DNA of 64,000 bases from an uncultured Bacteroidia bacterium (lineage in GTDB: Bacteria > Bacteroidota > Bacteroidia > Bacteroidales > F082), in the NCBI GenBank assembly GCA_902801625.1, contig CADCJI010000015.1:13315-77314 (forward strand). Reading direction: 5' to 3'. Below the pieces are notes generated by a model, which ran no database searches, had not been told where the DNA came from, and saw only the letters and a program-made list of their open reading frames with translations. The translations under genes were made by a program, and so were the position numbers. The first letter of the stretch is position 1. Each line of letters begins with the position of its first letter. Shown in pieces: positions 1 through 64,000 of the stretch.

Positions 1-37
1 TATTCCGTTTTAATCGATTATTTTGTTGTTTTATATC

Positions 38-46
38 GCAAAACTA
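38..46 (-). promoter_or_regulatory. -7 promoter box for a gene beyond the left edge
   Basis: The minus strand reads TAGTTTTGC, matching the Bacteroidota -7 consensus TAnnTTTGC seen upstream of many genes here. It points left, so it probably drives a minus-strand gene that starts outside the window. The remaining stretch to 224 is AT-rich and holds no gene I can support. Confidence 0.45.
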
Positions 47-224
47 CAATCTGAAATAAGCTTTGTCAAGCATTTTTTTCAACTATTTTTCGTCATACGA
101 GATAAGCTGTTGGATTTCAGTATGAAAAAAATGCATAGTATTTGAAAAACAAATCTATTAAAAACAATTATTTCCGTTTTAAATAAAATATTTCCGTCTC
201 ATTTCTATAATTGACAAAAGAAAA

Positions 225-248
225 CGTGGCGACGCATGCGCCGCCACG
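225..248 (-). terminator. Rho-independent terminator of the 293-1810 gene
   Basis: On the minus strand a GC-rich near-perfect hairpin (CGTGGCG arms around a GCATGC centre) is followed by TTTTCTTTT. It lies about 45 bases past the stop codon of the minus-strand T9SS gene, which fits an intrinsic terminator. Confidence 0.7.
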
Positions 249-292
249 ATCAATCAACTAAAACCAAATCATTATGAAAAAAAGCACTTACT

Positions 293-1810
293 CTATTCTT
301 TTATTATCTTTTCGTAGTAGTTCATTCCGTTTTTCATCGTGATGCGCAGCATGTATACCCCGGAGGGCATCGCTCCCATGTCGATGCTTTCCAGACCGTT
401 TGACTTGGTGCCGACCAAACGGCCTGCAAGGTCATACAGCTCAACGCTCTCGGGCTCGGAGCCGTCGTCGAAGCGGAGGGACAGGAGGTCTTTCACGGGG
501 TTGGGGTAGAGGGTGTAAGGCATTTCGCTGGCAGCCATTTCAGCTGTGTTGGTTGGGTCACCGTCGTTGATGAAATAAATATATAGCCGGCTATACGAGT
601 TATGCATGGATGCTACACTTACAGCAATGTTGCCATTCGGCAAAGTGGTCAGCGTATGTCCATAAGCAACGTCATTTGCCATAGGAGGTAGAACGACGTC
701 CCACACCACGTCTAGATTTCTGTTCAAGCGAACCACTCCAATGGAGGGGTAAATGTTATCAAAAGCATAGTAGGTGTGATAGATGGTGTTATCGTCAATC
801 ACTTGTGTATTGATAGGCCGGCTCCATCCGTATGGTGTGTGTTCAATCTTGGTAAAAGCTATGGGGTTGTGATACATGTCGTATTTGACCAACGAGCTGT
901 AAATGTTGTCATCGGGATAGCGGATCTGAGTGGCCAAGAGGTAAGTGCCGCTCAAAAATGATTTGGCAATGGGGGTGATGTGTTCTCCACCAGGCCAAGT
1001 TGAAGTGTTGACTCCTCCGGCATAGTTACAATAGGTGTTCTCTTCCAATTCGCTATATACCAAGGTGTCAGTAAGGTTGAAGTCTGCGTCGAAGATGTAA
1101 GCAATGAGGGGACGAGGTTGCTCCCCATAATCAATCCAGCCTCCCAATTTGTAGAAGCGTTCTGGCGATTCGGTGAACAAGCCAAAACTCTCATACCGTA
1201 AGGCACTGCCGGCAGGTGGATTGTAGTTGGGGTTAGGATTGTCGGGAAGGATTTCGGCGGTCTCAGTGGAGGCTATTAAGGTGCCGTCAAGACCGATGCG
1301 CGCAAAATGGTACACATCGTCAATCCAGTAGGTGACGATGAGATCGCCGACGGGAGAGATGATCATGTAATCCTGCATAAATTCCCTAGGATCAAAGCCG
1401 TTGAGGATGGACGTGGTGACAGTTCCAGTAATGTTGAGGTTGGCATCAATGAAAGTCATTGTAATGCTGAGCGTGCTGTCGGCATTGTCGATGATATAAT
1501 TTGGAAGAACAAAGGTGTCGGGTGTCCTTGGTATACCGAGAATTTCCCAAGCAGAATCAAAGGTCGTCGAATCAAGCAACTGACCTTCGGGGGAAACCTT
1601 GCATACGTGGAAAGCGGGATCTCCATAAATGGATGGGCTGAAGCAATAGATGCCGGACAGCACAGATCCATCGGAGCAGACCAAAAGGTCGTTGTACGAG
1701 AACATCTTGTTGCAATCGTAGCTGAATACGTTAGTGATTTCCTGTCCGTAACTCGTGATGCAGGCGGCCATCAGCAGGCCGGTGAGGAGGGTGTAAAATT
1801 TTGTCTTCAT
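293..1810 (-). CDS. Secreted protein with T9SS type A sorting domain
   Basis: This 505-residue protein is predicted to be exported by Sec and then by the type IX secretion system. Residues 1-22 form a signal peptide ending ITSYGQ. The last 75 residues form a type A C-terminal sorting domain: YPNPVKDLLSLRF, then VELYDLAGRLVG, then PSGVYMLRI and a basic KIIKE end. The central region resembles a beta-propeller-like reporter protein with repeated DGS/DGT turns, but I recognise no catalytic motif. Its overall plan (length, DGS turns, CTD wording) matches the protein at 60581-62155, so the two are probably distant paralogues. The function of the mature part is unknown. A terminator follows the gene, and a 30-bp palindrome and a family A repeat lie upstream. 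Confidence 0.85.
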   Translation of the reverse strand: MKTKFYTLLTGLLMAACITSYGQEITNVFSYDCNKMFSYNDLLVCSDGSVLSGIYCFSPSIYGDPAFHVCKVSPEGQLLDSTTFDSAWEILGIPRTPDTFVLPNYIIDNADSTLSITMTFIDANLNITGTVTTSILNGFDPREFMQDYMIISPVGDLIVTYWIDDVYHFARIGLDGTLIASTETAEILPDNPNPNYNPPAGSALRYESFGLFTESPERFYKLGGWIDYGEQPRPLIAYIFDADFNLTDTLVYSELEENTYCNYAGGVNTSTWPGGEHITPIAKSFLSGTYLLATQIRYPDDNIYSSLVKYDMYHNPIAFTKIEHTPYGWSRPINTQVIDDNTIYHTYYAFDNIYPSIGVVRLNRNLDVVWDVVLPPMANDVAYGHTLTTLPNGNIAVSVASMHNSYSRLYIYFINDGDPTNTAEMAASEMPYTLYPNPVKDLLSLRFDDGSEPESVELYDLAGRLVGTKSNGLESIDMGAMPSGVYMLRITMKNGMNYYEKIIKE

Positions 1811-2079
1811 AGCTTTAGTTTTTTGTGGGTGAATGATTCGGTTAAGTCTGTTTCATGTTATCAATTTGATGGCCTGATTGTCATACGGGATAAGTCGCTA
1901 TGTGTCAGCGAAGAAAAAATGTCATTATTATGGAAAAATTGTAATTTAAAATAGAAAATTCCATTTTAAAATGGAATTTTCTGCTTTAATAGTATAATTA
2001 AACTAGCTATTTGGACTGCTTCTTCCGTCTTCACTGAATGAGGCCTCGCAGTGACGCGAAGCGTAATTAAAATTAAGTA
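1811..2079. other. Intergenic region with a 30-bp perfect palindrome
   Basis: There is no supportable gene here. Positions 1953-1982 form a perfect AT-rich palindrome with arms AGAAAATTCCATTTT. Near 1889-1903 the motif GTCATACGGGATAAG appears, and 14 of its 15 bases recur at about 92-106 beyond the other end of the 293-1810 gene. A shared upstream regulatory motif is possible, but no recognisable -7 box was found next to it. Confidence 0.5.
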
Positions 2080-2208
2080 GATTCCCTTCGGGAATGGAAT
2101 TTTATCCTTTATTCATTTTTGCGGCGGCTTGTTATGTTTACGGTTCGTAAGCTTTTCATACCGCCGCAGGTTACAAAACAAATCGGCACTCCATTCCCGT
2201 AGGGAATC
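2080..2208. repeat. Family A nested palindromic element, copy 1
   Basis: The left terminus GATTCCCTTCGGGAATGG (2080-2097) is itself a hairpin. Its inverted partner is CCATTCCCGTAGGGAATC (2191-2208). The inner arms are GCGGCGG at 2121 and CCGCCGC at 2161. The loop carries a small TTACG/CGTAA hairpin. The right edge overlaps the stop codon of the M16 peptidase gene (minus strand TAG-ATTCCC). Confidence 0.85.
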
Positions 2209-3443
2209 TATACTCCTTCAAAGATAATCTGGCTCAATTGTTTCTTGTCGAAGACCTGGTTGGCCACTTCAAGGATATCTTCTGCCGTCACGGCCTCCAC
2301 CTTTTGGATAATGTCGTCCATGTATTCGATGGGCTCGCCCATGATGAGCGAGCGGGTGACGCTCAGCAATTCGTTCATGCCGCTCTCATAGCTCAAGGCG
2401 ACTTGTCCGATGAGTTGCTGCTTGGCATGATGCAGTTGCAAAGTGCCCATCTTTTGTGTGCATAATTTATCCAATTCTTTGTGTACTAATTCTATGGCTT
2501 TATCCAATGAGTCGGGGTCGACACCCATGTAGACATTAATGAGACCGACATCGGAATAGGCGGTGTATTGCGACTCGATGCTGTAGGCAAAACCATATTT
2601 CTCGCGGATATTCAAGCCAAGGCGTGAACTCATGGCGGGTCCTCCAAGCACATTATTGAGCATCACGACAGGCATCTTCAGAAGACTGCAAAACTCGGGT
2701 GCGATACCGCCTATAATGCAGTGGCTCAGATGGTTGTTGCGCTTATCGGAACGATTCTCAGGTGTGTAGCCTTTGAAGATTTCGCGCTTCCTATTAATTA
2801 TATGTGCGGGTTGGTCACCGAAATAGGTCATGGCCATTTTCACGAACTCCTTGAAGCTGATGTCGCCGATGCTGGCCAATATCATCTGGTCGGTACTGTA
2901 GTTGTGCGCCATGAAATCGAGGATGTCCTGACGATGAAATCCTTTTACCAATTCCGTGGTACCCAGAATGTTGCGCGCCAATGAATGCCCTTTAAAGACC
3001 ATCTCCTCAAACAAGTCGTAAATCTCATCTGAGGGAGAGTCGAGATAGGAGTTGATTTCGTCCAAGATGACTTCCTTTTCCTTGGCCAGCTCGTTTTCGG
3101 GGAAGGTGGAACGGAAGGCGATGTCGGCGAAAAGGTCAAGACTGCGCTTATAGTGTTGCTTGAGGAAGGTGGCTTGGATGCAGGTCTCTTCCTTGGTGGT
3201 GAAGGCGTTGAGGTCGCCGCCCACATTGTCGAGGCAACTCAGGATGTGATAAGCCTTGCGGTTTTGCGTGCCTTTGAAGATGGTGTGCTCCACGAAGTGG
3301 GCAAGGCCGTTCTCATGGGCCAACTCATCGCGGGTGCCGGTTTCCACCATCAGCACCAAGTGGGCGATTTCGCCTTGTTTTTCCTTATGTATCAGCCGAA
3401 TACCGTTGGGAAGGACGGTTTCGGTGTATTTGTTTTCCTGCAT
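2208..3443 (-). CDS. M16 family zinc peptidase (insulinase/processing-peptidase type)
   Basis: This protein of about 411 residues belongs to peptidase family M16. It has the inverted zinc motif HFVEH near residues 49-53 (zinc-binding His residues and catalytic Glu) and a downstream acidic segment, EKEVILDEINSY, that supplies the third zinc ligand in this family. The length fits single-unit bacterial M16 processing proteases such as the YmxG/PepR type. No signal peptide is evident, so it is probably cytoplasmic. The open frame extends to a GTG at 3446, but the ATG at 3443 is the better start because it lies 18 bases from the -7 box at 3461-3469. It diverges from the subtilisin gene, and its stop codon is part of repeat copy A1. 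Confidence 0.88.
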   Translation of the reverse strand: MQENKYTETVLPNGIRLIHKEKQGEIAHLVLMVETGTRDELAHENGLAHFVEHTIFKGTQNRKAYHILSCLDNVGGDLNAFTTKEETCIQATFLKQHYKRSLDLFADIAFRSTFPENELAKEKEVILDEINSYLDSPSDEIYDLFEEMVFKGHSLARNILGTTELVKGFHRQDILDFMAHNYSTDQMILASIGDISFKEFVKMAMTYFGDQPAHIINRKREIFKGYTPENRSDKRNNHLSHCIIGGIAPEFCSLLKMPVVMLNNVLGGPAMSSRLGLNIREKYGFAYSIESQYTAYSDVGLINVYMGVDPDSLDKAIELVHKELDKLCTQKMGTLQLHHAKQQLIGQVALSYESGMNELLSVTRSLIMGEPIEYMDDIIQKVEAVTAEDILEVANQVFDKKQLSQIIFEGV

Positions 3444-3460
3444 CACTTAAAAATTGGGCT

Positions 3461-3469
3461 GCAAAGATA
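3461..3469 (-). promoter_or_regulatory. -7 box of the M16 peptidase gene
   Basis: TATCTTTGC on the minus strand, 18 bases upstream of the ATG at 3443. It is paired back-to-back with the plus-strand box at 3490. Confidence 0.65.
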
Positions 3470-3489
3470 CGACAATAAGAAAACATTTC

Positions 3490-3498
3490 TAACTTTGC
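3490..3498 (+). promoter_or_regulatory. -7 box of the subtilisin gene
   Basis: TAACTTTGC, 21 bases before the ATG at 3519. With the box at 3461 it forms a compact divergent promoter. Confidence 0.65.
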
Positions 3499-3518
3499 GG
3501 CTTTAAAATCAATTCAAT

Positions 3519-6500
3519 ATGAAAAAACTACTATTCCTATTTTTTGCGATGCTGCTCTGTGTGAGCGGCTTCGCACAAGCTGTCATTGATCCTGTGTTGG
3601 GCGAAGAGATGAATCGCCGCAACGATGCCGAACAAATCAAGGTTATTGTGATTATGAAATCGCAATATGACCGTACACAGTTGAATCGCCGTGCCGATTA
3701 TTTCGTTACCCGAGCCGAGCGCCGAGAGTTTGTGGTCAACGAGCTGAAGGATTTCGCTGCTGCTTCGCAGTATGACCTTCACCGTTCGCTCGCGGAAATG
3801 GAACGCAACGGCTTGGTGACAGAACCCAACGTTTTGTGGATGGCGAATGCCTTGTATTTCGATGCCACAAAAGCGGCCATTCAAGACCTCGCTCGTCGCA
3901 ACGACATTGAAATCATCGGTTTTGCTATGGAGCATAACTGGATTCCTGATGGTGAAGAACCTCAACCAGCTTCTGCTACGCGCGAAATCACTCAAAATAT
4001 CATCAAGGTGGGTGCCGATCAAGTGTGGGAACTGGGCTATACGGGCGAAGGTGTTGTAGTCGCTGTCATCGATACGGGTGTCAACTACAACCATGTCGAC
4101 TTGGCCGACCACCTTTGGGAAGGCGGACCCGACTTCCCAAATCATGGTTACGATGTGTTTAACCACGATAACGACCCCATGGACGACCAAGGCCATGGCT
4201 CGCATTGTGCAGGCACGGTGTGTGGCGATGGCTCGGGCCCTTCTCAAACAGGTATGGCTCCTGATGCTACGCTGATGTGTGTCAAGTGTTTGGGTAGTGA
4301 TGGTAATGGTGGTGCCCAAAGTATCTCCGCTGGCATTCAATGGGCCGTTGAGCATGGCTGCGATATGTTCAGCATGTCTTTAGGGATACCGAATTCGAGT
4401 GTTTCCGAACGCACTTTGTTGCGTAACACCTGTGTGGCCGCATTGGACGCCGGTGTGGTGGCTGCCATTGCAGCCGGCAATGAAGGCGACAGCCAAGGCC
4501 AGTATCCTATTCCGAACAATGTGCGTGTTCCAGGCAGTTGCCCTCCTCCTTATATGGACGATATTCAAGGCGAGAATCCTGGTGATTTGAGTTGCTCGGT
4601 GTGCATAGGCGCCGTTGATTACAATGATGCAGCTGCCTATTTCACCTCGCATGGCCCTGTCACCTGGACGAACACTACCTTTGCTGACTATCCTTACAAC
4701 CCCGGCATTGGACTTATCCGACCTGATGTTTGCGCCCCAGGTGTCAATATCAAATCGATAGATTATTCCACCAATAGTGGCTACACTGACATGAGCGGCA
4801 CTTCGATGGCAACGCCCTGTGCCGCTGGTTGCATGGCCTTGATGCTGAGCAAAGACATCAACCTGATGCCTGCGGATGTGTGCCGTATCCTCGAAGAGAC
4901 GGCTGTTCCGTTGACTTCGGGTAAGAGCAATATCTATGGTTTTGGTCGTATCAATGTTTTGGCCGCTGTCGAAGCCATTCAACTGGGCGCCATCAAGTAT
5001 AACGCCTTCGAAATCAACGACCCCTCTGGAAATAACAACCATAAACTCAATCCAGGTGAATCCGTCACCATGTCTCTTACCCTCGATAATGTGAGCGATG
5101 AAGCCGTGAACAATGTCACTGTCGTTCTCTCTACCGACAATCCGAATGTCACCATCACTGACAACGAAGTCCAGTTCCCGAACTTCGCTGCCAACCAAAC
5201 GCTTACGGTTGAGAATGCCTTTGCTTTCTCGGTCAACGATCAAGTGGTGGCCAAGCAAAAGATAAAATTTAACGCAGAGGTGATGGTCAATGGTGAGCCG
5301 TTGTCACGGTTTAACATTAATGTCATGGTTTATGGCAACTTGCTTCAATTTGGTACTTTTGCAGTGTTGAACGACGACAACAATGATGGTCTTCTCAATC
5401 CTGGCGAGACCGCTGACCTCCGCATCATCATCGACAATACTGGCAACGAGTTGGCACAGATGGTTGTGGGTACCCTTTCTAGTGATTATGACTATATCTC
5501 CATCAATGAAGGAGAAAAAAGTTTCAGCTCGATTGGCGCAAATCTGATGGGCTATGCCGATTTCAGTGTCACCCTCGACGCTGACACTCCAGAAGGTTTT
5601 GTTATCCCACTCAACCTAACTCTTGTGGATGCTAATGGAAGCGTTACAGAGTTGACTTTCGATTATAAGAACTCATGTAATGTCATTTTCAGTTTGCATG
5701 CTTATTTCGGTTTTGGGTGGCATGGCAACTCTTTGAGTGTGAGCTATTCCGATGGCACACCTTCAGAACAAATGGCTATCAACAACGGTTCTTCGGCCAC
5801 CTATACCCGTGAACTGAATTCGGGATCAACCATCACGCTGACCTGGAATAACGGCCAGTGGCCTCAAGATTGCAGTTTCGAAGTGACCTACGACGACGGC
5901 ACGGTCATTTTCCAGAATAGCGGTGGCTTTAGTGGCTCGCGCACCTTCACCATCAATTGTGCAGGTGGTAGCGGCACTGCGGAATTCTGCGCCCCGATTC
6001 GCAACTTGACCTATGATGCGGATGTGAATGCTGTGGTGTTGACTTGGGAAGCACCGCAAAATGGTAATCCATCGGAGTACGAAATCTATCGCGAAACCGA
6101 GTTGCTCGGGACCACTACGGCATTGACTTATACGGATAATTCTGTCGAAGAAGGAGTGTATAATTACTGCGTTTATGCTGTCTATAGCAGCTGCCAAAGC
6201 GAGTTTGTATGCGCTGAAGTGGAGGTGTCGCACTGCGGTTCTTTGCAGAATCTTGATTATACTTTGAACGATGACTTGTTGCTCACTCTTACATGGGAAG
6301 CTCCCGAAGACCCGACAGGACTGGTTGAATATCAGGTTTATTTGGATGGTGAACAACTAGCATCTACCAACGAGTTGACCTACGCTTTCACCATTACTGA
6401 AGGCGAGCATGACATCGCTGTGAATGCGGTCTTCGAAAGTTGTGAGAAGGATGAACATGTGGCGGTTTGTGTTGTGGGTGCTGTGGAGAATCTAAGCTAT

Positions 6501-7685
6501 ACAAAAGAAGGACACAATGTCATCTTGAATTGGGATCCTATGGAAGGGATGAACCAATACGAAGTATACGTCAATGGAGATTTGGCGGCCACAGTCGAGT
6601 CGACGGCCTACGCTTTCGACGTGGAAGCTAGTCTGACCACCGTAATGGTGAAAGCGGTTGCTGAAAACTGCTATGTGCTGGGCGCAAGTGTTGAGATTTG
6701 TTTCGCCGAAGCAGTGACGGGTTTGAAATTTGTTTCCAATGGTGTCAATAATCGCTTCTATTGGCAGTGGAACAATCCGGCAGATGTGGAGCGTTTTAAT
6801 GTGGTATACAATGGTAATGTTTTAGAGCTGCTGCCTTCTCCGAGTGGCTCTACCAGTCTTCTTATGACGGATATGCTTATTGGCGAGAATACGATTTGCG
6901 TCACAGCGCAGTCCGTCTATGGCTGTGATGCCGAAACGGTTTGCCTCTCCCAAAACATCTGTGCCTCCGTCGACAGTTTGGATTATCACTTCAATGGCGA
7001 TTTGGTTACAGTGACATGGTTTGGTGATGCTGATGCCTATGAAGTCGTCGTGGATGGCGCCGAACCTGTAATTGTGGAGACCAATACCTTTATGGACACA
7101 TTAATGGGCAGCCTCACCGTTCAAGTTATGCCTGTCCATGAAGACTGCTTGTCGCTTATTGCCTCCTGCTTTATCGAGAGCGTTTACAACATTGCTCCTG
7201 AAATTCGTATCACCGATGTTCACGATGGCTATATCTCGATGGCTTGGACCGAGGTTGACTATCCTTGGGCCTCAGCCATTGCCTACAACCTCTACCGCGA
7301 TGGCGAGTTGATTGCTGAGAACCTGACGGAAACGAGCTATAGTGACATGGAGATGGCCATCAATGCGCAGCACTGCTATGCTGTTCAGTCGGTGTTTGAG
7401 AAAGGCGTTTCCGACAAGTCGGGTGAGGTTTGCGCCAACTATTTTGCAGGCGTTGGTGAGAACGACAGCAAGGTCAGCATCTTCCCCAACCCAACTTCCG
7501 ACCAGGTGACCATCGAATGTGTCGGAATGAAGCTGATTGAGGTTTATTCCCTTGAGGGTAAGCTGGTGCAACGTATCCAACCGGAGGGTGATACCTATCA
7601 GCTGGTTGGTCTTGAAAGCGGTGTCTACACGCTTCGCATCCGCAAGGGCGATGAGACCTTTGTTCGCCGTGTGGTGAAGATGTAA
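3519..7685 (+). CDS. T9SS-sorted subtilisin-like (S8) serine protease with tandem Fn3-like domains
   Basis: This 1388-residue secreted protease has a signal peptide (residues 1-20, ending GFAQA) and a propeptide of roughly 140 residues. The S8 catalytic triad is visible: Asp185 in VAVIDTGVNYNHVDL, His226 in GHGSHCAGT and Ser429 in SGTSMATPCAAG. After it come two CARDB-like beta-sandwich segments, each with LNPGE(S/T), and from about residue 820 a run of fibronectin III-like repeats. Each repeat begins with a Cys-containing strand (FCAPIRNLTY, HCGSLQNLDY, CVVGAVENLSY, ICFAEAVTGLKF, NICASVDSLDY). The end is a type A sorting domain (SIFPNPTSDQVTIE to VRRVVKM). It is probably displayed on or released from the cell surface; its substrate is unknown. 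It has its own promoter and a downstream terminator. Confidence 0.92.
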   Translation: MKKLLFLFFAMLLCVSGFAQAVIDPVLGEEMNRRNDAEQIKVIVIMKSQYDRTQLNRRADYFVTRAERREFVVNELKDFAAASQYDLHRSLAEMERNGLVTEPNVLWMANALYFDATKAAIQDLARRNDIEIIGFAMEHNWIPDGEEPQPASATREITQNIIKVGADQVWELGYTGEGVVVAVIDTGVNYNHVDLADHLWEGGPDFPNHGYDVFNHDNDPMDDQGHGSHCAGTVCGDGSGPSQTGMAPDATLMCVKCLGSDGNGGAQSISAGIQWAVEHGCDMFSMSLGIPNSSVSERTLLRNTCVAALDAGVVAAIAAGNEGDSQGQYPIPNNVRVPGSCPPPYMDDIQGENPGDLSCSVCIGAVDYNDAAAYFTSHGPVTWTNTTFADYPYNPGIGLIRPDVCAPGVNIKSIDYSTNSGYTDMSGTSMATPCAAGCMALMLSKDINLMPADVCRILEETAVPLTSGKSNIYGFGRINVLAAVEAIQLGAIKYNAFEINDPSGNNNHKLNPGESVTMSLTLDNVSDEAVNNVTVVLSTDNPNVTITDNEVQFPNFAANQTLTVENAFAFSVNDQVVAKQKIKFNAEVMVNGEPLSRFNINVMVYGNLLQFGTFAVLNDDNNDGLLNPGETADLRIIIDNTGNELAQMVVGTLSSDYDYISINEGEKSFSSIGANLMGYADFSVTLDADTPEGFVIPLNLTLVDANGSVTELTFDYKNSCNVIFSLHAYFGFGWHGNSLSVSYSDGTPSEQMAINNGSSATYTRELNSGSTITLTWNNGQWPQDCSFEVTYDDGTVIFQNSGGFSGSRTFTINCAGGSGTAEFCAPIRNLTYDADVNAVVLTWEAPQNGNPSEYEIYRETELLGTTTALTYTDNSVEEGVYNYCVYAVYSSCQSEFVCAEVEVSHCGSLQNLDYTLNDDLLLTLTWEAPEDPTGLVEYQVYLDGEQLASTNELTYAFTITEGEHDIAVNAVFESCEKDEHVAVCVVGAVENLSYTKEGHNVILNWDPMEGMNQYEVYVNGDLAATVESTAYAFDVEASLTTVMVKAVAENCYVLGASVEICFAEAVTGLKFVSNGVNNRFYWQWNNPADVERFNVVYNGNVLELLPSPSGSTSLLMTDMLIGENTICVTAQSVYGCDAETVCLSQNICASVDSLDYHFNGDLVTVTWFGDADAYEVVVDGAEPVIVETNTFMDTLMGSLTVQVMPVHEDCLSLIASCFIESVYNIAPEIRITDVHDGYISMAWTEVDYPWASAIAYNLYRDGELIAENLTETSYSDMEMAINAQHCYAVQSVFEKGVSDKSGEVCANYFAGVGENDSKVSIFPNPTSDQVTIECVGMKLIEVYSLEGKLVQRIQPEGDTYQLVGLESGVYTLRIRKGDETFVRRVVKM

Positions 7686-7708
7686 CGACGTTTTTGGATT
7701 GAAAATCA

Positions 7709-7738
7709 AGGTCGCTTCGCATGAAGTGGCCTTTTTTC
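7709..7738 (+). terminator. Probable intrinsic terminator after the subtilisin gene
   Basis: An imperfect hairpin (AAGGTCGCTTC / GAAGTGGCCTT with GU pairs) is followed by TTTTTTCTTATTTTT. Confidence 0.55.
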
Positions 7739-7739
7739 T

Positions 7740-7748
7740 TATTTTTGC
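7740..7748 (+). promoter_or_regulatory. -7 box for the outer-membrane protein/waaA operon
   Basis: TATTTTTGC, 52 bases before the ATG at 7800. Confidence 0.5.
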
Positions 7749-7799
7749 AAATTCAATACTAAAGCAAGTCTTATTTCGTTAATCTGAAAAAAGGTAAGC

Positions 7800-8609
7800 A
7801 TGCGCAAGTTTTTTATACCCTTATTCCTGCTTTTTGGCATTTCGCTCTCGGCGCAGATGCCTAAAGACATCATGAAAGACCCCATCCCCGTGGCCATGTT
7901 TCAGGCGACGTACGCTTTTCATGTCCCAGGTTTCGACACAAAGGTTTTGTATGGCGTTAGCCACGATGTAGGTGGCGGCTTTTGCTTTAAGACCGAGTCC
8001 AATTGGCTGCTCACGCTTAACGGTAACTACATCTACGGCCCCAAGGTGAAAGGAGACCGTGTGGAAATACTTGGTGAGGCTATTACCACGGATGCGGGTG
8101 AAGTCATAGGCAGTGCGGGTAGTTTCGCGCTTTTGGAACTCAACCAACGTGGCTTCCATTTTCAAGGCGAGGTAGGTAAGCTGTTTTCTTATGGTCCCAA
8201 TCCCAACAGTGGCTTTTTCGTGCAAGGCGGTCTCGGCTATCTGTGTAACCGCATCCGCATCGACTATCAGCAGTCCTTGCTCAACGTGCCTTTGCCAGTC
8301 GACAAGGACTATCGCTTTGGCTACGACCGCATGCGCGGAGGTATGGCAGCGCATCTTGAGGCGGGTTATCTGCTGCTCAACGATACCCGTCTGCTCAATT
8401 TGTCGGTTGCCCTTGAGGTGACTTACGCCCGTACTCGTGACCTCCGCGACTACGACTTTCGCGTGTTCACCAACCCAGAGACAGGTCTGATGGAGCCTGT
8501 GGGCTACACCGACCCAAACAAACGCTACAACGACTTCTATTACGGCATCCGCGTCACTTGGAGCATCCCGACCTACGAACGCAAGCCGCAGGATTTCTAT
8601 TATAATTAA
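7800..8609 (+). CDS. Predicted outer-membrane beta-barrel protein
   Basis: This 269-residue protein has an N-terminal signal peptide (MRKFFIPLFLLFGISLSAQ). Many alternating aromatic/hydrophobic strands end in Y/F/W, and the C-terminal region is typical of small Bacteroidota porin-like barrels (GIRVTWSIPTYERKPQDFYYN). I do not recognise a named family. The next gene, waaA, begins three bases after the stop codon, so the two are co-transcribed. The pairing with a lipid A-Kdo enzyme hints at an envelope role, which is inference only. Confidence 0.7.
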   Translation: MRKFFIPLFLLFGISLSAQMPKDIMKDPIPVAMFQATYAFHVPGFDTKVLYGVSHDVGGGFCFKTESNWLLTLNGNYIYGPKVKGDRVEILGEAITTDAGEVIGSAGSFALLELNQRGFHFQGEVGKLFSYGPNPNSGFFVQGGLGYLCNRIRIDYQQSLLNVPLPVDKDYRFGYDRMRGGMAAHLEAGYLLLNDTRLLNLSVALEVTYARTRDLRDYDFRVFTNPETGLMEPVGYTDPNKRYNDFYYGIRVTWSIPTYERKPQDFYYN

Positions 8610-8612
8610 TAG

Positions 8613-9980
8613 GTGTCAGTCTTATATACCATAGGTGTCCTGCTGTATTCCTTCGGCGTAAGGATAGCCGCTTTGTTCGGTAATGCCAAGGCCATGCAAT
8701 GGGTAGAAGGACGCAAAAAACAAGGGTCCCTGAGCTCGTCGAAGGGCCCGATTAGTTCAAAGACGGCGTTTCGACAGGCTCAACGACCTGCGTCAGCTGA
8801 GGTCCCTGAGCCTGTCGAAGGGCCGACCGCAGATGATTGGATTTGGTTCCACGCCGCCTCGTTGGGCGAGTTCGAACAAGGTCGTCCCGTTATTGAGGCA
8901 CTGAAAAAAGAGTGCCCCCAATACAAGATTCTTCTTTCGTTTTTCTCGCCTTCGGGCTATGAAATCCGCAAGGACTATCCTTTGGCCGATGAAGTGCTTT
9001 ACTTGCCTTCCGACACACCGAACCATGCTGCCCAATGGGTGCAACGCCATCATTTTGTGGCGGCGTTTTTTATCAAATACGAGTTTTGGTTCAATTATAT
9101 GCAAGCGTTGAAGGACGCTGGCATACCTTTGTTCTACATTTCCCTCATTCTGAAGCCCGATTCCTATTTCTTTCGTTGGTATGGTACCTGGTTTTTCCGT
9201 CAATTGAAGAATGTGACGCATTTCTTCGTGCAGGATGACACTACGGCTCAACTGCTCCAATCCAATGGCTTGGCAAACGTCTCCGTGTGTGGCGACACGC
9301 GTTTCGACCGTGTGGCCGCCATCGCCCAGCAGGTCAAGCCTTTCCCCGAGGTGGAGCGGTTCATCGATGGTCGCCAATGCATTATAGCGGGCAGTACTTG
9401 GCCGCCCGACGAGAAGCTGTTGGTGGACTTTTACCAGAAAATGCCCAAAGAGTATTGCCTCATCATCGCTCCTCATGACATCTCCGAGTCGCATGTGGCC
9501 CAAATCAAGGCCTTGTTCCCCGACAGCCAACTGTACACTGAACTCGGTGCAGATCAGCCATCAAGGTCCCTGAGCCTGCGGTCCCTGAGGCCAATCGAAG
9601 GGTCGAAGGGCCGACTCTCCAGGATATTAATCATCAACACGATTGGTATCTTATCGCAATTGTATCAATATGCTCGGTTTGTGTACATCGGCGGTGGCTT
9701 CGGGGTGAATATCCACAACATCCAGGAACCAGTCACATTTGGTTGTCCTGTAGTGTTTGGTCCCAAATACAAAAGCTTCAAGGAAGCCGTCGACTTGGTT
9801 GAACTGGAAGGGGCTTTCTCTATAGAAAATGCGGAGGCATTGGAGTCGGTTTTTGGGCGGTTGATGCATGATGAGGCGTTTTACGCTAAGGCTTCTGAAA
9901 CCTGCCGAAACTACCTTAATTCCCAAGTGGGTGCCACGGAAAACATCGTAAAAGGCTTCAAAAAAGCACTTTTTTCATAA
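8613..9980 (+). CDS. waaA: 3-deoxy-D-manno-octulosonic acid (Kdo) transferase
   Basis: This GT-B glycosyltransferase (GT30) moves Kdo from CMP-Kdo onto lipid A precursor at the inner membrane. Evidence is the N-terminal membrane-anchor segment, the family motif WFHAASLGEFEQGRPV (residues about 78-93, containing the conserved acidic catalytic segment), AGSTWPPDE, the C-terminal YIGGGFGVNIHNIQEP and the VFGPKYKSFKEA nucleotide-binding region. The start is GTG. Two family B repeats interrupt the gene in frame: residues about 38-72 (SSSKGPISSK to EVPEPVEGP) and about 318-334 (SRSLSLRSLRPIEG). Both fall between conserved blocks, in expected surface loops, so the enzyme is probably still active. 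At 455 residues it is longer than typical homologues by roughly the length of the inserts. Confidence 0.92.
   Translation: MSVLYTIGVLLYSFGVRIAALFGNAKAMQWVEGRKKQGSLSSSKGPISSKTAFRQAQRPASAEVPEPVEGPTADDWIWFHAASLGEFEQGRPVIEALKKECPQYKILLSFFSPSGYEIRKDYPLADEVLYLPSDTPNHAAQWVQRHHFVAAFFIKYEFWFNYMQALKDAGIPLFYISLILKPDSYFFRWYGTWFFRQLKNVTHFFVQDDTTAQLLQSNGLANVSVCGDTRFDRVAAIAQQVKPFPEVERFIDGRQCIIAGSTWPPDEKLLVDFYQKMPKEYCLIIAPHDISESHVAQIKALFPDSQLYTELGADQPSRSLSLRSLRPIEGSKGRLSRILIINTIGILSQLYQYARFVYIGGGFGVNIHNIQEPVTFGCPVVFGPKYKSFKEAVDLVELEGAFSIENAEALESVFGRLMHDEAFYAKASETCRNYLNSQVGATENIVKGFKKALFS
8725..8824 (+). repeat. Family B repeat inside waaA, copy 1
   Basis: It contains a direct unit GGTCCCTGAGCTCGTCGAAG (from 8725), an inverted unit TCGACAGGCTCAACGACC (8771-8788) and a second direct unit GGTCCCTGAGCCTGTCGAAG (from 8801). 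The whole block is translated in frame without a stop codon. Confidence 0.8.
9564..9614 (+). repeat. Family B repeat inside waaA, copy 2 (rearranged variant)
   Basis: Two truncated GGTCCCTGAG units are followed by GGCCAATCGAAGGG. The same rearranged variant occurs at 40455-40495, so the variant itself has been copied. It is translated as RSLSLRSLRPIEGSKG. Confidence 0.75.
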
Positions 9981-10000
9981 AAAAAGCGGCTTTTTTTTGG
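9978..10000 (+). terminator. Possible terminator after waaA
   Basis: AAAAAAGCGGCTTTTTTTT follows the stop codon. The stem is short and AT-rich, so support is modest. Confidence 0.4.
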
Positions 10001-10018
10001 ATTGTTGATTTTATTGTC

Positions 10019-10027
10019 TAATTTTGA
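10019..10027 (+). promoter_or_regulatory. -7 box of pdxA
   Basis: TAATTTTGA, 40 bases before the ATG. It matches TAnnTTTG but lacks the final C. Confidence 0.4.
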
Positions 10028-10066
10028 AGGCTAATTTCTCGTTGAAATTCAGCTGAATAAAAAACA

Positions 10067-11062
10067 ATGCCTATGCAAGACAATCCACAGACGCCCCAAC
10101 TTCCTCGCATTGGACTTAGCCAAGGCGACTTCAACGGCATCAGTTACGAGGTTATGCTGAAGACCTTTTCCGATGCACGAATGTTCGAAACTTTCACTCC
10201 TGTCTTGTATGGGCAATCGAAGGCGTTTTCCTATTACAAGAAGAATTTCGGCATGGAAAGCCCCAATTATGCCTTGACGCGCGACGTGAGGCAGGCTGGC
10301 GACAAGAAATTCAATATCATTAATATCGTGGAAAACGAATTGAAGATCGAGCCGGGGAGTCCTTCCGATAGTTCAGCTGAGATGTCGGTGCTTTCGATGA
10401 AAAGGGCTGCCGACGACCTCCAAAATGGTCTCATCGATGCCTTGGTGATGGCACCCGACAATCCTTTGGTAGCGAAGAGCAACCGCGATTTCCTATTGTC
10501 GTTCCATAAGGAAGCCGACCCTTTGCAGGTGTTGGTGTGCGGACAGCTTCGTATCGCTTTGGCCACAGGCGACCTGCCGCTGCGTTCGGCAATTGACCAG
10601 ATTGACATCCGGTTCCTTGTGTCTAAGCTTGATACCTTGGCGCAGGCCTTGAAAACGGATTTCGGCATCAGTTCGCCGAAGATTGCCGTCATGGGCGTGA
10701 ATCCACATTCGGGCTCGATACCTATGGGCGATGACGAGAAAGTGGTGAAGGCCGTGGGCGATGCACAGCATAAAGGTCTCTTTGTCTTTGGGCCATTCTC
10801 GGCTTCGCAACTGTTTGCTGCGGGCTTGTGGAAGAAATACGATGCCGTGATGGCCATGCATTATGAGCAGGGCGTGTTTCCAATGAAGTTCCTGTCGACG
10901 GAAGGTTATGCCTATTATTGGGCGGGCTTGCCCGTGGTGTGTGCCGCCCCGCTGCATGGCCCAGCCTACGACATTGCCAACCAGAACAAGGCCATTCCCG
11001 ATTCCTACCGCAAGGCGGTGTTCCTTGCTGCGGATGTGGTCAATCACCGAAGAGAGCAATAA
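10067..11062 (+). CDS. pdxA: 4-hydroxythreonine-4-phosphate dehydrogenase family protein
   Basis: PdxA oxidises 4-phosphohydroxy-L-threonine in the DXP-dependent route to pyridoxal phosphate. The 331-residue protein has the family's N-terminal motif in the Bacteroidota form (IGLSQGDFNGISYEV), the metal/substrate segment VMGVNPHSGSIPMGDDE, GPFSASQLFAAGLW and the histidine-containing AMHYEQGVFPMKFL, followed by APLHGPAYDIA near the C-terminus. It is slightly shorter than many PdxA proteins, and the D-N-G-I-S motif differs from the usual GIGPE, so a PdxA2-like kinase/dehydrogenase side family cannot be fully excluded. Its own promoter precedes it, and repeat A2 lies between it and the convergent gene. 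Confidence 0.85.
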   Translation: MPMQDNPQTPQLPRIGLSQGDFNGISYEVMLKTFSDARMFETFTPVLYGQSKAFSYYKKNFGMESPNYALTRDVRQAGDKKFNIINIVENELKIEPGSPSDSSAEMSVLSMKRAADDLQNGLIDALVMAPDNPLVAKSNRDFLLSFHKEADPLQVLVCGQLRIALATGDLPLRSAIDQIDIRFLVSKLDTLAQALKTDFGISSPKIAVMGVNPHSGSIPMGDDEKVVKAVGDAQHKGLFVFGPFSASQLFAAGLWKKYDAVMAMHYEQGVFPMKFLSTEGYAYYWAGLPVVCAAPLHGPAYDIANQNKAIPDSYRKAVFLAADVVNHRREQ

Positions 11063-11074
11063 TTAACCAAAAGA

Positions 11075-11200
11075 GATTCCCTTCGGGAATGGAGTCACGG
11101 CTTTTGTTTAACATGCGGCGGCATGTAACGCTTACTGACCGTAAACTTTTCATGCCGCCGCGTTTTCAAAACGATTGGCTCGCCATTCCCGAAGGGAATC
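11075..11200. repeat. Family A nested palindromic element, copy 2
   Basis: Termini are GATTCCCTTCGGGAATGG (11075-11092) and its exact reverse complement (11183-11200). Inner arms are GCGGCGG at 11115 and CCGCCGC at 11155. This copy has the longest inner stem, extended to GCGGCGGCATG/CATGCCGCCGC (11 pairs). It sits between convergent pdxA and the first Asp-box paralogue and may terminate both. Confidence 0.88.
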
Positions 11201-11209
11201 TGCAACAGT

Positions 11210-13198
11210 TTACTTCACCACGAACTTGATGGTCTTGTTGAAACCATTGGCGCTGATGGTGCAGAAGTAGATGCCGCTCTTAAGGTCGAGGCTGATGGCG
11301 TTTTCACCCATCTTCAGGCTCTTGTTGAACTGCTTCACAGTCTGGCCAACGAGGTTGACGATGCTGATGTTAGCTTCAACATCCTGAGATGACTTCACGA
11401 CCACATAGTCGGTGGCGGGGTTAGGATAAAGGCCATAGATCACATCCTTGGCATCATAGTTATCAGGAACCGACAAAGGTGTAGAAAGCTTGATGGCATG
11501 GATAATGTTTTCAGAGGCAATGCTTTGACCGTCATTCCAGTACAGACCAATCATGTCATCGGCTTGAAAACCGAACCAGAACTCCAGTGGGGAGTGGGTG
11601 TTGGGGACACTCACGGTGAAGAGATTGTCGGAATATAGGAACATGAAGTTGATTTCTTCGTCGGTGAGGTCGTCAACAACTTGCTCCCAGTAACCTTCGT
11701 CAACATTTCGGTAGCTCACATAGATGCTTCTGTAGTAGCGAGTGCCATTGTCATCGAGTCGTCTGACGCAAGGCGACGAGAAGGCGCAGGCAAGATTGCC
11801 GTGGGTATCGCACGAAAATGCTGGATGGCCTGAAATCCCGTAGAAAAGCTGATAATAATCGGATTCGTTGTAGAAAAGGTCATTGATCCACTCAATGCCA
11901 TCATACATTGGGACGAAACCAATCCATTTGGTTGAGTCGGGGCGTATCTGCACGTAGCCAGGCTCATCTGGGATAGGCCACCAGAGACGAGCGGCATGGT
12001 GTGGATTGGGATTTGCAAAGTGCTCCTCAAATGGAGTACCGATATACTCCTCGTGATAGGTGTCTGCGATGGGACCTTCATAGGTGTCGTTCCAATAAAG
12101 GATACCATCGACGGAACGACCAGACCAAACGGAATATTGACCCGGCTCGTTGTCTGCGGTATGCATCATTTCAAAGGTGTTGAGGGCTACGTGAACTACG
12201 TCATGGTTGTCGATGACGATGGCACCATTCATTGGTCTAAACAGCGTGTCTGTGTACATGGCTTCATCCAAATCGATTCCTTCGTACGGGTCTTCCCAAA
12301 CTCTTCTCAGATTCCAGGTCTCACCGTCATCGGTCGATTTGCACATCCAGACGCTGTTGGTCAAAGAACCTGTGTAAAGGATGGCTACAGTATGGCCGTT
12401 GGCTGCCAAGGCGTAGTCATCGCCTGAGAAGGCACCTGATTCATAACCGACTTGAGCAAGGGGACCGTAATTGATTTCCCAGTTCTCGGCATCTTCCGAA
12501 CGGAGATAGACCTGATGGTTGTACACTTCATCGCTGCTGACTTGGTATTGGATGTCGCCGACGACATGGATGATGTTATGGTTGTCACCGGATGTAATCA
12601 CTCTCGGCCAGGTGGCCACTTCATTGTAAGGATAGCCTTCAGGGCTAGTCGGGAGTTCGCCTCTGTATTCCCATTCGCCTTCACCGGCGACCTCTCTGGT
12701 CCAGCAACGCATAGGCGTGTGTGAGATGAGGATTTCGCCTCTTTCACCCCATTGTGCGATGGTTGGCCATCCTGTTCTCATGGGTTCTACACGTTCTTCA
12801 GGCATATCACCCCATTCGCCCGTTTCAGCATTGTAGAAGTTGTAACCTGTACCACGGTCAGAAGCCGATTGGTTGGCTTGGTGTGAGAGTGTAGCGACTA
12901 TACCGACCGAGCCATTATCCAACTCATACATACGGTTGGAACAGAAATGGTTGGACTGAAGGTCGTAGGTGGTCATCATGGTTTCCCAGTCTGACATATC
13001 ATTATACCAGTTGATGACAACACTCTTGGCAGTTTGGGGAGCGAAGTTAGTCGCTGTGGCGTTGACATTTTCTTTACCTGCGGCAACTTTCTTGGCGTTA
13101 GCCGTGAATTGACGAATGTCATTCTTGGCAATACGTTGTTGTGCAAAAGCACTGAAGCCTAAAGCGAGGCTTAATGATAGTAGTAGAATTCTTTTCAT
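11210..13198 (-). CDS. T9SS-sorted Asp-box (BNR-like) secreted protein, paralogue 1
   Basis: This 662-residue secreted protein has the signal peptide MKRILLLSLSLALGFSAFAQ. The central region is propeller-like and holds an Asp-box, KSTDDGETW (consensus SxDxGxTW, as in sialidase/BNR repeats), and RSEDAENW, a degenerate one. The C-terminal type A sorting domain starts at YPNPATDYVVVKSS and ends FNKTIKFVVK. It is a tandem paralogue of the genes at 13375 and 15554. Shared blocks include SDRGTGYNFYNAETGEW and EEHFANPNPHHAARLWWP. Sialidase catalytic arginines cannot be assigned by eye, so no enzyme activity is claimed. Unlike its two paralogues it lacks the GGAGAC terminator and ends next to repeat A2. 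Confidence 0.85.
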   Translation of the reverse strand: MKRILLLSLSLALGFSAFAQQRIAKNDIRQFTANAKKVAAGKENVNATATNFAPQTAKSVVINWYNDMSDWETMMTTYDLQSNHFCSNRMYELDNGSVGIVATLSHQANQSASDRGTGYNFYNAETGEWGDMPEERVEPMRTGWPTIAQWGERGEILISHTPMRCWTREVAGEGEWEYRGELPTSPEGYPYNEVATWPRVITSGDNHNIIHVVGDIQYQVSSDEVYNHQVYLRSEDAENWEINYGPLAQVGYESGAFSGDDYALAANGHTVAILYTGSLTNSVWMCKSTDDGETWNLRRVWEDPYEGIDLDEAMYTDTLFRPMNGAIVIDNHDVVHVALNTFEMMHTADNEPGQYSVWSGRSVDGILYWNDTYEGPIADTYHEEYIGTPFEEHFANPNPHHAARLWWPIPDEPGYVQIRPDSTKWIGFVPMYDGIEWINDLFYNESDYYQLFYGISGHPAFSCDTHGNLACAFSSPCVRRLDDNGTRYYRSIYVSYRNVDEGYWEQVVDDLTDEEINFMFLYSDNLFTVSVPNTHSPLEFWFGFQADDMIGLYWNDGQSIASENIIHAIKLSTPLSVPDNYDAKDVIYGLYPNPATDYVVVKSSQDVEANISIVNLVGQTVKQFNKSLKMGENAISLDLKSGIYFCTISANGFNKTIKFVVK

Positions 13199-13250
13199 AG
13201 TTGTGTGTTTTTATATTGTTAGTATTGTGAATGAGTCACTCATTTTGATT

Positions 13251-13259
13251 GCAAATATA
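13251..13259 (-). promoter_or_regulatory. -7 box of paralogue 1
   Basis: TATATTTGC on the minus strand, 52 bases upstream of the ATG. The same box and spacing occur in paralogues 2 and 3. Confidence 0.65.
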
Positions 13260-13322
13260 AACATATTTTGGCGATTGTCAATAGACAAGTGTCGTTTTTT
13301 CCCGTTTTGCGGTGGTGACAAC

Positions 13323-13354
13323 AAAAAAAGGAGACCCGAAAGTCTCCTTTTTTT
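13323..13354 (-). terminator. Intrinsic terminator of paralogue 2
   Basis: A GGAGAC/GTCTCC stem is flanked by A and T tracts. It is near-identical to the hairpin at 15501. A small TGAC-CTAA-GTCA palindrome lies between it and the stop codon in both copies. Confidence 0.85.
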
Positions 13355-13374
13355 ATTGACCTAAGTCAGAATTC

Positions 13375-15378
13375 TTACTTCACCACGAACTTGATGGTCT
13401 TGTTGAAACCATTGGCGCTGATGGTGCAGAAGTAGATGCCGCTCTTGAGGTCGAGGCTGATGGCGTTTTCACCCATCTTCAGGCTCTTGTTGAACTGCTT
13501 CACAGTCTGGCCAACGAGGTTGACGATGCTGATGTTAGCCTCGACATCCTGAGATGACTTCACGACCACATAGTCAGTGGCGGGGTTAGGATAAAGGCCA
13601 TAGACCACATCCTTGGCATCTGTGTTCTCTTCAACATCCCAATATTCCATACTGGGATTGACTTTGACGGCATGGTAAGTGTTTTCAGAAGCATTGCCTT
13701 GGTTCGGGCTGTCACCCCAATACAGACCAATTTGGTCATCGCTCTGGAAACCAAACCAGAATTCGCCAGGAGTATAGGTGTAGGGCACAGAAACCGTGAA
13801 GACGTTGTCAGAGTAGAGGAACATGAAGTTGAGTTCTTCATCGGTGAGGTCGTCAACGAGTTGATCCCAGTAACCTTTGTCAACATTGCGATAGCTCACA
13901 TAAATACTTCTGTAGTAGTATCTGCCATTGTCGTCAAGACGTCTGACGCAAGGGGAAGAGAAGGCGCAGGCAAGGTTACCGTAGGGGTCACAGCTAAGAG
14001 CTGGATGGCCTGAGGCGCTATAGAATCTGGAATAATAATCGGACTCGTGATAGAATTTGTCGTTATCCCATTCGTAGCCTTCGTACATTGGGATGTAACC
14101 AATCCATCTTGTTGAGTCGGGCACCATGTGGACATATCCGGGCTCGTCAACAATAGGCCACCAGAGACGTGCGGCATGGAACGGGTTGGGGTTGGCAAAG
14201 TGCTCTTCGAGAGGAGTGCCTACATATTCTGGGTGATAGGTGTCTTGGATGGGGGCTTCCTGGGTGTCGTTCCAATAGAGGATACCGTCAACGGTACGGC
14301 CTGACCAATAAGTGTAGTAACCAGGTTCATTATCCAAGGTATGAGTCATTTCTAAGGTGCTGAATGCAACGTGAGCAACATTGTTGTTGTCGAGGGTGAT
14401 GGCACCGTTCATGGGAATAAACAGTGTGTCGCCATAGTCAAAGACTTCGTCGAGGGATCTGCCTTCGAAGGGGTGTTCCCAAATTTTTGTGGTCTCCCAG
14501 GTCAGACCATCGTCAGTCGACTTGAACATCCAAGCGCTGTTGGTGAGGTTGCCTGAATAAAGGAGGGCGACAGTATGACCATTGGCAGCCATGCAGTAGT
14601 CGTCGGCAGAGAAAACATCCACTTCATAGCCAAGTTCGGCGAGAGGGCTATAGCTGATGGTCCAGTTTTCAGCGTCTTCTGAACGCCACATGACGGTGTG
14701 GGAGTGGATCTCATCGCTACTTACTTGGTGCTGTAGTGTGCCAACGGCAACGATGATGTCGTGGTTTTCACCGCAGGTGACCACTCTTGGCCAGGTGGGG
14801 TATTCGTTGTAAGGATATCCTTCGGGATAATCCGGAAGGGGACCCATGTATCTCCATTCTCCTTCGCCAGCGATGTCTCTTACGAAGCATTGCATGTGGC
14901 TATTGCCGTGGCAAAGCATGATTTCGCCGTCTTTCCATGGGGCGATGGAAGGCCAACCTGTTCTAAACTCTTCGAGGCGGGATTCAGGCTGATCGCCCCA
15001 TTCACCGCCTTTGTAGAAGTTGTAACCTGTACCACGGTCAGCAGCTGATTGGTTGAATTCGTGTGACATTGTGGCGGCAATAGCAACCGAACCGTCAGGC
15101 AACTGGTACATACGGTTACTGCAGTAGTGGTTGGATTGGAGGTCGTAGGTGGTCGTCATGATTTCCCCGTCTTCAATCTCATTGAGTCTATTGATGACGA
15201 CACTTTTAGCGGTCTGGGGAGCGAAATTTGTCGCTGTAGCGTTGACGTTTTCTTTACCCACTGCAACTTTCTTGGCGCTTGCCGTGGCTTGACGGATGTC
15301 ATTCTTGGCAACACGCTGTTGTGCAAAAGCACTGAAGCCTAATGCGAGGCTTAAAGATAGTAAAAGTACTCTTCTCAT
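13375..15378 (-). CDS. T9SS-sorted Asp-box (BNR-like) secreted protein, paralogue 2
   Basis: This 667-residue paralogue has the signal peptide MRRVLLLSLSLALGFSAFAQ, the Asp-box KSTDDGLTW, the degenerate RSEDAENW and a type A sorting domain. That domain appears identical to that of paralogue 1 over about 70 residues (YPNPATDYVVVKSS to IKFVVK), and its DNA is nearly identical too. The central region has diverged clearly more. This pattern, with fixed export signals and a variable middle, suggests gene duplication with continuing conversion at the ends. It has its own -7 box and its own terminator, so it is probably a separate transcription unit. Confidence 0.85.
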   Translation of the reverse strand: MRRVLLLSLSLALGFSAFAQQRVAKNDIRQATASAKKVAVGKENVNATATNFAPQTAKSVVINRLNEIEDGEIMTTTYDLQSNHYCSNRMYQLPDGSVAIAATMSHEFNQSAADRGTGYNFYKGGEWGDQPESRLEEFRTGWPSIAPWKDGEIMLCHGNSHMQCFVRDIAGEGEWRYMGPLPDYPEGYPYNEYPTWPRVVTCGENHDIIVAVGTLQHQVSSDEIHSHTVMWRSEDAENWTISYSPLAELGYEVDVFSADDYCMAANGHTVALLYSGNLTNSAWMFKSTDDGLTWETTKIWEHPFEGRSLDEVFDYGDTLFIPMNGAITLDNNNVAHVAFSTLEMTHTLDNEPGYYTYWSGRTVDGILYWNDTQEAPIQDTYHPEYVGTPLEEHFANPNPFHAARLWWPIVDEPGYVHMVPDSTRWIGYIPMYEGYEWDNDKFYHESDYYSRFYSASGHPALSCDPYGNLACAFSSPCVRRLDDNGRYYYRSIYVSYRNVDKGYWDQLVDDLTDEELNFMFLYSDNVFTVSVPYTYTPGEFWFGFQSDDQIGLYWGDSPNQGNASENTYHAVKVNPSMEYWDVEENTDAKDVVYGLYPNPATDYVVVKSSQDVEANISIVNLVGQTVKQFNKSLKMGENAISLDLKSGIYFCTISANGFNKTIKFVVK

Positions 15379-15430
15379 TTTTGTGCGTTTTTAATGTTAG
15401 TTAATACGATTAATAGTCTCTATTTGGAGT

Positions 15431-15439
15431 GCAAATATA
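15431..15439 (-). promoter_or_regulatory. -7 box of paralogue 2
   Basis: TATATTTGC on the minus strand, 52 bases upstream of the ATG at 15378. Confidence 0.65.
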
Positions 15440-15500
15440 AACATATTTCAAAAAACGTCAACATGGAAGAGTTTTTTTTTCGTTTTATGGCAAAGACAAT

Positions 15501-15529
15501 AAAAAAAGGAGACCCGAAAGTCTCCTTTT
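15501..15529 (-). terminator. Intrinsic terminator of paralogue 3
   Basis: GGAGAC/GTCTCC hairpin with an A tract on the left, which is the U tract of the minus-strand RNA. It is a duplicate of the hairpin at 13323. Confidence 0.85.
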
Positions 15530-15553
15530 AATTATTGACCTAAGTCAGTATTC

Positions 15554-17557
15554 TTACTTCACCACGAACTTGATGGTCTTGTTGAAACCATTGGCGCTGA
15601 TGGTGCAGAAGTAGATGCCGCTCTTGAGGTCGATGCCGATGGCGTTTTCACCCATCTTCAGGCTCTTGTTGAACTGCTTAACAGTTTGGCCAACGAGGTT
15701 GACGATGCTGATATTAGCTTCAACATCCTGAGATGACTTCACAACCACATAGTCAGTAGCGGGGTTGGGATAGATGCTGTAAACCACATCCTGGGCTTCA
15801 TAGTTTTCAGGAACGCTCACCATTTCGGGTTCGGGAGTGACCTTGAAGACGTGGATGGTGTTCTCAGAGGCAGTGGGTTGAGTGGCATTGGAGCCCCAAT
15901 ACAGACCAATTTGGTCATCGCTTTGGAAACCAAACCAGAATTCACCGGGATTGAAAACATTGTCAGCAGCAATGGTGAAGATGTTTTCCGAATACAGGAA
16001 CATAAAGTTGATAGCCTCGTCGGAGAGTTCATCGGCAACTTGGTACCAATAGCCCTCATCTACATTATAGTAGCTGACATAAACGCTTCTGTAGTAGTAA
16101 GTTCCATTGTCGTCAAGACGAGCGCAGCAAGGTGCTGTGTAGGCGCAAGCAATGTTGCCATAGGGGTCGATAGAAAGGGCGGGCATGCCAGATTGGCCAC
16201 TGCGGAACTTGTAGAAATAGTCATTTTCAATGTAGAACTTATCGTTGTCCCATTCAACGCCTTCGTACAGCGGCACATAGCCAATCCACTTGGTGGAGTC
16301 AGCTTCCATGTGGACATAACCTGGGTCGTCTGCGATAGGCCACCAAAGCCTCAGAGCGTGGTGTGGGTTGGCATGGGCAAAGTGCTCTTCCAAAGGAGTG
16401 CCGATATATTCAGGGTGATCAGTGTCAGCGATGGGGCCGTCGGTGTCTTTCCAGTGGTAAACGCCGTCGACACCACGACCTCTAAAGGTGGTGTAGGTGT
16501 TGCCGATTTCTTCGTGGATGTACTCGTAGGCGGTCAGGGCAACATGAGCAGTGCCGCTGTTGTCAATAGCAATGGCAAGGTTGGCGGGGCCAAACACGGT
16601 GTCGGTCATGACGGATTGGGGATCGTTTTCCCAATCGAAGCCGGCATACGGGTTTTCCCAAACCACGTATCTGGTCCAAGTCAGACCATCGTCGGTGGAT
16701 TTGTACATAACGACATCGGCTTGAAGGTCATCACCGTAAACCATGGCAACATTGTGGCCGTTGGCAGCGATGTTGTAGGCGTCAGCTGAATAGTTCATCT
16801 CTTCGCCGTCTTGGACGAGGGGTGAATAGGTGCAGGTCCAGTTCTCGGCATCTTCCGAACGGAGATACACTTGGTAGTGCTCGACAACGTCGGAACTGAC
16901 TGAATGTTGGATGTCGCCAATCACGTGGATGATGTTGTGGTTGTCTCCCGAAGTGGCAACTCTCGGCCATGAAGCATCCTCAGTGTAAGGAAATTCTGCA
17001 GGGTGAATCGGGAGTTCGCCTCTGTATTCCCATTCGCCTTCACCGGCAACTTCTCTGGTCCAGCAACGCATTGGAGCGTGTGAAATGAGGATTTCACCTT
17101 TTTCGCCCCATTGAGCGATGGTAGGCCAACCTGTTCTCATGCTTTCAACACGGGCTTCAGGTTGATCCATCCATTCGCCTGTTTCAGCATTGTAGAAGTT
17201 GTAACCCGTACCACGGTCACTGGCCGTTTGGTTGGCCTCGTGTGAGAAGGTGGCAGTCACACCAACTGAACCGTTAGGCAGTTGGTACATACGGTTCGAG
17301 CACCAGCTGTTGGACTGGAGGTCGTAGGTGGTAGTCATGGTCTCGCCGTCTTCAGCGTCTTGGTATCTGTTGACGACGACACTCTTAGCGGTCTGAGGAG
17401 CGAAATTGGTTGCAGGGTTGATTTTTTCATTACCCACAGCAGCAACTTTCTTAGCGCTCATTTTGGACGAACGGATGTCGTTCTTTGCGACACGCTGTTG
17501 TGCAAAAGCACTGAAGCCTAAAGCAAGGCTCAATGAAAGTAGTAATACTTTTCTCAT
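15554..17557 (-). CDS. T9SS-sorted Asp-box (BNR-like) secreted protein, paralogue 3
   Basis: This 667-residue third copy has the signal peptide MRKVLLLSLSLALGFSAFAQ, KSTDDGLTW and RSEDAENW Asp-box-like motifs, and the shared blocks RGTGYNFYNAETGEW and TPLEEHFAHANPHHALRLWWP. Its sorting domain differs from the other two by only a few residues (GIDLKSG rather than SLDLKSG). It is the most divergent of the three in the middle. The N-terminal half agrees better with paralogue 1 (MRTGWPTIAQWGEKGEIL, MRCWTREVAGEGEWEY) than with paralogue 2, which hints at recombination among the copies. Confidence 0.85.
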   Translation of the reverse strand: MRKVLLLSLSLALGFSAFAQQRVAKNDIRSSKMSAKKVAAVGNEKINPATNFAPQTAKSVVVNRYQDAEDGETMTTTYDLQSNSWCSNRMYQLPNGSVGVTATFSHEANQTASDRGTGYNFYNAETGEWMDQPEARVESMRTGWPTIAQWGEKGEILISHAPMRCWTREVAGEGEWEYRGELPIHPAEFPYTEDASWPRVATSGDNHNIIHVIGDIQHSVSSDVVEHYQVYLRSEDAENWTCTYSPLVQDGEEMNYSADAYNIAANGHNVAMVYGDDLQADVVMYKSTDDGLTWTRYVVWENPYAGFDWENDPQSVMTDTVFGPANLAIAIDNSGTAHVALTAYEYIHEEIGNTYTTFRGRGVDGVYHWKDTDGPIADTDHPEYIGTPLEEHFAHANPHHALRLWWPIADDPGYVHMEADSTKWIGYVPLYEGVEWDNDKFYIENDYFYKFRSGQSGMPALSIDPYGNIACAYTAPCCARLDDNGTYYYRSVYVSYYNVDEGYWYQVADELSDEAINFMFLYSENIFTIAADNVFNPGEFWFGFQSDDQIGLYWGSNATQPTASENTIHVFKVTPEPEMVSVPENYEAQDVVYSIYPNPATDYVVVKSSQDVEANISIVNLVGQTVKQFNKSLKMGENAIGIDLKSGIYFCTISANGFNKTIKFVVK

Positions 17558-17610
17558 TTTTTTGTGTTTTTAATGGTTAGTTATTACGATAATTAGTCAT
17601 TATTTGGGCT

Positions 17611-17619
17611 GCAAATATA
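17611..17619 (-). promoter_or_regulatory. -7 box of paralogue 3
   Basis: TATATTTGC on the minus strand, 54 bases upstream of the ATG at 17557. Confidence 0.65.
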
Positions 17620-17765
17620 ATCATTTTTGGAATAGTAAAGGTTAGAACGGCATTTTTTTTGATTTTTTTCGAGAGGCTTCTCATTAGTGAATCTCAAAAA
17701 AACTTCTTTTCTTGTAAAACGAATAGTTTTTATTCCTACTTTTACACCCTCAAAAACTTTATCCT

Positions 17766-20735
17766 ATGAAAAAGCTATTTCTACCCTTAATGCTGCTCTG
17801 CTTTGCGGCTTGCAGCACTGAACCTAAAGCTGATTATGTTGCCGACCCAGCCAACTACGTTGATCCCTTCATCGGGACGGGCGGCCATGGCCATACCTTC
17901 CCAGGCGCGACTGTGCCCTTCGGCATGGTGCAGTTCAGCCTCGACACCCGTATGAACGACTGGGACGGCTGCTCGGGCTACCACACTAGCGATCATACCA
18001 TCCTCGGCTTCAGCACCACCCACCTCAGCGGCACGGGCTGCTCCGATTATGGTGACTTTAGGTTTATGCCCATCGTGGGCGAGGTGAAGCTCGACAAAGG
18101 TGATGAAAGCAATACTGCTTCGGGTTACCGCTCAGCATTCCAACATGAGAATGAGGATGCCAAGGCAGGCTACTACGCTGTGCTTTTGGACGACTATAAT
18201 ACTAAGGTGGAACTCACCACGGGCGACCGTGTGGGCATGATGCGCTGCACTTTCCCGAAAGGCGCTGATGCCCACATGTTCCTGGATATGGTTGAAGGTG
18301 TCAACGATGAGTTTGTGTATGAAGCCAACCTCAAGGTGGAAGGTGAGATCGCCATCAGCGGTTTCCGACGTACCAGAGATTGGGCTAACGAGCAATACCT
18401 CTATTTCTACGCTGAGTTCTCGAAGCCGTTCAAGGATTATTCTTTCTTCGACAATGGTGAAAAGGTGGTTGCGGATACAGCTGCAAGCGATAAGCTTAAG
18501 GCCTGTTTTGATTTTGATACTGCAGAAGGTGAGCAAATCGTCATGCGTATCGCCCTCTCCGCCGTCGATGTGGAAGGTGCCAAGAACAACTTGAAAGCCG
18601 AACTTGCCGAAGGCGACTTCGACTTCGACGTCCTCAAGCAAAAGGCTTACGACAAATGGAACAAGGAGATGAAACGCTACGAGGTGGCCGACAACAACGA
18701 GGCCAACAAGACGGTGTTCTACTCCGCCCTCTACCACTGCATGGTTGCCCCCAACCTTTATAGCGATGCCGATGGCCGCTATCGTGCCCACGACCTGAAA
18801 GTCTATAAGTCGGAAAGACCAGTCTATACGGTCTTCTCGCTATGGGATACATTCCGCAGCTTGCACCCGCTGTTCAGCCTAATGCAGCGCGAACGCACCC
18901 TCGATTTCATCAACACCTTTATTAATAAGTACGAGACCAACCCGCATCACATGCTGCCCATTTGGGAACTGGCTGCCAACGAGACCTACTGCATGATTGG
19001 CAACCACGCTATTCCTGTCATCGCCGACGCCTATTTCGCCGGTATCCGTGACTTTGATGCCGAAAAAGCTCTCGAAGCCATGGTCAACTCATCGAGAGAC
19101 GACTTCCGTGGCATGGGCGCTTACATGAAATATGGCTACATCCCGATTGAGGTCGAGGGTGAAGCCGTTTCCAAGACCTTGGAATATGCATACGACGACT
19201 GGTGTGTGGCGCGCATGGCTGAGGCCTTAGGCAAGACAGACATTGCCAAGGAATTTTATGCCCGCGCACAGAACTATAAGAACATTTACAACCCTGAGAA
19301 CCAGTTCTTCCAAGGCCGTCGCAACGGTGGCTGGATACGCCCCTTCGACCCTGCACAAGTGAATTTCACCTTGACCGAGGCCAACTCCTACCAATACGGT
19401 TTCTTTGTGCCTCAAGATGTGAACGGCCACATCGACTTGATGGGAGGCAGTGTTGACTATGGGGCAAAACTCGATGGTCTCTTCAATGCACCGGAAAACC
19501 TCACTGGACGGGCACAACCTGATATCACGGGCCTTATCGGACAATATGCCCACGGCAACGAACCGAGCCACAATATCGTGTATATGTACAATTTCGTTGG
19601 CCAACCGACCAAGACGCAACACTATGTGAAAAAGGTGATGGACAACTTCTACACCGACCGTCGCGACGGCTATGCCGGTAACGAGGACTGTGGCCAGATG
19701 TCAGCATGGGGCGTTTTCTCTGCCATGGGCTTCTATCCTGCTACGCCAGGTTCGGGCTATTATGTGTTGGGATTGCCGCGTTTCCAAAAGGTTAGATTGA
19801 CTATGGAAAATGGCAAACAGTTTGAGGTAGTGGCCAAGAATTTGAGTGCCAAGAATTGCTATGTGAAATCGGTGAAACTGAACGGCAATCCATTGGAACG
19901 CAGCTATATCACTTTTGAGGAAGTGTTCAATGGAGGTGTTTTAGAGTTTACCATGACCGATCAAGCCAATTCCACTTGGGCCACACAGCCCGCGAATTGC
20001 CCTGTGATGCGTATCCCTGGCGAGAGCATTGTCATCGTTCCCACCATCAACACTAACTCCGACACCTTCTTCGACAGCCTGATGATCAGCATGAGCCATC
20101 CTGTGGAAGGCGTGAAGATTTACTATACTATGGATGGCAGCGACCCCAAGGAAAACGGATTGTTGTTTGAACAGCCGATTTGCCTCAAGGACAACGCCAC
20201 CGTGCGTGTTGCAGCCAAGCAGGAAGAGCGTTGGAGCAACGAAATTGATGCTCAATATTACAAGATAGATGCGCGTCATTCGGTGAAGTTGGAGCATAAA
20301 TACAACGAACAATATGAGGCGGGCGGCCTCAAGGCTTTGATTGACCATCAGCGTGGTGGCGAGAACTTCCGCACCGGCTCGTGGCAAGGCTATTATGGTG
20401 TCGACCTCATCGCCACCGTTGACTTGGGCCGTTCAAAGAAAATCAACCGCTTGGCAGGCAGCTTCTTGCAGGAGATTTACTCTTGGATTTGGATGCCCAC
20501 CGAAGTGGAGTACTTTATCAGCGATGATGGCAGGAATTTCCGAAGCGTAGGTAAGGTGAAGAACGAGGTGCCGATAGATGCTGACGGTGCTTTCATTCAG
20601 GAGATGGAAGTGCGCCCGCGTACCAATGCCCGCTATGTGAAGATGGTGGCCAAGACCATTGGCACATGCCCCGAAGGCCATGTCGGCGCTGGGCAGAAGG
20701 CATGGATCTTCTGTGATGAATTGGTGATAGAGTAG
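17766..20735 (+). CDS. GH92 family alpha-mannosidase lipoprotein
   Basis: This 989-residue surface or periplasmic exo-alpha-mannosidase of glycoside hydrolase family 92 is calcium dependent in the characterised members. The N-terminus is a lipoprotein signal with lipobox FAAC (Cys about 19). The GH92 opening block YVDPFIGTGGHGHTFPGATV, then TTHLSGTGCSDYGDF, SLWDTFRSLHPL and GNEDCGQMSAWGVFSAMGFY are clear. After about residue 770 there is a chitobiase-type Ig-like domain (VKIYYTMDGSDPKENG), then an F5/8 type C (CBM32-like) domain at the end. Expected substrates are mannose-capped N-glycans or mannans. Its stop codon is followed at once by repeat A3. No SusC/SusD pair is adjacent, so this is not a classical polysaccharide utilisation locus. 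Confidence 0.93.
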   Translation: MKKLFLPLMLLCFAACSTEPKADYVADPANYVDPFIGTGGHGHTFPGATVPFGMVQFSLDTRMNDWDGCSGYHTSDHTILGFSTTHLSGTGCSDYGDFRFMPIVGEVKLDKGDESNTASGYRSAFQHENEDAKAGYYAVLLDDYNTKVELTTGDRVGMMRCTFPKGADAHMFLDMVEGVNDEFVYEANLKVEGEIAISGFRRTRDWANEQYLYFYAEFSKPFKDYSFFDNGEKVVADTAASDKLKACFDFDTAEGEQIVMRIALSAVDVEGAKNNLKAELAEGDFDFDVLKQKAYDKWNKEMKRYEVADNNEANKTVFYSALYHCMVAPNLYSDADGRYRAHDLKVYKSERPVYTVFSLWDTFRSLHPLFSLMQRERTLDFINTFINKYETNPHHMLPIWELAANETYCMIGNHAIPVIADAYFAGIRDFDAEKALEAMVNSSRDDFRGMGAYMKYGYIPIEVEGEAVSKTLEYAYDDWCVARMAEALGKTDIAKEFYARAQNYKNIYNPENQFFQGRRNGGWIRPFDPAQVNFTLTEANSYQYGFFVPQDVNGHIDLMGGSVDYGAKLDGLFNAPENLTGRAQPDITGLIGQYAHGNEPSHNIVYMYNFVGQPTKTQHYVKKVMDNFYTDRRDGYAGNEDCGQMSAWGVFSAMGFYPATPGSGYYVLGLPRFQKVRLTMENGKQFEVVAKNLSAKNCYVKSVKLNGNPLERSYITFEEVFNGGVLEFTMTDQANSTWATQPANCPVMRIPGESIVIVPTINTNSDTFFDSLMISMSHPVEGVKIYYTMDGSDPKENGLLFEQPICLKDNATVRVAAKQEERWSNEIDAQYYKIDARHSVKLEHKYNEQYEAGGLKALIDHQRGGENFRTGSWQGYYGVDLIATVDLGRSKKINRLAGSFLQEIYSWIWMPTEVEYFISDDGRNFRSVGKVKNEVPIDADGAFIQEMEVRPRTNARYVKMVAKTIGTCPEGHVGAGQKAWIFCDELVIE

Positions 20736-20737
20736 TA

Positions 20738-20863
20738 GATTCCCTTCGGGAATGGAGTTTATGTCAAGTGTTTCAAGCGGCGGTAAAGACAATTGCTTGC
20801 TTTATTACAGGTTCTACCGCCGCTGGGAACTAAAAGATATAGTCCATTCCCCGCAGGGGAATC
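20738..20863. repeat. Family A nested palindromic element, copy 3
   Basis: Termini are GATTCCCTTCGGGAATGG (20738) and CCATTCCCCGCAGGGGAATC (20844-20863). Inner arms are at 20777 and 20817. The eighth inner pair is T-A here but C-G in copies 2, 5 and 6, a compensatory change. The element starts three bases after the GH92 stop codon. Confidence 0.85.
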
Positions 20864-20914
20864 TTAATCAATAAATTATGAATCTTTTAATTTTAAATCT
20901 TTAAATCGAATTAT

Positions 20915-22132
20915 ATGAAAGAATCCATCGTAATCCTCGCCGGCGGCGGTCCGGCACCCGGAATCAACACGGTCATCAGCACTGTGGCAAAAACCTTCCT
21001 CAAGGACGGTTATCGTGTACTCGGCCTTAACGACGGCTACAAGAACCTTTTCCAACCCAATCCTGATGTGGTCGAAATGGACTTCCTCTATGCCGATGCC
21101 ATCCTCAAACAAGGTGGTTCGGCCTTGAAGATGAGCCGCTATAAACCAAAGAACGAGGAGTTTAACACCGAGTTCTTTGTCAAAAACAACATCAAGCTGT
21201 TGGTCACCATCGGTGGCGACGACACTGCTTCGACGGCCAATCGCATCTCGAAGTTCTTGGCCAGCAGTGGCTTCCCTATCCAAAACATCCACGTGCCCAA
21301 GACCATCGACAATGACCTTCCGTTGCCCGAAGGCAGCCCAACCTTTGGCTATTATTCCGCCAAGGACGCCGCTGTACATTTGGTGCAGACCATCTACGAA
21401 GATGCCCGCACCAGCGGCAACTGGTTCGTGGTCTCAGCCATGGGTCGCGAGGCGGGTCACTTGGCTTTCGGTATGACTTCGGCCTGCCACTGCCCGATGG
21501 TGGTCATCCCCGAGATGTTCAACAAGACGGAAGTCACCTTTGACGCCATCATCAAGTTGGTGGTCAGTTCTATCGTGAAGCGCAAGCTGTTGGGTGTCAA
21601 CTATGGTGTGGTCATCATCAGCGAGGGCGTGTTCCACTTCATGAGCGATGAGGAAATCGAGAAGTCGGGTGTGGCATTCACCTACGACGAACATGGCCAT
21701 CCCGAGTTGGGTAATGTCAGTAAGGCACACATCTTCAACCTCTTGCTGCAACAAAGACTGAAAGCTTTGGGTATCAATGTGAAGAGCCGTCCCGTCGAAA
21801 TCGGTTACGGCATCCGTTGCGTCGAGCCCAATGGTTACGACTTGACTTATTGCTCATTGCTGGGCTACGGTGTTAAGAAACTCTTCGACAAGGGTGTGAG
21901 TGGCGCCATGGTCACTGCTAATCCGAAGGGCGAAATCGAACCGCTCTATCTGAAGGATGTCGAGGATGAGAACGGCAAGATTAAGCCGCGTTTGGTGAAC
22001 CTGAATGGCCCGAAGGCCGAGTTGATTTTCAACGACGGTTTGCAATACATTATGCCAGTCGACTATATCCCCGCAAAGGCTTATTTGCCCAATCCTGAGG
22101 AATACGACTTCAAGAAGATTTTGAAATGGTAA
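20915..22132 (+). CDS. pfp: 6-phosphofructokinase, pyrophosphate-type residues
   Basis: This 405-residue protein of the phosphofructokinase A family phosphorylates fructose 6-phosphate in glycolysis. The donor-determining sites are GGDDT (residues 100-104) and PKTIDND (128-134). ATP-dependent enzymes usually have Gly at both variable positions (GGDGS, PGTIDND), whereas Asp and Lys mark PPi-dependent enzymes. I therefore infer a reversible PPi-dependent enzyme. The phosphate-binding start ILAGGGPAPGINTVI and the MGREAGHLA substrate motif are intact. The leader contains repeat A3, and the gene ends in the family D palindrome and a strong terminator. Confidence 0.88.
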   Translation: MKESIVILAGGGPAPGINTVISTVAKTFLKDGYRVLGLNDGYKNLFQPNPDVVEMDFLYADAILKQGGSALKMSRYKPKNEEFNTEFFVKNNIKLLVTIGGDDTASTANRISKFLASSGFPIQNIHVPKTIDNDLPLPEGSPTFGYYSAKDAAVHLVQTIYEDARTSGNWFVVSAMGREAGHLAFGMTSACHCPMVVIPEMFNKTEVTFDAIIKLVVSSIVKRKLLGVNYGVVIISEGVFHFMSDEEIEKSGVAFTYDEHGHPELGNVSKAHIFNLLLQQRLKALGINVKSRPVEIGYGIRCVEPNGYDLTYCSLLGYGVKKLFDKGVSGAMVTANPKGEIEPLYLKDVEDENGKIKPRLVNLNGPKAELIFNDGLQYIMPVDYIPAKAYLPNPEEYDFKKILKW

Positions 22133-22137
22133 TTTGT

Positions 22138-22214
22138 TGTAGGGCTGTCGTACCACGGCAGCCGCTGTCTGGCAAATAGTCAGCGGCTGCCACAGTGTGA
22201 CAGCCCTACAAACC
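22138..22214. repeat. Family D palindromic element, complete copy
   Basis: The outer arms GTAGGGCTGTC / GACAGCCCTAC enclose the inner arms GGCAGCCGCTG / CAGCGGCTGCC. It begins six bases after the phosphofructokinase stop codon. A half copy sharing GTAGGGCTGTCGTACCACGG is at 27205-27230. Confidence 0.75.
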
Positions 22215-22222
22215 CAAAACAG

Positions 22223-22250
22223 AAAGCCGCCCCGAAACCGAGGCGGCTTT
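22223..22250. terminator. Intrinsic terminator after the phosphofructokinase gene
   Basis: AAAGCCGCC and GGCGGCTTT form a perfect stem around a 10-base loop, followed by CTTC. Confidence 0.75.
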
Positions 22251-22273
22251 CTTCATGAATGAAAACAAAACCT

Positions 22274-22445
22274 TTATTTGTGTAAATTGACCTTCTGTAT
22301 CATTACGCCATCCTCCGTCTCAACACGAACGAGATACATGCCCGATTCGAAGCGGCTCATGTCGAGGGCGGTGCAGCCCTCGCTGGTCGTCTCTTGGAGC
22401 GTTTGGCCTAGGAGGAGGCTGTTCATTTCACCGACTTCCATTCGG
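22274..22445 (-). pseudogene. Remnant of a T9SS sorting domain
   Basis: The minus strand encodes about 56 residues that match the end of a type A sorting domain (LLLGQTLQETT, then TALDMSRFESGMYLVRV, ending IQKVNLHK and a TAA at 22274). Compare SIDMSQLPAGTYTMRV in the 60581 gene. No start codon, signal peptide or YPNP motif precedes it in frame; an in-frame stop lies just upstream, and the neighbouring coding-like residues (PDIVAEWKSVK) are in another frame. It is most likely the surviving tail of a decayed cargo gene. Confidence 0.6.
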
Positions 22446-22487
22446 CGACAATGTCGGGTATGGCACCGAGGTTATGCCCGAACATTC

Positions 22488-22892
22488 TTAGAAACCTTCA
22501 CTGATTCCTATGGCAATTATGACAATATATAATATCCAGAAAGGAATCATTACGATGCTGAGAATGAGTCCCACCTTTGAAGTGATGCGGCCAGCGTTGA
22601 GCATGCATTCTCCAGTATATGTATTGGGGTTGGCAGCAATGGCATCGTAGCCTTCATACGCCTTTCTTTTTCCAATGGCAGATAAAATGAAGCCAGGGAT
22701 GATCAGAGAACTGAAGTTGATGGAGAGAATGCCAAGCACCATCGAGGCGATGGCGGTGGGGGCGAGAAGTTTGGCTTGTTGTTTTGCTGGTTTTGCCGGT
22801 TTGAGAGGCGCAGAGCATTGAGGACAGACTTCTTCTGTGTTGTCAACCAAAGCCCCGCAATAGGTGCATTTGATTTTTGTATCTTCGTTCAT
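22488..22892 (-). CDS. Zinc-ribbon, DUF4190-like small membrane protein
   Basis: This 134-residue protein has an N-terminal zinc ribbon (CTYCG with CPQC, residues about 10-28), a Pro/Ala/Lys linker and two hydrophobic segments separated by a polar loop, typical of DUF4190-type proteins. Between the segments is NAGRITSKVGLILSI, a common motif in this group. The function is unknown. It lies 20 bases downstream of ettA on the same strand and may be in the same transcript. Confidence 0.7.
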   Translation of the reverse strand: MNEDTKIKCTYCGALVDNTEEVCPQCSAPLKPAKPAKQQAKLLAPTAIASMVLGILSINFSSLIIPGFILSAIGKRKAYEGYDAIAANPNTYTGECMLNAGRITSKVGLILSIVMIPFWILYIVIIAIGISEGF

Positions 22893-22912
22893 GACAATGC
22901 TAGTTTTATAGG

Positions 22913-24589
22913 TTATTCTTTCAGCTTTTTGTATCTGAAACGTTTGGGCTCTACATTGCCGAGACGTTTCATCTTGTTTTCTTCATATTCCGAGTAGCTG
23001 CCCTCGAAGAAGTAGACCTGTGAGTTGCCTTCGAAAGCGAGGATGTGGGTGGCCACACGGTCGAGGAACCAGCGGTCGTGGCTGATGATAACGGCACAGC
23101 CAGCGAAGTTCTCCAAGCCTTCCTCCAAGGCACGGAGCGTGTTCACATCGATGTCGTTGGTGGGTTCGTCCAAGAGGAGCACATTGGCTTCCTGCTTTAA
23201 GGTGAGGGCAAGGTGCATGCGGTTGCGTTCACCGCCCGACAGTACGCCAGCCTTCTTCTGCTGGTCGTTGCCGCCGAAGTTGAAGCGTGAGACATAGGCA
23301 CGCGAGTTCATGCTTCGTTTGCCCAACTGGATGAGTTCGTTCCCGCCGCTGATGACTTCCCAAACCGTCTTTTCAGGGTCGATGTCAGCATGTTGTTGGT
23401 CAACATAACCAATCTTCACGGTCTCGCCAACCTCGAAAGTGCCAGAATCGGGCTGCTCCAAGCCCATGATGAGGCGGAATAGGGTGGTTTTGCCTGCACC
23501 ATTGGGACCAATAACACCCACGATGCCACCTTGCGGCAGGCTGAAGTTGAGGTTTTCGAACAATAATTTGTCACCGTAAGCTTTTGTGACATCGTGTGCT
23601 TCGATGACTTTGGTGCCCAAACGGTCGCCGTTAGGGATGTAGATTTCTAGTTTCTCTTCCTTTTCCTTCACATCCTCGTTGAGCATCTTCTCATACGACT
23701 CCAAACGAGCTTTACCTTTGGCATGACGGGCCTTCGGAGCCATGCGCACCCATTCCAACTCTCTTTCAAGGGTCTTGCGGCGTTTGCTTTCGGTCTTCTC
23801 TTCCATGGCGAGGCGGGCGGTCTTCTGGTCGAGCCACGAGGAGTAGTTGCCCTTCCACGGGATGCCTTCGCCTCTATCCAATTCAAGAATCCAGCCTGCC
23901 ACATGATCGAGGAAGTAACGGTCGTGGGTGACGGCGATGACGGTGCCCTTGTATTGCTGCAAGTGGCTTTCCAACCATTGGATGCTCTCGGCATCGAGGT
24001 GGTTGGTGGGCTCGTCGAGGAGCAGAATGTCAGGCTCTTGCAAGAGGAGTCTGCATAAAGCCACACGGCGACGCTCACCTCCCGAGAGGTTCTTAACGGG
24101 CGTGTCACCATCGGGACAGTTGAGGGCATCCATGGCGCGCTCCAGCTTACTGTCGAGTTCCCAAGCGTCGTGCTGTTCGATGAGCTCGGTGAGTTCGCCT
24201 TGGCGGGCAATCAGCTTGTCGAAGTCGGCGTCAGGTTCGGCGAACTTGTTGTTGATCTCCTCGTATTCCTTGAGGATGTCGACAATCTCCTGCACGCCTT
24301 CCTCCACTATTTGTTTCACCGTTTTGTTGTCGTCTAATTGCGGCTCCTGGTCAAGCATTCCGACCGAATAGCCAGGCGAGAAGACCACTTCGCCGTTATA
24401 GGATTTCTCCTTGCCAGCGATGATGCGCAGTAGGGTTGATTTTCCCGCTCCGTTCAGGCCTATGATGCCGATTTTGGCGCCATAGAAGAAGGAGAGGTAG
24501 ATGTCTTTCAATATTTGTCTTGACGGCGGGATGATTTTGCTCACGCCTACCATCGAGAAGATGATTTTTTTGTCGTCGGGTTGTGCCAT
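22913..24589 (-). CDS. ettA: Energy-dependent translational throttle protein EttA (ABC-F ATPase)
   Basis: This 558-residue ABC-F protein binds the ribosomal E site and gates early elongation according to the ATP/ADP ratio in E. coli. It has two ABC domains: Walker A GLNGAGKST (about residues 43-51) and GPNGAGKTT, signatures LSGGERRRVAL and LSGGERNRMHL, and Walker B LLLDEPTNHLD and LLLDEPTNDID. An arm insertion lies in the first domain, and the interdomain linker is charged (ELEWVRMAPKARHAKGKARL). The length and the linker identify EttA rather than Uup or antibiotic-resistance ABC-F proteins. There are no membrane segments, so it is cytoplasmic. Confidence 0.92.
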   Translation of the reverse strand: MAQPDDKKIIFSMVGVSKIIPPSRQILKDIYLSFFYGAKIGIIGLNGAGKSTLLRIIAGKEKSYNGEVVFSPGYSVGMLDQEPQLDDNKTVKQIVEEGVQEIVDILKEYEEINNKFAEPDADFDKLIARQGELTELIEQHDAWELDSKLERAMDALNCPDGDTPVKNLSGGERRRVALCRLLLQEPDILLLDEPTNHLDAESIQWLESHLQQYKGTVIAVTHDRYFLDHVAGWILELDRGEGIPWKGNYSSWLDQKTARLAMEEKTESKRRKTLERELEWVRMAPKARHAKGKARLESYEKMLNEDVKEKEEKLEIYIPNGDRLGTKVIEAHDVTKAYGDKLLFENLNFSLPQGGIVGVIGPNGAGKTTLFRLIMGLEQPDSGTFEVGETVKIGYVDQQHADIDPEKTVWEVISGGNELIQLGKRSMNSRAYVSRFNFGGNDQQKKAGVLSGGERNRMHLALTLKQEANVLLLDEPTNDIDVNTLRALEEGLENFAGCAVIISHDRWFLDRVATHILAFEGNSQVYFFEGSYSEYEENKMKRLGNVEPKRFRYKKLKE

Positions 24590-24617
24590 ATTCTGTTGTG
24601 TTTGTTTTGCTTATTGC

Positions 24618-24637
24618 GCAGGGATTGAAATCCCTGC
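24618..24637. repeat. Family F palindrome (GGGATT..AATCCC)
   Basis: GCAGGGATTGAAATCCCTGC is a perfect-stem hairpin five bases after the stop codon of the minus-strand glycosyltransferase gene. It resembles the hairpins at 57863 and 57895. Confidence 0.6.
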
Positions 24638-24642
24638 TTGAT

Positions 24643-25827
24643 TTAGGGTCGTCCTTTTAGGACTTTTTGCATCTCGTGTTCTAAAATGGCAGTCGCCTTT
24701 CCCCAGTCATACACGCGATTCGTGAAATCAAATCCCGCTTGGGCAAGGAGTTCTGCCTTTTCCTTGTCAGTCAAGAGGGTGATGATATGTTGTGCCATTT
24801 CTTCGGCATTGCTGCCGACTAGGATTTCTTCATTGGGCTTGGCGCCAAGCGATGCATTGGCCAAGGGCGAGGTGATGGCAGGCAGGCGCATCGACATGGC
24901 TTCCAACAATTTGTTTTGCAGACCAGTACCAATGCGCATGGGGGCGATGAAAACGCGACTTTGCGCATAGGCATCGCGGATGTCGTCGAGCCAGCCGCTG
25001 ACGATAATGCGCTCCGAGGCGGCTTTCTTCACTTTCGGGTCGGGAGTGGCACCGGCGATGTAGAGCTTCACTTCAGGCATTGTTTTCCATACGATGGGCA
25101 AAATCTCGTTAGCCAAATATTCCACCGCATTTACATTAGGCGGATAACTCATGTTGCCCGTGAAGACGAGGTCGTATTGCTTTTCGCGTTCTTGCGGCTT
25201 GAAATAGTCGTGGTCGACACCGTTAGGGATGATGAGTATCTCGTCGCGGCGTTCATGCGGGAACAGGTCTCGGTCGGGCTCGCTGATGATTGATTTTACA
25301 TCAAAATTATCAAATAAGGCAGCCTCATAGCGTTTCAGACGATGATACTCCATATTGTAAATTGGTCGTGTGACGCATGAAGCTATATCGGCGCGGCGTT
25401 TCATGCCGTATGAGAAGATGTCCTGATAATCAATGGCTTTAGGAAGTTTTTTGTAACGGATATACTCTGCCACGCGGAGCAACTGGCCATAGAGCATGTC
25501 GGGCTTGTGTTTGGCAATCAAGGCATCGATTTTTCTTGCAGCCTTGCGGTTGTAGAAATAACCGCATTGTAAGGGCAAACCCTTAAAGAAAGCACGGATA
25601 AGTCCCAACAAGATTTGCGGCTTTGTGATTCTGATGAAGTTGACGGACTGGCAATAGGGCTGCAAGGCATGAAAAGCATCTTGTTCGCTGACTTTTGGGT
25701 CGTCGTTCAACGCACAAAGGACAATTTCGTTATGCTTCGCAAGCTGTTTTATTTGATTGAATGCCCGCAGTTTATCGCCTTTTTCAAGCGGATAGGGGAT
25801 GCGGGGCAATAGGACAAAAATCTTCAT
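24643..25827 (-). CDS. GT4-type glycosyltransferase
   Basis: This 394-residue GT-B fold transferase has an N-terminal acceptor domain beginning MKIFVLLPRIPYPLEKGDKL and a C-terminal donor domain with VFTGNMSYPPNVNAVEYL, then the GT4 motif IAPMRIGTGLQNKLLEAMSM containing the conserved Glu. It resembles the sugar transferases of exopolysaccharide or O-antigen gene sets. It is a neighbour of a second GT4 gene upstream, and the two likely act on the same glycan. Donor and acceptor sugars cannot be told. Promoter TATCTTTGC lies 19 bases upstream. Confidence 0.85.
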   Translation of the reverse strand: MKIFVLLPRIPYPLEKGDKLRAFNQIKQLAKHNEIVLCALNDDPKVSEQDAFHALQPYCQSVNFIRITKPQILLGLIRAFFKGLPLQCGYFYNRKAARKIDALIAKHKPDMLYGQLLRVAEYIRYKKLPKAIDYQDIFSYGMKRRADIASCVTRPIYNMEYHRLKRYEAALFDNFDVKSIISEPDRDLFPHERRDEILIIPNGVDHDYFKPQEREKQYDLVFTGNMSYPPNVNAVEYLANEILPIVWKTMPEVKLYIAGATPDPKVKKAASERIIVSGWLDDIRDAYAQSRVFIAPMRIGTGLQNKLLEAMSMRLPAITSPLANASLGAKPNEEILVGSNAEEMAQHIITLLTDKEKAELLAQAGFDFTNRVYDWGKATAILEHEMQKVLKGRP

Positions 25828-25845
25828 CTCATCGAGAATTAGGGA

Positions 25846-25854
25846 GCAAAGATA
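25846..25854 (-). promoter_or_regulatory. -7 box of the 24643 glycosyltransferase
   Basis: TATCTTTGC on the minus strand, close to the ATG at 25827. Confidence 0.65.
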
Positions 25855-25868
25855 GTGTTTTTTTTAAA

Positions 25869-25945
25869 ACTATGGCCAATGGCTAATGACTATGGCCGCT
25901 TTTGTTATTGGGAAGCGGCCATAGTCATAGGCCATAAGCCATAGT
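25869..25945. repeat. Family C palindromic element, copy 1
   Basis: ACTATGGC and GCCATAGT form the ends. The inner stem is GACTATGGCCGCTT / AAGCGGCCATAGTC, with further ATGGC-type repeats in both arms. It starts three bases downstream of the stop codon of the minus-strand gene at 25949. Other copies are at 44792 and 60488. Confidence 0.8.
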
Positions 25946-25948
25946 CAC

Positions 25949-27166
25949 TCACAGAAAACTAATTTTACTTCCCGGCTTAATCTGTTCATAGAACATCAAA
26001 AGTCTCGCGATGATTTTGCGGTTATCGTAGGTCTCTTCCACCAATTTCCTTGCTGCCTGGCCAATTCGGACAGCGGTTTCGGGGTTTTCGTTGAGGCTGC
26101 GTATGGCCTCCACCATTTTAGCCTTGTTCTCAGCGATGATAATGTTGACGTCCTCATCATATTGAATGCCTTCTGCGCCCACACGTGTGGTGATGACGGT
26201 TTTGCCCAAAGCCATTGACTCTATGATTTTGATGCGGATGCCACTGCCCGAAAGCAGGGGGACGATAGCCACATCGTTGTTGCTGACAAACTCCTTGGCG
26301 TCAGGCACTTCGCCGATGACATCAATATGTGGGTCATTCAAAGTGGTGAGCCATTCGGGCATGGAACGGCCGGCCAAATGGTAGACGAAATTGGGCACTT
26401 TTTCCACGGTCTTGGGCAGCACCTCGTCGATGAACCAACGAATGCCTTCTTCGTTGGGCATCCAATTCATGGAGCCGATGTGGTAGAACTTAGGTTTGCC
26501 ATCAATCTCAGATTTGGGCGTAAACTGCTCGGGATATACACCATACGGAATGTCGATGATGGGTTTGGAACAGTATTTCCTGAAAAAAGCGGCATCCTTG
26601 CGTGTGATGGCGGCGATGCCGTCGACGGTCTCAAGGGTAGACAACTCATACTCCTTCAAGGTTTTGGCCAAGTGATTGATATACCATCGTTTGGCGAAGA
26701 ACTTTGTCTCTTTGGCGATGCGTTCCCAGATTTTGTGTTCTACATTGTGGGCGCGCAACACGATCATCGCCTTGCTGTGTTTGCGGATGGTCTCCACATA
26801 AGGAGCCATGTAGAGCATTTCCAGCTGAACCACATCAAACTGTTCTTTTTCAAGTACTTCTGTCAATTTGTCCTTAAACTCCTTGGAGATGAAACGCTCA
26901 ACATGGTAGGATTTTTTGGTAAACAGATTTAGAAAGGCGTTCAAGGGGTTGACTGTCAGGTCGACATCGATGAGTTCGATTCCGGTTTTTTTCTTGTAGT
27001 CTTCGGGGATGTCGCTTTCTTTGACATGGTATTTCTCACTGTTGATTGCCAGTATCTTGACATGATGCCCTGCTTCGAGGAGTCCGCTGATGATGCTATT
27101 CATCGCCATAGGACCGCCTTCGGAGGCTGGGTAGGGAGGCTTGTTGCAGAGTAGAAGTATCTTCAT
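25949..27166 (-). CDS. GT4-type glycosyltransferase
   Basis: This 405-residue protein is counted from the ATG at 27166. The frame stays open 19 codons further, but those codons come from the AAC-rich leader. The N-terminus MKILLLCNKPPYPASEGGPM and the C-terminal GSGIRIKIIESMALGKTVIT motif (conserved Glu) define a GT-B retaining transferase. The middle carries LRAHNVEHKIWERIA, a motif common in GT4 enzymes of Bacteroidota polysaccharide pathways. It precedes the second glycosyltransferase on the same strand. The sugar specificity is unknown. Confidence 0.85.
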   Translation of the reverse strand: MKILLLCNKPPYPASEGGPMAMNSIISGLLEAGHHVKILAINSEKYHVKESDIPEDYKKKTGIELIDVDLTVNPLNAFLNLFTKKSYHVERFISKEFKDKLTEVLEKEQFDVVQLEMLYMAPYVETIRKHSKAMIVLRAHNVEHKIWERIAKETKFFAKRWYINHLAKTLKEYELSTLETVDGIAAITRKDAAFFRKYCSKPIIDIPYGVYPEQFTPKSEIDGKPKFYHIGSMNWMPNEEGIRWFIDEVLPKTVEKVPNFVYHLAGRSMPEWLTTLNDPHIDVIGEVPDAKEFVSNNDVAIVPLLSGSGIRIKIIESMALGKTVITTRVGAEGIQYDEDVNIIIAENKAKMVEAIRSLNENPETAVRIGQAARKLVEETYDNRKIIARLLMFYEQIKPGSKISFL

Positions 27167-27204
27167 GTTTAATCGTTGATCGTTGAATCGTTTAGTTGTT
27201 GATC
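27167..27204 (-). other. AAC-rich repetitive 5' leader
   Basis: The minus strand reads as repeated ACGATTCAACG/ATCAACG units ending right at the ATG. Similar leaders precede ackA (31639-31680) and pta (32818-32866). Confidence 0.5.
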
Positions 27205-27230
27205 TGTAGGGCTGTCGTACCACGGCAGCC
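27205..27230. repeat. Family D element, half copy
   Basis: It matches the left arm of the element at 22138 (GTAGGGCTGTCGTACCACGG and onward to CAGCC). The right arm is missing. It lies eight bases past the LptF/G stop codon. Confidence 0.6.
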
Positions 27231-27238
27231 AGGAAGTA

Positions 27239-28717
27239 TTATTTTTGCAGTTCAACCTCGGTTTTATCACCTTTTTTGAACAGTCTTTTAAAGAATTTCT
27301 TCCAGCTGTCGCCGTCGAAGAGGGCGGCATCGGTGGTAGCCTTGAAGGTGAAGAAGAGTCCGACAGGCAACAGCACAAGTGATGAGAACCACACCCCAAG
27401 GAACATGTTGAGGTCGCCGAAAACAGCCATGCGCTCCGCGATGGTGGAAATGAGATGGTAGATGATGAAGAACACCACGGAGATGACCACAGGCAGTCCC
27501 AGTCCGCCCTTGCGGATGATGCTGCCCAATGGTGCCCCAATGAAGAAGAAGATCAGGCAGGCGATGCTCAGCGTGAACTTCTTGTGCCATTCCTTCTTGT
27601 GCTTGTTGATGTTCTCGGTTTGCGATTTGAAGTCAATTTTATTGAAAGCGGCATTGTCTTTGGCGTTTTGCGCACTTGCGTAGGCCAAATTGACGATGTC
27701 GGAGCGTGCCTCGCCCTCGTAACGGTCGAGCAGCGGCCAACTCAGTGGGATGCAGGTGTCGGCAGTGATACTGTCGGGAATGGGTCGTGCATTTCGCTTG
27801 GGTGGGAGGTCTGTGTGTAGGCTGTTATAATTGTTCCAGCGCCGCGCGAAGCCTTGCGCGAAAGCCTCTTGCTTGCCAGCAAAACGGTGTTGGAGCGAGT
27901 CAAGCGAAGTGGAGAGTTGGCGGATGTTCATCATTTGCTGGTACGATTTGTACATGTCTTCATCCGAGCGGGTCATGTCGAAAGAAGCCAAACTGAATTT
28001 GAGTTGTTCTTGTTTGAACGACATGCGCTCGAAAGGACGTGTTTCCTTATAGTTGTCGGGAGTGAGGTCAGTGTAGTTGTAGCCGTTGTATAAGGTAAAG
28101 ATGATGTTGCGCTGGTTGGGACTCATCGACATCATACCCGAGTCAGCAGAGATGATTTTGGTGTTGCCCTGACGGTCGGTATGGTCATAGATTTTTACAC
28201 CATAGATATGGCTACCGTCCTTGCCTTTTTTCTCCACATAGATGACATAATTGTCGATGTCCTTGTAAAACACCCCTTCCTTGATATTGAAGGCCAGTTT
28301 CTGCCGTTGTACGTCAGTGAGCAAAGTGCGCCATTTGAGGGTGGCGATAGGGATGATACTGTTGGATATGAAGAAAGCCAATACACTGATAATCAAAGAG
28401 AAATTCAATAATGGTCGCATCACTTTCCACATGGAGATGCCGGAAGCTTTCATGGCCACCAGCTCATAGTGCTCGCCAAGGTTGCCGAAACACATCAGCA
28501 AGGCCAGCAGCAAGGCCAAAGGCAATGACATAGGAATGGCCGTGATGGAAGTATAAAACAAAAGCTCAGCCAGTATTTTGATTTCCAAACCTTTCCCAAC
28601 CAAATCGTCGACATAGAGCCATACGAATTGCATCACCCACACAAACACCACGATGAAGAAGGTGAGGAAAAAGGTGCCCAAAAATGATTTGGTGATATAC
28701 TGGTAGAGTTTCTTCAT
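27239..28717 (-). CDS. LptF/LptG family permease (YjgP/YjgQ)
   Basis: This inner-membrane component of the Lpt ABC exporter extracts LPS towards the outer membrane. The protein has 492 residues from the ATG at 28717; 12 upstream in-frame codons precede it but are unlikely to be used because the -7 box starts at 28733. There are three hydrophobic segments near the N-terminus (FLGTFFLTFFIVVFVWVMQF, then two more), a long periplasmic beta-rich domain, and three C-terminal segments (LSIACLIFFFIGAPLGSIIRKGGLG is the family motif). Whether it is the F or G paralogue cannot be decided. Bacteroidota versions commonly have this longer periplasmic domain. Confidence 0.88.
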   Translation of the reverse strand: MKKLYQYITKSFLGTFFLTFFIVVFVWVMQFVWLYVDDLVGKGLEIKILAELLFYTSITAIPMSLPLALLLALLMCFGNLGEHYELVAMKASGISMWKVMRPLLNFSLIISVLAFFISNSIIPIATLKWRTLLTDVQRQKLAFNIKEGVFYKDIDNYVIYVEKKGKDGSHIYGVKIYDHTDRQGNTKIISADSGMMSMSPNQRNIIFTLYNGYNYTDLTPDNYKETRPFERMSFKQEQLKFSLASFDMTRSDEDMYKSYQQMMNIRQLSTSLDSLQHRFAGKQEAFAQGFARRWNNYNSLHTDLPPKRNARPIPDSITADTCIPLSWPLLDRYEGEARSDIVNLAYASAQNAKDNAAFNKIDFKSQTENINKHKKEWHKKFTLSIACLIFFFIGAPLGSIIRKGGLGLPVVISVVFFIIYHLISTIAERMAVFGDLNMFLGVWFSSLVLLPVGLFFTFKATTDAALFDGDSWKKFFKRLFKKGDKTEVELQK

Positions 28718-28732
28718 TTTAAATAAAACGCT

Positions 28733-28741
28733 GCAAAGGTA
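28733..28741 (-). promoter_or_regulatory. -7 box of the LptF/G gene
   Basis: TACCTTTGC on the minus strand, 16 bases before the ATG. It is divergent with the box at 28782. Confidence 0.6.
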
Positions 28742-28781
28742 GAAAAATTTCACCCTTTGAAGAGAGCATGGGGTATTTTTC

Positions 28782-28790
28782 TATATTTGC
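28782..28790 (+). promoter_or_regulatory. -7 box of the PAS protein gene
   Basis: TATATTTGC, 19 bases before the ATG at 28809. Confidence 0.65.
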
Positions 28791-28808
28791 AGCAAAAATA
28801 CACGCATT

Positions 28809-29144
28809 ATGAACCAACTTGATTATTTGAAAGGGCTTAACATAGCTATTACCATCAGCGCCAAAGACGGCGAAATCCTTTACCAAAACGACAGCAGCAT
28901 TGAAGTGAACGGCGACGCCCGTGGCCGCGACCTGATGAAATGCCACAATGAGCGTTCGCAGCAAATCATCCGCCATCTTTTGGATGATGCCGCAACGAAT
29001 GTCTACACGATTTCGAAGAAAGGCAAAAAGAAACTCATCTACCAAACACCTTGGTATGAAGATGATGAAAAAAAGGTCGTAGGTGGACTCATAGAGTTTT
29101 CCATCATCCTTCCTGATGAGATGCCGCATTATGACCGTGGCTAA
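28809..29144 (+). CDS. Small PAS-domain protein
   Basis: This 111-residue cytoplasmic protein consists of a single PAS-like fold. LNIAITISAKDGEILYQND is the first strands, LMKCHNERSQQIIRHLL a helix with the CHN motif seen in DUF438-type PAS domains, and KKLIYQTPWYEDDEKKVVGG the final sheet. No output domain is attached, so it may sense a small ligand or a redox state and act through a partner. The partner is not visible here. It is a monocistronic gene with its own promoter. Confidence 0.7.
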   Translation: MNQLDYLKGLNIAITISAKDGEILYQNDSSIEVNGDARGRDLMKCHNERSQQIIRHLLDDAATNVYTISKKGKKKLIYQTPWYEDDEKKVVGGLIEFSIILPDEMPHYDRG

Positions 29145-29216
29145 CCTGTCGAGGTGTAGTGACTTTGTCTTTTGAACAACCCAACCTGAATACCAATAAC
29201 TAAAACACTAAACACC

Positions 29217-30377
29217 ATGAAAAAGACTTTCATTTTATTATTTATGGTTCTTTCGTTTTTCGGAGCGAAGGCCAACGACGGTGTGTTCTATGCCCAAGGT
29301 AACCATCTGATTCCCATTACGGAAACTGACATTAGTGTGAAGAAGGAAGTGCTGACCATCAACAAAGTGGGAGAGGTTATCAAAGTTACCGTTTATTACG
29401 AGTTTTTTAATCCAGTGAAAGCCAAAGATTTGCTCGTTGGCTTCGAGGCACCGCCACCTTATCCCTATGAGGAGGATTATATGGCCGTGTTTCCCGAGCA
29501 GCCTCACATGAGCAACTTCAAAGTTGTCATCAATGGCGAGGCTTTGAATTATCAAATTGCTCATGTCTCAAGCGGTTATTATGATGGAGAGAGAGATGAA
29601 TGGGTCATTCCTGATTATTATTACAATGGCAAGATACAAGGTTGGTCGCGCAAACAGTGTGAAGACTCTCTCAAGGCTCGCGATTATTTCGATATGCCTT
29701 TCACTTATGTCTATCATTTCAACGCGCATTTCCGTGAAGGCTTAAACATTATTCAGCACACCTATGATTTTGACGTTTCAGGGTCAGTAGGCGAGGAGTA
29801 TTGTTTTCCATACGTGCTCACAGCTGCCAACCGTTGGGCCAACCATCAGATAGACGATTTCACATTGAACATCAATATGGGTGATCTTGAGTCGTTTACC
29901 ATTGATCCGACGTTCTATGATAATCTCAATGAATGGAGTTTTGATGGAGTTGGAAGGAAAAATGCAGTTCAACTGGAATATGGCGAGCCAACCTATATGT
30001 TCCATGTGCAAAAGGGTGGTTTGACATTCCACAAAAACAATTTTCATCCCAACGGCGAACTCAATATCAGCAAGCCTTATGTAGCCATGTTTTTTATGTG
30101 GAGTGATAATAAGGATGCCAAACATCTTATGGAAGTTGTTGGCCAACAATATGCCAACTTGTCACCTCTTCTTGGAGAAGAGCTGAACTTGACTGCTGAG
30201 CAGAAACGTATCTTAAAAAACCTGCCTTTTGCCTATCGCGGTCATGTGTTCAAGGATAAAGGCTTGCGTCAGTTCTTCGAGTCAACCAAATGGTATGTGC
30301 CTGATCCAGAATACAAGGACGATATGAGTAAGATGAGCAAGGAGGAAAAAGAATGGATTCAGTACTGGTCTAAATGA
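29217..30377 (+). CDS. Secreted protein of unknown function
   Basis: This 386-residue protein has a clear signal peptide (MKKTFILLFMVLSFFGAKA). It begins with a beta-rich domain containing ETDISVKKEVLTINKVGEVI and YYEFFNPVKAKDLLVGFEAP, a pattern reminiscent of DUF4424-type exported proteins with an N-terminal beta-sandwich. A C-terminal helical part follows. It lacks a T9SS sorting domain and a lipobox, so it is probably periplasmic. No enzyme motif is seen. A strong hairpin terminator follows. Confidence 0.65.
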   Translation: MKKTFILLFMVLSFFGAKANDGVFYAQGNHLIPITETDISVKKEVLTINKVGEVIKVTVYYEFFNPVKAKDLLVGFEAPPPYPYEEDYMAVFPEQPHMSNFKVVINGEALNYQIAHVSSGYYDGERDEWVIPDYYYNGKIQGWSRKQCEDSLKARDYFDMPFTYVYHFNAHFREGLNIIQHTYDFDVSGSVGEEYCFPYVLTAANRWANHQIDDFTLNINMGDLESFTIDPTFYDNLNEWSFDGVGRKNAVQLEYGEPTYMFHVQKGGLTFHKNNFHPNGELNISKPYVAMFFMWSDNKDAKHLMEVVGQQYANLSPLLGEELNLTAEQKRILKNLPFAYRGHVFKDKGLRQFFESTKWYVPDPEYKDDMSKMSKEEKEWIQYWSK

Positions 30378-30380
30378 AAA

Positions 30381-30413
30381 AAATGGGAGCGAAAAAAAAC
30401 TTCGCTCCCATTT
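30381..30413. terminator. Bidirectional terminator between the 29217 gene and ackA
   Basis: AAATGGGAGCG and CGCTCCCATTT form a perfect stem flanked by A and T runs on both sides. It serves the plus-strand secreted protein gene and the convergent minus-strand ackA. Confidence 0.85.
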
Positions 30414-30432
30414 TTTTATAAAGTGTTGAAAA

Positions 30433-31638
30433 TTACTTTGTCACCAAGTTATAGGTGTCCTGGGCGATGACGAACTCTTCATCGGTAGGATACACCACCA
30501 CTGTGACTTTCGAGTTGGGCGTGGAGATGACACCAGCGTCGCCGATGATTTCCTTATTCATGGCAGCGTCGAATTCGATGCCGAGGCCTTCCATGTTCTC
30601 GAGGATGGCTTCACGCATGAACCATGCGTTCTCACCGATGCCGCCAGTCATCACGATGACGTCGGCACCGTTCATTACGGCCATGTAGGCTCCGATGTAT
30701 TTCTTCACGCGGTGAGCGAACATGTTGAAAGCGTAGGTGCAGCGTTCGTCGCCTTCTTCCTTGGCGGCGCGCACGTCACGCATGTCTTGTTTGCCGCCCG
30801 TGATGCCCACGAGGCCTGACTTCTTGTTTACCAAAGTGTTCATCTCCTTGGTTGTGTAGCCTTCCTTGTCCATGATGTACATGAAAGCACCCACATCGAG
30901 GTCACCGGTACGGCTGCCCATCACGAGGCCTTCAACGGGAGTGAAGCCCATGGAGGTCTCCACCGACTTGCCGTATTCGACCGCGGCGATGGAGGCACCA
31001 CTGCCGAGGTGACAGGTCACGATCTTCGACTGTTTCCAGTCCTTGCCCACGAAAGTGGCAGCTTTTTCGGCCACGTACTTATGGCTAGTGCCATGGAAGC
31101 CGTAACGGCGCACGCGATACTTCTCATAGTATTCGTAAGGCACGGCATAGAGATATGCCTCGGGTGGCATGGTGCTGTGGAACGAGGTGTCGAACACGGC
31201 AGCCATCGGGATGCCGGGGAGTACTTCTTCCATGGCGTGGATGCCTTGCAAGCTGCCTGGGTTGTGCAGCGGGGCGAGGTCGGTGAGGGATTGGATACCT
31301 TCAATGACCTTCTTGTCGATAAGGACGCTCTTGGGGAACAATTCGCCTCCGTGGGCCACGCGGTGACCGACAGCGTCGATTTCCTTCAGGTCTTTGATGA
31401 CACCCATTTTCGGGTCAACCAAAGCCTTCAACACCAACTTGATGCCTTCGGTGTGGTTCGGGATGGGAAGTTGCTCGTAGTACTTCTCACCGTTGTATTT
31501 GTGGGTGAATTCGCCCATTTCGAGGCCGATGCGCTCCAGCAGACCTTTGGCCAGTAGGTGCGATGAATTGGCGTTTTCCATTTCCAGCAATTGGTATTTG
31601 ATGGAGGAGCTGCCGCAGTTTAAGACTAATATTTTCAT
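30433..31638 (-). CDS. ackA: Acetate kinase
   Basis: This enzyme converts acetyl phosphate and ADP to acetate and ATP, the substrate-level phosphorylation step of fermentation. The 401-residue protein starts at the ATG at 31638 with MKILVLNCGSSSIKYQ. The further 23 in-frame upstream codons lie in the repetitive leader and are not credible. Also visible are VGHRVAHGGE, FDTSFHSTMP (catalytic-loop region), RRYGFHGTSH, THLGSG-like CHLGSGASIAAV and GGIGENAWFMRE. It lies downstream of pta on the same strand, probably as a pta-ackA unit with an internal 165-base spacer. Confidence 0.95.
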   Translation of the reverse strand: MKILVLNCGSSSIKYQLLEMENANSSHLLAKGLLERIGLEMGEFTHKYNGEKYYEQLPIPNHTEGIKLVLKALVDPKMGVIKDLKEIDAVGHRVAHGGELFPKSVLIDKKVIEGIQSLTDLAPLHNPGSLQGIHAMEEVLPGIPMAAVFDTSFHSTMPPEAYLYAVPYEYYEKYRVRRYGFHGTSHKYVAEKAATFVGKDWKQSKIVTCHLGSGASIAAVEYGKSVETSMGFTPVEGLVMGSRTGDLDVGAFMYIMDKEGYTTKEMNTLVNKKSGLVGITGGKQDMRDVRAAKEEGDERCTYAFNMFAHRVKKYIGAYMAVMNGADVIVMTGGIGENAWFMREAILENMEGLGIEFDAAMNKEIIGDAGVISTPNSKVTVVVYPTDEEFVIAQDTYNLVTK

Positions 31639-31803
31639 GTTGAATTGTTGATTGTTTATTTGTTGAATTGTTGTTGTTGATTGGCCTGCGGCCAAGAAAT
31701 CTTTCAAAAATCAAAACAAAATCTATAATTATAGAAATCTGATTTTGAGATATTTTTAGAGATTTTTGAACGATTTTTTGCGAAGCAATCCCAAACATAT
31801 TCA
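31639..31803 (-). other. pta-ackA spacer with AAC-rich leader
   Basis: Nearest ackA the minus strand reads CAACAATTCAAC-type repeats up to the ATG. A perfect small palindrome TTGGCCTGCGGCCAA lies at 31681-31695. The remaining part is AT-rich without a recognisable -7 box, so ackA may be read through from pta. Confidence 0.45.
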
Positions 31804-32817
31804 TTATTTCTGTTTTTGAGCGATTGCTTGGTTACAGGTGATAGCGACCAGTTTGTACACGTCATCGATTGAGCAGCCACGGCTGAGGTCGTTGCAGGGC
31901 TTGGCGAGGCCTTGCAGCACAGGACCGACGGCTTCGGCACCGGCTAGACGTTGGACAAGCTTGTAGGCGATGTTACCCACTTCGAGGCAGGGGAACACAA
32001 GGGTGTTGGCCTTGCCGGCGACAGGGCTACCTGGAGCCTTGCTCGAACCCACCGAGGGCACGATGGCGGCATCGGCTTGCAGTTCACCGTCGAGGACGAG
32101 GTCGGGACGACGTTCCTTGGCAATGCGAGTGGCTTCGATGACCTTATCTACGACTTCATGCTTGGCGCTGCCCTTGGTGGAGAAACTCAGGATGGCGGTG
32201 ATGGGGTCGATCTTGGCGATAGCCTTGGCGGTGTCGGCAGTGCAGATGGCGATTTCGGCCAATTGCTCAGCTGTCGGCATGGGTGTGACGGCACAGTCGG
32301 CGAAGACCATGCGGCCATTGGTGCCGTAAGGGCATCCTTCGGGCAAGAACATCGTGAAAGCACCGCTGACGCAGGTCACTCCAGGCACGGTCTTGATGAT
32401 CTGCAGGGCAGGACGGAGCATGTCGCCCGTGGTGCTACGGGCACCGCTGACGAGACCGTCGGCCTCACCAGCTTTGACCATCAGGATGCCGAGATACATG
32501 AAGTTTTGGGCCAAGTTGTCGGCTTGTTCTGGGGTCATGCCCTTGGCTTTACGGAGTTCGTAAAGCAAATCTGCATATTTCTGCTTGTCGGGGTTGTTCT
32601 TTGGGTCGATGATACGGGCCTTGCCGATGTTCTGGAGACCAAATTCTGCGGTCATCTCCTTGATCTTCTCGGCGGGACCGATGAGGATGATGTCGGCAAC
32701 ACCGTCAGCCAAAAGGCGGTCGGCGGCTTTCAGAGTACGGGGCTCGTCGCCCTCGGGGAGCACAATGCGCTGCTTGTTAGTTTGGGCATTGGCAATGATT
32801 TCTTGCATTAAATCCAT
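31804..32817 (-). CDS. pta: Phosphate acetyltransferase
   Basis: It interconverts acetyl-CoA and acetyl phosphate and feeds AckA. The 337-residue short form has only the catalytic PTA_PTB domain and lacks the DRTGG regulatory part of the long E. coli type. Visible motifs are RIVLPEGDEPRTLKAAD at the start, GLVSGARSTTGDMLRPALQI, FLPEGCPYGTNG, FADCAVTPMPTAEQLAEI and ALSFST-like AILSFSTKGSAKHE. The promoter is the TAACTTTGC box at 32878, followed by a leader of about 50 bases. Confidence 0.94.
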   Translation of the reverse strand: MDLMQEIIANAQTNKQRIVLPEGDEPRTLKAADRLLADGVADIILIGPAEKIKEMTAEFGLQNIGKARIIDPKNNPDKQKYADLLYELRKAKGMTPEQADNLAQNFMYLGILMVKAGEADGLVSGARSTTGDMLRPALQIIKTVPGVTCVSGAFTMFLPEGCPYGTNGRMVFADCAVTPMPTAEQLAEIAICTADTAKAIAKIDPITAILSFSTKGSAKHEVVDKVIEATRIAKERRPDLVLDGELQADAAIVPSVGSSKAPGSPVAGKANTLVFPCLEVGNIAYKLVQRLAGAEAVGPVLQGLAKPCNDLSRGCSIDDVYKLVAITCNQAIAQKQK

Positions 32818-32866
32818 ATTCAGTTGTTTAATTGTTGATTGATTATTGTTTAATTGTTGATTTCAA
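32818..32866 (-). other. AAC-rich repetitive 5' leader of pta
   Basis: The minus strand carries repeated AATCAACAATTAAAC units between the promoter and the ATG. The same style of leader precedes ackA and the 25949 glycosyltransferase. Confidence 0.5.
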
Positions 32867-32877
32867 AGATTAGACCT

Positions 32878-32886
32878 GCAAAGTTA
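32878..32886 (-). promoter_or_regulatory. -7 box of pta
   Basis: TAACTTTGC on the minus strand, 61 bases before the ATG. Confidence 0.6.
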
Positions 32887-32919
32887 GGAAAACTTTGCCT
32901 TGATTTGCAAATAATGCAT

Positions 32920-32928
32920 TATTTTTGC
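32920..32928 (+). promoter_or_regulatory. -7 box of the DUF4271-hemD-rnpA-yidD cluster
   Basis: TATTTTTGC, 23 bases before the ATG at 32951. Confidence 0.6.
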
Positions 32929-32950
32929 AGCGCAATTTTGAAAGAAATTC

Positions 32951-33772
32951 ATGCCACAGTACCCCGACATATTCTATCATCCCTTTGCGGAGACGACTCA
33001 AGCCGTTGACACAGTGCAGGCTGCCGATACCATCGCCTGCGATAGTGTGGTGCCGAGTTTTATCACATCGGGTTTTGATGGTACGCTGACCCCTTTGGTG
33101 CGCATGAGCTATGAGATCCTTCAAGGCTGGAATTTGGCCTTGTTGGGCGTATTGTTGTTACTCATCGTTCTCAACAAGCAACTCTATCCCCGCCAGTTCC
33201 GTCAGGTGCTGTCGGTGCCGGGTGGCGTGGCTCACACCAACCAGTTGTTGAGAGAGTGGAACCCTGTGCGCAGTTTTTTGTGTGTGTCGTTCACTATGGG
33301 ATACATCCTCCTTATGGCGCTCTTTGTGCAAAAGAGTTGTGTGGTGTTGTCGCATGATGTGTTGTCCTACAACAGTTGGTCGATGTTTTGGACCATTTGT
33401 GGTTGTATGACGGGTTGGGTGCTGCTCCGTTATCTGATGCTGCATCTTGTCAATTGGCTCTTCGAGACCCGCGACACAGTCGATCGGCAAATGTCGGTTC
33501 AGTTTTCCATATCAATTTTCACCCTCATCGTGATGATGCCAGTTGTGCTGCTTTTGATTTATAATCCAACAAAATATTTTGTTTGGATTGGCATTGGTTT
33601 ATTGGGATTGGCGGCCATTTTCAGGCTGGTTTTGGGCATTATTGAGACGAGAGTTGCAACAAAATTATCCGCGTTTTATATTTTTTTGTATCTTTGCGCC
33701 CTCGAAATCGCACCCGTTGCAACACTCGTGACCGCAGGCTGGCGATACTTTAGTCAGGGAACTGTTTTTTAA
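32951..33772 (+). CDS. DUF4271 integral membrane protein
   Basis: This 273-residue protein has an N-terminal soluble stretch and about six hydrophobic segments from residue 60 onward (LALLGVLLLLIVLNKQLY is the first). It matches the Bacteroidota-specific DUF4271 family, which is commonly found directly upstream of hemD as here. The biochemical role is unknown. The segment WNPVRSFLCVSFTMGYILL is typical. A -7-like sequence lies inside its 3' part (33689). Confidence 0.75.
   Translation: MPQYPDIFYHPFAETTQAVDTVQAADTIACDSVVPSFITSGFDGTLTPLVRMSYEILQGWNLALLGVLLLLIVLNKQLYPRQFRQVLSVPGGVAHTNQLLREWNPVRSFLCVSFTMGYILLMALFVQKSCVVLSHDVLSYNSWSMFWTICGCMTGWVLLRYLMLHLVNWLFETRDTVDRQMSVQFSISIFTLIVMMPVVLLLIYNPTKYFVWIGIGLLGLAAIFRLVLGIIETRVATKLSAFYIFLYLCALEIAPVATLVTAGWRYFSQGTVF
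33689..33697 (+). promoter_or_regulatory. Possible internal promoter for hemD
   Basis: TATCTTTGC lies inside the DUF4271 coding region, 142 bases before hemD. It is an exact copy of the best consensus in the window, but it codes for YLCA here and may be chance. Confidence 0.35.
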
Positions 33773-33838
33773 TGAGTTATACAACTCGGATGTGGGAGAA
33801 ATTGAGCATTTTTACGTTCATAAATAGAGTAGAAAGAG

Positions 33839-34603
33839 ATGAAGATTAAGTCAATCTTGGTGTCACAACCCAAGCCTGCCGACATTTCGAAGACACCCTT
33901 TGCCGACATGATGAAGAAATACGGTGTGAACTTCACTTTCGAGAAGTTCATCAAGCTCGATGATGTCACGGCAAGCGAACTTCGTCAAGAACATATCAAA
34001 CTTCCGGAATATACAGCCATCATTCTTACTAGCCGTAATGCCATCGACCATTTCTTTAGGGTGGCCAAGGAGATGCGTTATGCCGTTCCCGAAACACTGA
34101 AATATTTCTGCATCAACGAGTCGACAGCCTTTTACCTGCAACGCTATGTTCAGTATCGCAAGCGTAAGGTGTTCTATGGCAACCAGACCTTGAACGACCT
34201 CATCGACATCATGAAGAAGCATAAGGATGAGAAATACCTTTATTGCTGCTCCGATATCAGTTCCGACTCGACCATCGACCTGCTGACTGCCGCCAAGTTG
34301 AATTTCACCAAGGCGGTGATGTTCCGCACGGTGCCTGCCGATTTGAAGGATGTGGTGAAAATCAACGAATATGACATGTTGGTCTTCTTCAGCCCTGCCG
34401 GAATCCACTCGCTGAAAGAGAACTTCCCCGATTTCGAACAGAAAGAGGTCGCCATCGGCGGTTTTGGCGAGGCCACTTGCCAAGCCATCATTGATGCTGG
34501 CTTTGAACTCAATTTCCGTGCACCTACCCAGACGGCTCCTTCAATGACGATGGCCATTGAGGAATACATTGCTGCCGAGTACAAGAAGAGCAAGAAGAAA
34601 TAA
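33839..34603 (+). CDS. hemD: Uroporphyrinogen-III synthase
   Basis: This enzyme closes hydroxymethylbilane to uroporphyrinogen III in tetrapyrrole synthesis. The 254-residue protein is weakly conserved like all HemD proteins, but it shows the two-domain pattern with ILVSQPKPAD at the start, AIILTSRNAIDHFF in domain 1, YCCSDISSDSTIDLL at the second domain entry, and DMLVFFSPAGIHSLKENFP then AIGGFGEATCQAIIDAGF near the end. The position downstream of DUF4271 and upstream of rnpA agrees with other Bacteroidota. No other haem genes are nearby. Confidence 0.85.
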   Translation: MKIKSILVSQPKPADISKTPFADMMKKYGVNFTFEKFIKLDDVTASELRQEHIKLPEYTAIILTSRNAIDHFFRVAKEMRYAVPETLKYFCINESTAFYLQRYVQYRKRKVFYGNQTLNDLIDIMKKHKDEKYLYCCSDISSDSTIDLLTAAKLNFTKAVMFRTVPADLKDVVKINEYDMLVFFSPAGIHSLKENFPDFEQKEVAIGGFGEATCQAIIDAGFELNFRAPTQTAPSMTMAIEEYIAAEYKKSKKK

Positions 34604-34631
34604 ACACCTGTCTTCCAAAGCGTTTTAACCA

Positions 34632-35066
34632 ATGACGGCTACGGAGGGACTCCCGAAATACGAAAGGATTTGTAAGGAAAACGACATTCAGGCGCTTTTC
34701 GATAAGGGTCATGGCTTCAGCGTGTATCCTTATCGTGTCATCTTTCTGTTTCGACATGACGAGAGCCGTCCAGTCACCGTCAGGCTGCTGGTATCGGTCT
34801 CCAAGAAACGCTTCCACCATGCCGTCAAGCGGAACCGAGTGAAACGGTTAATCCGCGAGTCGTGGCGCCGCAACAAGGCTGCGCTTTACGAAATCTGTGA
34901 AAAAGATAATATTTCCTTGGATGTATCGTTAGTCTATACGGCTACGGTCATCCACAGCTACGAAGAGATGTTAGCCAAGACGAAGAAAGCTGTTAACGAG
35001 CTGATTATCAAATATAATTCAACTAAGCTCAACAACCATGAGACGCATCGCCCAACTGCCGGCTAA
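34632..35066 (+). CDS. rnpA: Ribonuclease P protein component
   Basis: This basic protein cofactor of RNase P matures tRNA 5' ends. The 144-residue protein has the family signature ([20 protein letters not shown]) around residue 60 and an N-terminal [17 protein letters not shown] aromatic segment. It is 28 bases from hemD and overlaps yidD by 29 bases. In many bacteria rnpA follows rpmH near oriC; here it sits with hemD instead, the usual Bacteroidota arrangement. Confidence 0.92.
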
Positions 35067-35268
35067 GTTCCTGATCCTCTTGATTCGGATCTATCAGGTG
35101 ACGCTGTCGCCCTTCATTGGCAAGAGCTGCCGCTACATACCCACCTGTTCCAACTACGGCATTGAGGCGATTCAGAAATATGGCTTCTTCAAAGGTGGCT
35201 GGCTCACCTTCAAGCGTGTCCTCTCCTGCAACCCTTGGGGCGGCAGTGGATACGACCCAGTGCCATAG
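35038..35268 (+). CDS. yidD: Membrane protein insertion efficiency factor YidD
   Basis: This 76-residue protein helps YidC-dependent insertion of membrane proteins. It has an amphipathic N-terminal helix ([20 protein letters not shown]) and the family Cys-rich motif [19 protein letters not shown], ending [13 protein letters not shown]. The 29-base overlap with rnpA implies translational coupling. Repeat A4 begins five bases after the stop codon. Confidence 0.93.
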
Positions 35269-35273
35269 CTGGG

Positions 35274-35399
35274 GATTCCCCTTCGGGAATGGAGGGGAGT
35301 CTATTAGTTTATGGCGGCGGTTGTAAATGTTGTGTTTGGGTAAGTGGTTTTCGCCGCCGCAGTTTAAAAAGAAAAAACTCTATTCCCCGAAGGGGAAAC
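35274..35399. repeat. Family A nested palindromic element, copy 4
   Basis: Termini are GATTCCCCTTCGGGAATGG (35274-35292) and TATTCCCCGAAGGGGAAAC (35381-35399), the latter with an extra C-G stem pair. Inner arms are at 35314 and 35354. The core loop is divergent from the other copies but keeps the same length. Confidence 0.82.
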
Positions 35400-35428
35400 T
35401 AAACATAGTAATTGAATAATAGAATAAA

Positions 35429-37081
35429 ATGAAGAGAATATCATTTGTCGCTTTAATCACAACCCTGTGCCTCTCATGGAGCCTCGTCGCCCAAGAGAAA
35501 CAGAACAACTTCGAAATCGCCAAGAGCCTCGACATCTATAACAGCCTCCTGCGCGAGCTCAACCTCAATTATGTCGATGAAATCAACCCAGGCGAACTCA
35601 ATGAGGCTGCCATCAAAGCCATGCTCGATGGTCTTGACCCATATACGGTCTTCATCCCAGAGTCTGACATCGAGAACGCCAAGTTCATGACCACGGGCGA
35701 GTACGGTGGCATCGGCGCTGTCATCCAATATGACGGAGAGTTCACGAGAATCTCCGAACCTTACTATGGCTGGCCGGCACAGAAAGCAGGCCTCATTGCG
35801 GGCGACGTCATCTTAGAGGTGAACGGCGTAGACTGCGAGAAAAAGAACACCCAAGAGGTCAGCGACCTGCTGAAGGGACAGCCTGGCACTGAGGTGACAC
35901 TGAAACTTAAGCGTTATGGTCAAGATAAGCCGTTGGAAATCAAACTAAAGCGCGAGAAGGTAAAAATCGACAACATACCTTATTATAAAGTGTTCGATAA
36001 CGGTGTAGCCTATCTCTCACTGAGTGGTTTTACCCGCGATGCGGCCAGAGAGTTGAAGGAGAAGTTCATGGAAATGCGCAAAGACCGCGAGTTGAAAGGT
36101 TTCATCCTCGACCTGCGCGGCAATGGTGGCGGTCTGATGAATGAAGCTGTCGACATCGTTAACTTGTTCATCCCCAAAGGCAAAGCCGTCGTTTCGATGA
36201 AGGGTAAGGCTGCCAATGCCAACAGCATGCACCCCACTACCAACGATCCTGTTGACCTTGAGATCCCCTTGGCTATCCTTGTCGATGGCAACAGCGCCTC
36301 GGCAAGTGAAATTGTGGCAGGTGCTATCCAGGATTATGACCGTGGTGTCATCATCGGTCAAAGGACATTCGGTAAAGGATTGGTGCAGAATATCTTGCCT
36401 CTGAGCTACAATACGCAGATGAAAGTCACGGTGGCGCATTATTACATCCCGAGTGGGCGCTGCATTCAGGAAATCGACTATTCGCACAAGAAAGACACCA
36501 CCCAAATGAAGAAAGACACCCTTGGCAAAGCTTTCAAGACCATGGGCGGTCGCACAGTCTATGAAGGTCACGGCATTATGCCCGATGTGAAAGTCGACCG
36601 CGACCCCTATGCTACTGTGACAGCCTATCTCTATGCCAAGAACTACATCTTCGACTATGCCAATAAGTACTACAGCGAGCACAAGAGCATCGATTCTGCC
36701 GACCGTTTCCAAATCGATGAAGCAACTTATCAGGATTTCATGAAGTTCGTGAAAGACAAGAAGTTCAGCTATACCACAGAGAGTGAGAAAGCTATTGCGA
36801 AGTTGAAGAAGACTGCAAAGGATGAGGGGTATCTCGACAAGATTCAGCCTCAGATTGACCTTTTGGAGAAGAACCTCGCCGCCGAGAAAGACAAAGACCT
36901 ACTTAGCAACCGCAAGGACATTGAGGAGTTGCTGCGTTCTGAGATTGTGGGGCGTTACTATTATCAAAAGGGTCGTATCGTCACTTCGTTGAACGACGAC
37001 CCCGACTTGAAACGTGCTTTTGAAATCCTGCTCAACACCAACGGCAAAGACGAATACCACACCATCCTGAGTGGCAAGTGA
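35429..37081 (+). CDS. S41 family C-terminal processing peptidase (CtpA/Prc-like)
   Basis: This 550-residue exported protease has a signal peptide (residues 1-21, ending SLVAQ), a PDZ domain (YGGIGAVIQYDGEFTRISEP to EVNGVDC) and a C-terminal S41 domain. The catalytic Ser is in DGNSASASEIVAGAIQDY, and the general-base Lys is in GQRTFGKGLVQ. The substrate-guiding segment FILDLRGNGGGLMNEAV is intact. It is expected in the periplasm, trimming C-termini of envelope proteins. The stop codon overlaps the next ATG by one base, so it is coupled to the O-antigen ligase-like gene. Confidence 0.92.
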   Translation: MKRISFVALITTLCLSWSLVAQEKQNNFEIAKSLDIYNSLLRELNLNYVDEINPGELNEAAIKAMLDGLDPYTVFIPESDIENAKFMTTGEYGGIGAVIQYDGEFTRISEPYYGWPAQKAGLIAGDVILEVNGVDCEKKNTQEVSDLLKGQPGTEVTLKLKRYGQDKPLEIKLKREKVKIDNIPYYKVFDNGVAYLSLSGFTRDAARELKEKFMEMRKDRELKGFILDLRGNGGGLMNEAVDIVNLFIPKGKAVVSMKGKAANANSMHPTTNDPVDLEIPLAILVDGNSASASEIVAGAIQDYDRGVIIGQRTFGKGLVQNILPLSYNTQMKVTVAHYYIPSGRCIQEIDYSHKKDTTQMKKDTLGKAFKTMGGRTVYEGHGIMPDVKVDRDPYATVTAYLYAKNYIFDYANKYYSEHKSIDSADRFQIDEATYQDFMKFVKDKKFSYTTESEKAIAKLKKTAKDEGYLDKIQPQIDLLEKNLAAEKDKDLLSNRKDIEELLRSEIVGRYYYQKGRIVTSLNDDPDLKRAFEILLNTNGKDEYHTILSGK

Positions 37082-38796
37082 TGACCTCGAAGGCTTCCAT
37101 ACGACCCTATCTGAATCAAGCCTACTTGTTGGGTTTGCTGATGGTGGCGGTGGGACTCACGCTGTCGCCCTTCTTGATGGGCATGTCGCAGTTTTGGCTT
37201 GTCATCGTCTGGTTCGTTGATGCCCTTACTCCCCCTTTTAAGGGGGGCGGGGGGATAAAAACAAAACTTTCCCGCTTCTTCCACAACAAAGCCGCCGTCC
37301 TCCTGGTTGCTTTCTACCTCATGCATGTTGTTGGTCTGCTCTGGACTTCTGATTTCCAGTATGCCCTGAAAGACCTCCGCGTAAAGCTGCCCATTTTGGT
37401 GATGCCTTTTGTGCTGTCGAGCATGGAACCCCTTGACCGCAAGCGTTTCAACATAGTAATGCTCATCTATGTGCTTTCGGTGTTTATCGCCACGCAGTTC
37501 AGTTTCATCCGTTACATGCAGCATAACTATGAGGATATCCGCGAGATTTCCCATTTCATCAGCCACATACGCTTTTGTCTCAACATTGTCTTCTGCATCG
37601 CCATTATTGGGAGGTACCTTTATAATAGGGGCGTTTCGATTCCTTCGACAAGCTCAGGGACCGCAGGCTCAACGACCCTTGGCAAGCAGGCCCCTGAGCT
37701 TGTCGAAGGGCCGTCTCAAATAAAATATCCAGTTCCAGCCTTTGGTGTTAAAAGAGCCATTGACCGTTTCTTGCAATGGTTCCTTCTGCTATGGTTCATC
37801 TATCAAATCTACATCTTTGAATCCTTGTCAGGCTATGTCATACTGGCAGCTGTTGTCATCGCTTCAGCTGTTTATGCTTTCCTGCAATGGAAAAGGGGTA
37901 GGGGATGGCGCATTGCCATTGGGCTCTTTGCTGTCGGTGCAATAGCGGCTCTTGTGGTAGTAGTGATGTCTGTCGTCAAACCTTTGATAGAGGTGAAACC
38001 TGTGGATTTCAGCACTTTGGAGAAGAAAACCGCTCAAGGCAATTATTATTGGCACGATACGATTTGCTTTCCTGTAGAGGATGGCAAGTATGTGGGGCTG
38101 TATTTTAATCGTAACGAATTGCGTGAGGCATGGTCTATGCGCAGCAACATGCCTTTGGAAGGTACAACGGCAAGTGGCGAAAACCTTGAGACAACCTTGG
38201 CGCGTTATCTTACCTCCAAAGACCTTCGCAAGGATGCCGAAGGCGTGATGGCTTTGACCGATGAGGACATCCGAAATATAGAGCAAGGTGTAGCCAACTA
38301 CAACAACTGGAAACATCCTGGAATTCATGCTCGCCTTTCTTCGACGCTGTTCGAGTATAACCTTTATCGTCGTTTCAACAACCCCAACGGTGGGTCTTTG
38401 GCGCAGCGCATTGAGTTTACAAGAGCCTCGTTCCATATCATCAAACAGTATCCTTGGTTCGGCGTGGGTACGGGTGATGTGCCTCAGGCTTTTGCCCAGA
38501 CCTATGACGAGATTCATTCTCCGTTGAAAGAGGAATTCCGCTTCCGTGCTCACAATCAGTATCTTGCCATCGCCGTGGCTTTCGGTCTTGTGGGCTTGGT
38601 GTTTTTCGTGTTCGTCTTGCTCTATCCTTGGTTTGCGTCGAAACGAAATCATACCTATTTGTATATGGTATTTCTCACCATCATGTTGCTTTCGATGTTT
38701 CCCGAGGACACTTTGGAGACCCAAGCAGGCGCCACCTTGTTTGCCTTTTTTGTGTCTTTGCTGCTGTTTGCCAGCCCTGTTTCACGTCAAGAATAG
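37081..38796 (+). CDS. O-antigen ligase/polymerase-like membrane protein
   Basis: This protein of 571 residues starts at the ATG overlapping the previous stop codon (TGATG); the frame is open one codon further to a GTG. It has about 10 hydrophobic segments and a Wzy_C-type periplasmic loop with ASFHIIKQYPWFGVGTGDVP and AHNQYLAIAVAFGLVGLVFF, matching WaaL/Wzy ligases that transfer or polymerise O-antigen on undecaprenyl carriers. A family B repeat encodes roughly residues 185-212 (IPSTSSGTAGSTT to PELVEGPSQ) in a loop between membrane segments. The stop codon TAG is the first part of repeat A5. Confidence 0.8.
   Translation: MTSKASIRPYLNQAYLLGLLMVAVGLTLSPFLMGMSQFWLVIVWFVDALTPPFKGGGGIKTKLSRFFHNKAAVLLVAFYLMHVVGLLWTSDFQYALKDLRVKLPILVMPFVLSSMEPLDRKRFNIVMLIYVLSVFIATQFSFIRYMQHNYEDIREISHFISHIRFCLNIVFCIAIIGRYLYNRGVSIPSTSSGTAGSTTLGKQAPELVEGPSQIKYPVPAFGVKRAIDRFLQWFLLLWFIYQIYIFESLSGYVILAAVVIASAVYAFLQWKRGRGWRIAIGLFAVGAIAALVVVVMSVVKPLIEVKPVDFSTLEKKTAQGNYYWHDTICFPVEDGKYVGLYFNRNELREAWSMRSNMPLEGTTASGENLETTLARYLTSKDLRKDAEGVMALTDEDIRNIEQGVANYNNWKHPGIHARLSSTLFEYNLYRRFNNPNGGSLAQRIEFTRASFHIIKQYPWFGVGTGDVPQAFAQTYDEIHSPLKEEFRFRAHNQYLAIAVAFGLVGLVFFVFVLLYPWFASKRNHTYLYMVFLTIMLLSMFPEDTLETQAGATLFAFFVSLLLFASPVSRQE
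37640..37713 (+). repeat. Family B repeat inside the O-antigen ligase-like gene
   Basis: The inverted unit CCTTCGACAAGCTCAGGGAC (from 37642) and a direct unit CCCCTGAGCTTGTCGAAGGG (37691-37710) form a large inverted repeat. It is translated in frame. Confidence 0.78.
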
Positions 38797-38917
38797 ATTC
38801 CCTTTGGGAATGGCGTAATTAATTCTGTGTTTTGCGGCGGCAGGATAAACTTACGCATTGTAAACGAAATAAGCCGCCGCTAGTTAAATTTGTGATATTC
38901 CATTCCCGAAGGGAATC
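38796..38917. repeat. Family A nested palindromic element, copy 5
   Basis: GATTCCCTTTGGGAATGG (38796-38813) begins on the last base of the upstream TAG stop codon. The partner is CCATTCCCGAAGGGAATC (38900-38917). Inner arms are at 38834 and 38874. Confidence 0.87.
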
Positions 38918-38993
38918 CCTTTCGAACAACTATCCTTCTATGAGAGATTAGTGTTAGATTTGCTTTGAGATTCAATAATTCAAAAGTTTTCTT

Positions 38994-39002
38994 TATCTTT
39001 GC
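38994..39002 (+). promoter_or_regulatory. -7 box of cdd
   Basis: TATCTTTGC, 20 bases before the ATG at 39022. It lies downstream of the apparent longer open frame start at 38965, which supports the ATG at 39022. Confidence 0.7.
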
Positions 39003-39021
39003 GGCAACAATACCAACAATC

Positions 39022-39504
39022 ATGAGGAAAGAACAATTTGTCTGCCCCTATGAGGTATATGACACAATGGAAGAGCTGCCGCAGCAGGATGCCGAGTTGA
39101 TGCGTCGTGCCCACGAGGCGGCTCGCAATGCATACGCACCTTATTCCAAGTTCAATGTGGGTGCCGCCTTACGATTGGCCAACGGAGCTATCGTGTTGGG
39201 CAACAATGTCGAAAATGCAGCCTATCCAAGCGGTCTCTGCGCCGAGAGGGTGGCGATGTTTGCTGCTATGGCACAATATCCAGGCGTTCCTTTTGAGGCA
39301 TTGGCGGTGACGGCGTGGTCGGCTTCCAAGAGCATCGAGGAACCTGTCGCTCCTTGCGGGGCTTGTCGCCAGGTGATGGTAGAGGTGGAGCAGGTGTCGA
39401 AACAGCCACTGCGCGTGCTTTGCCAAGGCGACACAGGACCCATCATGGTCTTCGACGGCGTTGAGTCGCTGATGCCGTTCATCTTCTTGGACAAGTTCCT
39501 TTAA
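39022..39504 (+). CDS. cdd: Cytidine deaminase
   Basis: This enzyme deaminates cytidine/deoxycytidine to uridine in pyrimidine salvage. The protein has 160 residues from the ATG at 39022; the frame extends 19 codons upstream, but the promoter lies within that extension. Zinc-site motifs are present: CAERVAMF (Cys ligand and proton-shuttling Glu) and PCGACRQVM (two Cys ligands). The substrate segment is YAPYSKFNVGAAL. It is slightly longer than the classic tetrameric form because of a C-terminal LMPFIFLDKFL tail. The convergent neighbour's stop codon overlaps its last bases (39501-39504). Confidence 0.93.
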   Translation: MRKEQFVCPYEVYDTMEELPQQDAELMRRAHEAARNAYAPYSKFNVGAALRLANGAIVLGNNVENAAYPSGLCAERVAMFAAMAQYPGVPFEALAVTAWSASKSIEEPVAPCGACRQVMVEVEQVSKQPLRVLCQGDTGPIMVFDGVESLMPFIFLDKFL

Positions 39505-40397
39505 TCGTTTTCTGTAGGAGGAACTATGGGAGCAGCCTCGACGGGTCGCTTGGGCTGAGCCTTTTTCCAACTCCATACGATGAGTCCAATCGTAATCATC
39601 GCGCTCACCGCGATAATCAGTACATTTTGCGTTTCCCCAAAACTCTCTGCGTCTTCAAGCATCCCTATGTTGTCTAGGTAATAGAGGAGAACGGTCGCAC
39701 CATTGTTGACAAAGTGCATCAACATACTGGTCCATAGCGAGTTGGTGATGTAGAACATATAACCTAACAACATTCCGAGAAACATTCTGGGCAAGAACCC
39801 GTAGAACTGGAAATGGATAAAGGAGAAGATGGCCGCCGAAAGGATGATGGCGACATGCGGGTTCATCTTTCGCGTCAGCGACTGCTGCAATACGCCTCTG
39901 AATGTCAGTTCTTCACCCACGGCAGGTATCAATGCAATGATGACCAAGTTGAACAGCATTCCGCCAAAGGTGGTGACATTCAGCATTTTTTCGGTAGCGG
40001 CTTGTGCCGTCTCTTCCAAGGCTTTCATATACTCCTCAAGCTTGGCAAAAGCGCCCCCAAGGTTCATGCTTTCGTTCCAAGTGGTCAGGCTGGTGGTGAC
40101 GGGTATGGAAACGAACATTACGGCCACACCTATTAATATAAGCCACCACGGCGGCGTGAGTTTGCGGAGACCCAAGTCGTGCATTTGGTGCTCTTTGCGT
40201 GTGATGAAATAATACACGATGGGCGGCACAACGAACATGAAAATGGAACTAATGCCTTGACCGATTTTCATTCCCGTGTCGCCGGCAAAAATGAATATGG
40301 CTGATGCCGCGACTCCTATCAGACCGCTAATCAATAAGATAACTAAAAAAAGGAGGATTCTTATCATTCCCGAAGATTGTTTCAAGTTGTCTTTCAT
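39501..40397 (-). CDS. CPBP family intramembrane metalloprotease
   Basis: The protein has 298 residues from the ATG at 40397. The open frame runs to 40532 through the promoter and a family B repeat, which is not credible as coding. The three CPBP (CAAX protease/bacteriocin-processing) motifs are seen: GEELTFRGVLQQSL with the paired Glu and Arg, FIHFQFYGFLPRMFLGMLLGY with the motif 2 His, and SMLMHFVNNG with the final His/Asn. There are about eight hydrophobic segments. The C-terminal tail is proline-rich and cytoplasmic. The substrate is unknown. It overlaps the end of cdd by four bases, tail to tail. Confidence 0.88.
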   Translation of the reverse strand: MKDNLKQSSGMIRILLFLVILLISGLIGVAASAIFIFAGDTGMKIGQGISSIFMFVVPPIVYYFITRKEHQMHDLGLRKLTPPWWLILIGVAVMFVSIPVTTSLTTWNESMNLGGAFAKLEEYMKALEETAQAATEKMLNVTTFGGMLFNLVIIALIPAVGEELTFRGVLQQSLTRKMNPHVAIILSAAIFSFIHFQFYGFLPRMFLGMLLGYMFYITNSLWTSMLMHFVNNGATVLLYYLDNIGMLEDAESFGETQNVLIIAVSAMITIGLIVWSWKKAQPKRPVEAAPIVPPTEND

Positions 40398-40414
40398 AAG
40401 CAGTTTATTTTGCT

Positions 40415-40423
40415 GCAAAGATA
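40415..40423 (-). promoter_or_regulatory. -7 box of the CPBP protease gene
   Basis: TATCTTTGC on the minus strand, 18 bases before the ATG at 40397. Confidence 0.65.
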
Positions 40424-40432
40424 CACTTTTTG

Positions 40433-40441
40433 TAATTTTGC
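40433..40441 (+). promoter_or_regulatory. -7 box of dusB
   Basis: TAATTTTGC, separated from the dusB ATG by a family B repeat. The transcript leader would therefore contain the repeat. Confidence 0.55.
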
Positions 40442-40454
40442 AACGAAAAAGCAA

Positions 40455-40505
40455 AGGTCCCTGAGCCTGCGGTCCCTGAGGCCAATCGAAGGGCCGACGG
40501 GCCGA
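40455..40505 (+). repeat. Family B repeat in the dusB leader
   Basis: GGTCCCTGAG units and GGCCAATCGAAGGGCCGACG in the same rearranged order as the second waaA copy (9564). It sits between the -7 box and the start codon of dusB. Confidence 0.75.
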
Positions 40506-40524
40506 TTTAATAAGAAATACCTCA

Positions 40525-41499
40525 ATGTACAAACTCGCCCACCTCGAATTCGATCATTATCCCTTACTCCTCGCGCCCATGGAAGATGTGTCGGATCCTC
40601 CGTTCCGCTATGTCTGCAAGATGTTTGGCGCCGATGTGGTTTACTCGGAGTTCATCTCCGCCGATGGTCTCATCCGCGATTCGGTGAAGAGCATTAAGAA
40701 GCTGGATTTTGAGGAGTTTGAGCGTCCCGTAGGCATTCAAATCTTCGGCAATGCCGTCGAGCCGATGGTGGAGGCAGCGCGTTATGCCGAGACCGCCCAT
40801 CCCGACATTATTGACATCAATTTTGGTTGTCCGGTGAAGAAAGTGGCCTCGAAAGGTGCAGGTTCCGGTATCATGAACGATATTCCCAAGATGGTGGCCA
40901 TCACTAAGGCCGTGGTGGAGGCGGTGAACACTCCTGTGACGGTGAAGACCCGCCTAGGCTACGACAACGAACACCGAGAAATTGTAGACATTGCCGAACG
41001 CCTGCAAGATGTTGGCATCGCCGCATTGACCATCCACGGGCGCTTGCGTACTACCAAATATAGCGAGCCCGCCGACTGGACCCTCATCGGAGCGGTGAAG
41101 AACAATCCCCGCATGCACATACCCATCATCGGCAATGGCGATGTGGTGGACGGGCCTTCAGCCAAGCATTTCAAGGATACCTACGGCGTGGACGGATTGA
41201 TGATTGGTCGCGCTACTTACGGCAATCCATGGATTTTCAGCCAGGTTCGACATTATTTGGAGACAGGAGAGGAATTGTCTTTGCCCGATGTGGCAGAACG
41301 CGTAAGGGTGAGTAAAATTCATTTGCAGCGTTCCATCGAGTGGAAGGGCGAACACATTGCTTTATTGGAAATCCGCAAGCATTGGGCTGCCTATTTTAAA
41401 GGTTTACCGAATTTCAAGCCGTTCAAAATGCGGTTAATGGAGACGCTGTCGGTGGAGGAGGTTTTGGAGATATTGAACGAGATTGAAAACTGTTATTAG
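40525..41499 (+). CDS. dusB: tRNA-dihydrouridine synthase
   Basis: This FMN-dependent enzyme reduces uridines in the tRNA D-loop. The 324-residue protein has LLAPMEDVSDPPFRYVCKMF (FMN-binding start of the TIM barrel), INFGCPVKKVASKGAGSGI (catalytic Cys), TIHGRLRTTKYSEPADW and MIGRATYGNPWIF. The Dus paralogue (A/B/C) is assigned as DusB-type by these motifs and by general similarity to the single Dus of many bacteria. The stop codon TAG leads directly into repeat A6. Confidence 0.9.
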   Translation: MYKLAHLEFDHYPLLLAPMEDVSDPPFRYVCKMFGADVVYSEFISADGLIRDSVKSIKKLDFEEFERPVGIQIFGNAVEPMVEAARYAETAHPDIIDINFGCPVKKVASKGAGSGIMNDIPKMVAITKAVVEAVNTPVTVKTRLGYDNEHREIVDIAERLQDVGIAALTIHGRLRTTKYSEPADWTLIGAVKNNPRMHIPIIGNGDVVDGPSAKHFKDTYGVDGLMIGRATYGNPWIFSQVRHYLETGEELSLPDVAERVRVSKIHLQRSIEWKGEHIALLEIRKHWAAYFKGLPNFKPFKMRLMETLSVEEVLEILNEIENCY

Positions 41500-41623
41500 T
41501 TTCCCTGCGGGAATGGAGTTATTCAATTAATTAACATGCGGCGGCTTGTAAAGTCTACGATTCGTAAACATTACCTGCCGCCGCAGTATACTAAAAACGG
41601 ATTCGCCATTCCCGCAGGGAATC
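41499..41623. repeat. Family A nested palindromic element, copy 6
   Basis: GTTTCCCTGCGGGAATGG (41499) begins on the last base of the dusB stop codon, and CCATTCCCGCAGGGAATC (41606-41623) abuts the TGA of the convergent HAD gene. The element fills the whole intergenic space. Inner arms are at 41538 and 41578. Confidence 0.88.
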
Positions 41624-42271
41624 TCACGAGACCACCCCTTCCTTCAAAACCCCTTTCTCAAACAAGTTGCGCACCAACTCTTCACGGCTAATATGATAGG
41701 TATTGATGCCCAATGACTTGGCGACCTCGATATTTGCAGCCGTGTCATCGATGAAGAGTGTCTCTGCAGGCAACAGTCCTTCATGGTCAAGAATGAGCTC
41801 AAAGAAGCGCGGGTCGGGTTTTTCCAGGTGTTCGGCAAAGGAGAAATACGACTTGTTGAACAGTTCGTCAAACTCGTTGTAGCCAAAGCGTAGTTGCAAG
41901 TCCCTGACATACAAATCGTAATGAATCACATTGGAGTTGCTCATCAAGAAAATCTTGTAGTGTTTTCTGATTTGTTCCAGGGCGGCAATGCGTTCACGGG
42001 GAATGTCCAAGAGCATGGCGTTCCAAATGGCATCAAACCTTTTGTCGGTCATTTTCTCCAGACCAAGGAGGGCTTTGGTTTTTTTGCGGAAGGTGGGGGC
42101 AGTGTAGATGCCTGTGTCGAATTTGCTCATGATGTCTATAAACTCCTTGGAATGAGCAAGTTCAGAAGTGCTGATGCCCATTTTTTCGAGTTCTTTATAA
42201 ACAATGCTTTCGTCAATGTCGAGGACCACGCCGCCGAGGTCGAAGATGATATTCTTGATTTTTACGCTCAT
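41624..42271 (-). CDS. HAD-superfamily hydrolase (YihX-like)
   Basis: This 215-residue subfamily IA hydrolase has motif I IIFDLGGVVLDID (nucleophile Asp, with Gly in place of the usual second Asp as in YihX-type sugar phosphatases), motif II MSNSN, and motif IV FIDDTAANIEVAKSLG. The helical cap lies between motifs I and II. It is likely a sugar-phosphate or nucleotide phosphatase; the substrate is not determinable. The stop codon is joined to repeat A6. Confidence 0.85.
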   Translation of the reverse strand: MSVKIKNIIFDLGGVVLDIDESIVYKELEKMGISTSELAHSKEFIDIMSKFDTGIYTAPTFRKKTKALLGLEKMTDKRFDAIWNAMLLDIPRERIAALEQIRKHYKIFLMSNSNVIHYDLYVRDLQLRFGYNEFDELFNKSYFSFAEHLEKPDPRFFELILDHEGLLPAETLFIDDTAANIEVAKSLGINTYHISREELVRNLFEKGVLKEGVVS

Positions 42272-42308
42272 TTTTGAGAAAATTTCAGTCTAATTCGGTG
42301 CAAAATTG

Positions 42309-42317
42309 TAAATTTGC
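42309..42317 (+). promoter_or_regulatory. -7 box of the tRNA gene
   Basis: TAAATTTGC, 56 bases upstream of the mature tRNA 5' end. Confidence 0.55.
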
Positions 42318-42372
42318 AGCGCAAAAAGCAAGAAAAAAGGCGGAAATCTTCGTTTTGGCCTTGTTTTTTTGC

Positions 42373-42446
42373 GGTCCCATAGCGCAGTTGGTTAGAGCAA
42401 CTGACTCATAATCAGTAGGTCCTAGGTTCAAGCCCTAGTGGGACCA
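42373..42446 (+). tRNA. tRNA with CAU anticodon (Met elongator or Ile2)
   Basis: All arms of the cloverleaf can be drawn. The acceptor is GGTCCCA/TGGGACC with discriminator A, the D arm is GCGC/GAGC, the anticodon stem is ACTGA/TCAGT with loop CTCATAA (anticodon CAT), and the T arm is CTAGG/CCTAG with loop TTCAAGC. CCA is not encoded. An elongator tRNA-Met and the lysidine-modified tRNA-Ile2 share this anticodon. The initiator is unlikely because the acceptor's first pair is a normal G-C and the anticodon stem lacks the three G-C pairs. Confidence 0.93.
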
Positions 42447-42451
42447 CAACG

Positions 42452-42480
42452 AAAAAAGCCACTTACAAGTGGCTTTTTCG
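42452..42480. terminator. Terminator of the tRNA gene and of the serine dehydratase gene
   Basis: AAAAAAGCCACTT/AAGTGGCTTTTT hairpin between the tRNA and the convergent gene, usable in both directions. Confidence 0.8.
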
Positions 42481-42483
42481 TTT

Positions 42484-43686
42484 TTAGCTCATCTGTGTGT
42501 AATCCCTTGCCAGTCCCCCCTGCGAAGTCTCCTTATAAAGCGATGGCAAATCCTTGCCGGTCTCTTTCATCGTTTCCACGACCTTGTCGAACGACACACG
42601 ATGGTGACCATCGGAGAAGGTGGAGTAGATGTTGGAATCGAGGGCACGGGCAGCGGCATAGGCATTGCGCTCGATACAAGGAATTTGGACAAGACCGCAA
42701 ACGGGATCGCAGGTCATGCCCAAGTGGTGCTCAAGCGCCATCTCTGCAGCGTATTCAATCTGTGCCGGACTTCCCCCAAACAATTGGTTGGCAGCAGCGG
42801 CAGCCATAGCGCAAGCCACGCCCACCTCGCCTTGACAGCCCACCTCGGCACCCGAGATGGAGGCGTTGGTGCGCACGATGTTGCCTACCAAGCCTGCCGT
42901 CACCAAGGCTCGGACAATGCGTTGGTCGGTGAACTCGTAACTCTTTGATAAATGGTATAATACAGCTGGCATCACTCCACACGACCCACAAGTTGGTGCT
43001 GTGACGATGACACCGCCCGAGGCGTTCTCCTCCGAGACGGCCAAGGCGTAGGAATATACCAAGCCGCGGCTTTTCAAGGTGTGGGTGTACCCCGATGCCT
43101 TGATGTGATAAGTTGCGGCTTTGCGGCTTAAGTTGAGCGGCCCAGGCAAGACACCCTCGGCCTGGAGGCCTCGCTCAACGGCAGCCTTCATCACCTGCCA
43201 AACCTTCAGCATGTAGTCCTCAATCTCCTTTTGGTTCTCGTATTCGTACACATACTCCCAATAGGTGCGCCCCGTGCGCTCGCACCAGTTGAGGATGTCG
43301 GTCATCTTCGATAGCGGGTAGACCTCGGGCGATTCATCCAATTTGCCTTCTTCGGCCAGGTTGCCGCCGCCTATGCTGAACACCTGCCAGTCGCCGAGAA
43401 GGTTCTTCTCTGCGTCGAAAGCCTTGAACAACATGCCGTTAGGGTGAAATGGAAGGATAATATCAGGTTTCCAAACGATTTCGGTGGGTGCCTGAAGGGT
43501 GTCGAGGATGGCCTTGTCGGTCATGTGACCCTTGCCCGTGGCGGCGAGGCTGCCGTAGAGTGTCACCTCAAACGAGGCTGCGTTGGGGAAACGGCTATTA
43601 AACAGGGAGGCCGCCTTCTGCGGGCCCATGGTGTGGCTGCTTGAAGGGCCTACACCAATCTTGTAAATGTCTTTGATGGTTTTCAT
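42484..43686 (-). CDS. sdaA: L-serine ammonia-lyase (iron-sulfur type, single chain)
   Basis: It deaminates L-serine to pyruvate and ammonia with an oxygen-labile [4Fe-4S] cluster. The 400-residue single polypeptide has the N-terminal beta domain (KIGVGPSSSHTMGPQKAA) and the C-terminal alpha domain with the cluster cysteines in TAPTCGSCGVMPAVL and TCDPVCGLVQIPCIERNA. The Fe-S type agrees with an anaerobic lifestyle. The promoter box TAACTTTGC almost touches the ATG, so the leader is very short. Confidence 0.93.
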   Translation of the reverse strand: MKTIKDIYKIGVGPSSSHTMGPQKAASLFNSRFPNAASFEVTLYGSLAATGKGHMTDKAILDTLQAPTEIVWKPDIILPFHPNGMLFKAFDAEKNLLGDWQVFSIGGGNLAEEGKLDESPEVYPLSKMTDILNWCERTGRTYWEYVYEYENQKEIEDYMLKVWQVMKAAVERGLQAEGVLPGPLNLSRKAATYHIKASGYTHTLKSRGLVYSYALAVSEENASGGVIVTAPTCGSCGVMPAVLYHLSKSYEFTDQRIVRALVTAGLVGNIVRTNASISGAEVGCQGEVGVACAMAAAAANQLFGGSPAQIEYAAEMALEHHLGMTCDPVCGLVQIPCIERNAYAAARALDSNIYSTFSDGHHRVSFDKVVETMKETGKDLPSLYKETSQGGLARDYTQMS

Positions 43687-43689
43687 GGC

Positions 43690-43698
43690 GCAAAGTTA
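43690..43698 (-). promoter_or_regulatory. -7 box of sdaA
   Basis: TAACTTTGC on the minus strand, only four bases before the ATG codon. If the start site is about seven bases downstream of the box, the mRNA would be near-leaderless. Confidence 0.5.
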
Positions 43699-43709
43699 GG
43701 AAAAAAACT

Positions 43710-43718
43710 TACCTTTGC
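43710..43718 (+). promoter_or_regulatory. -7 box of thiL
   Basis: TACCTTTGC overlaps a possible TTG start at 43715, which makes that start impossible and favours the ATG at 43739 (or 43730). Confidence 0.65.
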
Positions 43719-43738
43719 AGCCAATAATAATGAAGAAT

Positions 43739-44791
43739 ATGGCAGAAGAAAACAAACCCTTGACCGAACTCGATGAACTTGGTGAATTCGGCCTTATCGA
43801 TCAGCTGACGCAGGACTTCCCTTTGCGTAATGCTTCATCGCTGAAAGGCGTCGGCGACGATGCCGCCGTCATCAATCACGAAGGCTATCGCACGCTAGTT
43901 TCGGTCGATATGCTCATCGAAGGTATCCACTTTGATATGACCTATTGCCCCTTGAAGCACCTTGGCTACAAAGCGGCCGTCAGCAATTTCTCCGACATCT
44001 ACGCCATGAATGGCACCCCCACACAGATTGTGGTTGGCCTAGGTGTGTCGAGCCGTTATACCGCCGAAGCATTGGATGAATTGTATGCTGGCATCCGTTT
44101 GGCTTGCGAGCGCTACCATGTCGACATGGTGGGTGGCGACACGACCAGCAGCAAGACTGGCCTCGTCATCTCCATTACGGTCATTGGCATGGCCAAGGAG
44201 GAGGACATTGTCTACCGCAGCGGTGCCAAGAAGAACGACCTGCTTTGTGTGAGTGGTGACTTGGGTGGTGCCTACATCGGCTTGCTCATCCTTGAGCGCG
44301 AAAAGGCCGAGTTTCTCTCCAATCCCAACATGCAACCCCAATTGAAGGGCATGGATTATGTGCTTGAACGCCAATTGAAACCCGAAGCTCGCAAGGACAT
44401 TGTGGAGCAGTTGAAGACTTTAGGCATCAAACCTACCTCGATGATCGACATTTCCGACGGTTTGGCATCCGAAATCCTACACCTCTGCAAGGAATCTGGC
44501 GTAGGTTGTCAGCTTTATGAAGAGCGCATCCCCATCGACCCAACCACGGATAAGATGGCCAAAGAGTTCCAAATCGTGCCTTCAGTGGCGGCTTTGAGCG
44601 GCGGCGAGGACTACGAGTTGCTCTTCACTATCGACCAAAAGGACTACGAGAAGATACAGACCATGTCGGCAGATGTGACGGTCATTGGCTACATGACGGA
44701 TGACAAGGGCGTAGCTGAAATGATTACCCCCGACAACCATGTCATTCCTATCAAAGCCCAAGGCTGGGACCATATGAAGAAAAGACAATAG
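43739..44791 (+). CDS. thiL: Thiamine-monophosphate kinase
   Basis: ThiL phosphorylates thiamine monophosphate to thiamine diphosphate. The protein has about 350 residues. I chose the ATG at 43739 because the frame's first codon lies in the promoter. PurM/AIRS-fold motifs are GVGDDAAVI, SVDMLIEGIHFDM, VGGDTTSSKTGLVIS and ALSGGEDYELLFT. The family C element C2 starts one base after the stop codon, followed by uvrC. Confidence 0.92.
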   Translation: MAEENKPLTELDELGEFGLIDQLTQDFPLRNASSLKGVGDDAAVINHEGYRTLVSVDMLIEGIHFDMTYCPLKHLGYKAAVSNFSDIYAMNGTPTQIVVGLGVSSRYTAEALDELYAGIRLACERYHVDMVGGDTTSSKTGLVISITVIGMAKEEDIVYRSGAKKNDLLCVSGDLGGAYIGLLILEREKAEFLSNPNMQPQLKGMDYVLERQLKPEARKDIVEQLKTLGIKPTSMIDISDGLASEILHLCKESGVGCQLYEERIPIDPTTDKMAKEFQIVPSVAALSGGEDYELLFTIDQKDYEKIQTMSADVTVIGYMTDDKGVAEMITPDNHVIPIKAQGWDHMKKRQ

Positions 44792-44858
44792 CCTATGGCC
44801 TATGACTATGGCTGCCTTTACGTAAAGGCAAGCCATAGTCATAGTCATGAGCCATAGT
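44792..44858. repeat. Family C palindromic element, copy 2
   Basis: The core GACTATGGCTGCC / GGCAAGCCATAGTC differs from copy 1, yet the arms stay complementary. It starts immediately after the thiL stop codon and ends 14 bases before uvrC. Confidence 0.8.
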
Positions 44859-44871
44859 AAAAAAAGAAATA

Positions 44872-46680
44872 ATGCCAGAATTGCCTGAAATAGTGAAACA
44901 AAAGCTCGCCGCGCTACCCAACAAGCCTGGCGTGTATCGCTATTTCGACAAAAACGGTACCCTTATCTATGTCGGCAAGGCCAAAAACCTGAAACGCCGT
45001 GTTAGCAGTTATTTTAATAAGGAGCAAGTCGGCAAGACGCGCGTCTTGGTAAGCAAAATCGCCGACCTTGAATACAGCATCGTCGATTCGGAGTCGGAGG
45101 CACTGCTGCTTGAGAATACGATGATTAAGCAGTACAAGCCGCGCTACAACATCATGCTCAAGGACGACAAGACTTACCCTTGGATATGCATCAAGAAGGA
45201 GGCTTTTCCGCGAGTTTTCTTGACACGAAGAAAAGTGAACGACGGCTCGGAGTACTTCGGCCCTTATCCCTCGGTGCGAACAGCGCATATTCTGCTGGAC
45301 TTGCTCAGTCAAGTTTACAAGGTGCGTTCCTGTCGCACTCCGCTGACGGAGGCAGGTGTCGAAAAAGGCAAGTATAAGGTATGCCTCGACTATCATATCC
45401 ACAAATGCAACGGCCCCTGCGAAGGTTTGATTTCCAAAGAAGACTACAATGCCATGATTTCGGAGATTCGCGAAGTCATCAAAGGCAACTTGGGGTGGGT
45501 GCTTCGAGGCTTGAAATCGGCCATGATGGACTATGCCTCCCGCATGGAGTTTGAGGAAGCTCAGCTCATCAAGGAGAAATACGACCTCTTGGAAGAATAT
45601 CGTAGCCGTTCGACCGTGGTTAGTGCGACGATTCACAATGTGGAGGTGTTTTCATATGTTGATGAGGGCGAATCTTTCTATGTCAACTATATGAAGGTGA
45701 AAGATGGTGCCGTGGTACAGAGCCATTCCTTCGAGATGAAACGTCGGTTGGAAGAGACGGCGGAAGAATTGCTGCTCTTGGCTGTAACTGACTTGCGGCA
45801 GCAGTTTGGCGACCATGCCCCTGAAATCATTGTGCCAATGAAATTGGATTACCCCATTGATGAGGTGCAAGTGACTATTCCCCAGCGTGGTGATAAACTT
45901 AAACTTCTCGACCTCTCGCGCCGCAATGCCATCCAGTATAAGATTGACTTGGAGAAGCAGCTTACTTTGGTTGATCCTGAAAGGCACCAAAAACGCGTGC
46001 TCAACAGCCTCAAGGATGCTTTGCAACTTGAAGTGGTACCTGAAGTCATTGAATGCTTCGACAATTCCAATTTCCAGGGTGACTATGCCGTGGCGGGCAT
46101 GGTGCAGTTTGTGAACGGTAAACCCAACAAGGCGGGTTACCGTCATTTCAACATCAAGACGGTGGAAGGCCCCGATGACTACGCTTCAATGAAAGAGGTG
46201 GTGCGTCGCCGCTATTCAAGGCTGATAGAGGAGGGGAAGCCTTTGCCCAGCCTCATCATCACTGATGGTGGCAAGGGACAAATGGAAGTAGTGCGGCAGG
46301 TGATTCAAGACGAGTTGCATGTCGACATTCCCATTGCGGGCTTGGCCAAGGACGACCGTCACCGCACGAATGAATTGCTTTTCGGCTTCCCACCGCGTGT
46401 TGTGGGTTTGAAGCCTAATTCTGAAGTTTTCCGTCTGTTGGCGCATATCCAGGACGAGGTGCACCGTTTTGCCATCACCTTTCACCGCAAGAAGTTTGAG
46501 AAGGGCTTTATGCACTCTGAGTTGGCTGACATCAAGGGAATAGGGAAGAAGACGGCTGAGAAGCTGTTGCTCGAATTGAAATCCGTGAAAGGCATCAAGG
46601 AGGCTTCGTTGGAGCGACTGACGGAAATCGTTGGCTCTGCCAAAGCCACGATTGTTTATAAGCACTTTCAAAAAGGATAA
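44872..46680 (+). CDS. uvrC: UvrABC system protein C
   Basis: This nuclease subunit of nucleotide excision repair makes both incisions. The 602-residue protein has the N-terminal GIY-YIG domain (GVYRYFDKNGTLIYVGKAKN, residues about 20-40), a zinc-less Cys pair region CLDYHIHKCNGPCEG, the UVR motif (ASRMEFEEAQLIKEKYDLLE), the RNase H-like 3' nuclease domain (ECFDNSNFQGDYAVAGMV, DDYASMKEVVRRRYSR, LIITDGGKGQ) and C-terminal helix-hairpin-helix motifs (LADIKGIGKKTAEKLL). Full length. Confidence 0.96.
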   Translation: MPELPEIVKQKLAALPNKPGVYRYFDKNGTLIYVGKAKNLKRRVSSYFNKEQVGKTRVLVSKIADLEYSIVDSESEALLLENTMIKQYKPRYNIMLKDDKTYPWICIKKEAFPRVFLTRRKVNDGSEYFGPYPSVRTAHILLDLLSQVYKVRSCRTPLTEAGVEKGKYKVCLDYHIHKCNGPCEGLISKEDYNAMISEIREVIKGNLGWVLRGLKSAMMDYASRMEFEEAQLIKEKYDLLEEYRSRSTVVSATIHNVEVFSYVDEGESFYVNYMKVKDGAVVQSHSFEMKRRLEETAEELLLLAVTDLRQQFGDHAPEIIVPMKLDYPIDEVQVTIPQRGDKLKLLDLSRRNAIQYKIDLEKQLTLVDPERHQKRVLNSLKDALQLEVVPEVIECFDNSNFQGDYAVAGMVQFVNGKPNKAGYRHFNIKTVEGPDDYASMKEVVRRRYSRLIEEGKPLPSLIITDGGKGQMEVVRQVIQDELHVDIPIAGLAKDDRHRTNELLFGFPPRVVGLKPNSEVFRLLAHIQDEVHRFAITFHRKKFEKGFMHSELADIKGIGKKTAEKLLLELKSVKGIKEASLERLTEIVGSAKATIVYKHFQKG

Positions 46681-46700
46681 AGTTTCCTTCGGACATAAAC

Positions 46701-46731
46701 GAGAAAAACCGACATCACGTCGGTTTTTCTC
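46701..46731. terminator. Bidirectional terminator between uvrC and tonB
   Basis: GAGAAAAACCGAC / GTCGGTTTTTCTC is a perfect 13-bp stem with a five-base loop. Confidence 0.85.
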
Positions 46732-46769
46732 TGTCTCACAATGTTTTCAATACTAATGTCTTCAGCCGA

Positions 46770-47450
46770 TTACTGCAGCTTGAAGAATACAGGAATTTGA
46801 TAGGATACACGAACAGCCTTGCCGCGTTGCTTTCCGGGCTTCCACTTCGGCATTGACTTGACGACGCGCATAGCTTCTTCGTCGCAGCCACCACCGATAC
46901 CACGGAGCAATTTCACGTTGGAAACGGAACCATCGGGTTCAACAACGAAACCGATGAACACACGGCCTTGGATACCAGTCTCACGGGCAATCTGAGGATA
47001 CTTGATGTTTTTGCCAACATACTCCATCAATTTAGCCTCGCCGCCAGGGAAGGCAGGCATCTCTTCAACAATCTGGAAAATCTCCTGCTCCACAACTTCT
47101 TCTTCAACAACCTCAGGAGCAACGTACTCTTCGATGACTTCGTTCTGCTCCACTTCGGCATTGATGTTGAGGTCTTCAGTCTCTACGTCGTCTTCCACGA
47201 TTTCGAGCTGAGTGGTCTGCTGGGGCTGTTCCACAGGTTGTGGCTTTTGCTCCTCTTGCTTGGTGATTTCCACCATTTCCTCGTCCAGTACGACCTCGCG
47301 ATTGAGCAGGCTCTCGTCAATCTGGCGCTTGTCGTAGCTCTTGTGCTCGAAGGCCAACCACGCAATGAGCAAGCTGATGATCATTCCTATCTGCATGAAC
47401 ATCAATTTCTTGTTCTCAAGATTAGCCTTAGGTGATTTTTTCTCTTCCAT
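46770..47450 (-). CDS. tonB: TonB family energy transducer
   Basis: This 226-residue protein links the inner-membrane proton motive force to outer-membrane TonB-dependent transporters. It has one N-terminal membrane helix (LMFMQIGMIISLLIAWLAF, residues about 16-34), a Glu/Pro/Gln/Val-rich periplasmic stretch (residues 50-130) and a C-terminal TonB domain (PAFPGGEAKLMEYVGKNIKY, then IGGGCDEEAMRVVKSMPKW). ExbB/ExbD are not nearby. It may serve one or several transporters elsewhere in the genome. Confidence 0.9.
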   Translation of the reverse strand: MEEKKSPKANLENKKLMFMQIGMIISLLIAWLAFEHKSYDKRQIDESLLNREVVLDEEMVEITKQEEQKPQPVEQPQQTTQLEIVEDDVETEDLNINAEVEQNEVIEEYVAPEVVEEEVVEQEIFQIVEEMPAFPGGEAKLMEYVGKNIKYPQIARETGIQGRVFIGFVVEPDGSVSNVKLLRGIGGGCDEEAMRVVKSMPKWKPGKQRGKAVRVSYQIPVFFKLQ

Positions 47451-47488
47451 GGTACTATGTTTTTAAATTCTACTTTCCAATTGACGTT

Positions 47489-47497
47489 GCGAAAGTA
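47489..47497 (-). promoter_or_regulatory. -7 box of tonB
   Basis: TACTTTCGC on the minus strand, 39 bases before the ATG; a one-base variant of the consensus. Confidence 0.45.
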
Positions 47498-47534
47498 GTA
47501 ATTATTTGCTTATAAAACGCAACTGAAACGAATT

Positions 47535-47924
47535 TTATTTTTTGTGGCGAAAAAAAAGATAAAAAATAAGTACGCCTAAGCCTGTGCCGATGCTGTCGGC
47601 GATGAGGTCACGCCAATCTCCCGAACGGTGGAGCACTGTAATTGTTTCCTGCATAATCTCTGTTAGTCCGCCGTAAGCGATGCTGATGAGGATGGTGAGG
47701 ATGATGGCTCTTTTTTGGTAGGATAAGCCATTGGAAACGAATTGCTTGCGATAACCCCAAAGGCAGGCAAAGGCGAAACCTGCATACATGAGGATATGCG
47801 CCACCTTGTCGAGGCCGATGGTAGGCTTGACGCGGGGAAACAAAGAACCCGGGAGTCCAGTTAGAATCAGGATGACGATTCCACACAGGATTCCCGGGAT
47901 GCTATTTCTGGTCAGACGTTCCAA
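47535..47924 (-). CDS. VanZ-like membrane protein
   Basis: This 129-residue protein has four hydrophobic segments and the VanZ-type motif (LDKVAHILMYAGFAFACLWG) followed by ISIAYGGLTEIMQ. The start appears to be TTG, three bases past the gcvH stop codon, because no upstream ATG is possible within the frame. VanZ homologues affect teicoplanin resistance in enterococci, but the Bacteroidota members have no known function. It is co-transcribed with gcvH and sprA, the conserved order in this phylum. Confidence 0.75.
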   Translation of the reverse strand: MERLTRNSIPGILCGIVILILTGLPGSLFPRVKPTIGLDKVAHILMYAGFAFACLWGYRKQFVSNGLSYQKRAIILTILISIAYGGLTEIMQETITVLHRSGDWRDLIADSIGTGLGVLIFYLFFRHKK

Positions 47925-47927
47925 TGA

Positions 47928-48317
47928 TTAACCGATCTTTGCTTCGTAAGCAGCGGCATCAAGGAGGCCGTCGAGTTCAGCGACGTCGTTCACTTTGATC
48001 TTAATGATCCAAGCTTCGCCGTAGGGGTCGCTGTTGACGAGCTTTGCATTTTCCTCGTCAGCGAGGGCTTCGTTGACTTCGAGGATTTCACCAGCCACGG
48101 GCATGAGCAGCTCGGCGGTGGTCTTCACGGCTTCGATGGCGCCGAATTCTTCTTGGGCGTCAAGGGTCTCGCCGACGATGTCGGGGTCAACATCAACGAA
48201 GGTGATGTCGCCAAGTTCGTGTTGTGCGTAATCGGTGATGCCGACGTAGGCTTCTTCGCCTTCGAGGCGGATCCATTCGTCGTCGTTGGTGTACTTCAGA
48301 TTTGCTGGAATGTTCAT
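47928..48317 (-). CDS. gcvH: Glycine cleavage system H protein
   Basis: This lipoyl-carrying shuttle protein works in glycine cleavage. The 129-residue protein has the lipoylation motif GAIEAVKTTAELLMPVAGE, where Lys is the attachment site (about residue 64). Start MNIPANLKYTNDDEWIRLEG is typical. No gcvT or gcvP is adjacent; gcvH beside sprA is a recurring Bacteroidota arrangement, and whether it also donates lipoyl groups for other enzymes cannot be told. Confidence 0.95.
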   Translation of the reverse strand: MNIPANLKYTNDDEWIRLEGEEAYVGITDYAQHELGDITFVDVDPDIVGETLDAQEEFGAIEAVKTTAELLMPVAGEILEVNEALADEENAKLVNSDPYGEAWIIKIKVNDVAELDGLLDAAAYEAKIG

Positions 48318-48372
48318 TTGATGTATGTTTTAAAGTGTTTTGATTTAACTTTGTTTAAGTTTCAATTTGGCT

Positions 48373-48381
48373 GCGAAATTA
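48373..48381 (-). promoter_or_regulatory. -7 box of gcvH
   Basis: TAATTTCGC on the minus strand, 56 bases before the ATG. It suggests gcvH-vanZ can be transcribed independently of sprA. Confidence 0.4.
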
Positions 48382-48419
48382 CATATTTTAGTGGCTCACT
48401 CTGCATTTTACTGAAAAAT

Positions 48420-51400
48420 TTATTGTGCCAGGCTAAGTCGGAGGGTAACGCCGCCGTAAGTGGTGGAGTTTCTGAAGGTGTTGGCCACCTCGGGAATCGA
48501 GAGGTCGTACTTGAAGAAGGCTTGTGCTGACAAGCGTTGACTGAAGTTGTAGTCGGCGGTGAGATAGAAGTTGATCTTGTTCTGGCCGGCCGACACTTGG
48601 TTGTTGTTCTCATCGATGCGGCGCAGGATGGTAATGTCTCTCTTGTAGCCGATATCGAGTTTCAGCACGAGGTCGTTCTTGATGGTTTGTGCCTTGCCGC
48701 CACCACCAATAGGTGTAACGTTGAAAGATAGGTCTTTGATGCGGTAGCCGCCTCCGACCACAATTTCGCGTGCATTCACCTCAGTGAGTTGGTTGTTGGC
48801 GAAACTCAGGGTCAGCGTCCTCGACTTCTTGAATTGGAGGTTGAAGGTCATGGAGTTTTGCAGTCCGAGGTCAACGCCAACCAGAGGAGCGAATTGCTCG
48901 TTCAGAACAATCTGGGAGATGTCATACTTGGGGATGATGAGGTCAGAGTTCTCGAAGGTCTGAACGCTGTTGTTCTCGTTGTAGTAAACATTGGTTGCCC
49001 AAGAGTTGATGGCATAGTTCGACTTGTAACTATGCGAGATGCTGACTGTCTTGAAGATCTTGCTAATCGATGGGATGTTGGTCAAACCGTTGTAGGTGAA
49101 GTTCCAGTTAGGCAACGGGATGCGCGGGAAGGGGTTGAGCGAAATCTTCTCTGCATCCTGACCCGTATAGGCGGCGATGAAGGAGTAGAGCAACACATCC
49201 ATCGAGCTCGAGCCATAGCCTTTCGGGAAATAGTCGCCCGCGATGCTGTCGAAGGTATATTCGTTCACATTCTCGATCCATTGAGGGTTGTTGCGGGCGA
49301 TGCGTTCGGCGATGATCTTTCGGTTTTCCATCAAGTTGTCGAACAACCGCGATGAGGTGGAGTCGGAACTGACGAAGGCGGTACCCGCCATGAAGTAACT
49401 CATGCTGAAGTTACCGTTGTTGGTCGGGGTGAAGATGTCGAAGTTGTTGGTATCCCAATTGTAGCGGAAATAATGCTGCAAGTTTTCAGCATAGCTTCTG
49501 TTACCGGTGAAGTCAATCTTGATGCCAGGCAAGGGCTCTGTATTGACACGGTAGTTCATGGTTTCCGTCTTGCGGCGGATGTATGGCTCGCTGAGGATGG
49601 AGTCGGTGGTGAGCCAACGCTTGGCATCTTCAACGTCGATACTGTTGAGCACAGCCTTTTCGTAAATGTTGGCATCGCTGCCGAAGTTGCTGCCGAGGAC
49701 GAATCCGACGCCTGGCGACCAACCCGTCAAGGTATTCATGCCGAAGTAATCCGTCTTGGGCATGAAGCCAGGCAAAGTCTGCCCATTGTTGACAGAATAG
49801 GTACCCGACACTTTCTTGACGAGGGTGAGGATGCGCAGCGAGTTGTCAAGCACGATTTTGCCGTAGTTCGTCTTTGTCGTGACCTTGGTGGAATCGGCTG
49901 GCTGAGCTCCTTCCTCTTTTCCTTTATCGTCTTTGTTCTTCGAGTCTTTTTCCTTTTTATCTTTTTCCTTGTCTTTCCCTTTACCTTTCTGGTCTTTTTC
50001 GTTCCTGCCGTCGTTGCGTCGCTGTGGCGTGTTCACCTGTTTCAGGTAAGGCACCTTGTTGTAAAGCTTGGTAAAGTCGAGGGTGGCATTGCCTTGTACG
50101 TTGCTGGAGTTGTCGATGGTGTTACCCAAGCGCGGCTGTATGGATTTCGCAGGTGCGGTCCAGTTGTAGGAGCCTTGGTAGTTGGCACTGGCGGTAATCC
50201 AGTTGAAAATCGGGATTTTATTGATGGGCAAGGTATAGCTTGCATTGAAGTTTTGGGTGTAGCGCGACACGGAACCAAGGTTTTTCAGCTCGTTCTTGAT
50301 GGTGTCTTGCACTTTCTGCCATTTCTCAGGGTCGGCGTTGCGGTCGACGAAGCCTGCGGGCTCGTAGATGTAGGCCTGAGCTTGTGCCGAATAGTCGAAG
50401 GTGAGGGCTTTGGTGAGGTCGTAACGCAACTGATAGTTACGCGTCCAATCCCATTGCTTCGAGTAGGTCGGAATGATGTTGATAATGCCGCCGCTCTTGT
50501 TGCGCATCTCTCGCTCCGAATAGTAGCGGTACATCTCGGTGTTGAAGACGATGCTCTTGGGGGCGTAGTAGAAGTTGATGTCCTTGATGATCTGCAAGGC
50601 GGGTTTCGAAGCCCACTTGGCTTTGGCGAAAGGCTCAACGGGCTTGGGATTGCCGGCGTAGTTGTAGCCCAAACCGCCCCGATAGGTCTTCACTATGTAG
50701 GACTTGATGTCGGTGTTCTCCTGGAAGGTCTCACTATAAGCGAAGGAGAGGTTGATGTTCTCAATGTCGTAGAAGTGTACCTTGGGCATGTTGCCTCGAC
50801 CGCCTCTCAGTCCTTGGTTGGGGTCTCTTGAGTTTTCTTTCTCTTTTTTGCCCTTGTCTCCTTCGTCATCGTTGCGTTTCTTGGTGACGCGTTCCTTCCT
50901 GACATTCATAAAGTTGATGTTCTTCTGACGGGTGTAGTCATGGATGGTGGAGGTGAACTCGGTTCGTTCTTCGTCGCTGTTCATGGCGGCAAGAGCGTCT
51001 TTTAGTTTGATGTCGGGGTCGTAGGGGTTATAAAGCGGTGTGATCTTGTTTTGTCCATAGTCGATGTGCATCGGGATCTTGAGGCCAGTGTTCTCAAGGA
51101 ACTTGCCCAATTCGAGGTCGGTGGCCACATTAAAGGTGGAATGGGCTTCAAAGGTGTTGTTGGTGATACGGCTGTCCAAGGCACCGAAGCCTGCTGAACT
51201 ATATGAGCCGTTAACACTCACACGACCCAAGTCGGCAAGGGTGGCCTCAATACGACCCGTGGCAGCGATGCCGCCATTGCTGTTCAAGTCGGTGAGTCGC
51301 AATTCGTTGACCCACACAACTGCGCTCTTGGGTTGTCCGTCGTCAAGTTCTGCCAGGTTTTGTCGTTTCGGGTTTCGGATACCAATCATCATGGCTTCAA

Positions 51401-54400
51401 CATCGCTGATGCTCGGGTTACCAATCACCTTGATGGTATGGTAGTAGTCTTTGTTGTCGACTGTGCCCTTCTTGGTCTTTTCGGAGTAGATGTAGTTGAG
51501 GCGCACGTTGCTGTTGGGCTGGTTCATGGCTTCGTTACGGCGTTGCTTCACCTCAACGAGATCTTCCAATCTGATGTCCAAATTGTTGATTTCAGGCCAG
51601 ATGGCTTCTTCGTTGGTGTAAGGCGTGCCCCAAGGTGTCACCTTCAGCGGCACCTCGTATTCGTAATAGTTTTCGGTGAAGTCGGTACCAATACGCATGA
51701 AGACGGTGAGGTCTTGGTCTTCGAGCGGCATTTCTTCGTGGGCGGCCTCGGCGTGGACAAACATCTTGAGGTATTTGTATTGTCGCAGGTCGAAGTCGGC
51801 GGTCTTGTAGATGGCGCGTCCATCGCCATCCACCAGATTTTGGACGGTCATTTGCAGCGACTGCTCGTTGATGCGGGTGGTCTGTGTCATGCCGATGACG
51901 CGCTCTTGCTGGATGCCGGGCGGGATGACATAAGGAACAGGCTGGCGACGGCTGTTTTCGTCGACGCTGACGGCCGAGATGTCGAAGGTGGTCTCGTTGC
52001 TGATGTCGTTGGGCTCATATTCGCCAGGGGCTTGGATGCTCTGCGAGTAGGTGCGCCATTCGCCTTTCACGAGGTCGAGGGTGGCAAAACGCAACACGAT
52101 AGGACGCTGGAAATCGGTTAGGAACATACGCATGAAGCGGATGCTGGAGTAGTCGTCGATGCGGCCGATGACACGGTCGGGTTGCCTGACGGGGATGCGG
52201 AACTGGTACCATGTGACACCGCTGATTTGTCCGTTAGGCAACGAAACGCCACCGGATTGGAAGATGTCTGCGATGTGGTTCTGGCCGACAACCATCTTGG
52301 CAGGGTTGAGGTCGATTTCGTATTGGTAGTAGCGTTCTGACTCGCTCAAAGTGTTGTCGTCATTGATGTCTTCTGCATTGGGCAAGGTGGAGTTGCTGCT
52401 CATGTAACCCTCGGTCTGTTGGATGTCGGCGGGCGAGTTGCCGTCGGGACCATTGAATTGTTTGTAGCGGGCCAAAATGCTCTTGTGGACTTCGTCGTCA
52501 GGCGTGTCCCAATCGTTGGAACGGAAGTAGTGGTAGTTGTCGCCCGAAGGGTCATCGTAGGCTTGAGTGTAGGCGGCTGAGCCTTCGCCAAAGCGCTCCC
52601 TAAGCACACTCAGATAGGTGTTTTCGAAGAAACCGCGCTCGTCCACATCGCGCAAGCCGTCGTAACCCACGTCTTGGAATTGACGGGCTTCCGAAGAGTT
52701 GTTGAAGGTGCTGACGAGGTCTTGCATGGTAGGCACACGACCCCAAATGGTAGTGTCGACATTCTCAACATGTTCTGTGGCGGGCAGACCGTTTTCATAG
52801 AACTTGCGACCGTCGCGCAGGATGTCTTCCGAGACATCGCCCAAGTTGATGTAGAGTTTACCTGGATTGTCGGCAAATTCCTCGTCGGCGAATGGATCCA
52901 TCAGCCAGAATTCGATGTATTCGATATTGGTGGCTTCAAAGTCGGTCGACTCCATCTTGCGCATGATACCGCCCCAACGGCTCCTCGGGTCTTTCAGCGT
53001 ACCGTCTTCGTTGATACCGGCGGAGTAGGGCGTTGGGTCGACGTCGTAGTTGTAGGGACCACGCTCTTCAGGGTAATAGGCAAGGTTGAGCACGGAGATG
53101 TTGGTCTGCGTGCCGGTTTCGATGTCTTTGTTGGGGAATAGCTCGGTCTCAAGCACCTGACGGACTGAGTTTTTCGACAGTTCTTCGTTGTCGACATTGG
53201 CAGGACGATAGCTATAGTTGCGGTCGTAGAAGACCGAGTTGTCGATGACATACCACGACAGTTTTGCGCGGTTCTTGCCGTAGTCAAGACCTGTATTGGC
53301 TGCTCCCTCGGGGAACATGTCGTTTTGGTTTTGCGGTGTGCTGGCCAAGTTCCACAAAGTGGGCAGACGCAGGTCGATGGTCGACTTGGCGCCCTCAAAG
53401 TCGTCGATGTAGGAAGTGCCGGGTTCGCTGGCTGACTTGGACAAGCCAGGGATGAATCGGGCAAACTCACCATCCACATTGATGCGTGAGTTGGCCTTGG
53501 TGCTGATGCCAGGCAGGGCATTGATGAAGCTCGTTAGCCAACGGGCATCGGTGTGGTAACTGAGGTCTGCACCATAAATGGTGTTGGCGATGGCTTCCTC
53601 GCCGTAGTTGATCTTTTGGGTGTATGATTTCTCGCCCAAATAAAGGATGGTGGCACCGGCATGGAAGTCTTGGCTGAATTCATGCTCGACACGGGAGCCG
53701 AGGAAGGTTTTTCGGATGGCGCTGAAGCCCGAGTTCGACTCCAACGAGATGTTGATGGGCGTACCCGAGTTGAGGATGCCTTCGTTGATAATGGTGACAC
53801 GGCCTAAGGTGTAATCGACAGTATAGTCGACATTTTCGACGAGTTGCACACCACCAGCCGTGACGTTCACGGAGCCTTGTGCAACATTCATGGCGTTGAG
53901 GCTGATTTCGCTACCCGACTGCGACGAGTAATAGCCTTTCAAGCTGAACTTGTTCTTCTCCGAATACTGTTCAGCGGAGGTCTTGGTCATCGTATAAAGC
54001 GAGTCGAAGGCGTATTTGTTGGCCAAGTTGGGCTCGTCGGGGAAGATTTTTTCGTGGATATGTTTGCCGAAAGGCTCCAGCACAGGGAAGAAGATGCGGC
54101 CGTTCGACGCATTGATGGTACCGCCTTGGGTTGCGGCGTTGTTCAGGAAGTCGAACACACCATCACCACCTGCGATGGGGTTGTTTTGCGTGGTCAGGTT
54201 ATCCAAACCCATGAGGTTCAGCAAAGAAACGCCTTTCACCGAGCCTTCGGTGAAATAGCCGTAAGGTGTGCTGTTTGAGTTGCCGTTGTAGAAGATGTTC
54301 AGCATGAAGTCTTGCGACCCCACTTGATAAGCCCTGATGTTATAGACATTCTTCATCATCAGGTTCCAGATGGGCATCTTTGTATTGACGGTGGTGCCTT

Positions 54401-55916
54401 TCAAGAGTTTGGTCACCAGTACCTTAGGCGTGTTGATGCCTTGGTCGGAGAACTCACCGACTTGGTAGACCTCGTCGGAACCTACGATGGTGTATTGGTA
54501 GGCCACAGCCAAGGTTTGGTTGGCGTTGAGGCTGACATTCAAGGAGATGAAGCCCAATTTCGAGTTGACCGAATACTCAGTGTTGCTCAAGCGGCGGGCG
54601 TTTTCCACTTTCTCGAAGTCGCGACCCGAGACCATGTAGCCCGACCTGCCGATGCGCATGGGGTCGTTGCTCATGTAGTTGGTCACCGTGCTGATGCTGC
54701 GGATTTGCGTGGTGTCCATGCGGGCGACCAGGTTGTTGGCGCCGTTGCGCGGATAGACCTTGGTGTTGGTCGGGGTGACTTCAGGATTGTAGATCCAATT
54801 GTCTTTACCTTCTCCCAAGTCGTTCAAGGCAAGGATGTTACGCGTGTTCTGCGTCGAAGTGTTGGTGTTGGTGATCCAGACTTCGATTTTCGTGATATTG
54901 ATGCTTGAGGTGACGGTAGGCAAGGTGGAGAGGGCGGCTTCATATTGGTCGCGGAAGTACTGGCTGAGGAAGAAGTGGCGGTTTTCTTCGTAGTCCAAAC
55001 AGCTGAGTTCGAACTCGTTGGTCTGGGCGCCGCCTTGCACAGTGATGTTCTGCGATTCGCTCTCTTGGTAGGAGACGATGGACGAAATGGTGGTCTTGCC
55101 GAACTTCAGTTTGCTCTTCACACCGAACAACTGTTGCGTACCTGTGATAAGGGTGCTGTTGAGCGGGAAGCTTACATTACCGGCTTCCAGTAGCTGGATG
55201 ATTTCGTCTTCCTTGCCTTGGTATTTCAGGGCGAGCTTGTCTTGGAAGTTGAAGGTCGCCTTGGTGTTCTTGTTGATGTTGAAGTTGATCTTGTCGCCGA
55301 TTTTGGCCATCACGTTGAGTTGGATGTCCTGCTCGAAGACGAAGTCGTTGTGGCGTTTGCGGCGTTCGGTCATCGAGGGGTCGTCGCGGAAGCTGTGCTT
55401 AAAGCCAAAGGTGAGGTCGACCGAGCCTTGTGGACGTATGTCGATGGTGTTGCTGCCGAAGATGGTCTCAAAAGCCTTGCCGCCGATGAACATGGGCGGG
55501 ATGATGGAACTGCCGTTGGTGGTCGAACGCGCATTCTGGCTGCGGCGTTCCTTCCAGTATTCTTGTATGCCTTGACGGTTCTTATACTCGAAATATTCGC
55601 TTTGCGTGAGGGTGGTGGGGGTGTCGTAGTAGAACTGGCCGATGCGGCGTTTGAAGGTGTATTGTCCGGTCAGTGGGTCGTAGATGATTTCGGTCTCGAA
55701 GTTGCTGGGGTCGCTGAGGTAGAAGGGTGACTTGTTGTTGAGGTCCTGCAAGGGATTGCCCGTGTTGACAGGGATGGGATAGATCATCTTGTTCGTGTCG
55801 GGCTCGACGGTGTATGGGTTGGGGTAGAAAATGTCATATACACCGGCTGAAGCTGTTCGGGCAAAGAATAGCGCAAACAACATGGGGAGCAGGATGGGAA
55901 GGATATGTCGTTTCAT
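48420..55916 (-). CDS. sprA: T9SS outer-membrane translocon SprA (Sov)
   Basis: This is the giant beta-barrel through which T9SS cargo crosses the outer membrane. The protein has about 2498 residues from the ATG at 55916, close to P. gingivalis Sov; 38 extra in-frame codons upstream come from a family B repeat and are not credible. The signal peptide is MKRHILPILLPMLFALFFARTASA. Recognisable blocks are FETEIIYDPLTGQYTFKRRI, FNINKNTKATFNFQDKLALK, YIDDFEGAKSTIDLR, GGIAATGRIEATLADLGRVS and the barrel end YGGVTLRLSLAQ. Two lysine/acid-rich low-complexity loops lie at about residues 1679-1705 and 1967-2003. It agrees with the many sorting-domain proteins in the window. gcvH and vanZ follow. Confidence 0.96.
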   Translation of the reverse strand: MKRHILPILLPMLFALFFARTASAGVYDIFYPNPYTVEPDTNKMIYPIPVNTGNPLQDLNNKSPFYLSDPSNFETEIIYDPLTGQYTFKRRIGQFYYDTPTTLTQSEYFEYKNRQGIQEYWKERRSQNARSTTNGSSIIPPMFIGGKAFETIFGSNTIDIRPQGSVDLTFGFKHSFRDDPSMTERRKRHNDFVFEQDIQLNVMAKIGDKINFNINKNTKATFNFQDKLALKYQGKEDEIIQLLEAGNVSFPLNSTLITGTQQLFGVKSKLKFGKTTISSIVSYQESESQNITVQGGAQTNEFELSCLDYEENRHFFLSQYFRDQYEAALSTLPTVTSSINITKIEVWITNTNTSTQNTRNILALNDLGEGKDNWIYNPEVTPTNTKVYPRNGANNLVARMDTTQIRSISTVTNYMSNDPMRIGRSGYMVSGRDFEKVENARRLSNTEYSVNSKLGFISLNVSLNANQTLAVAYQYTIVGSDEVYQVGEFSDQGINTPKVLVTKLLKGTTVNTKMPIWNLMMKNVYNIRAYQVGSQDFMLNIFYNGNSNSTPYGYFTEGSVKGVSLLNLMGLDNLTTQNNPIAGGDGVFDFLNNAATQGGTINASNGRIFFPVLEPFGKHIHEKIFPDEPNLANKYAFDSLYTMTKTSAEQYSEKNKFSLKGYYSSQSGSEISLNAMNVAQGSVNVTAGGVQLVENVDYTVDYTLGRVTIINEGILNSGTPINISLESNSGFSAIRKTFLGSRVEHEFSQDFHAGATILYLGEKSYTQKINYGEEAIANTIYGADLSYHTDARWLTSFINALPGISTKANSRINVDGEFARFIPGLSKSASEPGTSYIDDFEGAKSTIDLRLPTLWNLASTPQNQNDMFPEGAANTGLDYGKNRAKLSWYVIDNSVFYDRNYSYRPANVDNEELSKNSVRQVLETELFPNKDIETGTQTNISVLNLAYYPEERGPYNYDVDPTPYSAGINEDGTLKDPRSRWGGIMRKMESTDFEATNIEYIEFWLMDPFADEEFADNPGKLYINLGDVSEDILRDGRKFYENGLPATEHVENVDTTIWGRVPTMQDLVSTFNNSSEARQFQDVGYDGLRDVDERGFFENTYLSVLRERFGEGSAAYTQAYDDPSGDNYHYFRSNDWDTPDDEVHKSILARYKQFNGPDGNSPADIQQTEGYMSSNSTLPNAEDINDDNTLSESERYYQYEIDLNPAKMVVGQNHIADIFQSGGVSLPNGQISGVTWYQFRIPVRQPDRVIGRIDDYSSIRFMRMFLTDFQRPIVLRFATLDLVKGEWRTYSQSIQAPGEYEPNDISNETTFDISAVSVDENSRRQPVPYVIPPGIQQERVIGMTQTTRINEQSLQMTVQNLVDGDGRAIYKTADFDLRQYKYLKMFVHAEAAHEEMPLEDQDLTVFMRIGTDFTENYYEYEVPLKVTPWGTPYTNEEAIWPEINNLDIRLEDLVEVKQRRNEAMNQPNSNVRLNYIYSEKTKKGTVDNKDYYHTIKVIGNPSISDVEAMMIGIRNPKRQNLAELDDGQPKSAVVWVNELRLTDLNSNGGIAATGRIEATLADLGRVSVNGSYSSAGFGALDSRITNNTFEAHSTFNVATDLELGKFLENTGLKIPMHIDYGQNKITPLYNPYDPDIKLKDALAAMNSDEERTEFTSTIHDYTRQKNINFMNVRKERVTKKRNDDEGDKGKKEKENSRDPNQGLRGGRGNMPKVHFYDIENINLSFAYSETFQENTDIKSYIVKTYRGGLGYNYAGNPKPVEPFAKAKWASKPALQIIKDINFYYAPKSIVFNTEMYRYYSEREMRNKSGGIINIIPTYSKQWDWTRNYQLRYDLTKALTFDYSAQAQAYIYEPAGFVDRNADPEKWQKVQDTIKNELKNLGSVSRYTQNFNASYTLPINKIPIFNWITASANYQGSYNWTAPAKSIQPRLGNTIDNSSNVQGNATLDFTKLYNKVPYLKQVNTPQRRNDGRNEKDQKGKGKDKEKDKKEKDSKNKDDKGKEEGAQPADSTKVTTKTNYGKIVLDNSLRILTLVKKVSGTYSVNNGQTLPGFMPKTDYFGMNTLTGWSPGVGFVLGSNFGSDANIYEKAVLNSIDVEDAKRWLTTDSILSEPYIRRKTETMNYRVNTEPLPGIKIDFTGNRSYAENLQHYFRYNWDTNNFDIFTPTNNGNFSMSYFMAGTAFVSSDSTSSRLFDNLMENRKIIAERIARNNPQWIENVNEYTFDSIAGDYFPKGYGSSSMDVLLYSFIAAYTGQDAEKISLNPFPRIPLPNWNFTYNGLTNIPSISKIFKTVSISHSYKSNYAINSWATNVYYNENNSVQTFENSDLIIPKYDISQIVLNEQFAPLVGVDLGLQNSMTFNLQFKKSRTLTLSFANNQLTEVNAREIVVGGGYRIKDLSFNVTPIGGGGKAQTIKNDLVLKLDIGYKRDITILRRIDENNNQVSAGQNKINFYLTADYNFSQRLSAQAFFKYDLSIPEVANTFRNSTTYGGVTLRLSLAQ

Positions 55917-55938
55917 ATGATTTGACTCAGAATGCGGG

Positions 55939-56008
55939 GCCTTCGACAGGCTCAGGCACCCTTCACTTCTGAAAAAGCAAAGGTCCCTGAGCTTGTCGAA
56001 GGGCCGTT
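55939..56008. repeat. Family B repeat between ruvA and sprA
   Basis: The inverted unit CCTTCGACAGGCTCAGGCAC (from 55940) and the direct unit GGTCCCTGAGCTTGTCGAAG (from 55982) face each other as a hairpin. In the sprA mRNA leader it would lie about 25 bases upstream of the ATG. Confidence 0.8.
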
Positions 56009-56043
56009 TATATATGTTGGCTTTTATCATCTACCAAATTGAT

Positions 56044-56625
56044 TTACAAAATTTTAAGTGCTTCTTTAATCAGCGTTTCGACGTTGGCGTCGGGCATTTG
56101 TTTCAGCAGGCGGTCAAGCGCCTTGTCGACGGTAGCTTTGCTGAAGCCCAATATCGTCAATGCTGATAACGCTTCAGACTTGATTGTATTGTTTGCCACA
56201 GCGAATATTTCGGTCGGGAAGTCGTTTTTCTTCAGTTTGTCTTTCAGGTCGATGACGATGCGTTGGGCAGTCTTGGCGCCAATGCCCTTCACGGCTTGTA
56301 TGGTCTTTACGTCGTCGTTGGCGATGGCGTTGCTCAACTCATTGACGGTCAATGAGCTGAGGATGAGCCTGGCCGTGTTGCAGCCTACGCCCGACACGGA
56401 GATGAGCAGTTCGAAGAGGTCGCATTCCTTGGCCGAGTAGAAGCCGAAGAGGTTGTGTGCATCTTCAAGGATTTGCTCATGGACATAGAGGCGCACCTCT
56501 TCCTTCTCGCCGATGGCGGTGAAGGTGTTGAGCGTGATGTTGATGCAATAGCCGATGCCTTGGTTGTCCAAGACGACGCAGGTGGGCGACTTTTCGGCTA
56601 CTTTGCCAGTGATATAGGCGTACAT
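56044..56625 (-). CDS. ruvA: Holliday junction ATP-dependent helicase subunit RuvA
   Basis: RuvA binds four-way junctions and loads RuvB. The 193-residue protein shows the N-terminal OB domain (YAYITGKVAEKSPTCVVLDN), two helix-hairpin-helix motifs (LLISVSGVGCNTARLILS and IQAVKGIGAKTAQRIVIDLK) and the short C-terminal domain III (LGFSKATVDKALDRLLKQ). It is the first gene of a run ruvA-sprA-gcvH-vanZ. RuvB and RuvC are not in the window. Confidence 0.95.
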   Translation of the reverse strand: MYAYITGKVAEKSPTCVVLDNQGIGYCINITLNTFTAIGEKEEVRLYVHEQILEDAHNLFGFYSAKECDLFELLISVSGVGCNTARLILSSLTVNELSNAIANDDVKTIQAVKGIGAKTAQRIVIDLKDKLKKNDFPTEIFAVANNTIKSEALSALTILGFSKATVDKALDRLLKQMPDANVETLIKEALKIL

Positions 56626-56648
56626 TTAGGCGCAGTTTGGATTAAACT

Positions 56649-56657
56649 GCAAAAATA
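56649..56657 (-). promoter_or_regulatory. -7 box of ruvA
   Basis: TATTTTTGC on the minus strand, 24 bases before the ATG. Confidence 0.6.
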
Positions 56658-56712
56658 GGAAAAAAAAGGTATAGGGGAAACAAATCACTTAAAATTCTTT
56701 GGGCGGCTTTTC

Positions 56713-57738
56713 CTATTCCTCCTTTCCTCCGATAAACTTGAAGCCCCAGTTGGTCATCCTCAGCAGATCGGGCACTGTCTCTCCGCTCAGCCTGATGCCA
56801 TGTTTCACCGTCATTCTTGACGAAAACACGCCATAGCCGCCGTCGATGAGCGCCAAATCGTTGTCACCCAAAGGAACACCGTTTGAAGGGTCGTTGAAAT
56901 AGATATATTGCGTCAACTCCTCACCGCCTGCGTCAACGGTGACTTCAATGGGATAATCTGTAAGCAACCGGCGCACGCCTGAAACCGTGTCGCCACCGAC
57001 AAACTCTTTCAAATGCGCGTAAAACTCTTCGGGGCGATAGTGAAACATATAGCACTCATTCATCATCTGATAGGTCAAGTTGCTCTCATAATAATAACCT
57101 TTGTCCCAGATCATGGTGCGCGGTACCGAGTCGGCATCGGGTGTCCTTTGTTCCAAATAGGTGAAGGCGATGGTCACATGGTAGATGCCCGCATTCGGGG
57201 CTGGACGGAACAGGAAAAACTGACTCGTTCCGAAATACTCTTTCGAGAAATTCATTCCCAAGCTTTGCACATCGAAGTGGTTGCTGCCCACAATCTTGGT
57301 CTCGGAGACCAATGTGCGGTCGGGAAGGATGATGCTTAATCTATAGCTGTAGTTTTTGTTGTTCCCATTCATGCCCAATTTCTCTGTCGTGTAATACAGC
57401 TTTTGGTCGGGCGAATGGAATATGCCTTGTTCCTTGTTGTGGATGGTGATGGTGTCGAACACAATCTCGCGTATAGAGTCGCCGTTGCAATACTCAATCA
57501 TGCGGACATCCAGTTTGCCTGGATAGTTGCTCGAGTCGGGGTTGGTGGCTACTTGATAAGCGTCGCCCCGCACATAAAAAGTGCGGTTGATCTTGATGAA
57601 ATTGGTGTCGGCATTGGGGTCGAGGAGGCCATAGACGATGGGTTTTTCCTCATATTCTGCGTATAGGTCGATGTCGGTCGAGCAGGCGAAAAACAGTGCA
57701 GCGAGAGGCAAGCAAAGGATGATGTAAAGTCTTTTCAT
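56713..57738 (-). CDS. DUF4249-type lipoprotein
   Basis: This 341-residue lipoprotein has a lipobox at FFACS (Cys about 19) and STDIDLYAEYEEKPIVYGLLDP, the characteristic opening of DUF4249. Members are often encoded next to a TonB-dependent receptor, where they may act as surface accessory proteins. Here no receptor is adjacent, so it is an orphan. The rest is beta-rich without recognised catalytic residues. Confidence 0.8.
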   Translation of the reverse strand: MKRLYIILCLPLAALFFACSTDIDLYAEYEEKPIVYGLLDPNADTNFIKINRTFYVRGDAYQVATNPDSSNYPGKLDVRMIEYCNGDSIREIVFDTITIHNKEQGIFHSPDQKLYYTTEKLGMNGNNKNYSYRLSIILPDRTLVSETKIVGSNHFDVQSLGMNFSKEYFGTSQFFLFRPAPNAGIYHVTIAFTYLEQRTPDADSVPRTMIWDKGYYYESNLTYQMMNECYMFHYRPEEFYAHLKEFVGGDTVSGVRRLLTDYPIEVTVDAGGEELTQYIYFNDPSNGVPLGDNDLALIDGGYGVFSSRMTVKHGIRLSGETVPDLLRMTNWGFKFIGGKEE

Positions 57739-57766
57739 GGCGTTTTTTTGGGGGGTTAATGACGCT

Positions 57767-57775
57767 GCAATAATA
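57767..57775 (-). promoter_or_regulatory. -7 box of the DUF4249 gene
   Basis: TATTATTGC on the minus strand, 29 bases before the ATG; one mismatch to the TTTGC end. Confidence 0.4.
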
Positions 57776-57862
57776 CAAATAATTCCGTTTCAAACAAAAT
57801 TCTTCAGCTTTAATTGAATTTTTTTTGTTTGTTTACCGAAGTTCACTCGTTCCACACTCGTT

Positions 57863-57911
57863 CCGGCGGATTTGTAATCCGCCGGCTTCGAAATGGGGAT
57901 TTGCAATCTCC
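57863..57911. repeat. Family F palindromes, two hairpins in tandem
   Basis: CCGGCGGATT-tgt-AATCCGCCGG (57863-57885) is a perfect 10-bp stem. GGGGATT-tgc-AATCTCC (57895-57911) is an imperfect seven-pair stem. Both share the GGATTtgnAATCC plan with the hairpin at 24618. They follow the stop codon of the minus-strand 57916 gene within a few bases and probably act as its 3' end. Confidence 0.6.
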
Positions 57912-57915
57912 TTCA

Positions 57916-60465
57916 TCATTCCTTCACCACCTTTTTCACGCACTTCCGTCCATCCTCGTCGGTGACAGTGACGAAGTAGATTCCTGCGGGTAGCGTTGTC
58001 ATGTCAAGATGGAGTTCGTTGCCTTTGCCATGCGCACTGAGCACCTTTTGCCCGAGCATGTTGAGCACTTCGGCCTGCTTTAGTTTCTCTCCGGTGACGG
58101 TGACCAAGCCTTTGGTAGGGTTGGGGGCGATGTTGAAGGTCTCCGGGTCGTTCTCGTCGAGGCCGTAGAACGAGGGATGGAGGTCGTACCTCACCGTCAC
58201 GCTGTCGCAGTCGTTCACCGCCGTGAAGCTGAGCCAGACGGTGTCCTTCGTCCAGTCCATGGCATAGACCGTGCACTCGAACGGGTCGTCGGGATTGGGC
58301 ACAAGGCGCCAACTGGGCTTGGAGATGTCCCATCTGCATCGGTCGAGATGCCAGGCATTGGCGTCGGTAATGGTGTCTTTTACGTGATAAGTGTAACGAT
58401 TCACGTTGAACTCTGTCGCCGTGATGGGATGGTGGGGATGCTGGTTCTCGCTTCCGATGAAAGGCCGAGGCGAGTATGAAAGCGACAGGTGGAGGCGGGT
58501 TTCGCGCTCACAGTCGAAGGGTGCCAGGTCGTCGATATGGGAATATTCGCCCGAGGTATCGAAGTGGTAGGTCTGCCCGCTGATTTCCCAGTCGTAGGCA
58601 TCGCAGACGATTTCGCCCTCGTGTTGTGGCACGAAAACGTCTTGCGCCTCCATGTCGACGAAGCTGAGGTCGAGGGTGAAGAGGCCATTGCAGTCGCCGT
58701 AGGGAAGCTCCTTGTCGACGATGAGGGTGTCGGAGGTATAGGTGATGCCGTCGATCCAGACGAAGGCGGCGGGGTGGCTGTTGTCGTAGCAAAGCCTGAC
58801 GGTGTCGGCATCCGACACGACACGGTTCAGTTTGACGAAGAAGGTCTTGGTGACGGTGGAAGAGGCCTGGCAAGGAATGTCTTCGGAGGTGACGGAGAGC
58901 GTGACCTCATACAAGCCGTAGTCGTCGTAGCTGTGGAGGGTGGTGACGTCGTGGCTGTGCGGCGAGCCGTCTCCGAAATCCCATTCAAGCTCGAAGTCCT
59001 GGTAGTTGATTTCCGCCCCAAAAGTGATGGGACTCAAGGAGCAGCTGTTTATGGTGTCGTTCTGCTGGACGGTCTCGCCGTCGACGAGGACTGTGGTCGA
59101 CAGGTCGGAGGCGGTGGAGCCCACCAGATAGGCATAGCCTTTGGCGCGGCCGAAGCCGTAGACGTGGGCGTTGAACCCGTTGTGGCAGGTGATGCGGTGC
59201 ACGCCGTGGCTGATGTCCAACCTTGCGTAGCTGTAGTCGTCGTTGCCGTTGACGCGATGGAAGTTGGAGGGCGCAACGATTTCGCCGTCGAGAAGCACGT
59301 TGGCGCTGTCTTTGGTGTGGACGATGATGTTGACGCTATGTGTCTCGATGTTGATGTCGGGGTGGTCGAAGGTGGAGAAGGTCACGTCGTTGATGCGCTG
59401 TTCCACGGGGGCTATCCATACCATTGAGGGGTCGCCCTGAGTCTCGTCGTGGCTTGTCTGGTAAAGGTAGACGGCACTGGGTTGGGTGGTCTGGAGGTAG
59501 CATGAGCCCTCGCTCTCTAGCATAGGGAAGTAGTACGATTGGCCGGCTCTGAGTGTATCCAGCGTTTCTCCGTTCATCGTGACGATGTTGTCGTCGGCGC
59601 TTGAGGTGACCTTGACGAAGTCGCGCAATCGGTTCTTTGAGCTGGTCACGATGAAGTTCCTGCCCCACGAGCGCAGGGGCATGGCCTGCTCGAACACATG
59701 GTCGTAGCCGTTGCCTGCATCATTTGGCACACAGGTGATCGTGTTTCCGTTGAAGACGGCGATACGCTTGCAGTTGTGGGTGCGTATCCGGGTGCCGCTG
59801 AGGTCGATGGGGCGGCCGGTGATGCGCTCCGACCTGACGTGGTAGGTTTCGCCGGCATGCATCGTGATGGTGAAGAGTCGGTTGGCAGGATGGCCTCCCA
59901 AGGTGTTCACGGTGGGCGTGATGTCGATTTCGGTGTTGTCTTCGGTGGCCACGATGACGAAAGCCGTGGTTTCGTTGTTCCAAACGTAGGGATTGTGGCC
60001 CGGACGCGACTGTTCGCAGCATTGGATGATGTATTCGTCGCCCAAGCTCTCCACGGGCAGCACGAACGAGGCGTCGAACGACACGTAGGCGATGTTGGTG
60101 CAGTACACCGAAACGGTGTCGTCCGCGGTCACCTTGATGCCTTTCTCGAAGATGCGCTCGTGTTGGCTTCCGCTGTGGTACCCTTGTTCGCTAGGTATCT
60201 CGACGGTGGTGATACTGTCGGTGCTGACGCTGAAGCTTTGCGACCAGCCCGAAAGCGGATTCGAAACGGTGCCCGTGCAGTCGTGTTTGGCGCTGATGAG
60301 CACCTGGGTCGTGACCCAGCCGCCCGAGGAATGGTCCTTGAAGCCGTTGTGCATGAACGAGAGCCAGAACTCCTTGCCTTGCGTGGTGGTGTTTTGTGCA
60401 AACGATGTGGGTAAGGCGACGAGACAGGCGGTGAATAGGAGCAAAAGAGTTCGGAGACGTTTCAT
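57916..60465 (-). CDS. T9SS-sorted surface protein with IgGFc-binding-like and PKD domains
   Basis: This 849-residue secreted protein has the signal peptide MKRLRTLLLLFTACLVALPTS. The N-terminal 450 residues resemble the bacterial IgGFc-binding-protein family: TTTQGKEFWLSFMHNG, then VYCTNIAYVSFDASFVLP, DEYIIQCCEQSRPG and VFEQAMPLRSWGRNFIVTSS. A PKD domain follows (LEWDFGDGSPHSHDVTT, residues about 490-560) and then a divergent Ig-like part. The sorting domain is at the end (FNIAPNPTKGLVTVTGEKL to CVKKVVKE). A surface adhesin is plausible, but binding to immunoglobulin is only a family-name inference. Confidence 0.85.
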   Translation of the reverse strand: MKRLRTLLLLFTACLVALPTSFAQNTTTQGKEFWLSFMHNGFKDHSSGGWVTTQVLISAKHDCTGTVSNPLSGWSQSFSVSTDSITTVEIPSEQGYHSGSQHERIFEKGIKVTADDTVSVYCTNIAYVSFDASFVLPVESLGDEYIIQCCEQSRPGHNPYVWNNETTAFVIVATEDNTEIDITPTVNTLGGHPANRLFTITMHAGETYHVRSERITGRPIDLSGTRIRTHNCKRIAVFNGNTITCVPNDAGNGYDHVFEQAMPLRSWGRNFIVTSSKNRLRDFVKVTSSADDNIVTMNGETLDTLRAGQSYYFPMLESEGSCYLQTTQPSAVYLYQTSHDETQGDPSMVWIAPVEQRINDVTFSTFDHPDINIETHSVNIIVHTKDSANVLLDGEIVAPSNFHRVNGNDDYSYARLDISHGVHRITCHNGFNAHVYGFGRAKGYAYLVGSTASDLSTTVLVDGETVQQNDTINSCSLSPITFGAEINYQDFELEWDFGDGSPHSHDVTTLHSYDDYGLYEVTLSVTSEDIPCQASSTVTKTFFVKLNRVVSDADTVRLCYDNSHPAAFVWIDGITYTSDTLIVDKELPYGDCNGLFTLDLSFVDMEAQDVFVPQHEGEIVCDAYDWEISGQTYHFDTSGEYSHIDDLAPFDCERETRLHLSLSYSPRPFIGSENQHPHHPITATEFNVNRYTYHVKDTITDANAWHLDRCRWDISKPSWRLVPNPDDPFECTVYAMDWTKDTVWLSFTAVNDCDSVTVRYDLHPSFYGLDENDPETFNIAPNPTKGLVTVTGEKLKQAEVLNMLGQKVLSAHGKGNELHLDMTTLPAGIYFVTVTDEDGRKCVKKVVKE

Positions 60466-60487
60466 GTTGGTGTCTTTTTTGTTTTTG

Positions 60488-60571
60488 ACTATGACTATGA
60501 CCGCTTTTACTTAAATGTAGAAGAACCTTGGCTTCGTTTAAGCGGTCATGGTCATTGTCACAAGTCATAGT
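60488..60571. repeat. Family C palindromic element, copy 3
   Basis: The outer parts have GACTATGACTATGACC and GGTCATGGTCATTG. The inner stem GACCGCTT / AAGCGGTC keeps complementarity with different bases from copy 1. It lies about 10 bases downstream of the minus-strand 60581 gene's stop codon. Confidence 0.72.
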
Positions 60572-60580
60572 TTCTCATGT

Positions 60581-62155
60581 TTACTCTTTCACCACCTTGT
60601 CCGAATAGGACTTCCCATCCTCCAAGGTGACGCGCATCGTGTAGGTGCCTGCGGGCAGTTGGCTCATGTCGATGCTTTCGAATGCCTTGCTTCGTGTGCA
60701 CACCAGGCGGCCTTGCAGGTCGTAGAGCTCGATTTGCTTAGGTTGAACATCTGGGGAGAATTGCATGAGCAGTTGCTCATTTACAGGGTTGGGATAGAAG
60801 GCGTAGGGGCGCATCTCTATGCTGCTTTCGTTCACGACGTTCACTGGACCGTCGTGGTTGAGGAAGAAGTAGACTAAGCCAGTACTGTTGCTACCAGTGT
60901 CCCTGCCATACCCAACCCAAGCTATGCCTTTCTCTTCCCCCTGTTCGTCTTTGTCCAAGATGGAACATTGAAACAGCGATATGTCTATATTGTCCGTTTT
61001 GAATAAGTGTTTCCAGTCCACGTTCAGGTTGGTGTCCATCTTCACGACGATGAGGCTTTCTGTGGGGTATCCCTGCTCCTTGTACAATAAATAGACCGTA
61101 CCGTCCGAAAGCTTTTTTAGGCCCTTGCAAGTTGCTTTTTTATTACTCCCAGGAAAGTCGTTGAACACGATAAAGTCTTTCAGTTGCATGGTACGAAGGT
61201 CATACTTTGCCACGGCCACGCCATACTCGGCTGTCTCAGATTGGAAATTCGTATCGCTCACGTATTGTGCCGCCACCAGTATTTCATCTCCACCTATGGG
61301 AATCACTTCGGTAGTCATCTTATGGAAATTGAGCCAGTCGTATGCCACATCCCAGTCTGACAAGGGTTCTTCTCTCAGTATTTTGTTGAAGATGAAGTTG
61401 TTTTTGTTGTTGAAAAGGGAGTCTGTCACATAAAAGCAGAGATTCCCACTTCCTGGGCCGCTGTTGGGTTCCACCAAACCCCATTGGTAGTATTGCAGAG
61501 GCGATTCCTTGAACACCTGCAAGGAGCCTGCACCATCATCCCCTTCATTTTCGTGCAACAAGGCTTGGCATACCAGGGCGCCGTCTGGACTGAATCGTGC
61601 GGCATACGCGTCATAATGTAAAAAATCTATTTCCTTATAGTATTGTAAGATGATGTCACCCTTACAGTCGACAATGGAGACCCTGCCCGAAGCATAGCCT
61701 TCGCACACAGGCGTCACAACATCCTCTTCATGGATGAAATGCAGGTCGTTGTCGGGGAAATGGCAGATGCGTAGGTAGGTGCTGTCAACCTCTTCCGCAT
61801 ACTCGATGTTGACGCAGATGTTGCCTTCGCCGCGAGGGTCTTGCGAATAGAAATGATCGGGTGCCAGCGAATCGGCTATATATAGCGAATCGGTAATAGT
61901 GAGGGAGTTTGGCGACATCTTGTAAAAAATGTTTCCCAATAAGATTGGTGGTTGGCTGAACGAACCAGAGTTCCTGTCGATGTAAGTGGCAGCGACGATG
62001 TCACCGTCGCGTTGTTGTGCCGCGCTCTCTATGCCGAAACCATCCCAGTCCATATGGTCCATGTCGTGGAACATAAGCGAGAACATGTCATTGTTTTGGG
62101 CCTGCATAGCCGCTGCCGCGAAGGCAAGAGCAATTAGTAGAAAGTACTTTTTCAT
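60581..62155 (-). CDS. Secreted protein with T9SS type A sorting domain
   Basis: This 524-residue protein has the signal peptide MKKYFLLIALAFAAAAMQAQ. The middle contains propeller-like repeats (RDGDIVAATYIDRNSGSF, FSPDGALVCQALLHENEG, LSDGTVYLLYKEQGYP). The sorting domain reads YPNPVNEQLLMQFSPD, IELYDLQGRLVC, then QLPAGTYTMRV and SDKVVKE. The arrangement matches the 293-1810 protein, so the two are probably paralogues at opposite ends of this window. No enzyme motif is seen. Confidence 0.83.
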   Translation of the reverse strand: MKKYFLLIALAFAAAAMQAQNNDMFSLMFHDMDHMDWDGFGIESAAQQRDGDIVAATYIDRNSGSFSQPPILLGNIFYKMSPNSLTITDSLYIADSLAPDHFYSQDPRGEGNICVNIEYAEEVDSTYLRICHFPDNDLHFIHEEDVVTPVCEGYASGRVSIVDCKGDIILQYYKEIDFLHYDAYAARFSPDGALVCQALLHENEGDDGAGSLQVFKESPLQYYQWGLVEPNSGPGSGNLCFYVTDSLFNNKNNFIFNKILREEPLSDWDVAYDWLNFHKMTTEVIPIGGDEILVAAQYVSDTNFQSETAEYGVAVAKYDLRTMQLKDFIVFNDFPGSNKKATCKGLKKLSDGTVYLLYKEQGYPTESLIVVKMDTNLNVDWKHLFKTDNIDISLFQCSILDKDEQGEEKGIAWVGYGRDTGSNSTGLVYFFLNHDGPVNVVNESSIEMRPYAFYPNPVNEQLLMQFSPDVQPKQIELYDLQGRLVCTRSKAFESIDMSQLPAGTYTMRVTLEDGKSYSDKVVKE

Positions 62156-62179
62156 AGTGCTTTATGTTATAAAATTGCC

Positions 62180-62188
62180 GCAAAAATA
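62180..62188 (-). promoter_or_regulatory. -7 box of the 60581 gene
   Basis: TATTTTTGC on the minus strand, 25 bases before the ATG. Confidence 0.6.
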
Positions 62189-62260
62189 TGAAAATAATTC
62201 ATTTCAAGAAAATATTTTCTTTCTTTTTTTTATGAATAAGGATTTGATTCAAGTTCCGCA

Positions 62261-62315
62261 CATCCCTACGGGATGCAAGAGATTGCTGTTGTTTTCCAGC
62301 ATCCCATTGGGATGC
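62261..62315. repeat. Family E paired hairpins (CATCCC..GGGATG)
   Basis: CATCCCTACGGGATG (62261-62275) and GCATCCCATTGGGATGC (62299-62315) are two short hairpins about 23 bases apart. They lie shortly after the stop codon of the minus-strand 62342 gene, and the architecture echoes the family A termini although the sequence differs. Confidence 0.6.
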
Positions 62316-62341
62316 ACCATAACTTGCGAAACTTGACTGGT

Positions 62342-63388
62342 TTAATCAAAAGGTCCCGGAGGATTGTTTGTAATAAGCGAGCCGTAGTCTACATGAAGAA
62401 TATGATAATAAACATACCATTTATTATTGTTATTTGGAAGTGCTGTGTCACAAGTAATAGTCCAATTGACAGGATGTTCGTTGTAATATAGATTATCGCC
62501 TATGAAATCGTAACCTAAACCAAGATATGAGTCCAGACAATAGCACATGTCATCAGTGGATAGTATCAAATTAATAGAAGAATAGGCATCGCCCAATCCA
62601 GCAAAGGTTCTTGAGCTTGAATAAAAGTTAGACACGTATGGATCGTGACTATTAGCGTAATCAAAATTATTGTTTCGTGTAGGGAAATAGCACATTCCAG
62701 AAAGTTCGCCTGGAGAATTGGTGTTCTCGTAATGATCAAATAGATTGAGAACGCGTTGAAGTTCACTTGCGGCCAGGCCATTCCATAAGTAGGTCGAATC
62801 ATCGCTGAAATACTCGTAACACGTTAAGTAGGCACTATATTCGTCCGAGAAGTACCAAGTGTGGTCAAACAAGTCCTTGGAGACACTAGTGAACGAGGTC
62901 ATCAGTGCAATCTTGGCATTGCCTTCGGCATCGATGGAGACATTGATGTAGTACAGGTTCTGGCCGTAGTGGTTGAATCCTTTCTTGAATTGCTGTATTT
63001 CCGAACACATCTGCTCGTAGGCCGTACTGAGGTCGTTCAACAAGATGATACCATCTGTGATATCGATCTGCATCTCAACCGTATCAAATTGGAAATCATC
63101 GCATTCCACATTGACATTGCAGAAGTCGAGGTTGGCCAGGCAGGCGAGATGCCAGGCGGCATCTTCGAGGTTGAAGGCTTCGTTGTCCTTGCTTTCCGTC
63201 AGTTTCTTCTTGAAGTCAATCATATAACTCCTTGGATCTTCCATTTGGCGGATGTCAGGGGCTTGCTGCATAGTGTAGCCTTTCTGGTTCGAGGCATTTC
63301 CGTCGTCTTTCTTGCAGGACACGAAGGCCACGGCTATGGCCACGATTGCCAAACCGATGATGGCAATAATTGAATTTGATTTTTTCAT
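62342..63388 (-). CDS. Lipoprotein of unknown function
   Basis: This 348-residue lipoprotein has the lipobox FVSC after a hydrophobic signal (IIAIIGLAIVAIAVAFVSC) and a polar KKDDGNAS linker. The mature part is rich in Asp, Asn, Tyr and Ser and has a Cys-rich segment LACLANLDFCNVNVECDD. I do not recognise the family. It is followed by an E-type paired hairpin and sits upstream of a DUF3244-like gene in the same orientation. Confidence 0.7.
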   Translation of the reverse strand: MKKSNSIIAIIGLAIVAIAVAFVSCKKDDGNASNQKGYTMQQAPDIRQMEDPRSYMIDFKKKLTESKDNEAFNLEDAAWHLACLANLDFCNVNVECDDFQFDTVEMQIDITDGIILLNDLSTAYEQMCSEIQQFKKGFNHYGQNLYYINVSIDAEGNAKIALMTSFTSVSKDLFDHTWYFSDEYSAYLTCYEYFSDDSTYLWNGLAASELQRVLNLFDHYENTNSPGELSGMCYFPTRNNNFDYANSHDPYVSNFYSSSRTFAGLGDAYSSINLILSTDDMCYCLDSYLGLGYDFIGDNLYYNEHPVNWTITCDTALPNNNNKWYVYYHILHVDYGSLITNNPPGPFD

Positions 63389-63432
63389 GATTGTAAAATT
63401 TTGATGATTAGAAATTTGATTAGTTGATGTTT

Positions 63433-63822
63433 TTAATCTGTTACTGTAAATTCACCATAATACTCATCCCCATTGGGAAGGGTGAAGTTGACAATGTAAT
63501 CACCCGCAAGCGGGATGTAGAATTGGAGGCCGTTGGGCGTGAGGCTGGAATCGGTCTGTACGTAGCCACCTGTGGCCGTGGAGACCTCCACTACCACTTC
63601 GCCCAGATTTTCCGTGAAGACAACCATAAGTATATGGCTGTTAAGCGTAGCAATAATTGAATTGCCTTTTTCCGAACCGGTATAGCTTGAGTTTTTAATT
63701 ATTACAAGAGGTGTTCCATCTTCTCCTTTCTCGTTTTCCGTTCCGGCCAAGCCGCTGGCATAGCACAATGCTCCCGAAAGGGTTAAGCAGAGCATCAGAA
63801 ACAATGTTGTTACTTTTTTCAT
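63433..63822 (-). CDS. DUF3244-like small secreted protein
   Basis: This 129-residue protein has a signal peptide (MKKVTTLFLMLCLTLSGALCYA) followed by an Ig-like beta-sandwich of about 95 residues. The end pattern (LAGDYIVNFTLPNGDEYYGEFTVTD) matches DUF3244-type proteins found in Bacteroidales, often near C10-type proteases, which are not seen here. It is probably co-transcribed with the lipoprotein gene 44 bases downstream. Confidence 0.6.
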   Translation of the reverse strand: MKKVTTLFLMLCLTLSGALCYASGLAGTENEKGEDGTPLVIIKNSSYTGSEKGNSIIATLNSHILMVVFTENLGEVVVEVSTATGGYVQTDSSLTPNGLQFYIPLAGDYIVNFTLPNGDEYYGEFTVTD

Positions 63823-63847
63823 CGCTTTATGAATTAGTGTTTGCGAT

Positions 63848-63856
63848 GCAAAAGTA
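63848..63856 (-). promoter_or_regulatory. -7 box of the DUF3244-like gene
   Basis: TACTTTTGC on the minus strand, 26 bases before the ATG. Confidence 0.6.
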
Positions 63857-63942
63857 GGGTGGCTTGGTTACTATAGTCAAGAAAAAGATGGTACGAAAAG
63901 GTACGAAGAATTATTGTAATATCTTGATTAATAAATGATTAA

Positions 63943-64000
63943 TTATTCATCAAGCATATCGCGAAGTACATGGTAAAGGCTGTCGTGAGCCCCAATAATG
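63943..64000 (-). CDS. 3' end of a gene cut by the window edge
   Basis: The minus strand encodes IIGAHDSLYHVLRDMLDE followed by TAA at 63943. The reading frame is open to the window edge, and the residue composition looks coding, but 18 residues are too few for identification. Confidence 0.4.
   Translation of the reverse strand, partial: IIGAHDSLYHVLRDMLDE

Follow-up and report, generated by a model that had tools for sequence, protein, structure and literature searches.

How does a short palindromic element come to be scattered through the intergenic DNA of a bacterial genome, and which enzyme, if any, does it depend on? The question is raised by the window analysed here, a 64,000-nucleotide stretch of a contig from an uncultured gut bacterium of the class Bacteroidia, order Bacteroidales, in which an earlier note on this DNA had described six copies of a nested-palindrome element with hairpin ends. 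All six copies and their ends were borne out in the sequence, at the positions below, where the two terminal hairpins of copy 6 are given as examples.

2080..2208, no strand: nested-palindrome element, copy 1, with its inner core at 2121-2167; a decayed orthologue is present in G021
11075..11200, no strand: copy 2; core 11115-11161; flanked by convergent genes; the same site in G021 is without it
20738..20863, no strand: copy 3; core 20777-20823; same orientation in G021
35274..35399, no strand: copy 4; core 35314-35360; present in G016, absent from G021
38796..38917, no strand: copy 5; core 38834-38880; interior flipped in place in the relative G101
41499..41623, no strand: copy 6; core 41538-41584; convergent genes on either side, 40525-41499 (+) and 41624-42271 (-)
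41499..41516, + strand: left terminal REP-like hairpin, example from copy 6
41606..41623, - strand: right terminal REP-like hairpin, inverted, example from copy 6

The element is about 125 bp long, and consists of two inverted REP-like terminal hairpins that enclose a 47-nt imperfect palindrome. Its terminal motif occurs 13 times in the 64-kb window, far more often than by chance (1.2 on average over 100 shuffles), and the pattern GCGGCGG-N33-CCGCCGC is matched exactly in all six copies. The 33-nt stretch that had been taken for a loop turns out to be an imperfect palindrome in its own right, which makes the whole core a 47-nt hairpin in which as many as 21 pairs surround 5 nt. The spacing of 33 had also been called invariant, and this is true of the six window copies, but among 167 distinct elements it ranges from 31 to 35 (33 in 120, 34 in 35, 32 in 9, 35 in 2 and 31 in 1), which rules out an invariant spacing; 33 is the mode and no constant. 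All elements that we read have two hairpins with the tags pointing inward, that is head-to-head, the tag being CTCC in 228 of 334 ends and TTCC in 52, with CTC as the common tail. The terminal stem has an A-T start (ATTCCC/GGGAAT) and is usually 6-7 bp in the window and longer in relatives, where it gains length by matched pairs. The tetranucleotide ending in AG that was said to precede the hairpins is at least partly the stop codons of the neighbouring genes, for example TAG before ATTCCC and TGA before GATTCCC. No target duplication was seen by eye in the flanks of the window copies. Tandem arrays had suggested integron-attC-like arrays, a candidate that was set aside when the sequence showed a mixture of tandem repeats and other REP-like repeats.

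Covariation in the inner stem had been put forward as a sign of selection on a folded molecule. Pair 8 is as claimed in copies 2-6, and in copy 1, on which the claim was silent, it is C-A. When covariation was tested statistically the excess was small at best: paired cells make up 75.8% of the total in 24 copies, where shuffles gave 72.6 +- 1.3% (a value this high came up in 6 of 500) and slid partners 29-52%. The covariation score was reached by 16 of 500 shuffles, and 281 of 500 equalled the number of pairs in which both sides had changed. In 43 thinned cores there is a small excess of Watson-Crick pairs, a level equalled in 16 of 1000 shuffles, and the excess is gone when G-T pairs are counted (528 of 1000). 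Strong covariation is thus unsupported once the cores are thinned, and as evidence of selection on a folded core covariation is weak at best. A known RNA family could also be dismissed, as an Rfam search of the window at the gathering threshold matched only a tRNA and no family matched the element.

One exact pattern, searched in 99 genomes of the genus, found the element in 36 and not in the other 63; a few single matches among the 36 may be due to chance (one coding match was noticed, in G003), and the reversed pattern, used as a control, gave no match in any of the 99. In the genome that the window comes from, the 15 of 16 copies whose gene context was classified (L001 was left out) are all intergenic, 6 between convergent, 7 between tandem and 2 between divergent genes, and they often touch stop codons. 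Close relatives differ in which sites bear the element; clean empty sites were not found among them, the element-free sites holding other sequence or being nearly closed. The earlier reading of a REP/REPIN-like dispersed palindrome is supported, as the element is multi-copy and intergenic, has an inverted pair of terminal hairpins, and is present or absent at given sites among relatives. Among 20 orthologous sites, 4 show the interior inverted in place, totals such as this one and that of about 10 gene contexts having been tallied by reading the alignments and contexts. Copy 5 is 92% identical to its counterpart in G101 when inverted and 60% when read directly, while the flanking DNA is not inverted, and copy 3 is probably inverted in G059 (76% inverted, 66% direct). 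Template switching at inverted repeats is another possible source of inversion.

A gene for a 119-aa GIY-YIG protein, which we call type-1, adjoins the element in 16 of 16 loci from 13 genomes; the proteins are 71-100% identical, the limit of 71% having been set after a gap had been seen, with the next full-length matches at 53%. Full elements stand on both sides of the gene in 15 of these loci, and in the exception, G111, a full element stands on one side and a lone terminal hairpin on the other. The copy in the window's own genome lies outside the window (G000:C9:94742-95095). The protein carries the Pfam domain PF01541 (46.3 bits, cut-off 22.6); it has no match in NCBIfam and no sequence relatives in the PDB at E 0.01. 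Damage at the 3' end affects two of the 16 genes, one having lost its stop (G089, C15) and the other having a broken frame (G078). The gene is found in 13 of the 36 element-bearing genomes and in none of the 63 others (p 3.7e-7), with second-tier genomes in this test hand-picked by a GIY match at 44-53%, and with a partial match (63% over 56 aa) in the element-free genome G112 excluded from type-1. The number of elements per genome, for which the forward or the reverse count was used, whichever was larger, is higher in genomes with the gene (p 4.5e-5), and some of the 23 element-bearing genomes without it, many of them incomplete, hold 17-31 copies. Shared ancestry confounds genome-level co-occurrence, since genes for Y1 transposases co-occur with the element too (34/36 against 36/63, p 3.8e-5). 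At the site of copy 6 the gene is present with elements in G089, G077, G047 and G111, its orientation in G111 being opposite to that in the other species, and in several species the site holds an element and no gene. The two copies that flank the gene in G077 and in G089 are 96% alike and similar to the local orthologue.

A sister clade of GIY-YIG genes is bracketed by a sister element with the same layout and a different sequence, on both sides in 5 loci. This element, with a TGTC tag by eye, occurs in 15 of the 99 genomes, none of which is among the 36 with the type-1 element. The repeat type follows the GIY-YIG enzyme tree: for 35 proteins, 6 changes suffice for 7 labels, which is the minimum, against a mean of 17.4 in shuffles, none of 200 being as low; the labels came from patterns that we defined, some of them one-sided, and the label "other" of L247 was set by hand. 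A search within 300 bp found matched flanking repeats at 16 of 16 type-1 loci, 2 of 2 other GIY-YIG loci in the own genome, 10 of 17 others in the genus (not found at 7) and 13 of 20 in other phyla (not found at 7), against 1 of 223 shifted positions and 3/36, 7/53, 4/118 and 2/272 ordinary genes. The 20 small GIY-YIG genes from outside Bacteroidales belong to 13 genomes, and five of the 13 loci with matched repeats read as CGTC-type REPs, the tag being recognised by eye in some repeats of GIY-YIG genes other than type-1; this sample is non-random, with 50 genomes searched of 66 first tried, reached via chance matches, and with repeat-finding at 11 of the 20 loci. A loose check of the ends was also passed by two loci from outside Bacteroidales, L085 and L140.

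We consider it fairly probable that the copies belong to a two-part mobile system as its non-autonomous component, and that its second component is the gene of the 119-aa putative GIY-YIG nuclease, which may be the partner enzyme of a class of bacterial repeats so far without one. We infer that this enzyme moves or flips the element. The nuclease would recognise either the hairpins at the ends or the palindrome of the core and cut there, and repair after the cut would spread the element, or the gene-plus-element unit, exchange cores between copies, and sometimes rejoin the interior in reverse orientation. Loss of the gene between direct copies would leave solo elements behind. Such a system would be REPtron-like, with REPs and a dedicated enzyme, a GIY-YIG nuclease replacing the HUH/Y1 RAYT.

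The earlier note had instead suggested a REPIN mobilised by a RAYT/Y1 (HUH) transposase, and the layout of the element is indeed REPIN-like, with Y1 genes being widespread in the genus (in 70 of the 99 genomes) as well as co-occurring with the element. However, in a search of the own genome and the genus none of the Y1 loci examined had the element beside it: none of 20 Y1 genes from element-bearing relatives has an element or hairpin within 600 bp, 16 of these 20 loci carry matched flanking repeats of another kind, and at the five Y1_Tnp matches in the own genome the terminal hairpin is found only with 3 substitutions. A GTAG-type tag is absent at the inner end of the element, and we regard a RAYT as a highly improbable mover.

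The gene could also be a homing parasite that lands in palindromes spread by other means, which would fit the species with the element alone at the copy-6 site, the likeness of the G077 and G089 copies to the local orthologue, and the many element-bearing genomes without the gene. Yet a separate repeat family goes with each GIY-YIG clade, repeat and enzyme thus diversifying together, elements are more numerous where the gene is present, and no other element-bracketed gene was found, Y1 genes being the only ones tested; we find the homing explanation rather unlikely. Still harder to accept, and in our view very unlikely, is an immobile structural RNA or terminator/mRNA-end element under selection. 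The intergenic position of the classified copies, often touching stop codons, and the lengthening of the terminal stems by matched pairs would suit it, and the element may have a side role as a terminator, but this explanation is at odds with its absence from 63 of 99 congeners, the varying sites, the flipped interiors, the faint or missing covariation and the lack of an Rfam match, and leaves the nuclease gene unexplained.

Among the closest known systems are the CGTC-type REPs, which have been described in five phyla, apparently without a dedicated transposase, as short intergenic palindromes, mainly head-to-head dimers, with a CGTC tag (often TGTC or CCTC), a stem of 8-9 bp with an A-T start and a tail fitting CCA (Di Nocera et al. 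2013, PMC3733652). The element is alike in being a short intergenic palindrome with an A-T stem start and head-to-head dimers, and the repeats of several GIY-YIG genes and the TGTC tag of the sister element fit as well. It is unlike them in its CTCC tag and CTC tail, in place of a CGTC tag and a CCA tail, in the 47-nt palindromic core between its two REPs, and in the bracketed GIY-YIG gene, no dedicated enzyme being reported in that paper. Tentatively, and with slightly less than even confidence, we hypothesize that the dedicated enzymes so far missing for CGTC-type REPs are, across bacterial phyla, small GIY-YIG nucleases, a second REP-mobilising chemistry unrelated to RAYTs, in which each clade would cut, spread, swap and flip its own palindrome, and of which the nested element would be an elaborated form.

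REPINs and REPtrons (TnpA-REP) resemble the system in having many inverted REP pairs, a low-copy enzyme gene flanked by cognate repeats, and joint diversification of repeat and enzyme; here, however, the enzyme is of the GIY-YIG and not the HUH/Y1 type, the GTAG tag is lacking, and there is a nested core palindrome and in-place inversion. With free-standing GIY-YIG homing endonuclease genes it shares the domain, as judged by Pfam, and a gene inserted at a repeat-bearing site, but the putative target is a dispersed repeat, duplicated on both sides, and not one conserved gene. ERIC/IRU and other short palindromic MITE-like elements are likewise imperfect intergenic palindromes of about 125 bp, but their sequence is another, and the present element has a bracketed nuclease gene. 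No literature linking GIY-YIG genes with REPs was recognised in a search that mostly left subscription papers and preprints outside. With a bracketed gene that diversifies with the repeats and encodes a DNA-cutting domain, the question of an enzyme for CGTC-type REPs is now directly testable, and the answer could supply short GIY-YIG proteins, so far of unknown function, with a role. The in-place flipping of the interior offers a simple genetic read-out.

The element, a nested palindrome of about 125 bp, has the order terminal hairpin (GATTCCC-loop-GGGAATGGAGT), spacer, 47-nt core (GCGGCGG-N33-CCGCCGC), spacer and inverted terminal hairpin, with a median of 21 nt between terminal hairpin and core (167 elements), and the 33-nt "loop" of the core is an imperfect palindrome in its own right. 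All six copies of the window are present at the positions that the earlier note gave, but the inner spacing, which it had taken to be fixed, varies in the wider set: among 167 distinct elements in the loci read, N is 33 in 120, 34 in 35, 32 in 9, 35 in 2 and 31 in 1. The genome that the window comes from (G000; 3.58 Mb, 84% complete) contains 25 exact N33 copies, plus others with N32 and N34. A script classified 15 of 16 copies in this genome, all of them intergenic, with flanking genes that are convergent (6), tandem (7) or divergent (2), and the copies often abut the stop codons of neighbouring genes.

A search of 99 genomes of the genus with a single exact pattern detects the element in 36, with at most 72 matches on one strand; the reversed pattern gave no match in these 99, and none of 16 genomes that represent other families of the order had it. 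The named records in which full elements occur belong to Bacteroidales or Bacteroidia MAGs, with names such as RUG (presumably rumen), Horse_feces, Goat, Yak and Water_buffalos_Abomasum. At the window sites, relative G021 has copy 1 decayed, copies 3 and 5 kept and copies 2, 4 and 6 absent; G016, at sites 4-6, has copies 4 and 5 and no copy 6; G101 has copy 5 inverted and copy 6 present, and its site 4 is visible on one flank only. No clean empty site was seen among the window sites compared.

The copy-6 site lies between two convergent genes, a pair that recurs in many relatives. The element stands there by itself in seven other genomes, and in further ones the place is taken by other palindromes, by another small ORF or by next to nothing. 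In G089 and G077 two near-identical direct element copies enclose a small ORF; that of G077 encodes a GIY-YIG protein of 119 aa (PF01541, 46.3 bits). At the same site in G066, G055 and G080 (L192, L207, L212) the other small ORF starts MRNFRNYDVW and lies between GGCCTATGACTATGGC-type palindromes; by eye it may resemble the four-helix-bundle proteins that are encoded in intervening sequences of rRNA genes.

A genus-wide search gave 16 such type-1 GIY-YIG genes (71-100% identity) in 13 genomes; below them, full-length matches begin at 53%, and G112 has a partial match that is 63% identical across 56 aa. All 16 adjoin the element, 15 of them between full elements, and the one in G111 between a full element and a lone terminal hairpin. 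In 12 of the 16, GGGAATGG of the next element begins 10-15 bp past the stop codon, the exceptions being G089 C15 (stop lost), G078 (frame broken), G066 (gap 51 bp) and G092 (gap 100 bp). By reading, we counted about 10 gene contexts. Four genomes have the gene at the copy-6 site, and since its orientation in G111 is opposite to that in G077 and G089, this points to separate insertions. Arrays of the element with a period of 150-162 bp were also seen on the sides of a GIY-YIG gene in L223 and L227 (G047, G101). Four GIY-YIG matches are found in the window's own genome; one, in a 609-aa frame within the window, is putatively UvrC-like by its size and domain, and each of the remaining three is bracketed by a palindromic repeat.

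Bracketed GIY-YIG genes of the window's own genome.
C9: type-1 element
G000:C5:168392-168610 (L217): 26-nt perfect inverted repeat AGGTCCCTGAGCCTGTCGAAGGGCCG
C18: CATTGCGAGG-type repeats

A sister clade of GIY-YIG proteins (about 50% identity) has its own repeat, which brackets the gene at five loci, in genomes without the type-1 element. This sister element has the same layout and a different sequence, with TGTC-ATTCCGAG hairpins and core arms GCGCGGC/GCCGCGC, and by exact pattern it occurs in 15 of the 99 genomes, a set that does not overlap with the 36. Second-tier GIY-YIG matches (44-53% identity), which also take in genes bracketed by other REPs, occur in 15 genomes, 12 of which have the sister element (p 2e-10). 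Mapped onto a tree built from 35 GIY proteins, the repeat type changes 6 times for 7 labels, which is the minimum (6), while shuffled labels gave a mean of 17.4 changes and never as few as 6 in 200 trials; some branches are weak, and the sister-element group as one side of a branch has a bootstrap of 49%.

All 13 genomes with a type-1 gene are among the 36 with the element (p 3.7e-7), and in 23 of the 36 no type-1 gene was found. Y1 transposase genes, the kind of mover that the earlier note had suggested, co-occur with the element as well (34/36 element-bearing against 36/63 other genomes), so ancestry confounds genome-level co-occurrence, and the argument for a GIY-YIG partnership is instead based on the adjacency data. 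Outside the genus, a small GIY-YIG protein of the window's genome gave 20 matches in 13 of the 50 genomes searched, and 13 of these 20 genes have a matched repeat in their two 300-bp flanks, against 2/272 ordinary genes (other-phyla loci), 3/36, 7/53 and 4/118 (Bacteroidales loci) and 1/223 shifted positions. Y1 genes score 16/20 (L335-L354), with repeats of their own that are unrelated to the type-1 element; matched flanks are therefore a mark of mobile genes in general, and the GIY-YIG genes here act alike. In the window, two tandem 667-aa ORFs of equal length on the minus strand (13375-15378 and 15554-17557) also have matched flanking repeats (scores 32 and 26). The GIY-YIG protein is the putative enzyme of the element; alternatively, the gene may be a homing parasite of the palindromes.

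CGTC-tagged repeats bracket 5 of those 13 GIY-YIG genes outside the genus.

Hosts of CGTC-bracketed GIY-YIG genes.
Sphingobium nicotianae
Bradyrhizobium sp. Leo170
Caulobacteraceae MAG
Massilia MAG
Brevundimonas sp. MYb52

CGTC REPs were defined by Di Nocera et al. 2013, according to whom they are apparently without a dedicated transposase (PMC3733652). The head-to-head layout and A-T stem start of the type-1 element fit them but its tag and tail do not, and it is therefore not filed as a CGTC REP; the tag of the sister element and several GIY-flanking repeats fit better. Compared with a REPtron, the type-1 system is alike in anatomy, with an enzyme from another family. We found no paper tying GIY-YIG genes to REPs in the literature searched.

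The 159 elements in the loci read form 64 orthologous pairs, at 20 sites as we count them. In 9 of the 64 pairs, at four sites, the interior of the element was reverse-complemented within unflipped flanking DNA.

Sites with a flipped interior (identity inverted vs direct).
Copy 5 in G101: 92% vs 60%
C1:337588 site in G021: 94% vs 64%
C8:121598 site in G059: 96% vs 68%
Copy 3 in G059 (weaker): 76% vs 66%

Between G000 and G059 the C8:121598 site keeps its terminal hairpins in place, but between G003 and G059 they are reversed along with the interior, and in copy 5 of G101 the flip leaves the outermost bases attached to the flanking DNA; these comparisons do not pin the exchange points to one position. 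The flipping could come from nuclease cutting and rejoining, or from template switching at inverted repeats. In L176 (2530-3520, G047:C39) four tandem copies with a period of about 278 bp have near-identical flanks and unlike core arms, as if cores had been swapped between copies.

The earlier note also proposed a covarying inner stem, of which the conserved palindrome stands while the evidence for compensatory change is weak, as the comparisons with shuffles indicate. In a set of 24 copies the paired share of core cells is 75.8%, compared with 72.6 +- 1.3% in shuffles (6/500 as high) and 29-52% with slid partners, and pairs altered on both sides show no excess (281/500). Among 43 thinned cores (identity <80%), Watson-Crick pairing is 0.485 within and 0.448 between elements (16/1000 shuffles as high), a slight excess that is absent when G-T pairs are counted (528/1000). 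The terminal stems are extended by matched pairs in some relatives.
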